DNA from: Clytia hemisphaerica
Taxonomy: Eukaryota; Cnidaria; Hydrozoa; Leptothecata; Clytiidae
Length of the DNA stretch: 64,000 nt
Direction of reading: 5' to 3'
Assembly: GCA_902728285.1 (NCBI GenBank)
Contig: CACVBU010000196.1
Coordinates: 374,769-438,768 of the forward strand
The notes below the pieces were generated by a model, which was not told the origin of the DNA, made no database searches, and saw nothing but the letters and a program-made list of their open reading frames with translations. Positions within the stretch are counted from its first letter, which is position 1; each line of letters opens with the position of its first letter. Below are positions 1-64,000 of this stretch, in pieces. The translations under genes and the position numbers were made by a program.

Positions 1-915
1 TATGGAATTAGTTGTGATGCTCGGGTATTTTCTAGTCCTTAATGAACTAAGGAATGGGGAAAATAGTCCATTCGATATTTATGTTCTATTTAGATATTTT
101 GACGAAAATGTTGACCTACTTTGGGTGTTGCCTACATTTCGGGGGCCTTTATAACTGACTAAAAAGTCTGTCAAATTATATAAAACTTGTTTGTTGTACT
201 TTCATAACATGAAAGTACTACCTGAGAGATTATTAATGTTGACATTTTGAGCTTTTACAACGTGTCCCAGACCCACTGGGACCCCAGCCCAATCAGAAAA
301 TTTGCCTACTGTAAGTTTGGAACAAAGAATTTCTATCCCAATTTGGAATTAGAAATTTTTGGACCCGCATTGGGAAAAAGTGTGTGAGGCAGGGGTGTTG
401 TTACATTATTCACATATTTCAACACAAAATTTTCAACCTACAAAATAAAAACAACTTTCTTGTCTCTCTTTTCGTCTTTTCTTTTTACTTTTCCTCATTT
501 GTAGCACGATAAAATTAATATTGAAATTCCATTCTCAACAACCGAATCTTTTCAATTACATTCTAGGGGTTAAAAAGTGAAGAAATCCAATTTTCAGAAT
601 AACACAATGCTCTTTAGAATATTGTTTTGGCATAAAATATTTCTAAAATTTGCTGTTACAGCAGGTTACAGTTAATCCGATTGAAAAATATCAACATTTT
701 ACTATTACTAGATATAAAGCCATAAAACCAAACCTACATTCTGGGGGCTAAAATGAAAATGGGAGTCATCTTCAAAGACCAAAAAAATTGGCCTATCTAT
801 CAAAAGTAATGAAACTAACCCCTGGGAAAGGATTTTTTGGGAGTTCAAAATTTTGTTGAAAACATTCTTTTAGGTATGATTCAAATTTCACCTACATTCT
901 TGGGGTTAGGTGCTG
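1..915 (-). mobile_element. Tc1/mariner-like non-autonomous element, cut by the window edge
   Basis: The right end is CTACATTCTTGGGGTTAGGT followed by GCTG and a TA target (916-917). The body is the reverse complement, with divergence, of 50790-49807, where both ends are present. It contains several spaced copies of ACCTACATTCTNGGGG. No transposase frame is seen. Confidence 0.7.
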
Positions 916-1162
916 TACAAAACATAATTTTTTATTACAAAATTGTCAACATTTTAAACATGAGCAACGGATTCAGAATAGTAGAGGTAATTGTTTTTAC
1001 AACTCACACTTTTTTATCACATTAATTGACTGTAGTTTTGTATAAGAAGCAATTATTGTTATTTGGTTCAATTGGCTCAGTCTATCAAATCTCTCCGTTT
1101 AGTTGACACTTTGGTATCTTTGTTGCGTCACAGCGAAAGGTTTGTTTTTATTTTAGTTTGTA

Positions 1163-2398
1163 CCGGGTGTGCCACAAATAAGTTACCCTCTTTGATTTGA
1201 TATTATAGGCAGTAGAAAAGAGATTTTTCAAAGATTCAGAGGAAAGCCTAACTTATAATTTGGTGTATTACTTTTTAATTTTACTACATTGGTTCAAAAG
1301 TTATGTTCAAAAACCTAAAATGTCAATTTTAAAAAATGTTGAAAAAGGCAAAAAACAAGGGTATTAAATTGATTGTAATGAATAGAGGCACAAAACGATT
1401 TTATGCACCAGGAAATCTATTTCAATTATGCAAAAAGCACTTATTTACAAGATTAGGCATCCCTGTAAATATATTCCATCATCTGTGAATCGAGATGAGC
1501 TGCAACAGTTGAAACGAGGCTTTTTTCTCAAAACGTTCACCCTCTCCACCTTTCTGTGTGATGCACACACAGAAAAAACTTCGGAAACTCTTCGAAAGAT
1601 GTTGAAAATTTTGTCGGGGTTGAAGCATTTGACTTCTTGTTTATAACCAAGCAGTTACATCAAAATGCCTCGAAAATGTCAATATGAAAATTGCGTAATC
1701 AGAGAACGTATGTCTCGCTCATTATAAAAAGGCTGAGACAAACTTTCAATAATTGGATTGTAACATCAAGTTAAGTCTCTTTTGTTAAGTCACCAGGGGG
1801 TGAATAAAACAGACCTTGATACATTTATCATTTGTTTCAACTTGACGATTCGTTTAAAACTCAGTCTCCTAAATATTTGGGGTAGGCAAAATATGTACAA
1901 AGAAATTTATACTTTTCCAACCCGGCGAATCTTTAAAAAAGAAGCGAACAAAAAAATATAATTACCCTTTCCAAATAAACCTCTTTGGTGGCGAGCGTAG
2001 TCTACTCTGATGTAATTGTAAAATTTATGTGATGGGAGTTTGACATAGTAATGTAATGTTGTTTGGGGAATTATGAAGTTCTCTGGAAGTTCGATTGCAT
2101 TTATTCAGGTTGATTTTTTATGACTTCTAATGGTACTTTTTTTAATGAGTTTGATTACTCTGTTCTCACACTTATGTCTTTTTTTTCGCATCCTTTTTCG
2201 TGATTACTTTTATTTATATTTTTAAATACAGATAAGAAGGCATATTGATGTAACTGCCAAGGGAAAAACAGAAGCAAAAAAAACAATAGAGATGAAGAAA
2301 ACATAAAAAGTGTTACATAGAGCAAGACATTGTACTTTAATGTTTTGGTAAAAGAGAAGTCCTTTCTCTCATACATTTTAGGTTTTCGAACATAACTA
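1163..2398 (-). mobile_element. Mariner-like non-autonomous element, right end lost
   Basis: Begins TA|CCGGGTGTGCCACAAATA and matches 26418-25606 in reverse orientation. Relative to that copy it has about 600 extra bp in the middle (about 1650-2250) and a deletion near the right arm, and it stops at about 2398 without a right terminus. Confidence 0.7.
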
Positions 2399-2408
2399 AC
2401 GCCTAGGC

Positions 2409-2540
2409 GCAGGGCTGTCAGATTTAGGACCACTCAGAGGGTAGTCACTTTCCAGGCCCTTATTCACAAAATTTCACTTTCCAGGGGTGTTGACTCCTAA
2501 TTTCCAGGGGATAGTTTGTTATCCCAAATTTCCAGGGGGG
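2409..2540. repeat. Orphan element end with TTTCCAGGGG words
   Basis: CAGGGCTGTCAGATTTAGGA begins a segment with four or five CTTTCCAGGSS or ATTTCCAGGGG words and no second terminus. Confidence 0.5.
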
Positions 2541-2994
2541 TGAGTGAAAAAATTTCGTCAATACCCCTGTACAATTTTCTTTTGGAATAGCGCCCATTCC
2601 AAAGAATTCAGAACAACAGATCCAAGACTGATCGCGCTCTCCCAAACAACTATTATTGTCAATTCAAATGTTTAAGCAAGAAATGGAAAGGAGAAACTGT
2701 CATACCTGCATCTTACTGCAACCTGGATGTTTTGATTTTTCCCTTTAACCATGTCTTCTCACTAAAAATGTACGATCGCCCGAGTTTTCTGATTTTTCTG
2801 AGAGGACCTCCGCACTGTTCAATGTTTACAAGCTTCTGGCTAAAATTTGGAGCCAAATTTCGAATTTTTTCATCTCCCAATCAGAAGTTTCAAAATTTTG
2901 TCGGAGTTGTCCAGCAACCTAAAGTCAATATATTGTAGTTTGATTGCCGTATATATGAAGCTTGCTCCACGGTCCGAAATAACATATCAACAAT

Positions 2995-5900
2995 ATGGCG
3001 GCCATGAGTTTAGCATGTGGATTTAGAAATTTTGCTTTTCGAAGTTCTGTTCCAGAGCTACAAATAGTTGCTGGCTTGAATACGTCTGTTCCAGGTACCT
3101 TTCAATGTTTTTTTTATAATATACTTATACATACCTCTGTTCTGATTTTGCATTGGACAGCTCATCCAGCCAACTTGTACCATCAACTGCTCTAAAACTG
3201 TTGCAGTTCGCTTCGTTGGAATACCGGTTGAAACACTTGTGAGTTAGTCACACTAGCAAATTTAGCTTTCAGAAAAAACAACATCAGTCATCTACAGGAT
3301 GTATTTCAACAACAAGGATGAGAGTTACCTGAATCAAGTTAAAGATCCCAAGACGACAATCAATTAAAACTTGAAAACTTAAATTCAGACAAAATGACCG
3401 ATTGCGAAAACGTGCAGCAGCCAAATATCAACCAACCAAATTTTGTCATTCAATTCCCAAGACAGCACTTCGATTTTTAAGGCCTTGTTTATACGCTACA
3501 GTAAAAATAATTCCGCACATGTAAATGGGTCATTGTTTCAGCCCTGTGAATCCAGGTCGGCATTCGGCAATGCCGACCTGAAAGCCGACGTAACTTGAGC
3601 TGAAGTCGGCTTTTATTTGCCGACGTAATTTACACTCTAGGTCGGCGTGCCGTCAAAAGAAATGTTTTGGGTCGACAAAGCCGACCTAAGAGGAAAAATA
3701 TTATTTGTTAGGTTAACCTAATTGTGTTATCATTTGATAACACATGATAATCGAGCCTCGTTCCATTCTTTTTATAAAACATAAAACTTAATAACACAAT
3801 TACCGTAGAGTCGTTTAATCTCGACATACGTCTTGCAATCTCGACATAGCTGTAGGCTGGTCTTCGAAATAAAAAATCAAACATAAACAAATACATACCA
3901 AAGTTATCAATCAATCACTAAAATGTACTCTCTCTCTATCACGTCACAGATTGTTAATATAATATGAGAAATGTGAAGTGTTATTACTTATACTTATATT
4001 TGAAAAGAAAACTTTAACGATGTAGTAATCGCTAAAAACTAATTAGCATGCTTTCAACGAAGATGTCTAAATCACAACAACACAACATTTTGCACGCGAT
4101 GAATTTTTTAGTACCGTAAACGGCCATAACTTGCAACACGGACTTAACTTGCAACAGCTTTGTTTATTTACGTTTTCTCCACGTTGATTGCTTCGTTTTC
4201 TTTCATTTTTTCAGGGAATGTTTGAAATGGTAAACTACACGTTAATCAAGCAAAACAAGCCCGATTGAATAATTTTTCGCGAAGATGAAGATGAAAAAGT
4301 GAAAATAATTAGGTCACTCCAATAAACCCCCACGCTTGGGCGATTGACGTTCTCTTACGATGCGATTTCTAGAAAGTTCGAAAGAAGAAAGACGAGGCCT
4401 TGCTGGGTCGAAATCCGCAGCTCGTACAGTTTTTCGTTCTTCCGTATTCTTCTATTGAAGTTGCTAAATTACATTTCACAACGAAGAGACGTTTCGATGC
4501 ATAAATTGGATAATTACCAATGCTTACATGTTAAATCAATCAACCATGTAACTGAAGGATCTCAGCTGAAGTTCTGCTTCCTAATGTCCCATACGAAAAC
4601 TAATCATGTTAATAACAAGACTGGTGTCATAAAAGTGCCTCAAAAGAAATCAATAAAATCATTCGTCGTTAAACTGTAATCATCAATTTTACGATCAGGG
4701 GGTCAAGGATGTTCAAGTGCGTTTCTTTATAAGAAAAATTTAATTGAATAAGTTCTCCAATTCGTTGGATTTACGGAAAAAAGAATGACCAAAAGACAGG
4801 ACGGATAAAAAAAGCAACAACCAGGAATGAGGAGTAAATTCAGAGCCAATTTTGTAAAGTATAGAAATGCAAGAAGGATAAGAGCTTCGGAAAAGAAAAA
4901 CACACCCTGTACACGCTAATTTTGAATTTTTCTTAAGAACTTTTTTAATCAAAAGCGATTATTTTTCCTTCAAACCTGTTCCGAATTTAGTTAAGATACA
5001 GGGGTGTAAAAGAAAGTATATGTAACACTGTATATGGACGTTTCATCGATCGATATAGATTGTGAGACAGGGGTGTGTGCAAAGTCAACGTCAAATGAGC
5101 GTTATGAGTATTCTGATGAAGATGAGATGAGTATTCTGATGAATATAACGGTATCTCGTCAATGGGAACCAGAGAAGGAGTAGCGTATTAAACAATCATT
5201 TCTCAGTCTAAGAGGGGTCACTCTTTGCGAACGCAGAACTCCGGGCAAACAGTGACGGGATACATGGTAAAAAGTAAATATCCGTTTTCTTCTCGAATTT
5301 TAACAAATCTCCTATATATATACGGTAAATCATGTCATGCCGAAACATCTGTCTCAGAGCCCCGGTGGAATTTTTTCCCACAACGGGGCCAATAATTTCT
5401 ATCAAAATCTCTATGGGGATAGGAATTCTATTGTTCCAAGCTTTAAAATACACAATGTAGATGGTTTTGGAGTGCAATTTTTTACATTGGATGGATTTCA
5501 AATGGGGATGAAATCAACGGGGACGAACTTTTTTGTATCTATTCAACGATTCAATGCAAAAATTAGATTCTGTAATTATATAATACATAAGCTCGAAAAC
5601 ACTCTCTCTCCTCTCTCACCCCGGAAGTAAAGTTCAATAGCAAAACGATGAATGAATTTGGCATACTATGACGAGGATCGGGGATTCCAACGGTAGAAGA
5701 CGAAAGACTTAAAACAAATAATATATTAAACCGTTATTTATACGTATAAGCTTTCCCGAGCCTATTCTCTTCCTCGAATGTCTTCATTTTGTGTTTTATC
5801 ACCACCAAAAAAATGTGTCAAACTTAAAATTTGAAAGAGCAAGGTGGTTGTTTTTTTGTGGAAACACGCAAATAGTGATACCCAATAATATTCGCTAAAG

Positions 5901-8900
5901 ATTCTTCCCGAGAAAAATTTACGCGTTTTTAGTGTTCCATCCCTATGAAAGTATATATTATATATGATTGAATCTCTCCAGTCAAAAACATCTAGTACTA
6001 TATTTCGATAAAACTTTCCATTTTGTTAAGGGAAGACTTCTTGCCTTACAAATTTGGCGAATTCGGCAAAATTTCTCTCTCAAAAATTTTCATGGAAATC
6101 CATCTATACGCTATTTCCAAATTTTGAGTCCCATAAGATGGTAAATCACAATAAGGTACGGATGATGGTCCTTGATTTGTTACCGTAACCTGCCGTCGTA
6201 ATTCGTTTTCATCTCAGCATACTTTAATTGAATTAATTTTCGTAAGCTGTAATTTTGCGAGGCAAAAGGTTCGTTTTTTTGAATTTATATTCACTAATCG
6301 GCGATTGCAAAACAAAAGTTTTGCGAGTATTGAATTTCGCAACTCAGTTTTCTCTCGCAATTTAGCAAGATTTTATTTTCGTGAATGAAAGGCAAGCATT
6401 TGCAAAAAAGCGAAAATATAAATTCGCGAAAATTAATCCAATTAAAGTAGACTTTATTTTGCTTTAATTGAGATGGGGGTGTAGAAGAATCATTCAACTC
6501 GTCGAAGGTACGAAATCCCAGACCTTCGTTACACTGAGTTTCTCCGCTTAGTAATGCCCCCCGTCTTTCTATCGATGTTTTTGCAAATGTTCCCTTATCG
6601 TCATAAAAAAGCCAAACCAATTATGAATTTGCATGTGTGAAAAGTAATCGTAATTCACAAATTGATCCGTCTTTTGTCTACAACAACGCACTCCATCGTT
6701 GTGCCATTTTTTAATTATGCTATTAAAATTTGTTGAAATCAAATTTTTTTCATGTGATAGAGTTGGCGCGTGCTCAGTATGTTGTTGTTATGAAATTAGC
6801 ACCGTTGCAAGTTGTGGACTTTGAAGAAAATTTTTTGGTCATCTTTGGATTAACGACGTTTTCGATTGAAGTTTCTGTTTGGATCAATGTATGGTAATCT
6901 AAAAAGGAATAAGGTAGAAGCTTATTTTGTGAAAGTTTCATTGCTATAACTTTTCTAGGTTAAAAGATATAGCATCGTTTAGTCAAAAAACGCTGTTTTT
7001 CGTTGCAAGTTATGGCCGTTTACGGTAGACATTTTTACCGTGAACCGAAAATAATAAAAAGAACCCGGTTTCCTTTTGAATTTAATGTGACCGCCATACT
7101 GGCCATCACAGCGTGCGGCCTGTTAGCGCCTAGAGCGTGTGTTTTTATATATAAGGAAGGGGAAACCAGGCTAAGCGCGCGAATTATTTTTATCACGTGA
7201 CTTGAAGCGTAATAAAGTTGTAAAATTTTAATGATGGACACGAGAAAGTTACGAGGAAGTTTGCATGCGTTTCGTGTGTTGTGTAAAACTGCTTATAATT
7301 TGGCTTTCTTTTTAATTGAAAGGATTGCAATGTTTACTGAACTTCTAGTTTGATGGATGAACTTGTTCATAAGAATGATACCAAGAATTTCATTCAAGGT
7401 TTGTTTTGATTATTTTACAGATCCGGTGTCGAGATTGCAAGACGTATGTCGAGATTAAACGACTCTACGGTATAGAGCAGCTGAATTTGTTAGTTGGTTA
7501 ATTTTCTTCCTATTTTGTCTTTGCCGACCTAAACAAGCTACTTAGGACGGCTTTGCCGACCTAAAATGACCTCTAGGTCGGCAAAATTTTGCTGGCCTAC
7601 GGCCGGTTTTGGTCGGCACTTACGTGCCGATGTGATTTTGTCTGAATTCACAGGGCTGTTGTTTGAGGTCCGGCAAAATTTCCGGGAAATAGCCTATCCG
7701 ACGGTGCGCGGATCTAGGTGGGTTCCGCCTCCCCCGTAGATCTTTTTCTTGGGAAGTTGATCTTCAAATTAGTTTTCAAGGTTGGCTTGGCTCAAATTTT
7801 TTCATCTATGGCTCAAATTTTAGGCAATTTCTTAAAGTTTTTGAAAATTTTAATTTCATTAAAAATTAATGAATCCCTCTAGAAGTTTTGCGGCGCATTT
7901 TTTTGCTTGAGAGTCAAGTGATCGATAAAGCGCTTTTAATTAATCTTTGATACGCATTTTGGCGGGACGCTAGTGTGACTAACTGTTTGGGAGGATTGGT
8001 TGAAACATGCTGCATATATCTGGTCTGTATTTTCACTTATTGTAAAATCGAAAGAGAGATCCGTGTATTTTTAAATTCGCCGTTCCTTAACTCAAATCAA
8101 ATGACTTTGGAGGTTTGATAAAATGGTGGCCAAATTGCCGTCCCATGTTTTGTCAGTAATGTTGTAAAGTCGTCCCAACAGAGCAACATTTATGGAAAAA
8201 ACTCTTGTCTAATGCTCATTCCGACATTTTAAATTTTCCAGGGGTTTTGCTGTTTGGGATTGTTTAGGTCAGGGTTGCTAATAGCGGCTTGTCACTGTGC
8301 CGGGTGCATACTCGGCGCCCTGAGCCCCGCAGGGTTGCTAGTAACGGCTCGAATTTCAGTCAGGTTAAAAAAGGGGCAATTTTACCCATATTATAATAAC
8401 ATTACCCCCGTCTTTTTATTCATTCAATAAGTATTTCCAAATTTGGTGTTCTGCTGAGCGAGTGTGGCTCAACGGATAGCGCGCTGGGTTTCTGATCAGA
8501 AACTCTTTCATTTGGTGGGTTCGAATCCCTGTCGAGTCAATATTTCAAGGTCAGTTAAAACACTTTAAAATAGTCAGAAAACATAGTAAATAAGTCAGAA
8601 AGGTCACCAGGGGGTCAGAAAAGAGCCTCAGAGAAGATAGGCAGAAATAAAAAGTCGATGTCGGAACGAGCAATAGACAAGAGTTCTTTCCAACATTTAT
8701 ATGTATAATTGAGTCAGCTTACCTAAGGTGGAAATAGTTGGCAAGCAGTGACTCGTCTGGTCAGGCTAGCTGCTAAAGCTCTACACAAGTGTTACGCGTA
8801 AGCCAAATCGCGTATTACGAACAACCTCTAAATTGCCGAGTACAGGAGAAAAAAAATCGAAATTCAAAATGGCAGCCAAGCCCACGCTGATAACTATAAA

Positions 8901-11900
8901 ATACTTTGTTTTTCATGTTAATGAACTTGTTACTTAAAATATCACTTACTTACATAATTTATTTATGATATAACACCCCTTTCTTAAATATATAAATGGC
9001 CTCTTAAAGTCTTTTATGTTTAATCAATTAATTAAATACCGATTAAAAACGATAATCGATAGCTGATCGATACTCACAATTTTTTAGCACTCAATTAAAT
9101 TATCATAGTAGATTTTTAATCGATAATATCGTTTACAGTGTTGATAATTGATAATATCAATTAATATTGATATATAATCGATACCCCGACCTTATCGATT
9201 TTTAACACGTTTTTTTTTAAGAAACTAGTTTTACCAAGCAGCCTCAATGTTTCTTTAGAAATCTGCCTTTTGAGCCTTAAATGTTTCTTACATGCTTCTA
9301 AACTTTTTGACATAATCAGCCTCATGGAAGGCTGGATTGGAAGGTTGTTAAAAAAAACGAATAAGAAATGTTATTTTCTCATTCTCAGCCTCAGCATGTT
9401 TCTTAGTTTTTAGGCATTCTGAGCCTCGTGTTTCTTAAAAGTGTGTTTCTTAAAAAAAAAACGTGTTCAAAATCGATAATATATGAAACTTGGATCGATA
9501 TCTAATTAATATAATTGATATCTTATGTTATATCTGATCGATATAATCGATACTCACAATTTTTTTATTATTTATCGATTATCGCTTTTAATCGATATTT
9601 AATCAATTGACTAATTATCGATTAGCTATCAATTTGTATTCGAAAATTGCACTCGTGATTGTTTTGTTTAGAATTTTCCTCGTCCTTTCGGACTTGGAAA
9701 ATTAATAACAAAAAAATCACTTGTGCAATTATTCTCAAATTGTACTCGTTATCATGTGATTACAAGCTAATCGCGCTACTTTTTCCCTGTTAGGGAAAGT
9801 AAATTCCACTAAAAGTCATATTTTTTGTCTTCTCTCTATGTTATTCTTTTATTGTTGTTTATAAATTTTCTTTCTCTCTAAATGAATTTCGAATGCAATT
9901 AAAACATTCGATGAAAAAAATGTAAGAAAAAAACATTAAATTTAAATTCAATTTTGTAAACATTGGCGCGACATCGAAGAGTGTGATTAACGATTAATTG
10001 CTCTCTACAGGATGCAATTAACAATTAATTGCTCTCTTTGAAGGAGCGCCAAATAAGAAAAAATAACTCATCGTGCGATTATAATTGTAGCTGCCGTTCA
10101 GGTCGAAATAGGGTCAAAATAGGTAGCGAACGACATAAAAATTAACACGTAGCCAAAGGTTTTCTTGAACGCATCTTCACGGTAGAAAATGGCTAAAAAT
10201 GAATAAAATAACACATTTTAGCTAGCGAAATATAAATACAGTACAAGTCAAAATATAAAGATAAATCAGTTAGATTACAAAGACAAGTCAAAGATATAAC
10301 ATATAAAGAAGAAATAGAAACTTACTAAAAACACTGTGACTGAACATACACGTACACGTCGACAGATAATTGCAACTGACACTCACAATTCCAACACGCA
10401 GATTTATAACACATCACAACAACTCATACAACAACTAGACGATCCACAAGGGACGAACACGTAACTATACACACAATACAGTACTATACAATAAAATACA
10501 CAACTCTCTAGACACATAATAATAAACAATACACATGGGACTAATACATATTATATAGTAATCATTTATATTTCACTACAAAAGTCCTATCAAATAATAA
10601 ATCTAAGAACAAAGGAAACGATGAAAACAAACATAAAACTAAAAGACAAATTAGCTGCATTTTGGCAGTTACACTCCCAACTGTCAAGAATACTAATTCT
10701 TGACACACCAAAATAAAATCCTAACATCACGTATAGAACAATCAAAAAGTATAACATAAGACCGACAAGCAACACAATGAAATTAAAATCAAGAAACGAA
10801 AAATACATCCAAAAGAATCGTAGAAAGATTCTATTATATAACAATCTTGATGACATCATGTCATACAATTCAAGTTCCTTGTTTTGCCGTCTTAATTCCT
10901 CTGACCAAGTCTTTAACAGTTTGAAGGAGTGCAATATCGATTGTGCGAAACCTTTATGATTTTCCTCAAAATAAACTGCTGATTCTTCGGATGGTTCAGT
11001 AGAATCGTTGGGTTCTAAATATGAGTACTTAATTCGAACGAACTTGAATTTCCTTTTTTCAATAGCAGCAGTTGAAACTTTGTCGCAATGATGTGCAACT
11101 TCTTGCACAGACGGGGGTGAGACAATGCTCGCATTTCTCAATTTCTCGACGTTCAAAACTTTGTCAAAAATATGTGCAACTTCTTGCACAGACGGGGTGA
11201 GACTACGCTCACATTTCTCAATGGAACTTCTTCCAAGACTGGATTGACAAAGTAATGATCTTTCAAATGATCAGGAGCAGAATCTAAGAGTTTGTAGGCG
11301 TTTTCAATTAAGTTCTTACCATATACATCTTCATCTGGGCAGTTTGACAGTAAACATTCGTAATCTGAGTAAAACTTTAGGAAATCATTCAAAAGTTTTA
11401 ATAGTGCGTTGTGTTCACCACGAAACATCCAAACGACCAATTCAATATCGTCATTACTTTTGAAGATGTATTCTAGAGTTCGACAGGAGTGAGAAATTGC
11501 TTCGATAAATTTAATCCTCTGAGTACCAAACTGGTAGGCCAATTCAAGCGACATATCGTTTTCAAGTTAAATAAATAGAAATCATATTTCGACAAACCAT
11601 ACGAGTGTTCTTTCATCAACTTTTAAAACTGTAACTAAGATTCCATTGGTTGAGTCCATCAAACAATTTACTGCCATCGTTGCACGAGCTTGTTCATAGT
11701 GTTTTTACTGTAGCTGCCGTTCGGGTCGAAATAGGGTCAAAATAGGTAGCGAACGACATAAAAATTAACACGTAGCCAAAAGTTTTCTTGAACGCATCTT
11801 CACGGTAGAAAATGGCTAAAAATGAATAAAATAACACATTTTAGCTAGCGAAATATAAATACAGTACAAGTCAAAATATAAAGATACATCAGTTAGATTA

Positions 11901-14900
11901 CAAAGACAAGTCAAAGATATAACATATAAAGAAGAAATAGAAACTTACTAAAAACACTGTGACTGAACATACACGTACACGTCGACAGATACTTTCAACT
12001 GACACTCAAAATTCCAACACGCAGATTTATAACACATCACAACAACTCATACAACAACTAGACGATCCACAAGGGACGAACACGTAACTATACACACAAT
12101 ACAGTACTATACAATAAAATACACAACTCTCTAGACACATAATAATAAACAATACACGTGGGACTAATACAAATTATATAGTAATCATTTATATTTCACT
12201 GCAAAAGTCCTATCAAATAATAAATCTAAGAACAAAGGAAAAGATGAAAACAAACGTAAAACTAAAAGACAAATTAGCTGCATTTTGGCAGTTACAATAA
12301 TCGATAATCGATTTTATTGATTAGTAACGTCTGGATTCCAGCCAAGCCATATTTTATCATTCTACAGAAATCCCTGCTTGAAAAATCAAGTCGAGCCAAA
12401 ATGGTTGAGTTTACTAAACTTTGCCAAATTGAAACGCAGGAAAATATCATATGACGTATGACCAGCTTCTGTTCACTCTGATCATGATTCTGATCACGTG
12501 ATATAGCTTGATGTTTTGACTTTTTTAAACCATTGAAATCATTTGTTTATACTGCACTAAAGGTCTTTCTAGATTACCGCGCAAAAAAACCAAGGGTTAA
12601 CATGAACTTTAAAGCCTGCTGCGGGAAAGGGAAATGGTTTTGAAAAACCAAATATACACAAAAAGTTTTAATATTATCAAACTATCATGAAAACAAGTGA
12701 CATTTACATGGTTGATCTTTATAAAGTTTGATCTGAAGGTTTGTTGTAAAGAAAGTTGACCCCCGTGTTGGTTTTATAACCTATATTTTGAGATTTGTGA
12801 GAAGACAAATGTTATTGTAAAAAAAAAGTCATTTGGTTAAGTGTAATCATACCCTTTTCAGGGAACTGGACCAACATTTTTAAAGTCAGAATTCATTGCA
12901 CGTAATGCAGCGTGGTTTGAAACCTTGCTGGTGGTTGTTGTAGGTCTGGTAGTAAATGGATTTATTTCTGAATGTAAACATTACTGCAGCTAGAATATTT
13001 TCTTTATTTTGACAAACAAAAGGTTCAAGGTTTGTTTACTTTTTATTTTATATACTGCATTTCTCTGTTTTATTCTGCTGTAGTAGGCAATTGAAAATTT
13101 TTGTTTTTGTTTTTGTCAGTGTTCGCTCAGCAGCCATTTTGAATTTTTTTCGACGTCTAAACTCTGCAATTTTGTGACCTCTACAGAATCAATGATTTTG
13201 CCTGAGGGGAACAACAGTGTGCAATCACAAACATCTAACGACACTGTCATCATTGACAATAAAACAAAGGATTCAAATGTGAAGAGTGTTGTAAACATTC
13301 CAACAACCTTCCATCGAAATGATCTGTCACAGCTGAGTCTACCATTTTTAACACAGAAAAATTTTATCTGTTAATCATTTTCTCAAGCAAACAGTACGTG
13401 AAGCGATTCTAGCTTTAAGATAGTGCTGTGGATCATCAGTGGATAGTATTCAATTATCATTATCCCTTTATTTTCATTCCTAGAACTTTTCAAAAAAAAG
13501 GAAAAACAGAAAAGTTATATTTTTTACTGCTCTATTCAAAGATCTTCTATGAGGCGTTTTTTTGCAAACTTAAAAAAAAGTGATTTTGTCCTGCTTTTGC
13601 GGGACTTTGGCGTAAGTGCTTGCGTGCAGCATAGGGTACAAAGTCCAAATATGTGTTTCCAGTAGTTTTTGTATAAAGAGTAAGGTCTATACTGCTGGTA
13701 CAGTTGCTAGGAAGGTGTTAACTTCTTTTTATAGTTTCTGTCCTAGACAAGTCAGATCAATTTTCAGTTGAGAACAGCAGACAACCATCAAGCGATTTTT
13801 TGGGAGAAAATGTGGGAAACAAAAAGCTTTCTTTTCATACTCGTTGTGGTCTACTGGCCCTTGTTTCCTTTTTGGCAATATTTCAACTTTATGTGGAAAT
13901 CTTGAGTTTTCACCACTGAAATAAAAACTTTTTACCTGCTACTTTTTCTAAGATGCTTTCAAGCATTGGCTTAGTAAATTTTGTTTTGCACCATTTTAAT
14001 CAGGACCCTCCCGGTGCTCCATAAACGCCCAGGGCAAAAAGTGCCGTTTTGCCATTCTGGATCACTTCCAGTGTTCCCGAGCACGATATCTGCGATATAA
14101 TTACGATAGCGCATTCGCTGTGCTAATCATATGAGAACTAACTGCGCACGCAGTCGCACACACCTATCTTAAAAAAATCAGCCAACTCATGGAAGTGAAA
14201 CCTCATGTTTTTTAATTTTTTCAATATTTCAACCAGTGATGCTTTCGAATATAATGTGACAAATTCAATTTCATTAATGGCTGAACCATCATATCAATGT
14301 TTTTTGTAACCATGTTTAAACAGTTTTTTAGGACGTGTTGAAAATCACTTGCCCCGGAACTTTCCGGAGAGTAAAAATAGTGTTTTTTTAGCCGGAAGTT
14401 TCCAGAGCGCCGGGAGGGTTCTTTTTAATCACTTCAATAGCGGTTGCTACTTAAAAGATGATGTTTGAGACCACGTGTGTGTGATATCATCTTTTTAGTC
14501 TACTTTCACGCACCATTTTATGTATATTTTGAAAAGATAGGACACAGTTTGACCAAAAAAAGTGAGTACCTTATTACACGAATATTACTAGAAGTCATTT
14601 TATTAAAATGAAGTGAAAAATTTCGTGTTAACAAAACCCCCTTAATTAAAACCAGCCGCTGTTACCTTGAAAAAGCAGAAAAATTCATGTTAATTTCAGA
14701 TCGTCCAAATCTCTGCTTGCTTAGATGCTCAGGCCTGAACAGGCCCCTTGCTCCTCATGACCAGGGCTTTCCAAGCATGACTGTCCATGGCAACTTCTTC
14801 TAGTTGAGCCAGTGCAGAACCAGTATCAACATACATTTGGTCTTTCCATCTCTTTGGAGGTCTTCCATGCGGTCTGGGGTTTGTGAAGTCGTCTTCGAGG

Positions 14901-17900
14901 GCAATTTTGACGGGATTATCCAGGTCTCTGCGAATAACATGGCCAAACCAGGAGAGACATCTCTTCCTAACGATGTCAACAATGGTGGTGGTGACTCCAA
15001 GCCGGTTTCTGATTTCAACATTACGAACACGGTCCATTAAATGTAAGGCCAAGAAGTGATCTGAAACATCTCATTTCGAAAACTAGCAGTAACTGTGTAT
15101 CTGATTTTTTCAGTGTCCAGGTTTCCGAGGCATAAATTGCTATGGGGACGATGAGCGCGTTGTAGAGTCGTAATTTCAGCTTCAGCCTTATGTTACGCCA
15201 TATTTGATCTCTTAAGCGTCCAAAGCTGGAAGATGCTAAGCCCAGTCTTCGTTTGATGTCATTTGTAGTGCCTAGAACGTTACTTCCCAGGAAAACAAAG
15301 TCACTGACATTCTCAACGCTCTCATTGTTGATTTGAATGGGTACTGGCGAGTTACTGATGGTTTTGCATTTAGATGCGTTGATCTTCATTCCCCATTTGG
15401 AACAAGCGGTCTCAAGTTCAGCTGTCGATATTTCTAATTTTTCAAAGATTGCCGTCACAAGTGTAGTGTCATCAGCATACCTAAGCTCCATGGACATATT
15501 TTCTTTTAGTTCAAGGTGGTCATCGAGACTCTTCAGCTCATCCATAACGAATTCCAGAAATATGTTAAATAGGACTGGAGGTAGCAGACAACCTTGTCGT
15601 ACACCAAATTTCAAGGCCGTTGAATACTTTTAAGCCTAGTAATATTTGTATTTACTCTTATTGGAACTAATTTTCGCAGGCGCTAATTTTCGTGGTCGAA
15701 AAAATATCCGAAAAATTGCATTTCACGGGTTTTAATTTTTGCATTTTTTTTTCATTCTGGAATTTTCGCTGGTTTTAATTTTCATATTTTTGCCCTTTTT
15801 TGAACAAATTTCTTTCATTTTCCTAGGGATTTTTCCTATTTTTTGATAAAACAAAAAACGCTAAAATTAATTCCCGCGAAAATTAGTTCCAATAAGGTAC
15901 AATAAGGTAGTTTTTCACAATCCATTTTTCTTTTGAAGTACTTTACCAATTCTCAAAAGTTACCCTCATTTTTTCTCTTGTGCTTAGGTCTATCAGATGA
16001 GCCTACTTTTATTTCTTCTGCTTAATTTTGGTTGACTCCCCTACCTAAAATCTCCATACAAAATTTATGGAAAATGCATATTTGGGCTTTGTATCCAATG
16101 CTGCATCCAAGCACTTCAAACTAAAGTCCTGCAAAAGTAGGACAACAATCAGTTCTTTGAAGTTTGCAAAAAAAAAAAGCTACATTGAAGATCTTCCAAA
16201 TTCAGTATCCCAGACGTAATTAATCGAGCTTTGTTGTCCAATTAATGTTCTACTAAGTGAACTTTAATCAAATACTCACAAATTCTTCAAAATAAAAATT
16301 TTGATTAAAGAAATCGAACTAAAATAGAACTCTTTAAAAATAGAGACCTTTAATAGTTCGATTAGTTTGATTACATTAAACAACCTTAATCGAACTTAGT
16401 CTCACTTAATATGTTTTGTCGAACTTAACTGAATACTCACAATTTTTGCGGCTTTTAAAGATTTTAATTAAAGAATGTAATCAAACTTTTGTAGTTCCAG
16501 TAAGTTCGACCAAGTTCGATTAGTTCGGTAGTCGAACTGTTCTATTAATTACGTCTGGATTATTGTGAATAAAAATTGTATATAGAAGTTATCTCTGTTA
16601 TTTTTTAAGTAAAACTATGCCATTGCAGAAATAATGTAATTTTCATGAGCACAAGACTCAATAAATCAAACAATTTAAACACAAAACTAGCATTACACAA
16701 GTGACAATAAAATTGTGAATATACAAAATAGACAATAATTACCTAGGGAGTAAAGTGTTAGTATATATAAGTTATAAGTATTATTATTATCATGATATGT
16801 ACAAAAGAAAAAGAAAATTTAATTGCAATGAGTTATATAACAAAGAGTGAAGGGTTGAATATCATGATATTAAGTTTGATTGTCACGGCGATGTTATGGA
16901 AGGGGGTGGGGGTTTGTAAATAAAATCAGCATTTTTCGTGGCATGTTTGAGTTTGGATGGCTCCCCTTAGTGTGTAATTTTGTTGAAGAATGATTAATTT
17001 ATCTTCTCTTGAAAACCAAAATTATATCATATCCTCTCATCTCTTAAAACCATCCTTTCAAAAAACCTTTTAATGTTTGGACATAAAAAAACTTTTAATT
17101 TCTTAGAAGTGACAGCTAGCGAAATGAGCTTAATTATCTTTGATACTTGCTAACAAAATTTCAATTTGACTAGCAAAGGTTTTGTTTCACTTTGCACCCT
17201 TTTACTTTAGAAATTTTACACTGTTTGCACATTAAACGGTTCATAAGCTACCGCTGTAATTAGTGTGGGTTATAGTTATTTACATTTATTAAAAAGAAAA
17301 ACTGGTTATCAGACCTCACACTATGGTCTCAACCAGGAATGGATACTTGTAAAATTATTATAAGTTACTAAAGGAGGGGCAACTTTCCCAGGACGTTGTC
17401 TTCTCAGGCATATTATTGTTCGTTATTTTAAGGAGAAAATCTTTAATTTTGAGATATTATGTTGGACTGTTTGTATGCTGCGTGTTGATCTTTCAAGATG
17501 CTTAAGATGAAGCACAAAGAAAAAAAATTTGGCAAGTTATCCAGATAATTGTAAACAATGACAACTTGGTAGGGCAGGATTTCATAAAATAAGAGGCTCA
17601 AAATATATGGGGAATGTTATGTTTTTTTGAGGCTACTATATACGGGGATGAATATCTCAGAAAAAAAGTAAACATTTCACCAGGGTGTGAAACATGGTCC
17701 TGTGCCAAGATAAAGGAAAGTGAGTTTTCAAATACCGTGATACAGACCTTCAGACCCTTGCCACAAAAAATTGATGGCTCTCCTTACTCACTATATTTTT
17801 CTCTAATCAAGGAACAGACACAGAAAGTAAGTAAGATGTGCCGGTAAAAAAATTATTATTATACAATAGATTGGATGTTGTGAATTTTTTTTATTCTTTC

Positions 17901-19724
17901 TTTTCTTCTGTAGCTTGTTTTCCAAAGTATCACAATGTTAAGAAGAAAGTGCGCATTCACCGCGAGAAAATGGATGCCATGAAACTCAAATTTGACGTAA
18001 GTAATAATTAATTAAAGTTCTTTCAATTTTTATCATTTTTATAGGCTACTATGTATTGTCTTTCCAAAAGCGCTTTTAACGGCTAATACATCCCTGTCTC
18101 ACAACCCTGGTGGAATTTTTTTCCCCAGTTAGAATGCTAATTTCTATCGTAATACCAACGGGGATAAAAATTGCTAAAAAAAATACATGGTTTTGGAGTG
18201 CATTTTTTTCATTATATTTCAAATAGGAATACAGTCAAAGTTAATTTCCGAGTGAGAAAATGCTTATGAGTTATGAAGCATTTTTAAACAAATGAAAAAC
18301 AACTGGTGCTCCTTCTCGCCCCGTGCGAGCACAGATTTGAAGAAAAAAAATGTGATGCGCCTGCTTTTTACATCAGAGACAATATTTACAAGTTTAAGAA
18401 ATTTGTCGGCTGTTTACTTTCAGAGACTTGACGTTGAAGACAAACCAACAGGATGCATTTTGTGTCCACATAAGAACACAGATATTCAGATTGATTATAA
18501 GGTAATCTTCAAAATAAGCTCTAATATTCTATAAAACTTGTCTGTTTCTCTGAGATTTAACCTTATTCTAAATTCACTCAACCTTGCCCAATCAAAAATT
18601 GCTATGCTTGCATCGTACAATTCATCAGACTTTTCGATACAGTTAAATGGATTTTTGTTAATCCCATTTTTTTATTTATCCTCCTTTCACAGAATGTGCG
18701 CCTATTGTCTCAATTCGTTTCACCCAACACCGGAAGAATATACGGCAGAAAAATCACAGGTTTGGTGACATATTTAACTTATATCCTCAAATAAGTGTTG
18801 CGGCGTTCTTCAAATCTTTGCGATTCTGGGTGTGGCGCTCTTTAGGGTGGAACTTATGAGAGGGCGACTCTTTTCAGTAATTGAAATATCCATTGTATTT
18901 AAGAAGCCCTCAAAAGATTAAAAAAATAACGCGAATTTTACTACTATGATTGTTGATAGTTTCAAAAGGGGTAAGGGGTTGTCAAAAACCTCGAATAATG
19001 GCTAATGTCTATGAAATTCTAATGAGTATTTTAGAGGGCGATTTCTACTTAAGGTCTAAAAAGGGGAAATACAGTATTTGAAAATTATATTTTGAACATA
19101 TTAATTTGAAGACTTTTCAAAATTGGGAAAATATAACTATAGAAAAGAAATGTTCAGTTAACACCCCCCCCCCAGTTCGATCAATACAGAGAATAAAAAG
19201 ATCAAGTCTATTTTTTTAGATGAGCAGAAATTTTAGACTTGATTTTATTTTTATTTTCTTTCTTCAGGTTTATGTGACAAAAAACAAAAAGAAGTGACGA
19301 ATGCAATCAACCGTGCAAGAAGGATAGGTAATATTAATTATGTACTATTAATTATTGATTCTGCAACTACATTTACATGGGGCTAGTCAACGGGGGACAT
19401 GGCCCCTCACTTTTTTGCAGACCATACTTATGTTATACGTTAGAACAACTTTAAACAGACCAAATCAAGTCATAAAGACTGTTTTTCTCCCCAATTGAAT
19501 AACGTTTTAGGGTGTTTTGAGGGTGTAAAAATTAATCTGAATATTAGACCCCCCACTCCAAGTGGCTCGCCATGCCCATGATTTATGAGTCGGTAATTTT
19601 GGTACAGTTTTTCTTTCATGCGCTCGAATGCTCTGTTAAAACGAATCCTTTACATTTATTTTTAGGGTTAATGCCAATTACGATGAAATATTTTGACTTT
19701 CACGAAGACCCAAAGCTATTCTGA
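2995..19724 (+). CDS. MRPS18C: Mitochondrial small-subunit ribosomal protein bS18m (MRPS18C), six exons
   Basis: Structural protein of the mitochondrial ribosome small subunit. Exons: 2995-3094, 17914-17996, 18424-18501, 18693-18759, 19268-19327 and 19666-19724, all with GT donors and AG acceptors. The spliced length is 447 nt, exactly 148 residues plus stop; the human protein is of similar size. The S18 core is unmistakable: CILC (residues 72-75), IDYKNVRLLSQFVSP, GRIYGRKITGLCDKKQKE and INRARRIGLMP. This matches the C paralogue (ITGLC then KKQKE) better than the A or B forms. Cys72, Cys75 and Cys112 lie where S18 homologues carry metal-site cysteines. Exon 1 is less certain. It starts ATGGCGGCCATG, encodes a short Arg-containing, acid-poor start as expected of a mitochondrial presequence, and ends in the phase exon 2 needs, but it lies 14.8 kb upstream across nested transposons. 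An alternative first exon cannot be excluded; exons 2-6 are secure. Confidence 0.88.
4114..7026. mobile_element. Fourth-level element, CCGTAAACGGCCATAACTTG ends, TA target
   Basis: The left end at 4114 (CCGTAAACGGCCATAACTTG, then CAAC) is repeated in inverse at the right end, stopping at 7026, with TA at 4112-4113 and 7027-7028. The word ACTTGCAAC is repeated inside both ends. A 111-residue plus-strand frame at 4344-4679 is unrecognised and may be a remnant of an element protein or chance. At 5345-5535 there is a relative of 18088-18260. Confidence 0.75.
6220..6449. mobile_element. Innermost (fifth-level) foldback element, TACTTTAATTG ends
   Basis: TACTTTAATTGAATTAATTT at the left and its complement at the right, with TTTGCGA/TCGCGAA words between. 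It belongs to the TACYTTA-ended group also seen at 15653, 23577, 32214, 45264 and 59030. Confidence 0.75.
8459..8540 (+). repeat. tRNA-like segment with intact Pol III A and B boxes (tRNA pseudogene or SINE head)
   Basis: A box TGGCTCAACGG (8465-8475) and B box GGTTCGAATCC (8518-8528) match the consensus at every defined position. The acceptor and T stems do not pair properly, and the anticodon loop (possible GAT) has an imperfect stem, so a functional tRNA is unlikely. No clear SINE tail or target duplication is seen. Confidence 0.55.
9030..9640. repeat. AATCGATA word field
   Basis: More than 15 copies of ATCGAT or AATCGATA within 9040-9200 and 9466-9640, with the phrase GATACTCACAATTTTTT twice (about 9068 and 9549). 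The same words resume at 12297-12320, after the LTR insertion, and end at ACGTCTGG (12334), which matches the end of the 16210-16559 element. This is probably an element of its own whose left terminus I cannot place. Confidence 0.6.
9205..9466. mobile_element. ACACG-T(n) ended element with TGTTTCTTA words
   Basis: Inverted ends ACACGTTTTTTTTTAAGAAA and its complement. TGTTTCTTA recurs about five times and GCCTCA/GAGCCT five times. It is inserted in the AATCGATA field. It belongs to the family also seen at 21877, 30612, 43505 and 56238. Confidence 0.7.
9989..10038 (+). repeat. Two direct copies of a 23-24 bp unit
   Basis: TTAACGATTAATTGCTCTCT and TTAACAATTAATTGCTCTCT lie head to tail, just left of the LTR element. 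Confidence 0.6.
10086..10673 (-). repeat. LTR, left copy (3' LTR in the direction of the ORFs)
   Basis: 588-bp direct repeat with TG...CA ends, about 98% identical to 11709-12296. The larger minus-strand open frame of the element runs into it and stops at 10590. Confidence 0.85.
10590..11189 (-). CDS. Unrecognised ORF with C-terminal membrane segments, LTR element (199 aa)
   Basis: Unknown protein. Residues 1-45 repeat the words of the preceding frame (VSPPSVQEVAHHCDK). The middle is charged and helix-prone. From about residue 120 there are two or three strongly hydrophobic stretches (around 122-160 and 180-199), and the last of these is encoded by the LTR itself. The overlap of 37 bases with the preceding frame would allow a programmed or accidental frameshift. 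A membrane-protein role is only an inference; it could also be a chance frame in AT-rich DNA. Confidence 0.35.
   Translation of the reverse strand: MQEVAHIFDKVLNVEKLRNASIVSPPSVQEVAHHCDKVSTAAIEKRKFKFVRIKYSYLEPNDSTEPSEESAVYFEENHKGFAQSILHSFKLLKTWSEELRRQNKELELYDMMSSRLLYNRIFLRFFWMYFSFLDFNFIVLLVGLMLYFLIVLYVMLGFYFGVSRISILDSWECNCQNAANLSFSFMFVFIVSFVLRFII
11153..11554 (-). CDS. Unrecognised ORF inside the LTR element (133 aa)
   Basis: I do not recognise this protein. It reads as plausible coding sequence: mixed, charged and alpha-helix-like, starting MSLELAYQFGTQ and rich in Leu, Glu and Asp. A shorter minus-strand frame of about 31 codons precedes it (start near 11681). A segment of about 50 bp is tandemly duplicated at 11088-11144 and 11172-11223, so its C-terminal words recur in the next frame. 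It may be one product with the downstream 199-residue frame joined by frameshift or splicing. It lacks the zinc knuckle or aspartic protease motif that gag-pol would show. Confidence 0.4.
   Translation of the reverse strand: MSLELAYQFGTQRIKFIEAISHSCRTLEYIFKSNDDIELVVWMFRGEHNALLKLLNDFLKFYSDYECLLSNCPDEDVYGKNLIENAYKLLDSAPDHLKDHYFVNPVLEEVPLRNVSVVSPRLCKKLHIFLTKF
11709..12296 (-). repeat. LTR, right copy (5' LTR in the direction of the ORFs)
   Basis: 588-bp direct repeat with TG...CA ends, followed by the ATAAT target duplication at 12297-12301. Confidence 0.85.
12335..13530 (+). other. Intronic stretch with two possible unrecognised exon-like segments
   Basis: Two pieces look more coding-like than their surroundings. 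After a CAG acceptor at about 12861, GGAACTGGACCAACATTT reads GTGPTFLKSEFIARNAAWFE. After a CTACAG at about 13187, an open frame to 13374 reads MILPEGNNSVQSQTSND and onward. Neither belongs to a family I know, they are not joined in an obvious way, and they may be element-derived. Nothing else is seen. Confidence 0.25.
14003..14421. mobile_element. Short inverted-repeat element, GRACCCTCCCGGYGCTC ends
   Basis: GGACCCTCCCGGTGCTC at the left; GAGCGCCGGGAGGGTTC at the right. 419 bp, no frame, and no clear target duplication beyond similar TTTTAATC flanks. Confidence 0.65.
14700..15640 (-). mobile_element. 5'-truncated non-LTR retrotransposon (LINE), reverse transcriptase remnant
   Basis: On the minus strand 15614-15021 encodes the back half of a reverse transcriptase: GVRQGCLLPPVLFN, then RYADDTTL (the catalytic YADD), then the thumb-side ASETWTLKK and FEMRCFRSLLG. 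A one-base frameshift near 15040 separates it from 15052-14729, which continues with DRVRNVEIRNRLG, SWFGHVIRR, GRPPKRWKDQ and a final HAWKALV. The organisation is that of RTE/CR1/Jockey-like LINEs; the exact clade needs a tree. The endonuclease and N-terminal reverse transcriptase domains are absent. The copy is truncated at about 15633, next to a short foldback element, and is dead. Confidence 0.85.
14729..15614 (-). pseudogene. LINE reverse transcriptase fragment, frameshifted
   Basis: Two frames of 197 and 107 residues that together form the C-terminal reverse transcriptase region and tail of a LINE ORF2. They are broken by a single-base shift near 15040. The YADD active site is intact, but the first half of the protein is missing. 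Confidence 0.8.
15653..15899. mobile_element. Foldback element, TACYCTTATTGGAACTAATTTTCG ends
   Basis: The left arm ATTGGAACTAATTTTCGC and the right arm GCGAAAATTAGTTCCAAT pair perfectly. About 245 bp long. The right terminal word AATAAGGTA is duplicated just outside (15891-15909). Confidence 0.75.
16210..16559. mobile_element. Word-array element, CCAGACGTAATTAAT ends, AAGTTCGATTAGTTCGA words
   Basis: 350 bp. CCAGACGTAATTAATCGA and its complement at the ends. TTCGA/TCGAA words with GTTCGATTAG recur about ten times. The phrase ATACTCACAA(A)TT occurs twice, as in the AATCGATA field. Confidence 0.75.
16560..17913 (+). other. Intronic stretch, nothing recognised
   Basis: AT-rich sequence before MRPS18C exon 2. 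A 77-codon frame at 17614-17847 has a possible donor, but in the wrong phase to join exon 2, so I do not count it as an exon. Confidence 0.4.
18088..18260 (+). repeat. Fragment of the CTCACAGCCCCGGTGG repeat family in MRPS18C intron 2
   Basis: CCCTGTCTCACAACCCTGGT begins a segment that matches 5345-5535, including ATGGTTTTGGAGTGCA. It is a solitary end without a partner. Confidence 0.6.
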
Positions 19725-20444
19725 TGATCATAAGTCAATCGAGGCGCAGAGGGTACTTTGGTCAATTTTTTTCATTGAAGAAACAACAGGTACCGTATCA
19801 TCTACCTTTCTTTGAAGGGATTTGAAGTGTTTATATGGCTAGCAATCTCAAAGGAAAACTCAAGTGTACATATTTTTTTACTACTACTGAAAATGAAATA
19901 TTATTATATAACAATCAGCGAATTTAAATTCATTAGACATGAAATTATTATCAGACTTTACAGAAACTTTCAAAATTAAACAAGGAAGCCTTTTTTGAAA
20001 TATCTTTTAGGACCACCTTGAAGAAGTACAGTAGGAACACTTCGCTTTTGCAATTACGTTTGCAATTAAATTAAGAAATCTTCTTGACCTTTGCAATAGA
20101 AAATAATTTTGAAATTTGTCAACTTATTTGTGTTAAGTGGGTGTAAGGAGCAGCAATAGGAAGTTCCTTAGTTTTAATAATAAGGTTTAAGCTTTAATGT
20201 CAACTTTGCTTCGTATGTTTCTGGTTTCAACTCATCGAATTGCTCTTCATTTTTGGAAAGTTTTGAAATCATTTTAGATTAAAAGAATTATTGTGGATGT
20301 GATGAAATCACTCACTTAGCAATCACCTATTATGGTATTACAAAATCCAAGTATTTTATAGAAAATTAAAATAACGAAATTAGACAATTCCCATCTTTTT
20401 TCAGCCATATGAGTACGTGACTTTCCTTGAAAATTTACTTTATA
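19725..20444. other. 3' flank of MRPS18C, nothing further recognised
   Basis: AT-rich, with no frame of interest and no clear AATAAA close to the stop. Confidence 0.4.
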
Positions 20445-21468
20445 CCCGGGTGTGTCAAAAAAAACGCCCCTATTTTACAATCTTTGACGTACATTTTTCT
20501 ATTCAGTTGAACTGCATGAATTTTTTTGTGATTATTGTACATTTTATTTCCAAACATTTCTAAAAGTTTGGCAGAGCTACCTCAAATGAATTTAAAGTTA
20601 TGAGTATTCTCGCATCATAACTACTTTTAGTGTTGTTTACAGTAGCAATTAATTGACGTCAAAGAAGACGTCAAACCTTTACATTCTAGCTTTCCTATCA
20701 GCTGTAAAAACCGTTTTAAAGTGAAATTGAAGTTTAAGCTAGATGCAGAAGGGAATATTCCTACTAAACCAAAATTTTTTAATGTCAAACTTATCTTGTT
20801 TTCAAATTAAAGGGGTTTTGGGAATCTTTTCACAGTGTTATCGTAACATCTCAAGGTGTTCAAGGCAATGTAAAGCATTTCTTAGCAAAACAAATTTTCA
20901 TCAATTCGTTTCATTTCCATTATTTAATCGATCATATTATATTATACAAGCTCCGTTCTGCTTCTTTAACATTTTGCAAAACAGTTGAACTGAAAACCTA
21001 AGGATTTTGATTTACAAAAGTAATAACATCGGTTCATTTCTGCACCATTGACGATTTGAAAGTATTTTTTTGTCGTCGCATTTGACGTTAAAAAATGGCT
21101 TGGTTGGAACTAGCTAGAATCTATCAAATATTGACCTTGGAACAAAACTTGACCTATGAAATGAAAAAATGATGCCATTTTTATGTTTTAAAAGTATGGA
21201 GACAAAATAAGAGCGTAAAAACGAAGGGTAGTTTAGTTCCTTGTTCCTATGGGAAAATTTAACTATGAAAATCCGTGAACAATGAAAAATTGACCTAAGT
21301 CAGCGGAATTATCATAAAGTCACTTTAACTGAACATACAAATGTGTAATTTTCACCAAGGGTAAAAAATTAAATTTTAAATCTTTCCTAAAAATTTCATT
21401 TGTCTTTGTTCAATAGAAATTTGTACGCCAAAAATCGGAAAATAGGCGCGTTTTTTTGACACACCCGG
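20445..21468. mobile_element. Mariner-like non-autonomous element, 1024 bp
   Basis: TA|CCCGGGTGTGTCAAAAAAAA at the left and the complementary TTTTTTGACACACCCGG|TA at the right, with GCGCCTATTTT and GGCGTACAAATTTCTATT continuing the repeat inward. It starts 720 bp after the MRPS18C stop. No transposase frame. Confidence 0.75.
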
Positions 21469-21876
21469 TATAATTCCCTGTCAAAAAGATATTCACAAGG
21501 ACAATATTTCCGTTTTCAAAGATCCTCGTAGCCACCACCTGTAGCAAGCACTAACTTTAGTGGAGGTTAAATTTTTTGCACCCCCTCCTTTAGGAAGCCA
21601 TTTGTAACTACTAATCGGTCGAACAAAAATAATGTAATAATCACATATTTTTATATAACATCAACAGATGAATGTATGAAAAGATTGCCTCATCATCACT
21701 TTCCCTGTTCTAACTTCCTTCAATGAAAATAAAGTTGCTTCTTTCTTTTCTCAAGGAACTTTGTTTCTCAAACAAGAAATCTTTATTTACAATTAATTTC
21801 CTGACTACTTTTTATATTTTGTACAAGGAACTTAACTCGACACTTATGTAACGTTTTAGTCTGCGTGAGTGCGTTT

Positions 21877-22116
21877 ATACATTTTTTTATATAAGAACAA
21901 TTTTATAAGAAGACAAGGCTGAAAATTGGTCAAAACCTATGAACAAATTAATTTAACAGTTTTTAATAGATGGTAACTAAAGAAACTAAACTTTTTAAGA
22001 GAACAAGAGAACATCGTGAGAACAAATAAGCCTGAAAATTAAAAAAAATTAAGAACAGCCCAGCCCGAGTCAAAATTTACCTGTTCTTATAAAAAGAAAA
22101 GCGTGTACTTTAAGTT
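21877..22116. mobile_element. ACACG-T(n) family element, AAGAACA words
   Basis: TATACATTTTTTTATATAAG at the left and GTTCTTATAAAAAGAAAAGC followed by GTGTA at the right. Its words read AAGAACA/TGTTCTTA. Confidence 0.6.
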
Positions 22117-22321
22117 CATCTTTTTAATTTTGAGTTAAAACCTTAATTTTTCTTTTCCAACCTGCTGGCCTCGCTAGATTGTTGTTTTTGTAAGGTTCAA
22201 CACAGTGCAATACTTTATGACAAGAAAGGTAGTGAAAATGTAATACAAGGGTACACTAAATTCCCGAAAAAGATTTATTTTATCACGATTCAAACAAATA
22301 TTCTTTATAACCTTTTTTGAA

Positions 22322-22574
22322 CTACCTGGAGGTCCCTAACCCTTGTTGCACATACTCTTAGGTTCCAAACAAACGCCCCCCCCCCGCTTGTTTATTTTTT
22401 AAAACTTTTCCAACCCCCCGGACCTTATTAGGACCTCCCGTTTATTAATTTTTAAGAATATATTTAGCTGTCAAAGAGAAGGCCCCTTATTTTGCTCTAA
22501 ATAGCCTAATTTTAGTCTGTATTTACCTTATTTTTGGGTTTTCAGAAGTACAATTTCCAACCCCCGCCAGGTAG
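22322..22574. mobile_element. Short element, CTACCTGGMGG ends, C-rich words
   Basis: CTACCTGGAGG at the left and CCGCCAGGTAG at the right. C-rich words followed by GTTTATT recur between (CCCCCGCTTGTTTATT, CCTCCCGTTTATT). Confidence 0.5.
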
Positions 22575-23576
22575 ATCCATAAAAGTGATTTTTAATTCTA
22601 AAAAGGTAGGTTTAACAGGACATATAAAAAAGTTACACATTAACCTTTTTAAAATGCAGAAATTGCCATTTAAGTTGGTGAAAAATCGAAAAATTGGGTA
22701 TGTCCAGAGCCCTTAATTGAAAGATAATTGACATTAGAACAAGTATTGCTAATAAACGTTGTGGAAGAAATATTATGTCGTGTGTTATTTTCTGTGAATT
22801 GGGCTAGCCAAAATGAGGCTCTCTGCTGTTGGCGTGATATTATTTCTTGCGTGGTGACGTGATTCTAAATTATTCTGTAGTGATGGGGTGTAAACAGTGT
22901 TTTAAATTGATTTGTGATAGAGTGAACATTTGAATGAGATGTGGTGCGTGTTTTCCATTGAAAAATACCGTTATATGGTTATTGGTGAATTTTAACGATT
23001 TTCATGAGTAAAGTGAAGTATAACAATTTTGCTTCTTTGCGTCACGAGATTGAAGGATGGTTTACAGTGTTCAAAGTCCCTCCGTCTCAAACGGACTTCC
23101 ATTTCAGTGGAGTATATAAAGATGTTTTTCCATCTCAAAATTCTGTATAATTCATCAGAAATTCAAGAATATGTGCTAATTTGCTGTGTTAAATCTTTTT
23201 TCGTCTCATTCGAAAAACCTTACTTTGACCACTGGGTTTAGTATGTTTTTAATAACTTTTTCTTTCGAATACAAACTTTCAGAAGTTTTATTCAGTCTTT
23301 ATGTTACACTAACCTCCCTCGAAATGCTACACACGAAGCTTTGTAGTAAAGTTTGAATTTTAAGATAATTAAATCTTCATGGAATCACGTACAATCAAAT
23401 GTGAATTGATTAATTGAGCAATAAATAACTTTCATTTCGAATGATCATAAAATTTCATAAGCGCTGATTTCAATTATTTCCGGTGAATTCTAAAAGCGTG
23501 GCGAAAATTAGTTCCGTATTCCCTCTGTTAATGAAATGAATCTTTACTTTCTTAAAGAGAAACCAATTTCATAAAC
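22575..23576. other. Intergenic stretch, nothing recognised apart from a half foldback
   Basis: GGCGAAAATTAGTTCCGTA at about 23502 is a solitary arm of the TACYTTA group. Otherwise AT-rich and uninformative. Confidence 0.4.
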
Positions 23577-24060
23577 TACCTTATCGTCCCTTTTTACGCC
23601 GGCTCTAATTTAACGGCGGCCCCTTTTACGCCAGCCCTTATTACGCCACAGCCTAATTTTGGGCTTACGCCAATTAGGGCTGTTAATAACCGCAAAATTT
23701 GTAAAAATGGCTACTTATGCTTTAATTTAAAGATTAATGACTAAAATTTACATCAAAATGTCATCTTGCAGTAGTAAACTGTTGAAAGTTCCACCGAAAA
23801 TCACTGATTTTTAAATATATTAAATATTTCACTGAAGTATTAAATATGGAGTAAAACAATGGGTTATTTTCGTCTTCGAATCATACCTAAAATCCTTTAA
23901 ATTGAGATATAATGATAAAAAATTAACGCCACCACTTTTAGTTTAAAATTGCAAAATCTTGGCCCTTTTTATGCCGGCCCTTTTAACGCCGGCCCTTATT
24001 ACGCCACGAGTCCAACAATAACGCAAATAAGGGCCGGTGTAAAAAGGGCGAATAAGGTGT
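23577..24060. mobile_element. Foldback element with TTACGCCGGCCC words
   Basis: TACCTTATCGTCCCTTTTTA at the left, complemented by AAAAAGGGCGAATAAGGTG at the right. Words of the type TTTTACGCCGGCCC, TTACGCCAGCCC and TTACGCCAC recur at least six times, in 23595-23670 and 23960-24050, with an AT-rich unique centre. Confidence 0.75.
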
Positions 24061-25605
24061 AAAAAATTTTTCTCTTTGTAGCCTTCGGATTTACACATTA
24101 CTGTATCACATAGATCATGACCGACTCTAGCCTAGTGATGGCCCACTGTATATTTTAATAAAAATGATTGTCGAATTTGTAATCTTCGTGCGTGGAAGAA
24201 TTTTTAATAGGTATGATGGTATGTCGGAAGTCACCGAAATGTTTAAAATACAATTTGAAATTTCATACAAATCGCTTCTTTCATTTTAATTTTATTTTGA
24301 AATTGCACAGAAGGATCCAACCTCGTTCCCTACGTATTATTAGCTTTTTTATTCTTACTGATAGCACTTTATAATTCTCTGGCGTCAATAAGTAACGTAA
24401 ATAAAGCCTAGGATACACGAGGACAAGGTTGAGAAGGATCAACCTATTTAATAATACCATAATGTCCACGCCATATGAAAAAGTTGTGAAAGGTTGGAAG
24501 AGTTGGATGTGGTCATGTAACAAACTGAATGGTTGTTTGTTTCGACCAAAGGCAGCCAAGCAATTGGTGTCATCATCATTCTGTTGTTTTGTTTACCAAC
24601 AAGAGAAATAGCAAATCAACAAATTATTAATTGTAATTAGGTCATGCAGAAAAAATGCGACATTCTTAATTACTTTTTAATATGACAGCCTAAACCGCGA
24701 TACTACGTTTGTAAAGGTCTCTAGGAGCCAACAATTCTAATGCGACTCGCTGAACGGTGGTGCTGAGGTTTTTAACTTCCCCTCTCTTCTGCAGAAATCC
24801 CTTCATGGGCCTATCTCTTATAACCAATGTATACTTTCCCTTCTTAATATTATTCGATTTAAACAAAAATCCCTCTTGGACACTTTATTTTCATACCATC
24901 TCCTTATTCTACATCTTATTATTCTATTCCTCATTCTACCTTATTATAATGCTAATTTTTAAATGGTGATCTTAAATTTTGTATACACAGTTCTTGATAA
25001 TTTAGCTTGGAAGGGACGGTAATTTTATTTATAATGACTTAATCATAATGATATCTGAATAGTGTTCTGTATCGTTCGGAGGAACTTTTGAATTTGTCAA
25101 GATTTTGTGTAATCTGGCCATACGAAAGTTGGCCTATTTTAGGTTGTTCTTGAAAAGTTTGTGCAATGATGTTATTTAAGATCCACACGAAAAGGATTGA
25201 AACATTGTTGCTGACACTGTTGCTCACCTTAAGTGTATTCATTTTGGCGTGTACTTAATTTGACGGTTGGCCGAAAGACTTTTTGGTCGGGTATTTAATT
25301 TAGTAGTTGATGGATTTTGTTAATTTTGGCAGGTATTTGATTATGCAGTTATCCGATCTTGAAAATTTGTAGAATTTAGGTATTTGTGATGAAAGATATC
25401 TTTAAATATTTTACTTGGCTCTGGTTTCATTGAGCACTCTGCAACATCAATCACAAACAATACCTTAGAATTTAGGTACCGTCAAATCTATCAAAATTTA
25501 ATTTCGCAAAAACTGATATACTTAAAGGTTTTCTTTTTACATAAGTGTTTCCGTTTCATATCAGACACATATTTCATATCAGTACAGTGTCTTCTTATTG
25601 TTATA
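24061..25605. other. Intergenic stretch, nothing recognised
   Basis: Short frames on both strands (for example 24281-24559 on the minus strand) have no recognisable motif or splice context. Confidence 0.4.
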
Positions 25606-26418
25606 CCGGGTTTGTCACAAATAAGTTACCCTCTTTGATTTGATATTGTATAGGCAGTAGAAAAGAGATTTTTCAAAGATTGTTTCGGAATCATTCAGAG
25701 GAAAGTCTAACTTAAAATTTGGTGTATTACTTTTTAATCTTACTTCATTGGTTCAAAAGTTATGTTCAAAAACCTAAAATGTCAATTTAAAAAAATGTCA
25801 AAAAAGGCTAAAAACAAGGGTATCGTTTTATGAGAGAAAGGACTTCTTTTTCCAAAACATTAAAATACAAAGTCTTGCTCCTTGTAACACTCTTTATGTT
25901 TTCTTTCTCTCTATTGTTTTTTTTTTACTTCTGTTTTCCCCTTTGGCATAAACAAGATGCAGAATGTGTCAACCCGCACAAAATGTTCAACATCTTTCCA
26001 AGAGTTTCCGATAGTTTTCATCATTGAGAAAGGTGGAGAAGGTGAAAGTTTTGAGAAAAATGCCTTGCTTGAACTGTTGCAGCTCATCTTGATTCACCCT
26101 GTATTTACAGGGATGCTTAACTTTGTAAATAAGTGTTTTTTACATAATGGAAATACATTTTCTGATGCATAAAATCGTTTTGTGCCTCTATTTATTACAA
26201 TCAATACTTTCTTTTTTCGCCTTTTTTGACATTTTTTAAAATTGACATTTTAGGTTTTTCAACATAACTTTTGAACCAATGAAGTAAAACAAAAAGTAAT
26301 GCACCAAATTTTAAGTTAGGTTTTCCTCTGAATGATTCCGAAACAATCTTTGAAAAATCTCTTTTCTACTGCCTACAATATCAAATAAAAGAGGGTAACT
26401 TATTTGTGGCACACCCGG
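25606..26418 (+). mobile_element. Mariner-like foldback element, 813 bp, about 210-bp inverted arms
   Basis: Ends CCGGGTTTGTCACAAATAAG and its near complement, with TA flanks at 25604-25605 and 26419-26420. The arms pair over about 210 bp each. The core has short frames only, without a transposase catalytic triad. A second, longer copy in inverse orientation is at 1163-2398. Confidence 0.8.
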
Positions 26419-27010
26419 TATTATGCTGATATAAGCACTTTCTGACCAATCTTGCTTCACATTCGTGACAATCCAATGTGAAAAAGCTTGTGAATTAAAA
26501 TTGATGAGTAAGCAAACGTACCCTAAGAAAAGATATTTGAAAAATAAGGTACCCTAAACACAGTGTAAGCTTAGCTGAATGTGGGATTATTTAAATTCAA
26601 AAGTTGCCACAGCTACAGTTCTTTAATTGGCATTCAAAACCCAAAGGACATGTCAAAGTTGGACACAAAGAAGTATTGTCTTGCAGTCTTCACTTTCGTT
26701 CTGTGGTCCTTTTCAGTTTGATTGATATCCTGTTTATTTGTTTTTTAGCAAACTTTTCATTACGTAATGTTATCTTCAATCGGATATGACTTCATTTTCA
26801 AACAATTCAACATGTATTGAGACATGGTTTAGACGTGTTTTTGCTGGTTTTTTTTACCTTTTGGTCTACACGTTTCTTTTTGTATAAGAACAAACTATAT
26901 AAGAATATAATGGCCAAAAAAATAAGAGCAAGTAATGAACTATGCGTGCTTGTGTGTTTATAACTCTAAAAAATAATGAATATGAAAATATTTTGACAAC
27001 ATTTTTAGGC

Positions 27011-28236
27011 TTAAAGAGGCCCCCCCAGCGGACCCAAAATTCACGCCATCACGCCATTTTTTTTCCAATTTCACGCCATCACGCCTGAAAAATTTGATTT
27101 TCACGATCACGCCAATTTTTCTCGATTTCACGCCATTACGCCTAGAAAATTTAGTTTTCACACTCATATTCTCTGGATAAATTCAGTTTTTAACCACGTT
27201 TAGACCCATTGGTATGGATAAAATGCCTTTATATAAACTTAACTTTTGCCCACAAATAGGTGTGTGTTTGGTCGTCAATCAGTTTTTTGGCATTCTCGTA
27301 CGCGTAAGTCAAGATTATATCATTTTTCCTATCGGAAACACCCGAAAAATCTGGAAGGAATTTGACCTCTGTTTTTCTATTTTTAGTAATACACAGGGGT
27401 CAAATTCCAGTTTTTCCAGGTGTTTCGGATAGGAAAAATGCATGACGTAATCTTGACTTATGGATATCAAAAATTGTTTGACAACTGGTGGGTCACATCA
27501 AAGGACCCCGGCTTGAGGGCTGAGGTATATTGGAGTAAATTGACAAAGCCCACCATGGATCGGCAACGGAGAAAATTTTTGAATTTTGAAGGGTTCAAAG
27601 TGCTATTTTAGGACCCATTTCAATTCAATTTGAAAAATAATTCATGTAAAAATAATGGAAATCTTTTAAAAGTACAAGCAGCTTTTTTGGTAAAAACATG
27701 AGGGGCCATGCCCCCTCTGGTCCAATTGTGAGCATGCATCAATTGTGAATGAGCATGAATAGTTTTCAAAAGGGGAACGAGGAGGCGCAACCATGGTTTG
27801 CGCCGACGAGAGAGATTTTCAATTTTCAACCCTCTCATAGCATTCGACTTTATTTTGAAGACTAGCTAGCAACTGCTAAAGACAATTGGAAAATGGCAAT
27901 TGAATAAAACTGTTTGCACCGTTTCTTTTATATTTTAAAATGAGATCTATAGGAGGCCGCAACTAACAGTTGGGGCCGACCAAGAAAATTTTGAAATTTA
28001 AACCCTCTAAATTGGCTAAAATGGACATAGAATTACGATTTAAATAATAAATATAATTTTCACGATCACGCTGAACTGCGAATTTCACGCCATCACGCCT
28101 AAAAAAACTCGATTTCACGATCACGCCAGCACTTCATTTTCACGCCATCACGCCGTTTTTTTCAAAATTTCACGCCATCACGCCACGAAAAACCCTCCAT
28201 CACGCCATCACGCCAACCACTGGGGGGCCTCCTTAA
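27011..28236. mobile_element. Word-array element, CACGCCATCACGCC words, 1226 bp
   Basis: Ends TTAAAGAGGCCCCCC and GGGGGGCCTCCTTAA are inverted. The words TTTCACGCCATCACGCC and TTTCACGATCACGCC occur about five times at 27040-27145 and about eight times at 28060-28215, all in the same direct orientation. The core contains a separate palindrome (27305-27460) and unique AT-rich DNA. Confidence 0.8.
27305..27460. mobile_element. Perfect-ended 156-bp palindromic MITE nested in the CACGCC element
   Basis: TAAGTCAAGATTA, then CATTTTTCCTATCGGAAACA, with the complement at the right (TTTCGGATAGGAAAAATG, TAATCTTGACTTA). GGAATTTGACCTCTG pairs with CAGGGGTCAAATTCC around a short loop. Confidence 0.75.
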
Positions 28237-28523
28237 AACTCAAAACTTTTATTCAAAAACATCAAAAGGCTTTTGGACGTTTTTATAAAAAACGCGCGTG
28301 TACACACATCATTATTCAAATTACTCTTTATTATGTAAAGCTGTCCGTCACCTTTTTGGTTTTTATTTCGGAAAAATAGAAAATGGATTTTGAGGACGTG
28401 AGGTCGGCTCACTTTTTACAATTATGAAACACCCAGGGTAAAATAAACTCAAAAATTCATATATCACTTAAGTCTTAACCGGAAACATGCCGTCAAAGCA
28501 TTATAAAATCAAACTTTACAGTC

Positions 28524-29063
28524 TACTCTCGGGTGCCTAATAAACGTACATGTACGTTTATTTTTTCGTATCAAATTTCCCGCCTGTACGCACCTTATTA
28601 GGAACTGTACGTTTATTTATTCTGAAGAATTTTCCCGCCTGTACGTTTATTCCCTCCTGTACGTTTATTTACTTTCACCCAATATCGCCCAATTCATACT
28701 GCAAAAATTAGTTATTTTTTGTTCAAGTAATAAGATATGTTGAAAGGCGGTTAATTACATTCGAACGTATCGTGGGAGATTTCGAGTGTTACGCGAGTTA
28801 ATTCGAACGTTTTGCTTATTTAGTACTTGTCATTGATCTATAAGATACATGTACTTAAGTCAGTCGTTTCGATCTAGATGTTCTACTTTTGAAAAATTGG
28901 TAGATTATTCCCTGTACGTTTATTTCAGCCTGTACGTTTATTTATTTTAGCTCTGATTTCTCGCCTGTACGTTTATTTCAGCCTGTACGTTTATTAATTC
29001 CAATTTTATTCTCTCCCCTGTACGTTTATTTTGGTCTGTACGTTTATTAGGCACCCGAGAGTA
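28524..29063. mobile_element. Word-array element, CTGTACGTTTATT words, 540 bp
   Basis: TA|CTCTCGGGTGCCTAATAAAC at the left with its exact complement at the right, then TA. CTGTACGTTTATT occurs about ten times between 28590 and 29048, all on the + strand, with one inverted copy forming the left terminus (ACGTACATGTACGT palindrome). The centre (about 28680-28900) is word-free. Confidence 0.85.
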
Positions 29064-29386
29064 AATTGTTTGACATTTTGTCAGCTCTATTCCACGTGTG
29101 GAGGAGAATTAAAATCATCCTTATATAGCATTTTAACCAATACAGCTGGCTCCTTCGCAGAGCTGTGCAGTTCGTTTTCCATTGGACCTGAGGACCCCAT
29201 ATTTAATAAGCATGATAATTAATGACCTTTTAATAATGATATTGTTTTGGTATATCATAATGTTTGTATTTTTTTAATTACTTTTGCTCTCTAAATTTCT
29301 TCTTCCGTATTTCTGTTGTCCAAGTTTTTCAAACTTTTATACTTTTCCCGGAGCCAATAGGGCAAGTTTCTTATTTTCCAATAGTT

Positions 29387-29523
29387 ACACCCCCTTCTCA
29401 CAGACTCGGTAGGATTTTTTTTAGTGGGAGCAAAAATTGGAGTATGATTTTCTACTGGGGACCGGATATTTTGGCCAATTTTTCCGGTTGGAAAGTTCTC
29501 ACTGGTTCTGTGAAAAGGGGTGT
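29387..29523. mobile_element. ACACCCCTTCTCACAGA foldback, 137-bp copy
   Basis: ACACCCCCTTCTCACAGACT at the left; GGTTCTGTGAAAAGGGGTGT at the right. Words of the type CTGGGGACNNNATATTTTGG as in 39421-39712 and 48685-49005. Confidence 0.7.
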
Positions 29524-30611
29524 TGTTATTCAAGTTTATCAACTTTTATAATTTTGATAAAGCCAAGATGGCAAGTTTTTAGATTTCAAGATTTTGATCA
29601 AAAATGATGGTTATTGCAAAGTATTGCTCGACCCACAATTAAATTTTCCATAATGGTTGCTATCGTTCTGAGATGAGTTTGAAACCTCGAAAAACACATT
29701 TTTTAAATGCTCCGAAATTTGAATAAAATCAGATTTCACTTCAATTGACCAGTTGGCAATTTCTTTCTCGATCCGTTTTTTTGCAGCTTGTAATTTCCTT
29801 TAATTTAACAAAACCTCTCTCTTGGAGAAGGAAGAACATTCTATTGACATCATTATATCTAATGGACATCGAAATATGGGAATTGGTGAAACCGCATCTT
29901 GATGTCACCTTAACCAAATGATTGACCAACCAAAATCTACTTTCTGAGCCAACCAACCATTTTAATGAGGATTGCAATTTCCTTACAATGCATGTAAATT
30001 AACTACTACCTAACCACCTTGCATTCTCTTAATTCGATTTATATTCTTTAATTAATTATAATTTTTTTGACGGTCTTAATAGTTTTCTACCTTGCTATTT
30101 TTATGGATATTTGGGGATATTCTCCGTTTTGTCTAAGTCTACTTTAGACACCACTACAAGAGTAAAATATTTACCTAGCCTTATTATGTTCTTATATGCT
30201 TTGTTCTTATATAAAAAAAGGTGTAATGACGTTTGCTAAATTCAGGAAGATAGGAAAAAACTGAATGGTCACCATTTCAGGCGTAAAAAGTGTTAAAAAA
30301 ATTCATTTCTATGGGTCAGAAGTAGGTTTCTTTCAAATTTCTGCGATGAGTCATTTTCTTTTTTAAAGACGAAATTTTGTTTATTTGTTAGTAAAGCTTA
30401 ATAGCTGCTAGTGGGAGTTTTCAGGAGACACAGTTTGATTTTGTATTGCTGTAATTATTGCGCTAATAAACTTGCGGCTCAAATTTCCATAATTTCCACG
30501 CAAAATATAGTCTTTTCAATATTTTGTCGCCAAGAAGAAGAAATTCTGTATTGAATCGAATTTCATGCGATGACGTGCATTTTCTGATTTTTCAATTTGA
30601 TCAAGGAAGGT
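29524..30611. other. Intergenic stretch, nothing recognised apart from one element end
   Basis: It contains the element end at 30180-30222 described above. No coding signal. Confidence 0.4.
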
Positions 30612-30868
30612 ACACGTTTTTTTTTTATAAGAACGTCAAAAATTTTCGAAGCCTTCGGATGTTCTTAGTTTTTTGGATTTGATGCCTAAAAATGTTCTTA
30701 AAATGTTCTTATTTTCAGCATTTTTTGAGCATTCTGTTGTAATTTCTTAAGAAATTGTATGTTTTTAAGTCTCCAAAGCCTTAGTATGTTCTTAGAATGT
30801 TCTTAGATTTTTGGGCCTCGAAGCCTTATGTTCTTATATAGTTTGTTCTTATAAAAAAAGAAACGTGT
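30612..30868. mobile_element. ACACG-T(n) family element, TGTTCTTA words
   Basis: TACACGTTTTTTTTTTATAA at the left; TTATAAAAAAAGAAACGTGT at the right. ATGTTCTTA occurs six or seven times and GAAGCCTT/AAAGCCTT three times within 257 bp. Confidence 0.8.
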
Positions 30869-31679
30869 AACAGCTCAAGTTCTCTTTCTGGTTTCCTGGT
30901 AAATATATTAAGACAATGCCACTACCTGTAAAGATAAACCCGGGATGGACTAGGTTTGCGAGACAATGGGTTTATTTGAACCAAAATTTGACGTTTTCGA
31001 GGCCCTTGGTTTTAGAAAATTTTCAACTAATTTGATCCATTTGCTCGGGAGAGTTTTTTTTATTCTCTTGATTTTGGGGTCCTTTCAGAGTGTCAATTAG
31101 ATTTTTTTAACCCTTAGAGAAATTTTGTAGGTGTGAAAAATTACCCTTTAAAACGTTCACGCATATTGTTATTAGTTTTGCGCAATTGATTGGTGCTTCC
31201 GTCACGAGTTGTCTTTTTCAACAGACTCTTCCATACAATATTTCGTCACATTTTGGAACACACACATATATACAATATTGTGACAAAATCTTTTGATTTG
31301 TTCTCATTAGTAACAATTATCTTTCTGATGTTTGGATTTTGATGATGATATTGGTATGAGATAGTTGTGCGACCCAACCAACAGAAAGGGGAGGTTCTCA
31401 ACATCTCTTCCTAGTTACTCCATATAAACACGCCATTACTACTAGATTGCTAACACGGGAAATTGCCTAGCTAGTTTTACTTTCCATTAGTTCTAAAGAT
31501 AAAGATAATCCATAAGATTGTTGAAGATACCTAGTCTTCCAGGATATTAGACGAAAGTTTTAGGTTATTTTCGGAATGATCTAAAACTTCTAGAACTCAT
31601 GTACTGAGTTTGAAGACTCAAGAAACCATCTCAATATTTTAAATCCTTATTCCCGGGGGAGGGGGCACACAGACAGAAG
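30869..31679. other. Intergenic stretch, nothing recognised
   Basis: AT-rich, without frames or paired repeats that I can see. Confidence 0.4.
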
Positions 31680-31721
31680 ACCCGTCCTGTATTTTTATAA
31701 TCTGATGTATACAGGACGGGT
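31680..31721. repeat. Stem-loop ACCCGTCCTGTAT / ATACAGGACGGGT
   Basis: A perfect 13-bp inverted repeat with a 14-16 base AT-rich loop, directly abutting the 31720-33170 element. It may belong to the element's left flank or be a separate short palindrome. Confidence 0.6.
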
Positions 31722-33170
31722 ACGAGGTGGGGGGCGTACGAAGTTTTGAATTACCGCCATCCCGGCCATTTTTTTGAAAATTACCGTTATCCTGTCCAAA
31801 ATTTACGAAAATACCGGTCCCGCTGTTTTTCCCATAAAATTCTAAAGACTAGAAGTCAAAAATTCGGCAAAATGGAATAGAATGTGTATGAGGTAGATCA
31901 TTATTTTCGTATTTTGTTTCGATTGCAAAAATTTACAGAGATAAACTACCTTTCTAAAGAAAAAAATGTACCGGGTGTCCCATAAAAAAAGTCCGGACGT
32001 TTGATTATGTCAAGGTGGAAATGTTTAGAATAGAAAGACTTTTTTATGTTAATGTGGTACTAAAACTTTGTCATTTTAAAGTTAAAGCACGCTTTTGAAA
32101 ATGTTAAAAAATGTTCAAAAAATAGCACAGTTTCACGAAAGGAGTTTCGAGTTTATCTTGATTGCTCTACCAAACCTAATTTTCTTTGCTGGATAAAGGT
32201 TAAAACTGCAATCTACTTTAGGCGTACAAACTTTCGCGAGCAGAAACTTTCGCGAGGACGAAAAATCGCGAAATTCACGACATTTACTTTTGCGAATTTA
32301 ACGGAAAAATATTTTTCGCGAGCATAAACTTTCGCGAATCAAGACGTAAAATTGAGAATTTTCACATGAAAAAATGACTTAGAGGGACAATACTTCTTGG
32401 ATTGGCTTGAAATATTTGTCCTTTGACTTATTAGTCTTTTAGCAGGCTAAAAAGTGCCATAAAAGTCACATTTTATTCAAAGTTTTAAGTTTTACAGATT
32501 TTCTATTTTGTCAAGAATTTTTTGAAGGGCGAATGGCCCTTCCTAGAATTTTTAAAGACATTTACTTTCGCGAAATGGACCAAAATTCGCGAAAATCGCG
32601 AAAGTTTCTGCTCGCGAAAGTTTGTACGCCTAAAGTAGCCCTTCCGGCTATGATAAATCATTGAAAAAAACAAGCAAGGGATTCATCACCCAAGGAACAA
32701 GAACAAGCGTGCAAAGTTTCAGCCGAATTCGACCATTTTTGAAGACTCCAGCCTGCCCCAAAGTTTCGATGTGACAGACAGTTATTCTAGCTCAACTTTA
32801 CAAACCCAACGTTCTCCTCCCTGTATTAAAAAGCCTCAAAAAGCCTCAAAATAAACCCATTCCTGGTGTAAGATCCTTTTTTTTGGGGGGAGTTTTTCAC
32901 GTTTTTTTTACCTTTTTGCTGACTCCTGTGACAAGCTTTTTTTATAGTCCGAAAATTTTATGTACCGTCTACGTATGTCTTTTACCGAAATACCGTTGTT
33001 TTTTATAAGAATTACCTCATCCCGGACGAAAAATCAGGTGTTTTACTGTCACCGTGGCTCTTTCAAAATACCGTTTCCCGAATACTTTTTATCGTTTTTA
33101 CCGCTTCCCGGCCCTAAATTAGGCCTTATCCCGAGTACCGCCAGATCGTACGCCCCCCACCCCCTACGAG
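31720..33170. mobile_element. Word-array element, GGTGGGGGGCGTACGA ends, TACCG/CCCGG words
   Basis: Inverted ends GGTGGGGGGCGTACGA at 31726-31741 and 33146-33165. Words of the type TTACCGCCATCCCGGCC occur about four times at the left and seven times at the right. The interior holds a solitary mariner end (CCGGGTGTCCCATAAAAAAA at 31972) and the complete 32214-32637 foldback. Confidence 0.75.
32214..32637. mobile_element. Foldback element with TTTCGCGA words, 424 bp
   Basis: TACTTTAGGCGTACAAACTT and its exact complement at the two ends; the arms continue with TTCGCGAGCAGAAACTTTCG. The word TTTCGCGA (or TCGCGAAA) recurs about ten times, mostly near the ends. A diverged copy lies at 59030-59403. 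This one is inserted in the larger 31720-33170 element. Confidence 0.85.
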
Positions 33171-34952
33171 CCGTGGGGCAAATTTCTGCCTCAAAAAATT
33201 TACAGTGGGACATTCGAATTTAGCACTGTCTACTGTCGCTGTCACTTACTAAAATAAAAACCAAATTTCAGTTGCGTTTTCTCTAAGAAAGTGTGACCAG
33301 TGAAAGGATAACAGAATTTGATTGGCTGTGTCTTCAACCGTCATTTGGATTTGGGAAATTCAAACATGGTTAGGTCCATGCTATATATTTCGTTATCAGT
33401 ATATAAAATAAGAAATCATAGCATATGGATCTCCAGGATAGGGGGTACTCAACTCACCCCTAAGGGTGCGTTTTTCAGCCTTACCAAAGTGCATTGTAAG
33501 GGTCGAAATGAGCAAAATTGAGAGTAAGGGTGTAAGAAATGATAAAAACAACGTCTTTAAGACAAAATTTTCTGAATGATGACTAGTAAGATTTGAGTAT
33601 TTTTTCACGTGAGTTGAAGCAGTATCTCAGCCTTGCAATGTAAAATAAAACATTCCTCGTTGAAATTTTCCAAATGGTTTAATTGCTCGATGATGGTCAA
33701 TGATTATGGTTAGTATTAGACCCAACCATGTAGTAATTGACCTTGATTGAGAAGGGTTCCATCAGCCAGCTCTGCTTCAGATTTGTGTGCTAGCTGTTTG
33801 GTTTAATTATAAAATCTTGTTTTTGATGGTTTTAAGCTTTCTCTTCAAGTTAGCTTGGTTGTTTTAGGGCTCGTAATGATGATTTATGTATGGATATTCG
33901 GATAAAAACTTCATGATTGAGATTTTTTGAACATTTTCCTTGGGTTGAATCAATTAGTTAATGATAGGTAATAACTTTCAGATATTGGTTCAACCATTCG
34001 ATAAGATAATTTCCTGATATTGGAATTCTGTAAAACTTGTCAATCAAAATGGTTGCCATTTTACTTTCATTTGTTGTGTTACTTGTTTTACTTTAGTAAA
34101 AGTCCATGCGCTTCAGTTCCAACATATTATATATAGTTGGTAAGATAATTTAGAGCACTATACACGTTGGACAGTGTTTATGGGTCAGACTGAAATGAAG
34201 CCCTAAAAAGCAAATTGGAGTGTTTTTGGTTAAATTAGAGGTTTTTATAAAGGAAGACAATGAAATTGAAAAAAAGAAGATTTTCTAAGTTTGCAAGTTT
34301 TCCCCAAAAACTTTTTCGAAGTTTTGTGTTTCCTGAAGGTAAGGTTAAGACAAAGTCACACACAAATGTTAAAAAAAGTGCATTTTCAGGCCCAAATGTC
34401 CGAAATCTTCGCTCGGGTATATGGACTACGGACTGCACCAAATATCACTGTTCACTTGTTGCTGGACTTTAAAAAAAGAAACGGTGTCAGGGCAATTTTA
34501 AGTGTGTGGCTTAGTGGAATTTTAGGAACTTTGATTTTGAAACATTGAAATTAATGAGTTACCTAAATGGATCCAAGCTAGTTTTCTCTGAATAACTCAT
34601 AATGTGTCTTTCCAGGAACATTTGTGGTTTCATTCAGGTAAATATCGAGATAATCTGAGTTTTCTGTCAAAATTTGACTCTTAAAAATGCATAAAACGGC
34701 ATATTTTTGACGAATTTTATTTAATTTTTTCAATTTTTCAGCCAAAACCAGTCTTAATAAGTCTTTTAGATTTGCCATCCAAGTAAAAAACTGCTTTTTG
34801 GTCCAAATTTGGGCAATAATGGCCATTTTTGCTGGATAGAATGGGAAAGTCGAAAAAAGCTTTTGATGCTCGATAAAGGCGTATAATGGTGTGTTGCTGG
34901 GAGACTCGTAAACTACATTCTTCTCCAATTAGTAGGGGGAAATTTGTACAAT
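33171..34952. other. Intergenic stretch with one orphan element end
   Basis: 33430-33520 has GGGGGTACTCAACTCACCCC and AGGGTGCG/CCTTAC words, like the end of a word-array element, without a partner. The rest shows nothing. Confidence 0.4.
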
Positions 34953-35261
34953 CCCTCAATTTTTTTAGTCAAAGCACTTGTTATACATTGTCGGAAAGCT
35001 AAGGGGTAGGAGAATCTAAATAACTTGGATGCTAATTTTTTTCGGACACTTTGGTGTGATTTTCGGACAAATATGACGGTCTCAGGCAAAAATTATAGGG
35101 TCAAAAATTAATGAAAATTTTAGCTTGAGAAAATAGAGACCTGCTGTATATTTTTGGAAAGCTCTCAGAAAATTAAGATTAGATTAAAGTTATTTTGATT
35201 CTCCTACCCATTAGCTTTCCAAAAATGTATAACAAGTGCTTTGACTAAAGAAATCGAGCGA
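34953..35261. mobile_element. Foldback element with about 65-bp arms, CTTTAGTCAAAGCACTTG
   Basis: TTTAGTCAAAGCACTTGTTA, then TACATT, GGAAAGCTAA and GGGTAGGAGAATC, with the complement at 35196-35247. 309 bp, no frame. Confidence 0.75.
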
Positions 35262-36102
35262 CCTAAAAAAAAATGGCTTGCCTCTTTGAAGCCTCTTTGG
35301 TGGTAATGTAAAAAAACAATAAAAACTACAGAGAAAACAATGATTGTTCAGTTTAATGGTATTTTACTTTCCAGTCTTAATTTATCTTATCTCAACTTAG
35401 CCTGGATAAACTATTTATTATTTTCTTATGTCAATGTTTCTGCTATTTATAGCTTGGTCTACCTAGATGCTTGGAAACCCAGGGTCGGCAAATTTTGAGC
35501 TTCACGCAATATTTGAATTGACAAAGTAAGCATGTGATGCCTTTTGATATTGGAATTCAAATTGCTTTAGGAAAACTAGACGGTATTAAACCAGAAATAT
35601 AAAAAAGCCTGGATATCCAGGCTAGACGTTACTCAACAATTTTTTTATATGACTTGTTTAGCAGTTATGAGATAAATTTATCCTTCCAAAACAATCTTCA
35701 CTGAAAAAGCAAAAAAAAAACAATTTGTCTTAACTTCAAGTGACCCCGAGGTGCATGCTGCTTAAGTTAATACATTCAAATAAACAACCAATCTTATAAT
35801 TGAGACTTATCATTGACAATGAACTTTCGTATAAGGAAACCCAAAACTCCTACCGTTTTTGCTTCAATTTGAAAAAATTTATAAGCACCGTACGCACCAC
35901 TAGTTGCCTAGAAAACTAAAGTAGATTTATTCAGTCACAGATGTTTAGTTGAGACTGAATATTCCAAGATAACTACAAAATTCGTAAATACATTTAAAGC
36001 GCCGAAAACACTAGATTGTCGTAAGTTGCGTCTCTTAGCGTTGTGAATACAGACTTAGTTAAATTACATTACTGGCACTCGTGTAAGCAAGAAGCATAAG
36101 TC
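35262..36102. other. Intergenic stretch, nothing recognised
   Basis: No coding or repeat signal that I can support. Confidence 0.35.
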
Positions 36103-36261
36103 ATCCAGAAGCCTAGCTAAGAGGGGCGCAAAATTTGTGGAGGAGAGCAAATTTTTATTACACTGTAATTATCTATTCATGGTATTAATGGATGATTACA
36201 GTGTCATAAAAGTCTGCTCTGCTACAAAAGTTTTGCGCCCCTCTTAGCTACGCTACTGGAT
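36103..36261. mobile_element. 159-bp palindromic MITE, AGAGGGGCGCAAAA arms
   Basis: ATCCAGAAGCCTAGCTAAGA, then GGGGCGCAAAA, with the complement at the right end. An inner pair (ACACTGTAATTATC and GATTACAGTGT) extends the hairpin almost to the centre. Confidence 0.75.
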
Positions 36262-37346
36262 CCTATGTTTATAAATCGAGAATTAAGATGTGGCGTCGTT
36301 TAAAAGAAGTTTTGGCCTTCATTACATAAGGGCTCGCAGTTAAGCGTTTTAAGTGTACTGAAGAAAATTATTTTAAAACCTCTCTTCAAGGGAAAGAGTG
36401 GGTAGTGATTGCGTCAAGTGGTCAATTTGACCGTAGGTGGAAAATTATACTTAAAAATCATTAATTTGGAATTGTAATTGAACCAATCATAGAGCAGCTC
36501 ATTATATCTGTAAAACTTGCAAATTTAAGCATGAATTCTATGGTTTTTTTGTGTACCTAGAGTCTGTATCCCTGAACTTTAAAATGAAGAATGGAGCGCG
36601 CTCTTTAACCCAGGTACCTGATAATTCTCGCGCCTCTAGCGTGCGAATAAATGGCTGTCTATCAAAAAATAAATGGTTTTGATGAATAAACAAGTCATCT
36701 CTATTGAAAAAAGTCAGTTGTACAATCTCTCAGTTTTTATTGTCCATTGAGCGGTCATTTTGTTATGAATGGAGTGACTTTACTAATATTCAGGTAGAAT
36801 TAGCTGGAATTTCACCACACCCCGGACAAAATTTCCATCAAGCTGAAAATTGGCACAGATGTTCTTTAGGGTATACTGAGTTACCAAAAGAAATCCCCAT
36901 CAGTCCGGACAAACCACTTTTTCGGACAGTTGAAAACTGGACATGTCCGGAAAAAATGTCCGAAAAAAAGTTATCCAATAAAACCGCCATGAATAGTTGT
37001 CTGTTTGAATAGTTGTTTGTTTGTTTTGAAGGAATTTAAAATGGCTATCAATTTCCAAACAATATGTGCAAAGTAAAAACTATTTAAACTATCCTCAAAA
37101 AATCGCATAATGTGGTTAGACTTACACAACGAAAAATGTGAATTCATCCATTCCCACCTACACTAATGTTTTCGAGAAGACATCAATCATACGAGGAGAA
37201 AATACTAAAATTAACTTGCAAAATTTCTCTGTCTACACGTGTAAATCATATCTCTCTTATTCTTTGTGGAAACAAATTAATGTAAATTACGATATTGTAT
37301 TTCCGAAATAGAACACTAACGTGGGCCCGTTTTGTAACTTGAATGT
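36262..37346. other. Intergenic stretch with TCCGGACA words
   Basis: 36836-36975 has five or six TCCGGACA/TGTCCGG words, including a GGACATGTCC palindrome. It looks like one end of an element; no partner found. Confidence 0.4.
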
Positions 37347-37624
37347 GGTTAAAGTTGGGGGTGGACTAGGGTGACCGGGTACTAAATTTGACTAGATTCT
37401 ACTTCTGACTGAACCCAGACTGAACTTTGCTTCCTGATGATTTTAATGGCATTGAGTCCAGTGAAGTAGACTAGAGATTTCGCCATCTTGAAAGTTTTAA
37501 CTATCACTTTCAAAACTTATGTGAAAACACAAAAAACAATAAGATATGTTTTAATGGTTAAAGTTGGGGGTGGACTAGGGTGAACGGGTACTAAATTTGA
37601 CTAGATTCTACTTCTGACTGAACC
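37347..37624 (+). repeat. 69-bp direct duplication, 209 bp apart
   Basis: 37347-37415 and 37556-37624 (GGTTAAAGTTGGGGGTGGAC to CTTCTGACTGAACC) differ at one base. Related sequence appears at 45590-45680 and, more weakly, at 51980-52590. Confidence 0.75.
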
Positions 37625-37764
37625 TTCGTGATTATTTTGATGGCACAGATACACAAATAACTCAAAGAAAAAAGATTAGCTCCTTCGTTAGCTGATTACC
37701 TGATTCTCTGTTTGTTTCCCCTAAAAAAGGGACTGGATCGAGTGATATTAAAGTCTGCTATATT

Positions 37765-37920
37765 GCACCCAGGGAGGGGGGCACTCGATCCAAAACGACC
37801 GTACGTGTGGCCCAAAATTAGACCTTTGAAATCGGACCCTTACTGTGCAGAAAAAAAGAAGAAGCAAAATTGGAATAAATTTAGGCGAAAAATCGACCCT
37901 TACGGTGCATTTTCTTGACG
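37765..37920. repeat. Orphan element end with GACCCTTACNGTGCA words
   Basis: CCCAGGGAGGGGGGCACTCG opens a segment in which GGACCCTTACTGTGCA and CGACCCTTACGGTGCA recur. No second terminus seen. Confidence 0.45.
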
Positions 37921-38118
37921 ATTTAAGTATCATGTCATATTTTTTGAACACAAAGAAAAAATCTGCTTTATTTTATCTTTAATCCTTTATTTTACTTTTA
38001 TTTTTAATTCTTCAAAAAAATCTTTGGTATGCGTAAATTAAGTACTATAGTGTAAATTGATGATTATCATTAAAAAGTTTGAAGTGTCTACTCACTTTTG
38101 AGGCAGAATTTAGTTCAC

Positions 38119-38378
38119 AGTGCCGTAGCTACCGGGTGGGGGGGGGGGGGGCTAGGAGGCTTAGCCCCCCCCCCCAATATTTTTTAAGAGTGATTTTTTC
38201 ATAAAATGGAGTATTTTACCTTTAAATTTTGCGTTTATTCGAATTATTTTAGTTTTTTGAGTGTGTTTTTAGCCAATTTATAGCTCTAGATTTCAAAATG
38301 TCCACCTTAGCCCTCAAGGTGTCACTGAACTTATGCCCCCCTAATATCAAAACGCTTCCTAGCCCTTCCTACAGCACT
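38119..38378. mobile_element. Short element with AGTGCYGTAG ends and a G/C homopolymer hairpin
   Basis: AGTGCCGTAG at the left and CTACAGCACT at the right. Just inside the left end a run of 14 G (38138-38151) and a run of 11 C (38165-38175) form a 14-bp stem with CTA/TAG and a 7-base loop. Confidence 0.6.
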
Positions 38379-38649
38379 CATCGTAAAGATTTTATTTTTT
38401 ATGTGGTCGTGTGGTGAAAGGGGGTAATCTGTTGCAGTCTTCACTCAAATTGCGCTTATTTGTTTACGAGTTTGTTTTCCGTTTTACTACATGATTTCAG
38501 GAAAAACACTGACCGCAGTTTTCTGATTACATATTATGATTACAATTTATTACTCATATCCTGTTTTGTATTTGTAATCCAGGTCCAGATTCTGAGCTTT
38601 TTCGTGGTCAACACATTCCAAAAAAAATTTAGAGATTTTTTGGGGGGGA

Positions 38650-38873
38650 GGGATCTTGGAGTTTCTTAAAATTCGGATGTTCTTAAATTTTTATAAGTTT
38701 TAAGGCTGAAGATATTCTTAAAAATGTTCCTTATTTTCAACATTTTGTTAGTGCTTTTGGGCAGTTTCCTAAGAAATTGATGTGTTTTTGAGTCCATCCT
38801 AAGAATGTTCTTACCCTATTTTGGCCATTGAAGCCTTGTGCTCGTATTTAGTTTGTTCCTATAAAAAAACGTG
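38650..38873. mobile_element. ACACG-T(n) family element, left end lost
   Basis: The right end CCTATAAAAAAACGTGT matches 30612-30868. TGTTCTTA words recur four times, with GAAGCCTTGTG. No left terminus is visible. Confidence 0.6.
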
Positions 38874-39420
38874 TATTAAGGACTCAGCCAAAATTTACAC
38901 GTCCTGTTAGAGAAATATTTAGTTGTTGAATAAAAAAAGACTGATGGTTTTAGAGTGGTAAAACGGACAAAAAAATGCCTGCGCAGCAATTGGCAGCTAC
39001 TGTCGAAAAGGTGCATAGAAACTTAATTTTTCGACTTTGTTGAATCGTTTTTTAGGATTTGTTTTGAATTTGAATTTTACATGCGACCATATTTTCTATG
39101 GTCAAAAGTGACAAGAATTTGAAACCTTAATGTTTCGATATAGTAAAGTCATTTCATGTGAAGAACGCCTACTGTGAAATCTTTTTACCTCACGTTTATT
39201 TAGAATAAGTTTCTGATTAAAAACGTCTAAATACTCCATAATGTTGCAAAGATTATATTAAAAGTATACCCCGCATCCTTCCTGGATATATTTATGATGT
39301 GGGTGGGTTTAATTTATGAAATTCTTTGGCTGCAATAGCAGATACACACCAACCATCTATGTTGATACTTTACCAAAGTTTAGTGTTACATTGAGGGGGT
39401 CTATAGAAGCATTTGAAAAC

Positions 39421-39712
39421 TGTGACACAGACCCGGTAGGATTTTTCAACCAGTGGGGGTAAAAATAACGAACTGAAACTCGATGGGGATTGATATTCCC
39501 ATATATTTTGGCTGAGCATTTAAATTCCATTGTTTTTAAGTCAGAAAATTCAGTGGGGATGGGAAAACGGCATAATATTTTACAGTGAGGATTGGTTTAT
39601 TCGATTATTTTCAATAGGGACAAAAATTGGAGTATAATTTTCCACTGGGGACGATATTTTGGCCAATTTTTCCAGTGGGAAGGGGTTCCAGTGGGTCCGT
39701 GAGAAGGGGGTA
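39421..39712. mobile_element. CACAGACCCGGTAGGA foldback, 290-bp copy
   Basis: GACACAGACCCGGTAGGATT at the left and CAGTGGGTCCGTGAGAAGGG at the right, with CAGTGGGGA words between. Same family as 29387, 44846 and 48685. Confidence 0.7.
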
Positions 39713-40684
39713 TGCAAAAGGTTGCTAGTGGCCCCTACCGAAATAATGTCGGTTTCTGAAACAAGAAATGTTGCAAAAAAATCATCAAATATTTCTGTCT
39801 AGACAGAAACAGTTTTAGAAAACTTTTGAAACTTTTCATCGTTGGTTGTGATGATGACAAAAACTGTTTTGTATAGATTTCTCTGAGGTGGGTAGGTCAC
39901 TAAACAAAGTTTAGCGATTGAACTGCAACTTGTTTATGTTTAATTTTGATTGAATTTGTTTCAAGTGGACCCCGGACCTTAAGTGAAACGAAATTATAGA
40001 CATGACACGCGATTCTTCAGGAAAGAAAGACACACAGACAAAATAGCGTAAGCTGCAAAAAAGTGCAATGTTATGTTGCTTTTTATAAAACTTTCGTCAT
40101 AACATTTGTTTGAGATTTTGAGGTGGGTGGTGGGCCACTTGAAAGAAAGTTTAGCAATTGAAATGCAACCTGTTTATGTTTATGTTTCATTTTGATAAAA
40201 TTTGTTTCAAGCGACCCAGACATTAAGCTGAAGACCAGACCAGATCCTTGCCCAAAAATCTTCCTAGCGGTTCTTCAAAATCAAAGTTACCTCTCAGCTA
40301 CGACTAAATTTGTTTCTAAAAATTTTAATTTCCTTAGAAATTGAATATCCATTAATTGAACAAAGAAATTCCATTGATTTAATGAGTTTTGGGGATTTTA
40401 TTTTAAATATCTTAAGGAAAGAATTTTTTTGGCGGGTTTAGCAGATCCGGCCAAGTTTCTTAACGCCATCCGCCGAATTAAATTCCCGCCAGCACACTAC
40501 ACCTTTTTCATTGTAGAGAAATATAAAGTTTTCATAGGAAAGTATAAATTTCCTAGAAATTATAGACAAGTATTTTTATCTCATGGGAAATAAGTTCTCC
40601 GAGAGTGTCTCCGAGAATTTTCTGTTACACCAGGCTGGAGATAAAATCTGTGGACACTTTATTTTCAAAAAACTATACACTGCT
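39713..40684. other. Intergenic stretch, nothing recognised
   Basis: Two loosely similar segments (39885-39985 and 40120-40220, both with GAGGTGGGT, AAAGTTTAGC and TTTATGTTTAATTTTGAT-like text) suggest an old duplication. Confidence 0.4.
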
Positions 40685-41387
40685 GGAAAGATATTTTCAA
40701 GGAGAAAAATCTAAAAGATAAAAGATTTTTGAAAAATTGAAAAAAAGAATGCAAAATGAAGATGAAAATACTTCTACTTGTTCGAAAATCATTATATAAA
40801 TTAGATTTTTTCGCTAAAAAAAAAACTTTTTTTGAAAAAAAATATTCAATCGGAAGATATGCAGGATATGGTCCCAAACAACAAAAAAGAGCCCTTTTTC
40901 GAGTTACCCAGGCAAAGTTTTCGAACTGTAATTTTTGTCTAAATAAATATTTTTTGAATTCTACAAGAAGTTGATTTTCTTCTTCTTCTCTTTTCATTCA
41001 TCTTCATTCTTCGTTTTTTTTAATTTTTTCATTTTTGATAATATTCCACTCAATAATATTTTTGTCTCCGCTGCAGATTATATTGAGGCAGACTTTAGAA
41101 AGATACGAGAAATCTGAACACAACAAACTTGAACCCAGCAAGGTTCAAATATTCTAAAAAGTTTGATGCTACGATTTTCTTAAATACGTAGAAGAAAATC
41201 TTCTTTTTTCCGTCTTCATCTTTTTTTCCATTTTTCAAGTTTTCAAAAATCTTTAATCTATATATACCGTACATCCTGTGCCCAAGTTCGGAGTTGCCAT
41301 AAAGCCATTATGGTAATAGCGGGGAGGGCACATTACTATACATTGTAATCTATATATATAGATCATTCTCCTTGGAAATATCTTTCC
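40685..41387. mobile_element. Foldback element, GGAAAGATATTTTCAAGGAG arms
   Basis: GGAAAGATATTTTCAAGGAG at the left and CTCCTTGGAAATATCTTTCC at the right, with further paired AAAGATTTTTGAAAA segments. The frames within it (for example 40665-40997 minus) are low-complexity chance frames. Confidence 0.55.
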
Positions 41388-42075
41388 AATTTATGGTTTA
41401 TAGATTTTTGATATAGCATAAATACTTGCTTGGAAACTGTCTAAAAGGTAAAGTGAGGCAGATATAGGTATAAGTCATCGAATAAAAAGTCCCAAAAAGG
41501 CTAGATTTGAAACCAATTATTTCTCATTTGAAGCGCGTGGTTTTCACACAAATATTCTAGATTCAATCTGTCATTCCAAAAGCGGCGCAAATCTTAGTCT
41601 TCACTTTTTCATGGTTTGGTTGAGAAAAGTTATAGATTCTTCTTTAGCCCTTCGAGCTTTAAAAAGACCTTCCTTGTTCAGTCATTAGCACCTGTCTTTT
41701 CTTTGATGCAATGGCCTACATGAGGAATTGCACGTCTAAAACACTTTCACGTAAATTATCATAATTCATGTGTTGGCCAACATAAATTAATGTGCAATAC
41801 TGGAATAATTATCATTAATTAATCAGTACAAGTACGAAAACATCATATCAAAATGCTGTCAATCAAAAAATTACAGTCCTTGAATCACTCCCTTACTATG
41901 ACTACATCACTATGAACGATCAATTTCCTTCTAATTACTCCTTCGATGAATTGACATAGCAACAAGCACCATATTCGGTGGTCTTCGTTTCCATGTTAAT
42001 TTGTTCTGGTTTGGAGTGACGTCATAAATGACTGTTTGACAGAGAAGTCGGTTCCAAAAATGCAATTGATTTTTG

Positions 42076-42126
42076 ATCAAAATGACTCATTTATCAAAAT
42101 GACCAATTTATCAAAATGACCAATTT
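42076..42126 (+). repeat. Three tandem 17-bp units (ATCAAAATGACCAATTT)
   Basis: One unit with two changes followed by two exact units. Confidence 0.85.
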
Positions 42127-42993
42127 ATCATGGCCCATCTTGTTAGGATTGAGAAGTAACTTATTTCTGTTACGGCCTACCATCATTTTAGAGAAGAGTT
42201 TCCGTGTTTGATGTCTGTCAAACTTTTTGGTCGGATTTGATAGAAAGGTTAGAGCCCTCCAAAAAAGCCCCCCCCCCCTTAAAAGTGGGCGATAAATTTC
42301 TAAAAATATTCTAAATGACAAATTGCTTTTGGGCAATGTTCAATGTGTTCAATGCTGTCTGTCTGGTGTCTATGGAATAAGGGTTTTTAGTAGTAGGGTT
42401 TTTTGCATCTAAATAACCTTGAAGATTTTGTAGAAGGCAAGTATTTTGAATTGTCTATTTTTTCAATAGCAACACTCAACTACCGGCTTTTCAAATGGGA
42501 AATAAATCGGGCAAACTTTCTTGTCAATAACACAAAAGTACTAAAAACCCTGACCTAGAAAAGGGGGATTCGAACTAAGACACGAAACTTTTTTTACAGG
42601 CCTTTTTAAACTTTGAAAATCAGGAGATCGATTTCTGTTAATGAGTGTCAATCTTTATTTACGAGGGTAAGTGAGCTCGATGGTTGCTGGTTTCGAACTT
42701 TATAGGGTCACCATTATTCAATGCCAGCCCCTATTTTGTAACCTTTCGAAAGTTAAAGCTAATCAGGTCTACTGATGATTTAAAGCTTGTGATAACCCCT
42801 GTTATCTTACTACTGTGTAGTCTCTTTAACTCGAATCTTTATAACTCGAACAAGTTTTACAGTCCCTTTAGTTAGCAATGCCTTATAGACCTTCCTGTAT
42901 AACTAGCAATTTCTTAAATTCGGACAAATTTCTGTTCCCCGCCGTGCTTGTTCGAGTTATGGAGACTTCATTGCATCATCACCATTGAGTTTC

Positions 42994-43261
42994 AAGCCCG
43001 AAGGGCTAGAGGTCAATCTCTAACCTTTCTCAGGCAAGAAAAATTGAAGCCTTAAAATATGCGCCGTATTTTTGATGACGGATTGAATCTAGCAATTCCT
43101 CTGTTTTCGAGTGATATATTTTTCAAAATTAAGCGGTAAATTTTAGTTTCAATCTGTCATTTGTGTAAAAACCAGGCGGGTCGCTCAAGACCGCGCAACT
43201 TTGGTAGGATTTGTTGGCTTCAAATCCTACCAAAGAGATTGACTTCTAGCCCTTCGGGCTT
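42994..43261. mobile_element. Foldback element, AAGCCCGAAGGGCTAGA ends
   Basis: AAGCCCGAAGGGCTAGAGGT, then CAATCTCT, with the complement at 43234-43261. An inner palindrome TGGTAGGATTTG / CAAATCCTACCA lies at 43203-43232. Confidence 0.8.
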
Positions 43262-43504
43262 ATACTTCATTGATCATCACCTTTGGAAACGATACAAGAA
43301 GAAGCAAACTTAGTATTTCGAAACACCACTTTTAAGTATTCAAGTGTTAAACTGGAAATTGAAACTCAAAGAAGTTTTACAATTCTATAATTGGTTAAAA
43401 CCTGAAAACCTATCTTGATAATTAAGTAAAATGGCCTCAGAGTTTTTTGCCAATTTTTAACATCATTTTTGGGTTTATGAAGCAATCGTTTGACGTCGCT
43501 CAAT

Positions 43505-44557
43505 ACACGTTTTTTTTAATAAGAACATTCAAAATTTTTGAAGCCTTCGGATGTTCTTAACTTTTTGGGTTTCAAGCCTAAAAATTTTCTTATTGTGACC
43601 ATTTTGTGACCATTTTTATCCATTTCCCTAAAAATTTTAATTTAATTTTGACTTCAATTCTTCCAATATCGCTACTCGTAGCCTTGGTTCCCTAGTCTCC
43701 ATTCTGATCTTTAGATTTAGCCCATCTGTTCTTAGGTTTACTTAGTTTGTATTTTCTTCAGTGCATATGACTTTATTATATTTCTAGTTCTATGAAGTTT
43801 TTTTTCTTCTATTTGATGTTTAATTATTTTCAATTAATTTAATTTAGATAGTTGATAGCTCACTTATTTATGTCAAAATACTGGTCGTGTCTTGCAAGGT
43901 CCAGTACACTTTTACACAGCCTTCGGTGTTGCAATCTATGCAAGTTTTGCTCATTCTATCTTACGCTCTGTCGTGATTTTATCTCACTGAGTTCTTAGAT
44001 CTATTTTGTCGCTTATTTTACCTCTAGCCACCAATAGTACTTGAACCTTAGCCTAGTCCTAACTTATAACATTATGTTAGTATTTTTTTTTTTAATATAT
44101 TCGTTAATTTTTTATAATAGCACACATTGCGATGGCCTCAGCTAGCATACTCAGATACTCGGATTTGTTTAGGTTTTAGTCTAGCTCTATCACTATTCAC
44201 ATTTACCCCTCATACTTCTTAATCCTAATCATTTTATTCATCATACTAGCCCACCGCTTCATCACTATCTGCTTGTCCCATACGGCCCCAATTTTTCTTC
44301 AGTATACTACCAGGTTATTTTTCAATTTTTTTTCTAGACATTGCACATATATTATATACAGAATTTTCAGGTGAAGAGCCAAATGTAAATTTTGGAAATG
44401 CCAGAAATATATCATTATTATTATTATTATTATTATTAAAAATCGGGTGTTTGTTTGTTTGTTCCTCAAAGCCTTAAAATGCTCTTAACTTGTTCTTAAC
44501 ATTTTGGCCATTGAAGCCTTATGTTCTTATTATAATTTGTTCTTATAAAAAACGTGT
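43505..44557. mobile_element. ACACG-T(n) family element with an inserted LINE-like 3' tail
   Basis: ACACGTTTTTTTTAATAAGA at 43505 and TTCTTATAAAAAACGTGT at 44557 are its two ends, with TGTTCTTA and GAAGCCTT words beside each. The intervening 43620-44440 ends in AATTTTGGAAATGCC and an (ATT)n run, the look of a LINE 3' end inserted on the + strand. Confidence 0.65.
44411..44438 (+). repeat. (ATT)n microsatellite
   Basis: About nine ATT units, probably the tail of the inserted retroelement. Confidence 0.85.
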
Positions 44558-44845
44558 ATGATGATTTCATACGGATATGTAAGAAAGTCATAAAAATCCC
44601 ATGTAAGGTATCAGCTACCATTACGAACGTGACTTTATAAAAATCTCGTTTTATCACGATCATATCTTCTTAAAATAGACGCATGTAAAGATCTTATAAT
44701 CTCGATTTCTCCTGATAATGGAACTTCAAAACTGGTCATATTTGGGCCGAGATTAGATTATGATCTTTTAAAACTCCGCCTCGCTTTCGCTCACAGTTTG
44801 ATCCTGTTAACCTACGTCGTTATTCGTGTCAAGGAGAATCATATC

Positions 44846-44930
44846 CCCTTCTCACAGACCCGGTAGGATTTTTTCAGCCAGTGGGGGTAAAAATAACGGA
44901 CTGAAACTCGATAGATATTGATATTCAGGT
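44846..44930. repeat. CCCCTTCTCACAGACCCGG family, one end only
   Basis: CCCCTTCTCACAGACCCGGT and GTGGGGGTAAAAATAACGGA match 39430-39480; no right half. Confidence 0.7.
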
Positions 44931-45263
44931 GATACTAGTTGATTTCTTAGAGAGTAAATCAAGTTTAAATTGTTCTGTCTTTCAGTAGTCACGTGGTAGT
45001 TTGATCAAGGCTGGGGCAGGTGAAATGGAATAATAAAGATTTTGGCTTTCCCTTAAAATCTTTAAAAAAAAAGAAGTTTTGTTTCAAGTTATATGAGGGA
45101 AGCTATTTTGGGTAGAAAAAAGAGAGAGGGGCGTCGAAAATAGTTTTTTTTTAGGAGCCTTTTGGCACCCCTTGTCAATCCCAAATATCAAATCCGGAAT
45201 TTTGATGTATTTTTGAAGAAAAATCCATTGAAAGCTTTTATCTTTTTAAAGAATATTATCATA

Positions 45264-45513
45264 TACCTTAGGAAAACTATTTTTTGCGGGAACTAATTTT
45301 TGCGGTTTGCAGTTCAAGATTTAATATTTAATATTTGCGGGAACTTAATTTTGCGGATTTCTCACTTGAAAGAAAATTAGAGCCGTACTGTGAATTATTC
45401 GACCTTTGTTTTCACATTTGAAAAGTTTTGCGGGAACTTAATTTTACGGTTTGGGCCTAAATCTGCAAAAACCGCAAAATTTAGTTCCCTCAAAAATTAG
45501 TTCCCTTAAGGTA
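45264..45513. mobile_element. Foldback element, TACCTTARGGRAACT ends, TTTTGCGG words
   Basis: Left TACCTTAGGAAAACTATTTT, right AAATTAGTTCCCTTAAGGTA. GCGGGAACTWAWTTTTGCGG words recur five or six times across 250 bp. Confidence 0.75.
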
Positions 45514-46564
45514 GTTTGGATGGGATTGTTCTCTTAAAGATTGTCTTGAAACAAATGGTCCAATTTGATAATTCACATTGCATGTAGACTAGAGTCTACT
45601 TCTGGCTGAACTTTGCTTTTGGATGATTTTTGATGACGCTGTGTTCAGTGATGAAGTAGACGTAGACTAGGAGCATTTGACGAGGTTGTCATTTTGAAAA
45701 AGAATGTTTAAAATCCAAATAACAAAAAAACTACTTGGAGTTGAACCATATAATCAAAAATGAGAAACAAAAATCAATAACAGATCCCTTATTCTCAAAT
45801 AAAAATATTGCTTCATACTGTTTTTATCTTCCAAAAACAACTAAAATCTGGCGGACTGTAAAACAGTCCGCCTAAGCAAAAGCATATTACCATATACTAC
45901 AGGGCCACTTAATCGCGCCTTCCAGTCTATCAAAAAGCTTTAAGTGAACCCCGGGCTACATTGCATGCAAAGGTGACAATTAAAAGGCCGCTCGTTTGAC
46001 AATTTTTCAAGGGATAATCCAGTTTTGGGGAATATTCAGAAGTACACCCCCAGGCAATCAGACATCCCTTTTTCTTTATTAGGCATTCAAATTACATTTT
46101 AGTCTTTTAACAAGTCTCTTGTTACGTTTGTCGAATTGCATTATTTTCATCAATGACTTTTGTGATGAAAGAAAGAAGAAGTGAAAATTATACGCAACAA
46201 TACCCTCTTCCGAATTTACGTATTTCATTAAGCCTTCTTAAAGTAGCTTTTGACAAACACATAGGAACTAAATGTCCGGAAGCTTTTTCCTTTCTTCATA
46301 CTTGCTGCCTCTATTACGTACTGTTATGCAAAAATGTCGATGATTGACAGCTCAAAGGGACCTCAAAATCTTTAGCACAAAGATAGCGCATAAATTAACA
46401 CAAACTATTGTCTGTTAATTAATCTAATGAAGATGGAATGAATTAATGATTTTGATTAAATGTAAGAAAACAATAGAAAGAATCTTTCTTCTGTTCAAAA
46501 CATTATATTGTATACATAATTATAATTAGGAGTAATTAGAGAGGTCATTATGTAGGCGGCTAAT
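45514..46564. other. Intergenic stretch upstream of the bZIP gene
   Basis: Holds the 45590-45680 relative of the 37.4-kb duplication and the 45850 stem-loop. The rest, including the frame at 46153-46347, is unrecognised. Confidence 0.4.
45850..45872. repeat. Perfect stem-loop GGCGGACTG-TAAAA-CAGTCCGCC
   Basis: A 9-bp perfect stem with a 5-base loop in AT-rich intergenic DNA. It resembles the bacterial terminator shape by chance; the context is eukaryotic. Confidence 0.7.
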
Positions 46565-46604
46565 GGACGTCATCAAGGACTTAATGACTCGAGAAGTATA
46601 AATA
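46565..46604 (+). promoter_or_regulatory. Core promoter of the bZIP gene: CRE-like site and TATA box
   Basis: A TATA box (TATAAATA) lies at 46597-46604, about 140 bases before the start codon, leaving room for a 5' leader of about 110 bases. Just upstream are a CRE-like GACGTCAT at about 46566-46573, an AP-1-like TGACTCG near 46585, and TTATGTAG at 46548-46555, one base from the PAR-bZIP consensus TTATGTAA. The sites are read directly; binding and autoregulation are inference. Confidence 0.6.
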
Positions 46605-46740
46605 CCAGTTGCAGAAGGTGGAAGTAGATCAGAGTCATCATTTACAATACAAAACAGCAGGACCTGTTTTATAAAGATTACTAATAAACCTTTCTATTGT
46701 TATTTTATCTCATATTTTGCTTGGTACCTCACGACACACA

Positions 46741-48566
46741 ATGCGTCAAGTTTTCGAGATGAACAACTCCTTGAATTCAGAATTTTCTGGATTTTGTAAG
46801 TATTCAATTTCTTTCTTCTGTTTTAGAATTTTTCATTATACTCAATTTTTTCTCAAGCTTCACTTTAGCTTCTACACTATTTTTATTTTGTAAGAACAAT
46901 TTTTATAAGAAGAACTGACAGGCCCAAAATCGCCAAAAACAAGAACAATTTAAGACCAATGTAACAATTTCAGGCAATTAAGGGGTCAAAGTAGTAATAA
47001 TTAGGTATAAATCCTAAAACACCTCAAGATAACCCTATAAATAGTCGAATCTAATTTTCGAATCTACTGGGAAATCTGCATGGGAGGCTTCAGATTATTT
47101 TCAAGCAAAATTAATATTTTCTTTATGAATTCTAACTTTTTTTATTTAAATAGCTATATTCCTTTTTTTCTATCAGTTTCATACTGTCTTCTGTCCACAG
47201 AAATTTTAGGATCGGAAACTTCAAGACCCAGCATTTAGACTTCCTTATGTTCGAAATTTCTAAAGCATCCATAAGCCAAAAAAATCAATCAGGAGGCGGT
47301 GGCAATTTAATGTAATTTAAATGGCATCTAATGCTCTTTTATATTTAGCGACAAACAATTAACCCCAAACTTTAAAAAATGACAGAAATAGGGAATTCTT
47401 ACCGTTTTCAAGAAATTTAATTGTCTTTAAGAAATTAATGGTTAGTTTGGGATCGTTAACGTTACACAAGCTAACGGAAACATTAACGACCTTTCCATCA
47501 ATAAAGACACCCTTTAAAAAATGTTTAAACAAAACATCTTAAAAGATTTATGGCAATTCAGAATAAATGTACAAATTTTCTTTCAAACAAGTCCATCTCT
47601 TATTTTAATGACCTTAATAAATTTGCTCGTTCTTCCACCTACACAGATAGCCGTAAAAACCAATCAGTAATTTGCATTACACAACCGCCCACACGTCGAC
47701 CTCGTTTTCATGTGATTTGTTCTGCTCAAATTGATTTCATTTTCTTTAGATACTCTTTAGGGTTTTTTAGTGAACCATTGATTGATAAATAATTTCTTTT
47801 TTTTTCAGCTTTCTACGGTGAACAAACTTCTAACCAAGATTTCTATTCGAACGAACGTTACAATTTCCAACAAGCCAGTCCCGAATACGTGAACCCGATG
47901 ACGTCACAACAACGTAATTACACTCAAATGAATGATGTCAGTCACGCACATACGCAAGTCAATCAAGTGTTGGACAACTTGGATTGTGAGAAACGACAAA
48001 TGATGCATGCGTACGAACAACAAGTCAAAATGGAGTTCGAAGATTGTTCTAATCAATACAACAACACGCACCAAATGGACTACCAATCACATATGTCTCA
48101 ATCATTACCTGATATCAGATCAACTTATCATCATTTATCCCCGAACGCGTACGCGACGAACTATCAGCGAACGAAAAGTTTATCTCATCCTCCATCACCC
48201 TCCAATTTCGATTCCTGCTCATCAGATGGTGGAGAATCTCCAAAAATCACCAAGAAATCATCTTCCACCTCATCACCGCCCGCTAACAACAAGAAAGACT
48301 CCTCGCGGCCGCGCATGTATAAATTCAATCCAAAACCGTTGACGTTAAATCCATCAATGAAGCGTAACCAAACACCAACAGACAACAAAGATGGCGAATA
48401 TTGGGACAAACGTAAGAAAAATAACGAAGCATCGCGCAGATCTCGATTAGCCAGGCGTCTTAAAGAATGCATGGTCATGGAAGAAATGAAAAAGTTAAAG
48501 AAAGAAAATGAAGAACTGAAAGCTGAATTGAGTAAAATGCAGAACGCTGCAATTTGCCGAATGTGA
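46741..48566 (+). CDS. PAR/CES-2-like bZIP transcription factor, two exons
   Basis: Nuclear DNA-binding regulator of the HLF/TEF/DBP/CES-2 kind. Exon 1 is 46741-46795 and exon 2 is 47809-48566, with a GTAAGT donor and a polypyrimidine-CAG acceptor; together they give 270 residues plus stop. The first 180 residues are Asn/Gln/Ser-rich and without a recognised domain. A serine-rich stretch lies at about 155-185. The bZIP starts at Tyr216: YWDKRKKNNEASRRSR is the basic region with the family's YW-x-KRKKNN lead-in, followed by LARRLKE. The heptad positions are Val241, Leu248, Leu255 and Met262, so the zipper is short, and the protein ends only eight residues later. Odd point: PAR proteins usually have Asp where this one has Leu in LARR. 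The family assignment rests on the basic region alone, so an NFIL3- or C/EBP-like naming remains possible. Confidence 0.88.
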
Positions 48567-48684
48567 ATGAACTTCTTGGTTTGGAGGTATAATCTGCCAT
48601 AAACTCTTTAAGAAATACCATTGACTTACTTTTAGCCATTGATTGGCTCACTAGATCTGTGATTTTTTCAATATAAAAATTTTG

Positions 48685-49005
48685 ACACCCCCTTCTCACA
48701 GACCCACTGGGAACCCTTCCCACTGGAAAAATCGGCCAAAATATCTTCCCCGGGGGAAAGTTATCTTCAAATTTCTGTCCCCACTATTTCTGTCCCCACT
48801 GAAAATAATCAAATAAACCGATCCTCGCTGAAAAATATTATGCTATTTTTCCCATTCCCACTGAATTTTCTGACTTGAAAACAAAAAAGAATTGAAATCC
48901 CTAGCCATAAAAACTATGGGAATATCAATCCCCATCCTGCGTCAGTCCATTATTTTTATCCGCACTGGCTGAAAAATATTCTACCGGGTCTGTGAGAAGG
49001 GGTGT
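48685..49005. mobile_element. ACACCCCTTCTCACAGACCC foldback just after the bZIP stop codon
   Basis: ACACCCCCTTCTCACAGACC at the left and GGGTCTGTGAGAAGGGGTGT at the right, 321 bp. It starts 119 bp after the stop codon, so it may lie in the 3' untranslated region; an AAATAAA is inside it at about 48809. Confidence 0.8.
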
Positions 49006-49806
49006 ATTTTGATATTAATTTTCCTTAGTAATATTCTGAAATTTTTGTCGATGACAGAAAGGAGCAGTTGATTTGCTTTTTCGTCATCTCTAGTTTGTAA
49101 ATAAATAGAAAGCGATATATTTATGTTAAGATTTTGTAAAGTAAAGTAAGAATTTTTTTGGCAGGCTTCAAAATGATTTGTGTAAATAGAATTTTTCTTT
49201 GAAAATTTAATTTTAAAACCGTAAAAGAGACAGGTGATCATTTTCCGAGCGGTTTTCGCAAAAAATCAATCAATCCACTGCAAAATAATTTTTTTTCCAA
49301 ACTTTTTGTGATTTTAATGTCCCATCTTCGATATTTTGACAGGTATCTCGCTAAGGTTTCTAATCTCAGGTAGTAATTTCAGCAGTACACTTTTCTTTTA
49401 AGAACAATTTTATAAGAACACTAATGATGCTCAAAATTGCCAAAAAATAAGAAAAATTTAAGAACAATGTTGAGCCTGGAATTACTCAAACTCAAGCAAT
49501 TTATAGGGTTAAAGTAGTAAAAGGGGAGTACTTGCCCTTGCAGGTGATGTTCTGCTGAGGTTCGAAAAGTGGACCCTACGTGAGACTCGTTTTTGGAAGT
49601 TTTGCCAAAAATTTGCAAAAAAAGGTGAAAAGAAATTGAAAAAAAAATTTTTAACACTTTTTTCCAAATTCCCCAAAATACCCTACAACGAACTGATTTT
49701 TCTACTTTGGTGTTTTTACGACCCAAACTTGATTTTCCGTTTTGAAATTACATCACCTTAGGATTTCAATGACGGGAAGTAAATTCAAAAATCAAATTTT
49801 AAGCTA

Positions 49807-51039
49807 CAGCACCCGACCCCGAGAATGTAGGTGAAATTTGAATCAGACCTGAGAGATGTAGATTTGCATTTAAAAAAATATTGAATGTTTTAAACGAAAT
49901 TTTGAACTCCCAAAATCCTTTCCCAGGGGTTAGTTTCATTACTTTTGATAGATAGGCTAATTTTTTTGGTCCTTGAAGTTGACTCCCATTTTCGTTATAA
50001 CCCCCAGAATGTAGGTATTTTTTCGATTGAATTAATTATAACAGGAAATTTTAGAAATATTTTATGCCAAAACAATATTCTAAAGAGCTTTTGTTATTCT
50101 GAAAATTGGATTTTTTCGCTTTTTAACCCCCAGAATGTAGGTGAAAAGATTCGGTTGTTGAGAGCGAAATTTCAGTATTCATCAGAAATTTTTGTTCTCT
50201 AAGTGAAATTCATACTTTAGAAATATACTCTGACAAAAAATTAACAAAGATATTAATTTTATCGTGCTACACATGATGAAAAGTAAAGAACGGACGAAAA
50301 GATGAGACGAAAGTTGTTTTCTTTGATAGGTGAAGATTCTGTGTCAAAATATATGAATAATGTAACAACACCCCTGCCTCACAGCCCCGGTGGAACTTTT
50401 CCCACATCAGGTCAAAAAATTTCTACTAAATTCCCAATGGGAATAAAAATTATGTTGTTCCAAACTTAGGCAAATTTTCTGATTGGGCTGAGGTCCCAGC
50501 GGGTCTGGGACACGTCATAAAAGCTTAAAATGCCAACATTAATCATCTCTCAGGTAATACTTTCATGTTATTAAAGTACAACAAAAAAGTTTTATATAAT
50601 TTGACAGACTTTTTATGTCGGGTTATGAAAGCCCCTAAATTGTAGGTCAACTAACCCCAAAAGGTAGGTCTAACATTTTCGTTAAAATATCTAACTTAGA
50701 ACAGTAAATATTGAAATGGACTATTTTCCACATTTCCTTAGTTCATTAGGAATAAGAAAATACCCTATCATCATAACTTAATTCCAATAGATTTCGATTT
50801 AGAGAGGATTTATTTAAGAAATGTCTCAATTCGAGTAGTATCAAATCAACTTCGATTCAGATTTTCGCCTGAAAAAAATCAATTCAAGTTAAAATTTTAT
50901 CTCTAGAAATAACCAGTAATATGTAACAGTATCCTCTGAAACAACTTTTTATGAAGTTGAACTATCGTTAGGGCTACCATGCTAAAAAATGAGAAACCTA
51001 CATTCTCGGGGTTTACTACATTCTCGGGGTCAGGTGCTG
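49807..51039 (+). mobile_element. Tc1/mariner-like non-autonomous element, 1233 bp, complete
   Basis: Inverted ends CAGCACCYGACCCCGAGAAT, flanked by TA on both sides (49805-49806 and 51040-51041). The word AACCCCNAGAATGTAGGT recurs inside at about 49820, 50005 and 50128, with weaker forms near 50630 and 50655 and inverted forms at the right end. The middle (50365-50520) resembles the foldback family found at 48685-49005. An inverted relative occupies 1-915. Confidence 0.75.
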
Positions 51040-52784
51040 TATGTACGTTTCCGTGGTTGGTAGTGTTTTGCAAAGCCAGTTAACAATCCAACTTCAAAAG
51101 GAGAACATGAATTTCTACCAAATTAGAACCTTTTTTTCACAAAATCTCTTATCCAATTTTTCCGTAAAATACATTTTTAAAGGGTGCACAATGTTAACGG
51201 TATTTTATGTACAGTCCAGTCCTCTACAAGGTAATAATTATTGGACCAATTTTCAAATTAAACGACCAACCAAAATTGAAAACCAACTGTTGACGTCAGT
51301 TCAAATGGAGGGTATTTTACTTCGCATTATTTTATATTGACCTCCCCATTAAACAATTTTCATTCTTTATAATTTCCTTTCAGCCAAAACAATGGTCGCA
51401 GTGTTTTAAAATCGATGTAAAACCACACACCACACCGATAAAGATTTCGTAGGTGTAATATGGCACCAGACAAACGATCCAGGTTGGAAATTCAAGGATA
51501 GACCTATTTCCACAAGGATGTCTCCGAAATAATCGAATACTTTCCAGCAAATAACATCTAGGTCACGGCATACTTCATTGGAATAAAATTTCGCGGCGAA
51601 TTAATTTTCACGGATTTGGGTGTCATCCACGAAATCAAAATTTAATCTCAAATGGATATTTTGAACTTTTAGGGGGGGAAATCATCCTAAAATATTCTTA
51701 TAATATAATCCTAGGTAAGGATTTGACTAAGCCTTATTCTAGCATGTTATAGCAAAGAGCATGAGAAAAGACATTGCATTTTTTTGAAAGTTTTTAGCAT
51801 TGCTGGAGGATATTTGGCAACTTCCAGGTAAAATGCTCTTAAAATCAACATTCTTTAGGTTCAGTTGCCAAATCCCATGATGGTGTTATTCTTAGCATAT
51901 TCTTAATTTTTTGGTCTATTGCAGCATGAATATCCTTATAAAGTATATTCTTTTAAAAAAACGTGTAGGGCCTAAAAACTGGAGCTGTCTATTGTGTAGA
52001 CTAGAAGCAGTTTTGACCTTAAAAACCCTTGAAACCAAAAACTAGTAAAATAGTCTATTTTACATTAACAAATTCCGTCAATTTGCGCATAGTGTCAACA
52101 ACAACATTGCTTAGACTAGTCTTATTAGGACTCTAGGTCAAAGAACAAACCATTCAATCTCACCAGCTCACACAAATGAAAACCCTTGCACAAATTGTCG
52201 ACCACTTTCCATTCGAGTTCACAATTAAGATGACCATTTGATGGAGGAAGAATTCACAGTAAACAACACTCACTTCCGTGGCGCATTTTGCTTCGAATTT
52301 AGAAGACACGTCGATATTCTTGATTCAATGGCCGAATAAAGCGACCTGTTATTTTAGGTGTTTTGATTCTTGCACCCAGAGCTACTTGCACCACCACTTG
52401 AAAATTTAACTATCCCTTTCTAATCTTATCTGAAAACACACAAACAATAAAATGTATTTCAAAACCTCATTATAAATAAATTTATGCAAAACTATAGTAA
52501 AAAAGCCTCCTAATTTGGAAAAAACATTAGTTACTTGGTCATGCTTTGTTTTTTCTCGAAAAAGAGACTGGGTCTAGTGGTATGTATTTGTTATGTGCTC
52601 AAGCAAAGATAAAGGTGGAGTCTGCCGTCCGAATATGAGAAAGTATAATTTTTCGTGCATGTGAAAAAAGCTTTAGCAGCAAAATTCCAGTCTATCAGAA
52701 ATAAGTTATTCTTTGAAAACAATGGAATTTTGATTCAACTTTCACATTCCTATTTGAAGAAGGGATGCAACGCATAGAGCTCGG
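51040..52784. other. Intergenic stretch with element fragments
   Basis: 51575-51625 is a solitary TTTCGCGG-type arm. 51667-51966 ends in the ACACG-T(n) right terminus (TTAAAAAAACGTGT) with ATATTCTTA words. 51980-52590 shares pieces with 37.4-37.7 kb. No gene seen. Confidence 0.45.
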
Positions 52785-53325
52785 TAATGCATGTCCCAGA
52801 ATCGCATTAATTTTTCGCCCCCAGTTCCAGACCCTAAACCATAACAAACTATATATATCTGGATACGTATTTGGATGTAGAATATCGTATTCGGTGTAAC
52901 TTAATTTTTTTCTCAGTATTATTAGAGATTTAAGAAAACCTGATTATGACGTCATGATTGATGATGTCATAAATACAAAAAGTGGAATATCTCGAGAAAT
53001 ATAAATCAAAACTTTATGAAATTGGGGCCAGTGATTAAGTACATTGAGATGTTTCAAAGATTTTTTAAAGTATTTCCCAAAATTAATGACGTCAGCAGAA
53101 ATTGCAAGAATTCGAATTTTTGCGATAAAAATATGACATCAGCAAATTAAAATTATAACGTCATAAATAATGACGTCATAATCACGTTTTCTTAAAAAAA
53201 ACTCTTCTGCTGAGAAAAAGATTAAGTTACACTAAATTTGATATTCTACATCCAAATATGCTTCCAAAAATGTATAATTTGTTATGGTTTAAGAGCTGGA
53301 GTAGAAGAAATTGGGAGATGCATTA
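52785..53325. mobile_element. Foldback element with about 165-bp arms and CRE (TGACGTCA) words
   Basis: Outer ends TAATGCATSTCCCA; the arms pair through AAACCATAACAAA, TATTTGGATGTAGAATATC, GTGTAACTTAAT and CTGAGAAAAA. Perfect TGACGTCA sites lie at 52947, 53087 and 53171, with near-matches (TGATGTCA, TGACATCA, AACGTCAT) between. Confidence 0.75.
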
Positions 53326-53451
53326 AGTTACCCGAGAGTAGATCATGATTATGCCTCTGAAGGGATGATCTTCCATTTCGGGCTCTGGGTCTGTAAAAAG
53401 GTCATTAAAAAGAAATGGAGTTGAAATGGATGCTTACCACAGGAAAAAATT

Positions 53452-54309
53452 TTCGATTTCCAAGGTTGGAAATTTCAAGTTTTCTTAGATGGAAAAAAGA
53501 TAAAATCCAATGAAAAATCCAACCTGGAAATGTGGGACATTCTCCAAGGTTGGGAATTTTGCATTTTCCATGGCTTGGAATTTTTAAAAATCCAGGTTGA
53601 AAAAAGCCAAAAATCCAAATTTAACAAGGTTGGAATTTTTTAAATTTCAGTTGGAAAAAAGCCAAAATCCAAATTTAACAAGGTTGGAATTTTCAAAAAT
53701 CCAGGTGGAAAAAAGCCAAAATCGTAACCAAACAAGGTTGGAATTTTTTGAAAATCTAGGTTGAAAAAAGCCAAAATCCAAAAAGTGATAGCAGAGATGT
53801 GGAAAAAGAGATCTTAAACAAGGATTTTGTTTTAGTGAACAGTCACTATATACATTAAAAGAGTTTTGAGCGAAAAATCGCTTGTGGTTTTCTCAAAGGA
53901 CAAGCGCAGAAAATGGTTACAAAAATGTAATTTCCACATGGATTTTTAACGTTTTCCAAACTGTTTGGGAGAAACAAAAATTTCCGACCCAAAAAGTCTA
54001 GTTTTTCAACCCGAGGTATCAAATTTACATTCACATCGATTTTTGACCTTTTTTTCAATTCCCAAACTGTTTGGAACATAAAAATTTCCCACCCAAAAAG
54101 TCATGTTTTCCAACCAGCCTTGGAAGATTGTCATTTCTACATGGGTTTTTTTCACTTGATTTTTCAAGGGCATTGGTTTATTCTACAAAACCTATGGGTA
54201 ATTTACGTTTTCCAAATCAGCTTAAGGTAATCGCCCAATTTTCAACCTTCAATTATAAAACCAAAATTTCCAACCCAAAAATATTGAATTTCCAACCTTG
54301 GAAATCGAA
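53452..54309. mobile_element. Word-array element, GGTTGGAA words
   Basis: TTCGATTTCCAAGGTTGGAA and its complement at the ends. GGTTGGAA words fill the left half and TTCCAACC words the right half, so the arrays are themselves inverted. Some open frames cross it but none looks real. Confidence 0.75.
53571..53786 (+). repeat. Four tandem 54-bp units in the GGTTGGAA element
   Basis: Each unit carries AAGGTTGGAATTTT, then AAAATCCAGGT and GAAAAAAGCCAAAATCC. Unit starts recur at exactly 54-base spacing near 53571, 53625, 53679 and 53733. Confidence 0.75.
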
Positions 54310-56237
54310 ATTCTTTTCTTGTATACATCAATGCAGAAAATTAATTGGCAAAGGTTAATGTATTTCATCTATACAGTGTGGAAAAACCTAGTACTTAAAC
54401 CACTAATTACCCTTAAATTTATTGTTAATTAGTTTTCAGGCCTTGATATATTGAACATCCCCTTATCGAAAGGTTAGGTTCCTGCGGTTTAGTCAAAAAG
54501 CATTGCCGACGCTTGAAAAAAATCACCGATAGGGATTCGATAAGCGATAAGGATTGAATGTTATTATTCTTGTTATTCGAGGATTGGATTATAGTAAAAA
54601 GGGGTCCATTCTCTGGTGTCGACTTAGACCGCTTCAAAGTTCTTTTAAGAATAGAGATGATAGATAGTACAGTACAGTAGAATAATTAATTCCCTTTGAT
54701 TTTCCATGCCACAAATTAAATACCCAACTAACGCTCAATAACCTCAAAATCAATATATCCCAATTTGTTTTGGTTTGGCTAGAGAAAACATTTAATGTGA
54801 CAGTAGACGTTTCAATATTTGAAGATCTTTGAAGAATCATTACATGCAATGGACTGAGAAATCTTCTTGCTTGTCTGGTATAGAAAGAATCAACAATTTA
54901 TTAGATTTTTATTTGTTAAAATTTTCTCAAAGAAATCTATAATGGATCTATTTTACAAATTAGATTCTTAAATACAAATTATGCACTGAAAACCACTATC
55001 ATCGAGAAGCTGGAGACTTTTTTACCCTATGTGTAACCTCTCCTCTAGAAATACTAGCCAGAGTATGTATAGAGCTTCTCCTGTGACGGAGATGGTTAGT
55101 TTTATTTTTGCCTAGACCCTAGATGACTGAGGACGACGGTAAACCAGCATTTTTATCATCGAAGCTGCGGTTTGTTCAAAATATCTTCAAAAAGGCAGAT
55201 ACATAAGATTAAATCTAAGACAGTGGACCGCATTTGTATACGACTATAAAAGTTTTTACTGTTTTGAAAGAAAAAACTAAAAGCTAATTAGTAGTAAATG
55301 AGTAGTAAATATTACAAAAATACTCCATATCAATTTCCCCTTACATAATACTAGAAAATAGTGGAACAACTGAACTATCCTAGCTGGTGTAGACATTTGT
55401 GCATATGAGGTACATGGTGTGCTACTGGGCTTAAAAAGTTCACAAAGTTAAACGTTAGTCCGTCATAAGGTGCTTTTTTGCGAAATTTTAAGAAAGAAAA
55501 GTAAAAAGTTTTCCGAAAATTTAGAAATCTCAGTCCAATTAAGAGCCGGTTTTGTTGGCAAATTTTGGTTAAAAATCTTGAGAAAACTAGCAGCGTGTAG
55601 AGCCTGTTTTTCAAACTGAACTGACAAACCCCTGTTGTAATCGTAGCACCCCCTCTTCCCACGGAGCTACCAAAATAAATAAATTCTACCTCAAAAGAAA
55701 TAAATTGTTAAATAAAACAATGAATAAATTGTGTCAAATTTACATGATGTTATTGGTAAACTAAACAATAAAATGAAAATGAAGTGCCTTAAAAATAAAA
55801 AATTAACAAAATGTGAAATATGTAATAGAAGATAAGGTAAGTGAAAGTGAAATTAAATATTAACATAGAAAAAAAAGAGCATCTATGAACCATCTATCTG
55901 CTGAAAGCGTCCTCCTTCAAGAGTTCTTTCAAAAGTGTGGAAATGATATCAATACTTAAGCTATTTCTAAAATGACTAATTACTTAAAACTATGAAATTT
56001 CAATGAATTTAATAAATCTTAATGAAAATTTATCATAAATTAAAAAAAATTCAAGACTTTAAAAATGAATGCTTTGAAAAAATTATTCGAAAAATTAAAA
56101 AATCATCTTACTACAATCAGTATCTAGAACTCAGTCTTAATTAAAACCTTAAAAATAAATAAGTAAAATTAACAAAAATACAAACTTCATGTTGAAGTCT
56201 GGGAATGGATTTGTACAGATAGAGCATAAGGTTAGGT
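54310..56237. other. Intergenic stretch, nothing recognised
   Basis: Very AT-rich, especially 55680-56160. No coding or paired-repeat signal that I can support. Confidence 0.4.
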
Positions 56238-56590
56238 ACACGCTTTTTTTCATAATAATGGCGTAAATTCATTTCATCATGGATATCCTTGACTTTTTTT
56301 GGGAAAATCATCCTAAAATATTCTTACAGCATTCCTAGGTTAGGATCCTAATTCAGACTAGATTTAATATTCAGTACATACGTCTCAAACATAAAATGGC
56401 ATTTTCGTGAAAAGAGTGAGCCTTACTTAGGGGTAGTTGACAATTTTTAATTGAAAATGCTCTAAAAGTGGTATTTTTAGCTTGAATAGCAAAATTCAAT
56501 GATGGTGACATTCTTAGCATTATTGTTAATTTTTTGGCCATTTTCATCATGGGCATTCTTATAAAGTGTATTCTTATTAAAAAAGCGTGT
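56238..56590. mobile_element. ACACGC-T(n) family element, ATTCTTA words
   Basis: ACACGCTTTTTTTCATAATA at the left; TTCTTATTAAAAAAGCGTGT at the right. Its words read TATTCTTA and CATTCTTA; TCATCCTAAAATATTCTTA and CCTAGGTTAGGAT are shared with 51670-51730. Confidence 0.7.
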
Positions 56591-57563
56591 ATTAAATGGG
56601 AATGTTATGGTATGGTGTACGAGATGGTGTCAGAATTAGGGCTACACCCTAGAAAAAATGCATGATTAAGATTAACGAAAAATGTCACCCACACTAATTA
56701 ATTTGTTTGTTGTTTATGTTAGTCGCCAACACAACAGGAAAAGATGTTTAGAAGGGTGGTACTCCAAAATACAGAATCATTCATGGATGAAATCATCAAA
56801 ACATGATTACGACAAATCACTATCATCATCGAACTCTCACAAGGGTGGTAGGCAGGCAGAAGGGAAAGTTAGCCTTAGTAGCCTTAAGTCTAATTAAAAT
56901 TAGACGAGCTCTAATGATCTGACTTAATTGTATATAAAAGAGAATGTGTCAACTATAAACATAGCTCCGATGAATCTTTCGAGTTTGAAGTCTCTTTCAT
57001 ATTCACTACTGGGGCTGAACTTAAAAAAAAAATGTAAACAAAAATTCCAGGAATGACCAAAATAAAAAGATTTTCCAACCGACCGACTCATCTCCAAAAT
57101 CTAGGGTCGGGTGACGGCAAACCAAGAACCTTTAAAGTCCAGCCTTGAATGTTCTGCTCTTTAATTGGTTTTCCATCGCGTTATTGATTTGAATTCGACC
57201 AGGTTAAATTACAGTTATCAATTTGTCAACTCCCTCTCCAAAAACCCTATAAACTAGTTAAATTTTTCGAATGACTAGATGAATATTGGCTCAACTATAT
57301 GTATGTAACGGCGAAGGATGAATGGAATTATAATTTACAAACGAAAAGTCTAAATCGTTACTTTGAAACTAAACATCAAATGACCTAGCGAGATTATAAA
57401 TATGCGAGCCCCTCAAACTCCAAACTTATCAATCTAGTATTATGCCAAAGAGCGTGGCTTATTTGGTATTCATCAACCAAAGTCATAAGCAAAATCTTTG
57501 ATTGGCAAAATCTCTTAATTTTCTTCGCCTATTTCTCGAGATATTTAAATATTTCCATTGATT
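56591..57563. other. Region between the last element and the ABHD2 3' end
   Basis: TATATAAAAG at about 56931 and ATTATAAATA at about 57396 look like TATA boxes on the + strand. The first is followed by a 27-codon frame only, so no gene is claimed. Confidence 0.3.
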
Positions 57564-60500
57564 TCAGCGCACCCCAATACTTTTCTCATTTTTCAACTCA
57601 TTCAGAGCCCCATTCAAATATTCCAAGATAACCCGATCAATCCATGAAACCCGATTCGGGCGAAAATAACCACCTTCGAAAAATCCAAGATGGCCACCAA
57701 ATTCTGTCACCACAAACAAACAGTTTTTGTTGTGTTCTAGAAGAAAAGGAAGGATTTTGATAAAACATGTATCATGTCATAGACCGCTCATACTTGAAGG
57801 TGCAAACCTTACATTCACATTTTTTATCAATTTCAACAAAAGAGGAATTCGACATCAATTCTATAAAGTGTTTTTTCCTATGATTCCGAAAAAAATGCCA
57901 TATTTTTTGAAAAACTTACTCTTTAAGAAATGAATGGAACTTACCAACAAGAGACTTGGGATATCGAAACAAACACTCTGGAACTAGAGGATCGTCCTTT
58001 GCATTCACCATAAACACTGGAATTTCGATCTAAAGAAATAAAACTTCCATTAATTATGTAGCCAAATGATACACATGCGGGCTTTCAATGAAAAAAAATT
58101 TGTCGAGCTCATTTTGGAGCTATTTAATGAATGTGACCTATCCTGAAAAGGTGCCATGCTTTTTGGTGGTGACCACTTGGTTTTTTGTATGTTGTATTAG
58201 GGAAACAAATCAAAGCTATACAATTTCATAAGAATCTTAAACAAACCAAATAGATTTGAATTTACTTTGTTCAAATTTCGGCTGCAACTTTCTTTCCAGT
58301 ACCAATCATACAGTTTCTCTTTCTCGCGAAACACTTTCCTGAAAAGAAAAACACAACAAAAAATTGAAAATTGAACCTTAGAGATCTTCGAGTAGAAATC
58401 TTCTCATTCAACGCAGTTCAAATTAAGTATGTATTACATTTCCAAAGTTCTACTGGAGAAATGTACATACAATAATGAAACAAGGTGCCGTGGTATAGTG
58501 GTAGTCAACCTTGGCTTCTGTGTAAGGGCCAGGGTTCGATTCCCACTCACGGCAGTTCACTTGGCAAGTGAAGGTTCCTTCGCCCGGGTCAACCCATGCC
58601 ATGTGAGGGGAATTGGGTAGTCAGTTCAAGGTGCTGACGGGACGCTCACTAGTAAGCGTCTATAGTTGCGAGAATAGGCCTCTAAAGCCTCCTGCAACTC
58701 AACCAAATAGAAATAGAAATAGAAACAAGTCGATGGACATTAAAACATTACAAATAAGAATAATACGATTAAAATTCCAACAATTAAAATGGGAAATATG
58801 AAGATGACTTACAAAGTGAATTCAGAATCGAGTTCATGCAATGCTTTGGAAGATTCGATTCGTTGCCAGTCTAAACGTTTGTTCTCAGAATGTTGCTTTT
58901 GGAATGAAGTTTTGTGTCTTGAGATGACCTTCAGCATGTTTTTTGTAATGATGAGGTTATAAAAACGCCTCAGGTTGCCCCATTCTTGAAGCAAATCACA
59001 AGCTCTAAAAAGAAACGATTACAATTATATCCTTTAAGCGTACAAACTTTCGCAAGCAGAAACTTTCGCGAGGACGAAAAATCACATAAACTTTCGCGAA
59101 TCAAGACGTAAATTACAGAATTTTCACATGAAAAATGGCTTAGAGAGACGAATACTTCTTGGATTGGCTTGAAACATTTGTCTTTTGACTTATTAGTCTT
59201 TTAGCAAGCTAAAAAGTGCCATAAAAGTTACATTTTATTCAAAGTTTTACAGATTTTCTATTTTGTCAAGAATTTTTCGCGAGCTTAAACTTTCGCGAAT
59301 TGCCCTTCCTAGAATTTTTAAAGACATTTACTTTCGCGAAAAGAGCCAAAATTCGCGAAAATCACAAAAGTTTCTGCTTGCGAAAGTTTGTTCGCCTAAA
59401 GTACGTTGTATCAAGCAGGCTTTGATTGAGCCTCAAATTATTCAGAAATTCAGTTTTTAATTCAAGAAAAAATCTGAAGGTGGTTTAGCCATCTTGGTAA
59501 TTAAAATTTATAATAGCGCTAAGATCTCATTTACTTTTATGTCAGACTGGTCCACAGATTTCATATCTAACACACTAGATAGGCTAACTGATATCACAGA
59601 TTTCACGTTGGAGTGTAACAAGTTTGGAGGTTGACTAGTCCGCAGTGTTGTTTTCTATCTTACTTTCAAAAGTTCGAACTTCAAAACATTTGAATCCCAT
59701 CGACGGTCGTCAAGTAAACGAAAAAGCAAAATGGCTGTCAGATTAAGGTCGGACACGCTTCCTATTATATAGAAACCTTGATCCAGTCAAGCACATAGAG
59801 ATTAGTGGACTGGGCTTTATAGTTTTTCAACTAGCCTAATAAATATTTAGAAGAGTATTTTCCGAGAAATTTCTTAATCAAGTTTAATATGAACATGAGG
59901 AAAAGAAAAGTTTTCTTACTCTCTGAGATCATATCCTTGACAGATGGACATTGCTAAAGAAAACTTCTCCTGATTTTGTTTCTTTTCACCCAAATACTTC
60001 ATCAAAATTTGAGCACCAAGCGAAAAACCAATACCGATCAACTTCTTTTGTCGATGTTTGCGAAACAAATCATTCACAATCACATCCAAGTCGTCCGTTT
60101 TACCTGGTAGGAGAATTGAACAGCTTAGGTAACATTAGATGCTTTTGTACAGAAAAAGTCACAGATTTTCATTCATTTCGTGTAATTTTTCTTACCATTG
60201 TAGGTTTCGTTTACAAATTTGATAATTTCAGGCGACATTTGGAACAATTGATATGTATTCCCAAAAGACCATCATCAATTTTGATACAAAAGCACTGAGG
60301 TTTACAAACACTATGTCTTAGAATATTAAAGTATCTTGGCAACGAGGCTTGTGATATTGCATTCATTTCGAAAATAGTGCGCATTTAAGGAGTGATCTCC
60401 GAGTGGTCAAGCCGTTAGCACCATAGGCCCTGAACCCTGTGAAAACAATCTAAGACTGACTCAAAGTCCTAGATAACTGGGGTAACCACGTAAAATATCG

Positions 60501-61701
60501 ACTCTATCTATCTAGTGCATTGGCACGTTAAAATAAGGAATACAGTAAGAGAAAATCGAAAATGCAAATGCCGAGAATTGAACATTACGTTACCATAACT
60601 GAATATCCTGGGTTGTGTGATTTTGGAGTTCTTCAGAGCGCCAGTGTGATTGAGAACAGCCACATCGTACCCAGACTTGTTCATAAAACACGAAAATTCA
60701 TGCACATAGTCTGTGTCTCCTGTATTGCAAATACCTGGTACTACCAAGATCAACTCGTCTTTCTGTATGAAAAACAAAAAAATTGAAACTTTAATTGAAT
60801 GATACTATTTTCAATTCCGATAATAGCAGACATTCTAGGTATACTAACTTTCGAAGATGTTAAAAAGGAAACAACTTTTTGGCTTAAAAAAACAACAGAA
60901 AAACCCATTCATAATATTTTCTGGCTTTCTTAACAAACATCTAATAGCAGAATTTTGTGTTTCTCTGATGTAATCCATATGATATTATTCTGGGAATAAC
61001 ATTTTGCTTAAATTGTAGATTACAATTTCCACTTCAATATAAAACAGATACTGGGCGTTCATATTTCTTTTTAAAAACAATATAGTAAAGGTTAGATCAT
61101 TTAAAAAAAAGGTTTAAATTACATTAATAATACCTATAGAAAGTTTAATAAAAGTGTAAAATTTAAAATGGTCTTACGTGTTTTCCTTTAATATTTGGGT
61201 CTTTCTGAAACAAGTCATATGATATGATCAATCCATCACTAGCAGGGATTTCAACTCGTCTTTTTTGAACAAGTTCTTTCTGGCCAAATCTTCCAACAAC
61301 AGAAAACAAAACACTTTGAATGTGTCCGCTCTTCCCCCATAAGAACATAGGAATATATCTAGAGGAAAGAAATATGAAAATGATTCCTTTTTCCTACGAT
61401 GGATGAGAGTACAATAAGAAAAATGCGAGAGATTATTGCAAACAAACAAATAGCTACCACAATTTAAATTTTAGTAACATGAACCATGAAAAGGAATATT
61501 TAAATATCTACTCTGGATTGATTTTTACCTTTCCTGTAGTGTTGGGGAATTTGCCAAAATATTCTTGACAAACTTTGAAGATGATTGATAAAAAAGTTCT
61601 GTATCAGGAACCAAGTCTTTACTTCGCAAGATTCGACAAATTGCAATAAATGCTATGAAACATAGTGTGGACAAAACATTGAATATCAGTGATTGTTCCA
61701 T
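57564..61701 (-). CDS. ABHD2: ABHD2-type monoacylglycerol lipase, eight exons, complete
   Basis: Membrane-anchored alpha/beta hydrolase; vertebrate ABHD2 is an acylglycerol lipase. Exons in coding order: 61701-61529, 61358-61178, 60762-60594, 60103-59920, 59004-58813, 58338-58266, 58029-57945 and 57736-57564. All introns are GT-AG and phases agree. The spliced length is 1230 nt, i.e. 409 residues; human ABHD2 has 425. A hydrophobic N-terminal anchor covers about residues 5-21. Conserved blocks are WGKSGHIQ (65-72), VVPGICN, VAVLNHTGAL, GFSLGA with the nucleophile Ser202, SICQGYDL, NAKDDPLV with Asp337, and GGHLGFFEG with His368. The Asp-to-His spacing of 31 residues equals that in human ABHD2. 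ABHD1/ABHD3 are the nearest alternatives, but the WGKSGH and GGHLGFFEG blocks favour ABHD2. Introns hold a SINE, a short foldback element and a tRNA-like fragment. Confidence 0.95.
58485..58721 (+). mobile_element. tRNA-derived SINE with target-site duplication
   Basis: The head is tRNA-like, with paired acceptor ends TGCCGTG and CACGGCA, a perfect A box TGGTATAGTGG and a perfect B box GGTTCGATTCC. A tRNA-unrelated body of about 150 bp follows, ending in a short ATAGAA-type repeat tail. It is flanked by the 8-bp duplication GAAACAAG at 58477-58484 and 58722-58729. The anticodon arm is decayed. It sits in intron 5 of the ABHD2-like gene, antisense to it. Confidence 0.85.
59030..59403. mobile_element. 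Foldback element with TTTCGCGA words, second copy (ABHD2 intron 4)
   Basis: Diverged relative of 32214-32637 with the same ends (GCGTACAAACTTTCGCAAGC and its complement) and the same middle (GACTTATTAGTCTTTTAGCA). It lies between ABHD2 exons 4 and 5. Confidence 0.8.
60389..60514 (+). repeat. Degenerate tRNA-like/SINE fragment in ABHD2 intron 3
   Basis: CTCCGAGTGGTCAAGCCGTTA resembles the D-arm of a Ser/Leu tRNA. The segment ends in an ATCT-type short repeat (TCTATCTATCTAG). No B box is present. Weak call. Confidence 0.3.
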
Positions 61702-63272
61702 TTGTCAGTAAATTTTCACTACAAAAAAAAGTTGTAAATATCTATAATAATATAATGGTTTATAACGATTTTTCACTTTTTTGGTCATTTTAAAGACTTT
61801 CAAAGTGATGTTGGCCAGTTAAAAATTGCTTCTCAAAAGTTGCTAAAAGCAGGTGATTTTGTATATGACTATGGATTGGGTAAGGAAAACATCATATGCA
61901 AAATGACATCAAAATGTTCTGTCTCTTGCAAAATTTATCTTGAATTAAGTCAGGGTTGTTTTGTTTGATCTTATTATTTAAATTAATTACCAGAAAATAT
62001 TGTGGTCTTTATTTGAGGTAATGATTGTTCCCCCTCCCTTGGCCTTATGATAGTCACCCTAGTTGACTGTAAAGCTTTTTTGGAAATATTCTTGGTGCGC
62101 CAATAAAAGTGTTAAGAATTTTCAGTTAATTCTTTTTCTATAGTGCAGAAGAAAGCTATGGTGTATAAAACTTTAAAATTGGCTCAATCAATCAAAAGTG
62201 TCAAAAAAACTTTGATTTTGACCTACCCATCAAACAAATAAATTATCTAATCAAATTTGATTAAAAATAGTGAGAAAATAAGTTTGTAGAATCAGAGAAA
62301 TGGGATGGAATAGAAAAAGTGCTTCTCTGATTACCCGAAGTGTTCAGATCGTGTCTATTGAAAACTCCTTTGTTTTAGCTTTAATTTGGTCGTTACAAAA
62401 TGTTCAGAAAAAAACGGCTCACCATGCGAAGAGGGCTGGTTTCTATATTCTGTGTTTATAAAAGTGGTTTTATGTTTTTCGTTTTTGATCTATTACTTTT
62501 TAAACTTTCAGTATCCAGTAACAAATTTTACACCAACTTGTAGTCTGAAAAATTCTCATCACAATGATACCAAATTATTTCTAAAAAATTTGATAGAAAT
62601 TCATCAAAGACAGATTTGATTTCTTATTTTCGTGCACTTTAGCTTTTAATCTAATTATGTGGTCATGATGCCGTTATATCTCTTTCTTGCTAGAAAATTC
62701 TGAGCAAGAAAATATAGGTATCTTTTGGTATAAAAGAGGTCTCCCCAATATATAAGCCCCTAAAGTTTACGCATAATTTGACCTGAAACAAAAGAATTTC
62801 GTCATACCACGCTAATTATACAACTTTTTTAAAGCAACAACAAAAGAAATCCATAAGCTTGAAACAAACTCCCTTAAGGGCGTTTGTCTATTGTTTTGAA
62901 GAAGCTGTTTTTCCATCTCTTTAAATTCCTCTGGTAGAATTCACACTATTGTCTTGAAAAGGTAATTTATAAAAATGAAGGTTTTTAAAGCATTATTTTG
63001 GGAAAAATGTTGTTTCTACCATTGTGCTTATATGAAAATGATCCAAAAAAGATGCAAAACTAAACTAATGGCATCAAAGTATTGACATGGTAGCATCTTT
63101 AGCTTAACAGAGTTTTTGAACTTTGAATGGAAATTTTTGCTTTTCTGAAAAAATTTTCAGCTTCAGAGACCTTCAGTTATTCAACAGTTTACCAATTGCA
63201 AAATTTAATCATAATTTAGGGATATTGATCTTTTTAAGTCGTAATCAACAGAGAAAAAACCTTGCTCACTGT
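61702..63272. other. Upstream flank of ABHD2, nothing recognised
   Basis: It should hold the ABHD2 promoter. No convincing TATA box or frame of interest is seen on either strand. Confidence 0.4.
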
Positions 63273-64000
63273 CAGTTAGTCACACTAGGAGTGGTTTCAG
63301 TAAAACATCTATTAGCCTGAGATCAGAAAGTGAATGTTTTCTGCACACCACGCTGAAGCTCTAAAGGGATGTGTGAAAACATAACAATCTGATGAATATG
63401 CAATCTCGAAATTGTAAGGACCGCGTCTGTCTAAGAGGACTAGGAACGACAACAAAGTTATGTGATTGTGTTTATGAATAGGGCGCTGTATCAGTTTTTG
63501 ACTTTCCAGCGCACAACAAGATTCTTGTTGTAGAATTTTCTGCAGGAGGACTAATTTCCTCAGATGTATAATTTTCAAGCACCTTCAGAGGTTTACTGTG
63601 CGCGTAAGAAAATTATGAACAGCTGTTTTTAGGTTAATCTACAGGATGTATATTATATGCAACAACAAGGATGAAAATTAGTCGAATCAAGTTTGAAATC
63701 CTAAGACAATTCAAATAAAATTAAAAAGTTGAAGCAAAATAATTTAAAGAACAAAATGTTCAGCTAATTGACCAACTATATAAATTTTGTTTTTCAATTC
63801 CAGAGATAGCACTTTGATTTGTTAAGCCTCCTTGATTATACATTGAAATAAAAACTCTGCAAGTGTAAATGGGCAAGGGAATGAGATCTTGTAAAACTTC
63901 CAGGAAATAGCCTATCCGGTGATGCACCAATCTTAAAGGGTGCTTTCACATTCATAAATCTTTTCTTGTGAAGCTTTTCTTCAAACCTTATTGCTGATCA
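63273..64000. mobile_element. Second copy of the GTTAGTCACACTAGC family, cut by the window edge
   Basis: Starts CAGTTAGTCACACTAG at 63273. From 63640 it follows 3290-3538 and then 7665 onward without interruption (CTACAGGATGTAT, CAACAACAAGGATGA, GTAAATGGG, GGAAATAGCCTATCCG), so it gives the empty site for the 3539-7658 insertion. Confidence 0.7.

Follow-up and report, generated by a model that had tools for sequence, protein, structure and literature searches.

The window, by which we mean the whole 64-kb stretch of DNA that was analysed, contains a crowd of elements with terminal inverted repeats (TIRs) and short repeated words, some of them nested within one another (Table 1). No transposase domain was detected by Pfam in 10 ORFs of the window, and searches of the window with Rfam (at gathering scores) and ARAGORN were empty. 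TA target sites with TIRs beginning with C were seen in ten families, and TA was present on both sides of E2, E3, E9, E12a, E13, members A, B, F and I of the E10 series, and a coding element from elsewhere in the genome, L034. TAC was outermost in both arms of 7 of 29 TIR pairs, whereas the inner offsets averaged 0.07 each; a looser TA test, passed about as often inside the arms (15 of 28) as at the ends (16 of 29), gave no discrimination. The three elements with 6-bp target duplications, E1, E8 and E11, carried word arrays resembling those of the TA group, and the left ends of E8 and E11 were alike (score 51, shuffle maximum 39) but their right ends were not (score 37, shuffle maximum 52). 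An earlier note on this DNA had described 3539-7658 as a single element, which resolved into four nested ones (3539-7658, 3803-7470, 4114-7025 and 6222-6447). The quieter centre that it ascribed to such elements holds in part only, as some of that centre consists of later insertions, both in this nest and at 32216-32635 inside 31727-33164. Absent from it were the TAAGAACA series (11 places in the window), AGAATGTAGGT in 49807-51039 with a second copy at 3-917, TTTGCGG/TTTCGCG (45266, 15655, 6222), TCTCGACAT (3803) and TAACTTGCAAC (4114). The four orphan ends that it listed (2409, 33430, 36836 and 37765) were judged by eye and stay putative.

Table 1. Elements of the window, with strand, target site, word and other features.
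Element	Position	Strand	Target site	Word	Other features
E1	3539..7658	+	6-bp duplication TTGTTT	GTCGGC/GCCGACCTA, both orientations	TIR CAGCCCTGTGAAT; E2, E3, E4 nested inside
E2	3803..7470	+	TA		TIR CCGTAGAGTCG; each TIR with two AATCTCGACAT 20 bp apart
E3	4114..7025	+	TA	TAACTTGCAAC	TIR CCGTAAACGGCC; one end with pair 18 bp apart; inner words mirrored
E4	6222..6447	+	TA		TIR CTTTAATTG; alignable to E6/E12 word sites; count without excess
E5	9020..9614	+		(T)AATCGATA, both orientations	ends approximate; E10 member D nested inside
E10 series member D (E10p)	9206..9465	-	flanks AA/TT	TAAGAAACA	L029 copy TA-flanked
E6b	15655..15897	+	TA	TAATTTTCGCGG	pairs at 16 bp
E15	16210..16558	+	no clear duplication	TAATCGAACTT, both orientations	
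E10 series member I	21880..22105	+	TA	TAAGAACA	
E7	23579..24057	+	TA left only	TTTTACGCCGGCC, one-directional	TA at both sides in most genome copies (12 of 19 rows)
E8	27016..28231	+	6-bp duplication CTTAAA	(A)TCACGCC, 15/15 same direction	
E9	28526..29061	+	TA	CTGTACGTTTATT	pairs at 18 bp; inner words one-directional
E10 series member A	30613..30867	-	TA	TAAGAACA	
E11	31727..33164	+	6-bp duplication TACGAG	TACCGCCATCCCGG, degenerate	E12a nested inside
E12a	32216..32635	+	TA	AAACTTTCGCGA	pairs at 16 bp
E10 series member B	43506..44556	-	TA		carries insert
E6a	45266..45511	+	TA	AACTAATTTTTGCGG	pairs at 16 bp; remote kin of DDE_1 element L041:1506-4326
E13	49807..51039	+	TA	CCCCGAGAATGTAGGT	partial second copy 3-917
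E10 series member E	51652..51965	-		TAAGAATA	tail end approximate
E14	53439..54322	+	no clear duplication	AAGGTTGGAAATT, mirrored between ends	
E10 series member F	56239..56589	-	TA	TAAGAATA	ends match DDE_1 element L034:617-3556 (88% over 86 bp, 82% over 107 bp)
E12b	59032..59401	+	TA right, TC left		second E12 copy
6-bp-duplication group					end sequence GAGGCCCCCCCAGCGG

The eight words named in the earlier note were counted inside and outside their own elements, with mismatches allowed according to word length, and compared to 30 dinucleotide shuffles each. The 1–11 copies found inside stood against shuffle means of 0 to 0.23. The counts were as follows: GCCGACCTA (11 inside, 2 outside), TTACGCCGGCCC (6, 0), CACGCCATCACGCC (9, 3), CTGTACGTTTATT (11, 2), TTTCGCGA (10, 10), GGTTGGAA (7, 9), AGTTCGATTAG (3, 0) and TACCGCCATCCCGGCC (1, 1); 7 of the 10 outside copies of TTTCGCGA fell in the second element copy at 59032-59401. 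For 31720-33170 and 16210-16559, the words as spelled in the earlier note were weak, with 1 and 3 copies, respectively. We also re-chose the best 8-mer blindly for every segment, with the right TIR arm masked, in 25 TIR elements, 300 non-element segments (maximum 4) and 200 Markov sequences. The observation in the earlier note was largely borne out: eight elements exceeded every control (E1, E5, E8, E9, E10, E12a, E12b and E14) and E6a, E7, E10p and E15, which at most 2% of each control reached, were marginal; E6b was weaker (reached by 3.3% and 17.5% of the two controls) and 12 elements (E2, E3, E4, E11, E13, E16–E19 and E21–E23) showed no excess. When 12-mers with up to 3 mismatches were scored in 24 elements and 80 control segments, E5, E6b, E7, E9, E10, E12a, E14 and E15 lay above all control segments, though 7.5% of the Markov sequences for E6b attained its score; E1 (1.3%) and E8 (6.2%) did not exceed all 80, and E2, E3, E4, E11 and E13 were again without excess. 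Ordinary tandem repeats were rejected as the identity of the words; Tandem Repeats Finder returned rows in only some of the word-bearing elements, with arrays at 28910-29049 and 53575-53782.

Near the ends the words formed pairs whose spacing was constant within families, with variable spacers between them. Direct repeats matching at 11–12 of 12 positions at a lag of 15–20 were present in 10 of 15 TA-group copies compared to 0 of 13 others. In the majority of families, inner words ran in the same direction at both ends (in ten elements, 37 of the 38 words of the right halves), the exceptions being the mirrored E3 and E14.

This lack of mirroring between the two ends had been overlooked in the earlier note, and it is contrary to what plain mirrored synapsis predicts.

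The E10 series occurred with three versions of its word, TAAGAACA, TAAGAAACA and TAAGAATA, at homologous sites. These sites had switched together in members D (6/6), E (5/6), F (6/6), A (9/9) and I (6/6), as well as in a second D-type copy (8/9) and a T-type copy (4/4); switching was less clean in members B and C. The spacers between the sites had diverged. Such concerted change fits binding sites that track a changing DNA-binding protein, which would most likely be the transposase. E15 was considered as a second case and rejected, as the differences of its relative in L023 are, by eye, explicable by CpG decay.

Coding partners were sought in the window's own genome (417 Mb), in which at least 77 DDE_1 matches were found. 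A transposase-bearing relative of the kind that the earlier note had proposed to look for was recovered in L034. This element is 2.9 kb long, has an open DDE_1 frame of 726 aa (7e-14) inside TA|CACGC TIRs, and shares ends, the word TAAGAATA, spacings and polarity with the window copies 56239-56589 and 51652-51965. All 8 of its exact words lay no farther than 130 bp from an end, a count above the controls (Markov mean 0.41); when 2 mismatches were allowed, the count did not rise above mononucleotide shuffles (6 vs a mean of 2.5 and a maximum of 8). A second element with ends of a window series was L041. Inside its TA|CCTTAAAGG TIRs lay a frame of 336 aa with DDE_1 (1.6e-11), and 10 of its 11 inner words pointed one way; E6a, a distant relative, matched it at one end (72.5% over 91 bp). 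By hand count, the DDE catalytic spacing was 35 in both. L037, L038 and L039 likewise combined DDE_1 with TA TIRs and private words, here in both orientations; no TA-flanked TIR was seen at 5 of the 12 DDE_1 loci examined. CENP-B_N scored 19.3 bits in the L034 protein (cut-off 21.2), and HTH_Tnp_Tc5 exceeded its cut-off only in L030 and L032, both without a TIR in hand. Scans for relatives in public collections gave a single match, L001, a stretch of a viral contig that has 51% GC, carries a convergent array and did not match the window by blastn at E 1e-3.

The short window elements are probably, for the most part, non-coding kin of many pogo-type jumping genes within one genome. Because L034 and L041 carry DDE_1, at least the TAAGAATA type of E10 and the E6 series are pogo-type transposons and MITEs, not hAT or CACTA elements. 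It is probable that the TA-flanked elements in general (E2, E3, E4, E6a, E6b, E7, E9, the E10 series, E12 and E13) are MITEs and deletion derivatives that stem from many diverged DNA transposons of the pogo type (DDE_1), in which the transposase of a family reads the word of that family; for E2, E3, E7, E9, E12 and E13 we infer pogo-type membership. The word would probably be an address for the family's own enzyme. Transposase binding, already proposed in the earlier note, is still the best reading of the words, given the indirect support from the constantly spaced pairs near the ends, the concerted change in sister families and the recurrence of the words at the ends of DDE_1-encoding elements. 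The transposase would bind, most likely through an N-terminal helix-turn-helix part, to direct copies 15–20 bp apart near the ends and to more copies inside, and the recognised element would be excised, with TA as its site of insertion. Where inner words run one way, as they do in most families, the element would have a tail and, at the end whose word pair lies in line with the TIR, a head. As DNA-binding specificity shifted, the words of a family would change together, and a further family, known by another word, would arise. More tentatively, families may split by such a change of address, the words in the TIRs and in the one-directional array being replaced in concert as the DNA-binding part of the transposase drifts, with the array read asymmetrically as head and tail by the transposition complex; the same polar plan may have arisen in both the TA and the 6-bp groups.

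It is unlikely that the words are functionless, minisatellite-like slippage arrays in inert MITEs, their polarity being left over from a single ancestral array that a new centre divided. The shared word direction at both ends, the tandem character of certain arrays (those at 28910-29049 and 53575-53782) and the resemblance of E8 sisters in L024 to a filled array would suit such an origin, but the E10 words switched at all or nearly all homologous sites although the spacers diverged, spacing stayed fixed while spacers varied, and the same layout flanks transposase genes (L034, L041). A host factor of CENP-B-like or pipsqueak-like type, silencing the elements or aiding their movement, could also bind words that are site-like and fixed in spacing, and CENP-B-type DNA-binding domains do occur in host proteins; a private word per family and word switches between sisters are better suited to a family-specific protein, which makes this quite improbable. 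Least probable by far is a kinship to hAT or CACTA elements, with binding sites in subterminal position, as the comparison in the earlier note suggests. The general plan of a short TIR with subterminal words is alike, but hAT elements have target duplications of 8 bp and CACTA elements of 3 bp with CACTA/G ends, whereas duplications in the window were TA or 6 bp wherever clear (those of E5, E14 and E15 were not) and no element end combined CACTA/G with a 3-bp duplication; DDE_1 contradicts this kinship in the two series that have coding partners.

The matching of transposase and recognition site as families diverge is normally visible only afterwards. In this case, a single series shows its word in three versions at homologous positions of the 64-kb window, and for one of these versions a coding partner exists in the same genome, which makes this matching directly testable. 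The one-directional arrays clash with the usual picture of mirrored ends, and private words are of use in annotation by helping to link MITEs to their own transposase.

In plant CACTA and hAT elements, subterminal word arrays are thought to bind transposase; compared to the window, their target duplications and transposases are different. Sea urchin TU is a foldback element with repeats in its TIR. Foldback elements such as Tetris and Galileo resemble the window elements in having repeats within their terminal parts, and the terminal repeats of Galileo are described as holding extra transposase binding sites in work cited in PMC4079207. However, their TIRs are long and their units longer (~220 bp in Tetris, with 8–10 bp duplications), whereas the window elements have short TIRs, words of 8–16 bp and TA or 6-bp target sites. 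The pogo superfamily of IS630-Tc1-mariner (pogo, Tigger, Fot1 and Passer, the last given as DD35D in PMC9976928) shares with the window a TA target, a DDE_1 transposase and short TIRs. Within the open-licence PMC text retrieved with the terms used, we found no description of one-directional subterminal arrays in pogo-type MITEs. The view that the window elements belong to no described class was nevertheless too strong, as the fungal pogo/Fot1-type Trem elements have 17-bp direct repeats inside their TIR, suggested in PMC2836289 to be the site for the HTH and CENPB domains. Compared to known pogo elements, those of the window differ in that words fill both subterminal parts, mostly in one direction, and that many private words lie side by side.

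In ten elements (E6a, E7, E8, E9, E10, E10p, E11, E12a, E12b and E13), 37 of the 38 right-half words, that is, copies of a short motif private to one family, lying outside the terminal inverted repeat (TIR) arms were aligned with the left-half majority, the words of E11 being scored loosely (≤5 mismatches in 14). Words were mirrored in E14 (0/5 same-way) and E3 (0/1), mixed in E5 and E15, confined to the TIR arms in E2 and E6b, and missing from the left half of E4; E1, which lay outside this count, carried them in both orientations. A motif-free comparison of the two subterminal stretches, with the TIR excluded, gave direct similarity in E6a, E8 and E9 (z 8 to 16) and no inverted similarity (z below 1). 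Direct orientation was also favoured in E7, E10p, E11 and E15, inverted in E1 and E5, and neither clearly in E10A, E12a, E12b, E13 and E14. Elsewhere in the genome, 69/70 inner words ran in the same direction among E7 copies with a located second end (19 rows, one copy twice), of which 12 had TA flanks on both sides, 6 on one side and 1 on neither. The polarity is a single inherited plan per family and does not count as many independent events. A small element at L026, with a recurring word around ATTCGACGCTCTACTATTCGA, had ends with direct similarity of z 9.3 and inverted similarity of z -1.2.

The observation of elements rich in their own words held for most elements. The words named in the earlier note were enriched inside their own elements and almost missing from dinucleotide shuffles. 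Because they had been chosen by eye, the test was repeated by letting each segment supply its own best 8-mer, with masking of the right TIR arm. E1, E5, E8, E9, E10, E12a, E12b and E14 (8/25 TIR elements) then stood above every one of the 300 non-element segments and 200 Markov sequences, E6a, E7, E10p and E15 were marginal and E6b weak; the remaining 12/25 did not stand out from these controls. When 12-mers with three mismatches were used, the elements above all 80 control segments were E5, E6b, E7, E9, E10, E12a, E14 and E15; E1 and E8 were not among them. The mariner-like E18 and E19 had no word excess, so words are not universal among TIR elements of the window. The map also changed: 3539-7658, once read as one element, contains four nested insertions, the inner three with TA outside a C-starting TIR; two entries once listed separately, E11 and E12a, are enclosing and enclosed; and the families at 49807, 45266/15655/6222, 3803 and 4114 had been overlooked, as had the abundant E10 series (TA, then CACG(T/C)TTTTTTT, word TAAGAACA) at 11 window places. 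One E10 member as query matched 12/28 genome stretches, among which there are three overlapping pairs.

Elements flanked by TA (the TA group) had the following anatomy. TAC stood outermost on both arms of 7/29 TIR pairs, with one more pair at offset 1; inner offsets averaged 0.07 such pairs each. A direct repeat of 11-12/12 bases at a lag of 15-20, within 56 bp of the end, was found in 10/15 copies of TA-group word families, 0/13 other elements and 1.4% of random segments per end, a few E10 ends being misplaced by one or two bases. Word spacing was fixed per family (16 in E6 and E12, 18 in E9, 20 in E2 and, close to the E10 head, 15), and at two word sites the TIRs of E4, E6a, E6b and E12 could be aligned position for position. 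A further MITE of the E4/E6/E12 series at L032 carried the private word AAATTTTAGCGA, with six inner words, all in the same direction.

In the group with 6-bp target duplications, E8 and E11 had G-rich TIRs and were alike at the left end only; the two ends of E11 had unequal G numbers. Two E8 relatives (L024:3994-4258 and 6014-6278) had perfect duplications (ATGACC, CTCAAA) and were full of ATCACGCCATCACGC, on a single strand by eye. Most puzzling of all, a polar plan is present in groups with unlike target duplications.

Word sites lying ~17, 32, 65 and 76 bases in from the head, together with tail sites, were common to members of the E10 series. Scored by best match (≤1 mismatch), TAAGAACA occupied 9/9 sites in member A and 6/6 in I, TAAGAAACA 6/6 in D, and TAAGAATA 5/6 in E and 6/6 in F. 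B had TAAGAACA at 7/10, the remaining three forming a single TAATAATAATA run; C was mixed (3, 2, 2); and the fragments G, H, J and K had TAAGAACA at 4/5, 3/4, 2/3 and 2/2. Outside the window, a second D-type copy had TAAGAAACA at 8/9 and a T-type copy TAAGAATA at 4/4. Spacers between the sites had diverged. Independent mutation or array duplication would not easily produce the identical change at about six separated sites; this change suggests instead that the words adapted to a protein of altered specificity.

The DDE_1 pogo-type transposase domain had at least 77 matches in this genome (417 Mb, 951 contigs) and none in 14 control genomes; 12 of these loci were examined. Besides DDE_1, the frame of the L034 element had a C2H2 finger and CENP-B_N, both under curated cut-offs. 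All eight TAAGAAT(A/G) words of this element lay ≤130 bp from an end (17+, 32+, 65+, 76+; 2841+, 2852+, 2886+, 2917-; Markov mean 0.41, max 3), with the spacing and polarity of the E10 series MITEs. Window member F matched the two ends of L034 at 88% (86 bp) and 82% (107 bp), and member E at 81% (86 bp) and 80% (49 bp). The second coding element, L041, had 15 words, 4 in its TIRs and 10/11 of the others in the same direction (shuffle mean 2.1, max 6), and was distantly related to E6a (72.5% over 91 bp) and to a sister element at L016 (71.5% over 130 bp). Across 244 residues, the L034 and L041 proteins were 19% identical (E 1e-4). Three further DDE_1 families with TA TIRs (L037, L039, L038) had private words in both orientations, in 10, 8 and 12 copies (shuffle maxima 3, 2, 2); the L038 word recurred in L031 and L033, whose second ends lie beyond the stretches examined. 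No TA-flanked TIR surrounded the DDE_1 gene within the stretches at L030, L032, L035, L036 and L040. At L039, a PHD-finger frame adjoined the DDE_1 frame within one TA-flanked element.

The window (C144:374769-438768) is eukaryotic DNA and appears to be animal, with a bZIP exon and a reverse-transcriptase fragment (RVT_1 4e-14). Scans of the whole window yielded no Rfam family at gathering score and no tRNA by ARAGORN; inside the TIR element at 8193-8692, a stretch near 8457-8545 looks by eye like the A and B boxes of a tRNA. E21 as query matched 12/28 genome stretches.

Coordinates and ends of elements and other features
Feature	Position	Ends or content
E1	3539-7658	6-bp duplication TTGTTT
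E2	3803-7470	
E3	4114-7025	
E4	6222-6447	
TIR element	8193-8692	AACATTTAT (9 bp) at both flanks
E5	9020-9614	
E10p (member D)	9206-9465	
Direct repeats, 588 bp	10086-10673; 11709-12296	98% identity, same orientation; frames of 226 and 137 aa between, without Pfam match; LTR-like or recent duplication
E6b	15655-15897	
E15	16210-16558	
E7	23579-24057	
Mariner-like element	25603-26421	TA, CCGGGTGTG; almost palindromic, no words; related pieces at 1158-1644, 2255-2373 and in L012
E8	27016-28231	CTTAAA duplication
E9	28526-29061	
E10A (member A)	30613-30867	
E11	31727-33164	TACGAG duplication
E12a	32216-32635	
ACCCCTTCTCACAGACCC family	44845-49002; 48686-49003 (E21); 29390-29530; 39426-39719	ACCCCTTCTCACAGACCC ends
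E6a	45266-45511	
bZIP exon	47793-48566	bZIP_2 1e-11
E13	49807-51039	
Member E	51652-51965	
E14	53439-54322	
Member F	56239-56589	
E12b	59032-59401	
L026 element	L026:3852-4024	TA, CAGTTGACGCTCTC
L032 MITE	L032:235-749	TA, CTTTAATCGTAG
L034 element		2940 bp, TA both sides; TIRs CACGCTTTTTTTTTTATAAGAAT; 726-aa open frame, DDE_1 7e-14
L039 frame	L039:3068-4279	PHD finger; beside the DDE_1 frame
L041 element		TA, TIRs CCTTAAAGGAAGAAATTTTGGCGGG; 336-aa DDE_1 frame between

Wang and colleagues (1999) reportedly found that pogo transposase binds a 12-bp TIR sequence. The words, inner copies included, may be transposase sites, and their polarity may matter to the transposition reaction. The analysis shows the anatomy and the two coding elements with window-series ends; for the TA group it is quite probable that the words are such sites, with polarity relevant to the reaction. 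Passages of PMC2836289 suggest direct repeats in pogo-type TIRs as sites for the HTH and CENPB domains of the transposase. The third catalytic Asp of L034 and L041, counted by hand, lies 35 residues past the second (DD35D), like that of Passer, given as DD35D in PMC9976928. Searches of open-licence PMC text turned up no description of one-direction private-word arrays, of such families side by side or of concerted switching. Direct repeats inside the TIRs of pogo-type elements are already in print, so the kind is known; what these elements add is that one private word, running one way, occupies the subterminal regions of both ends, that families of this sort lie side by side in large number, and that words have switched in concert.
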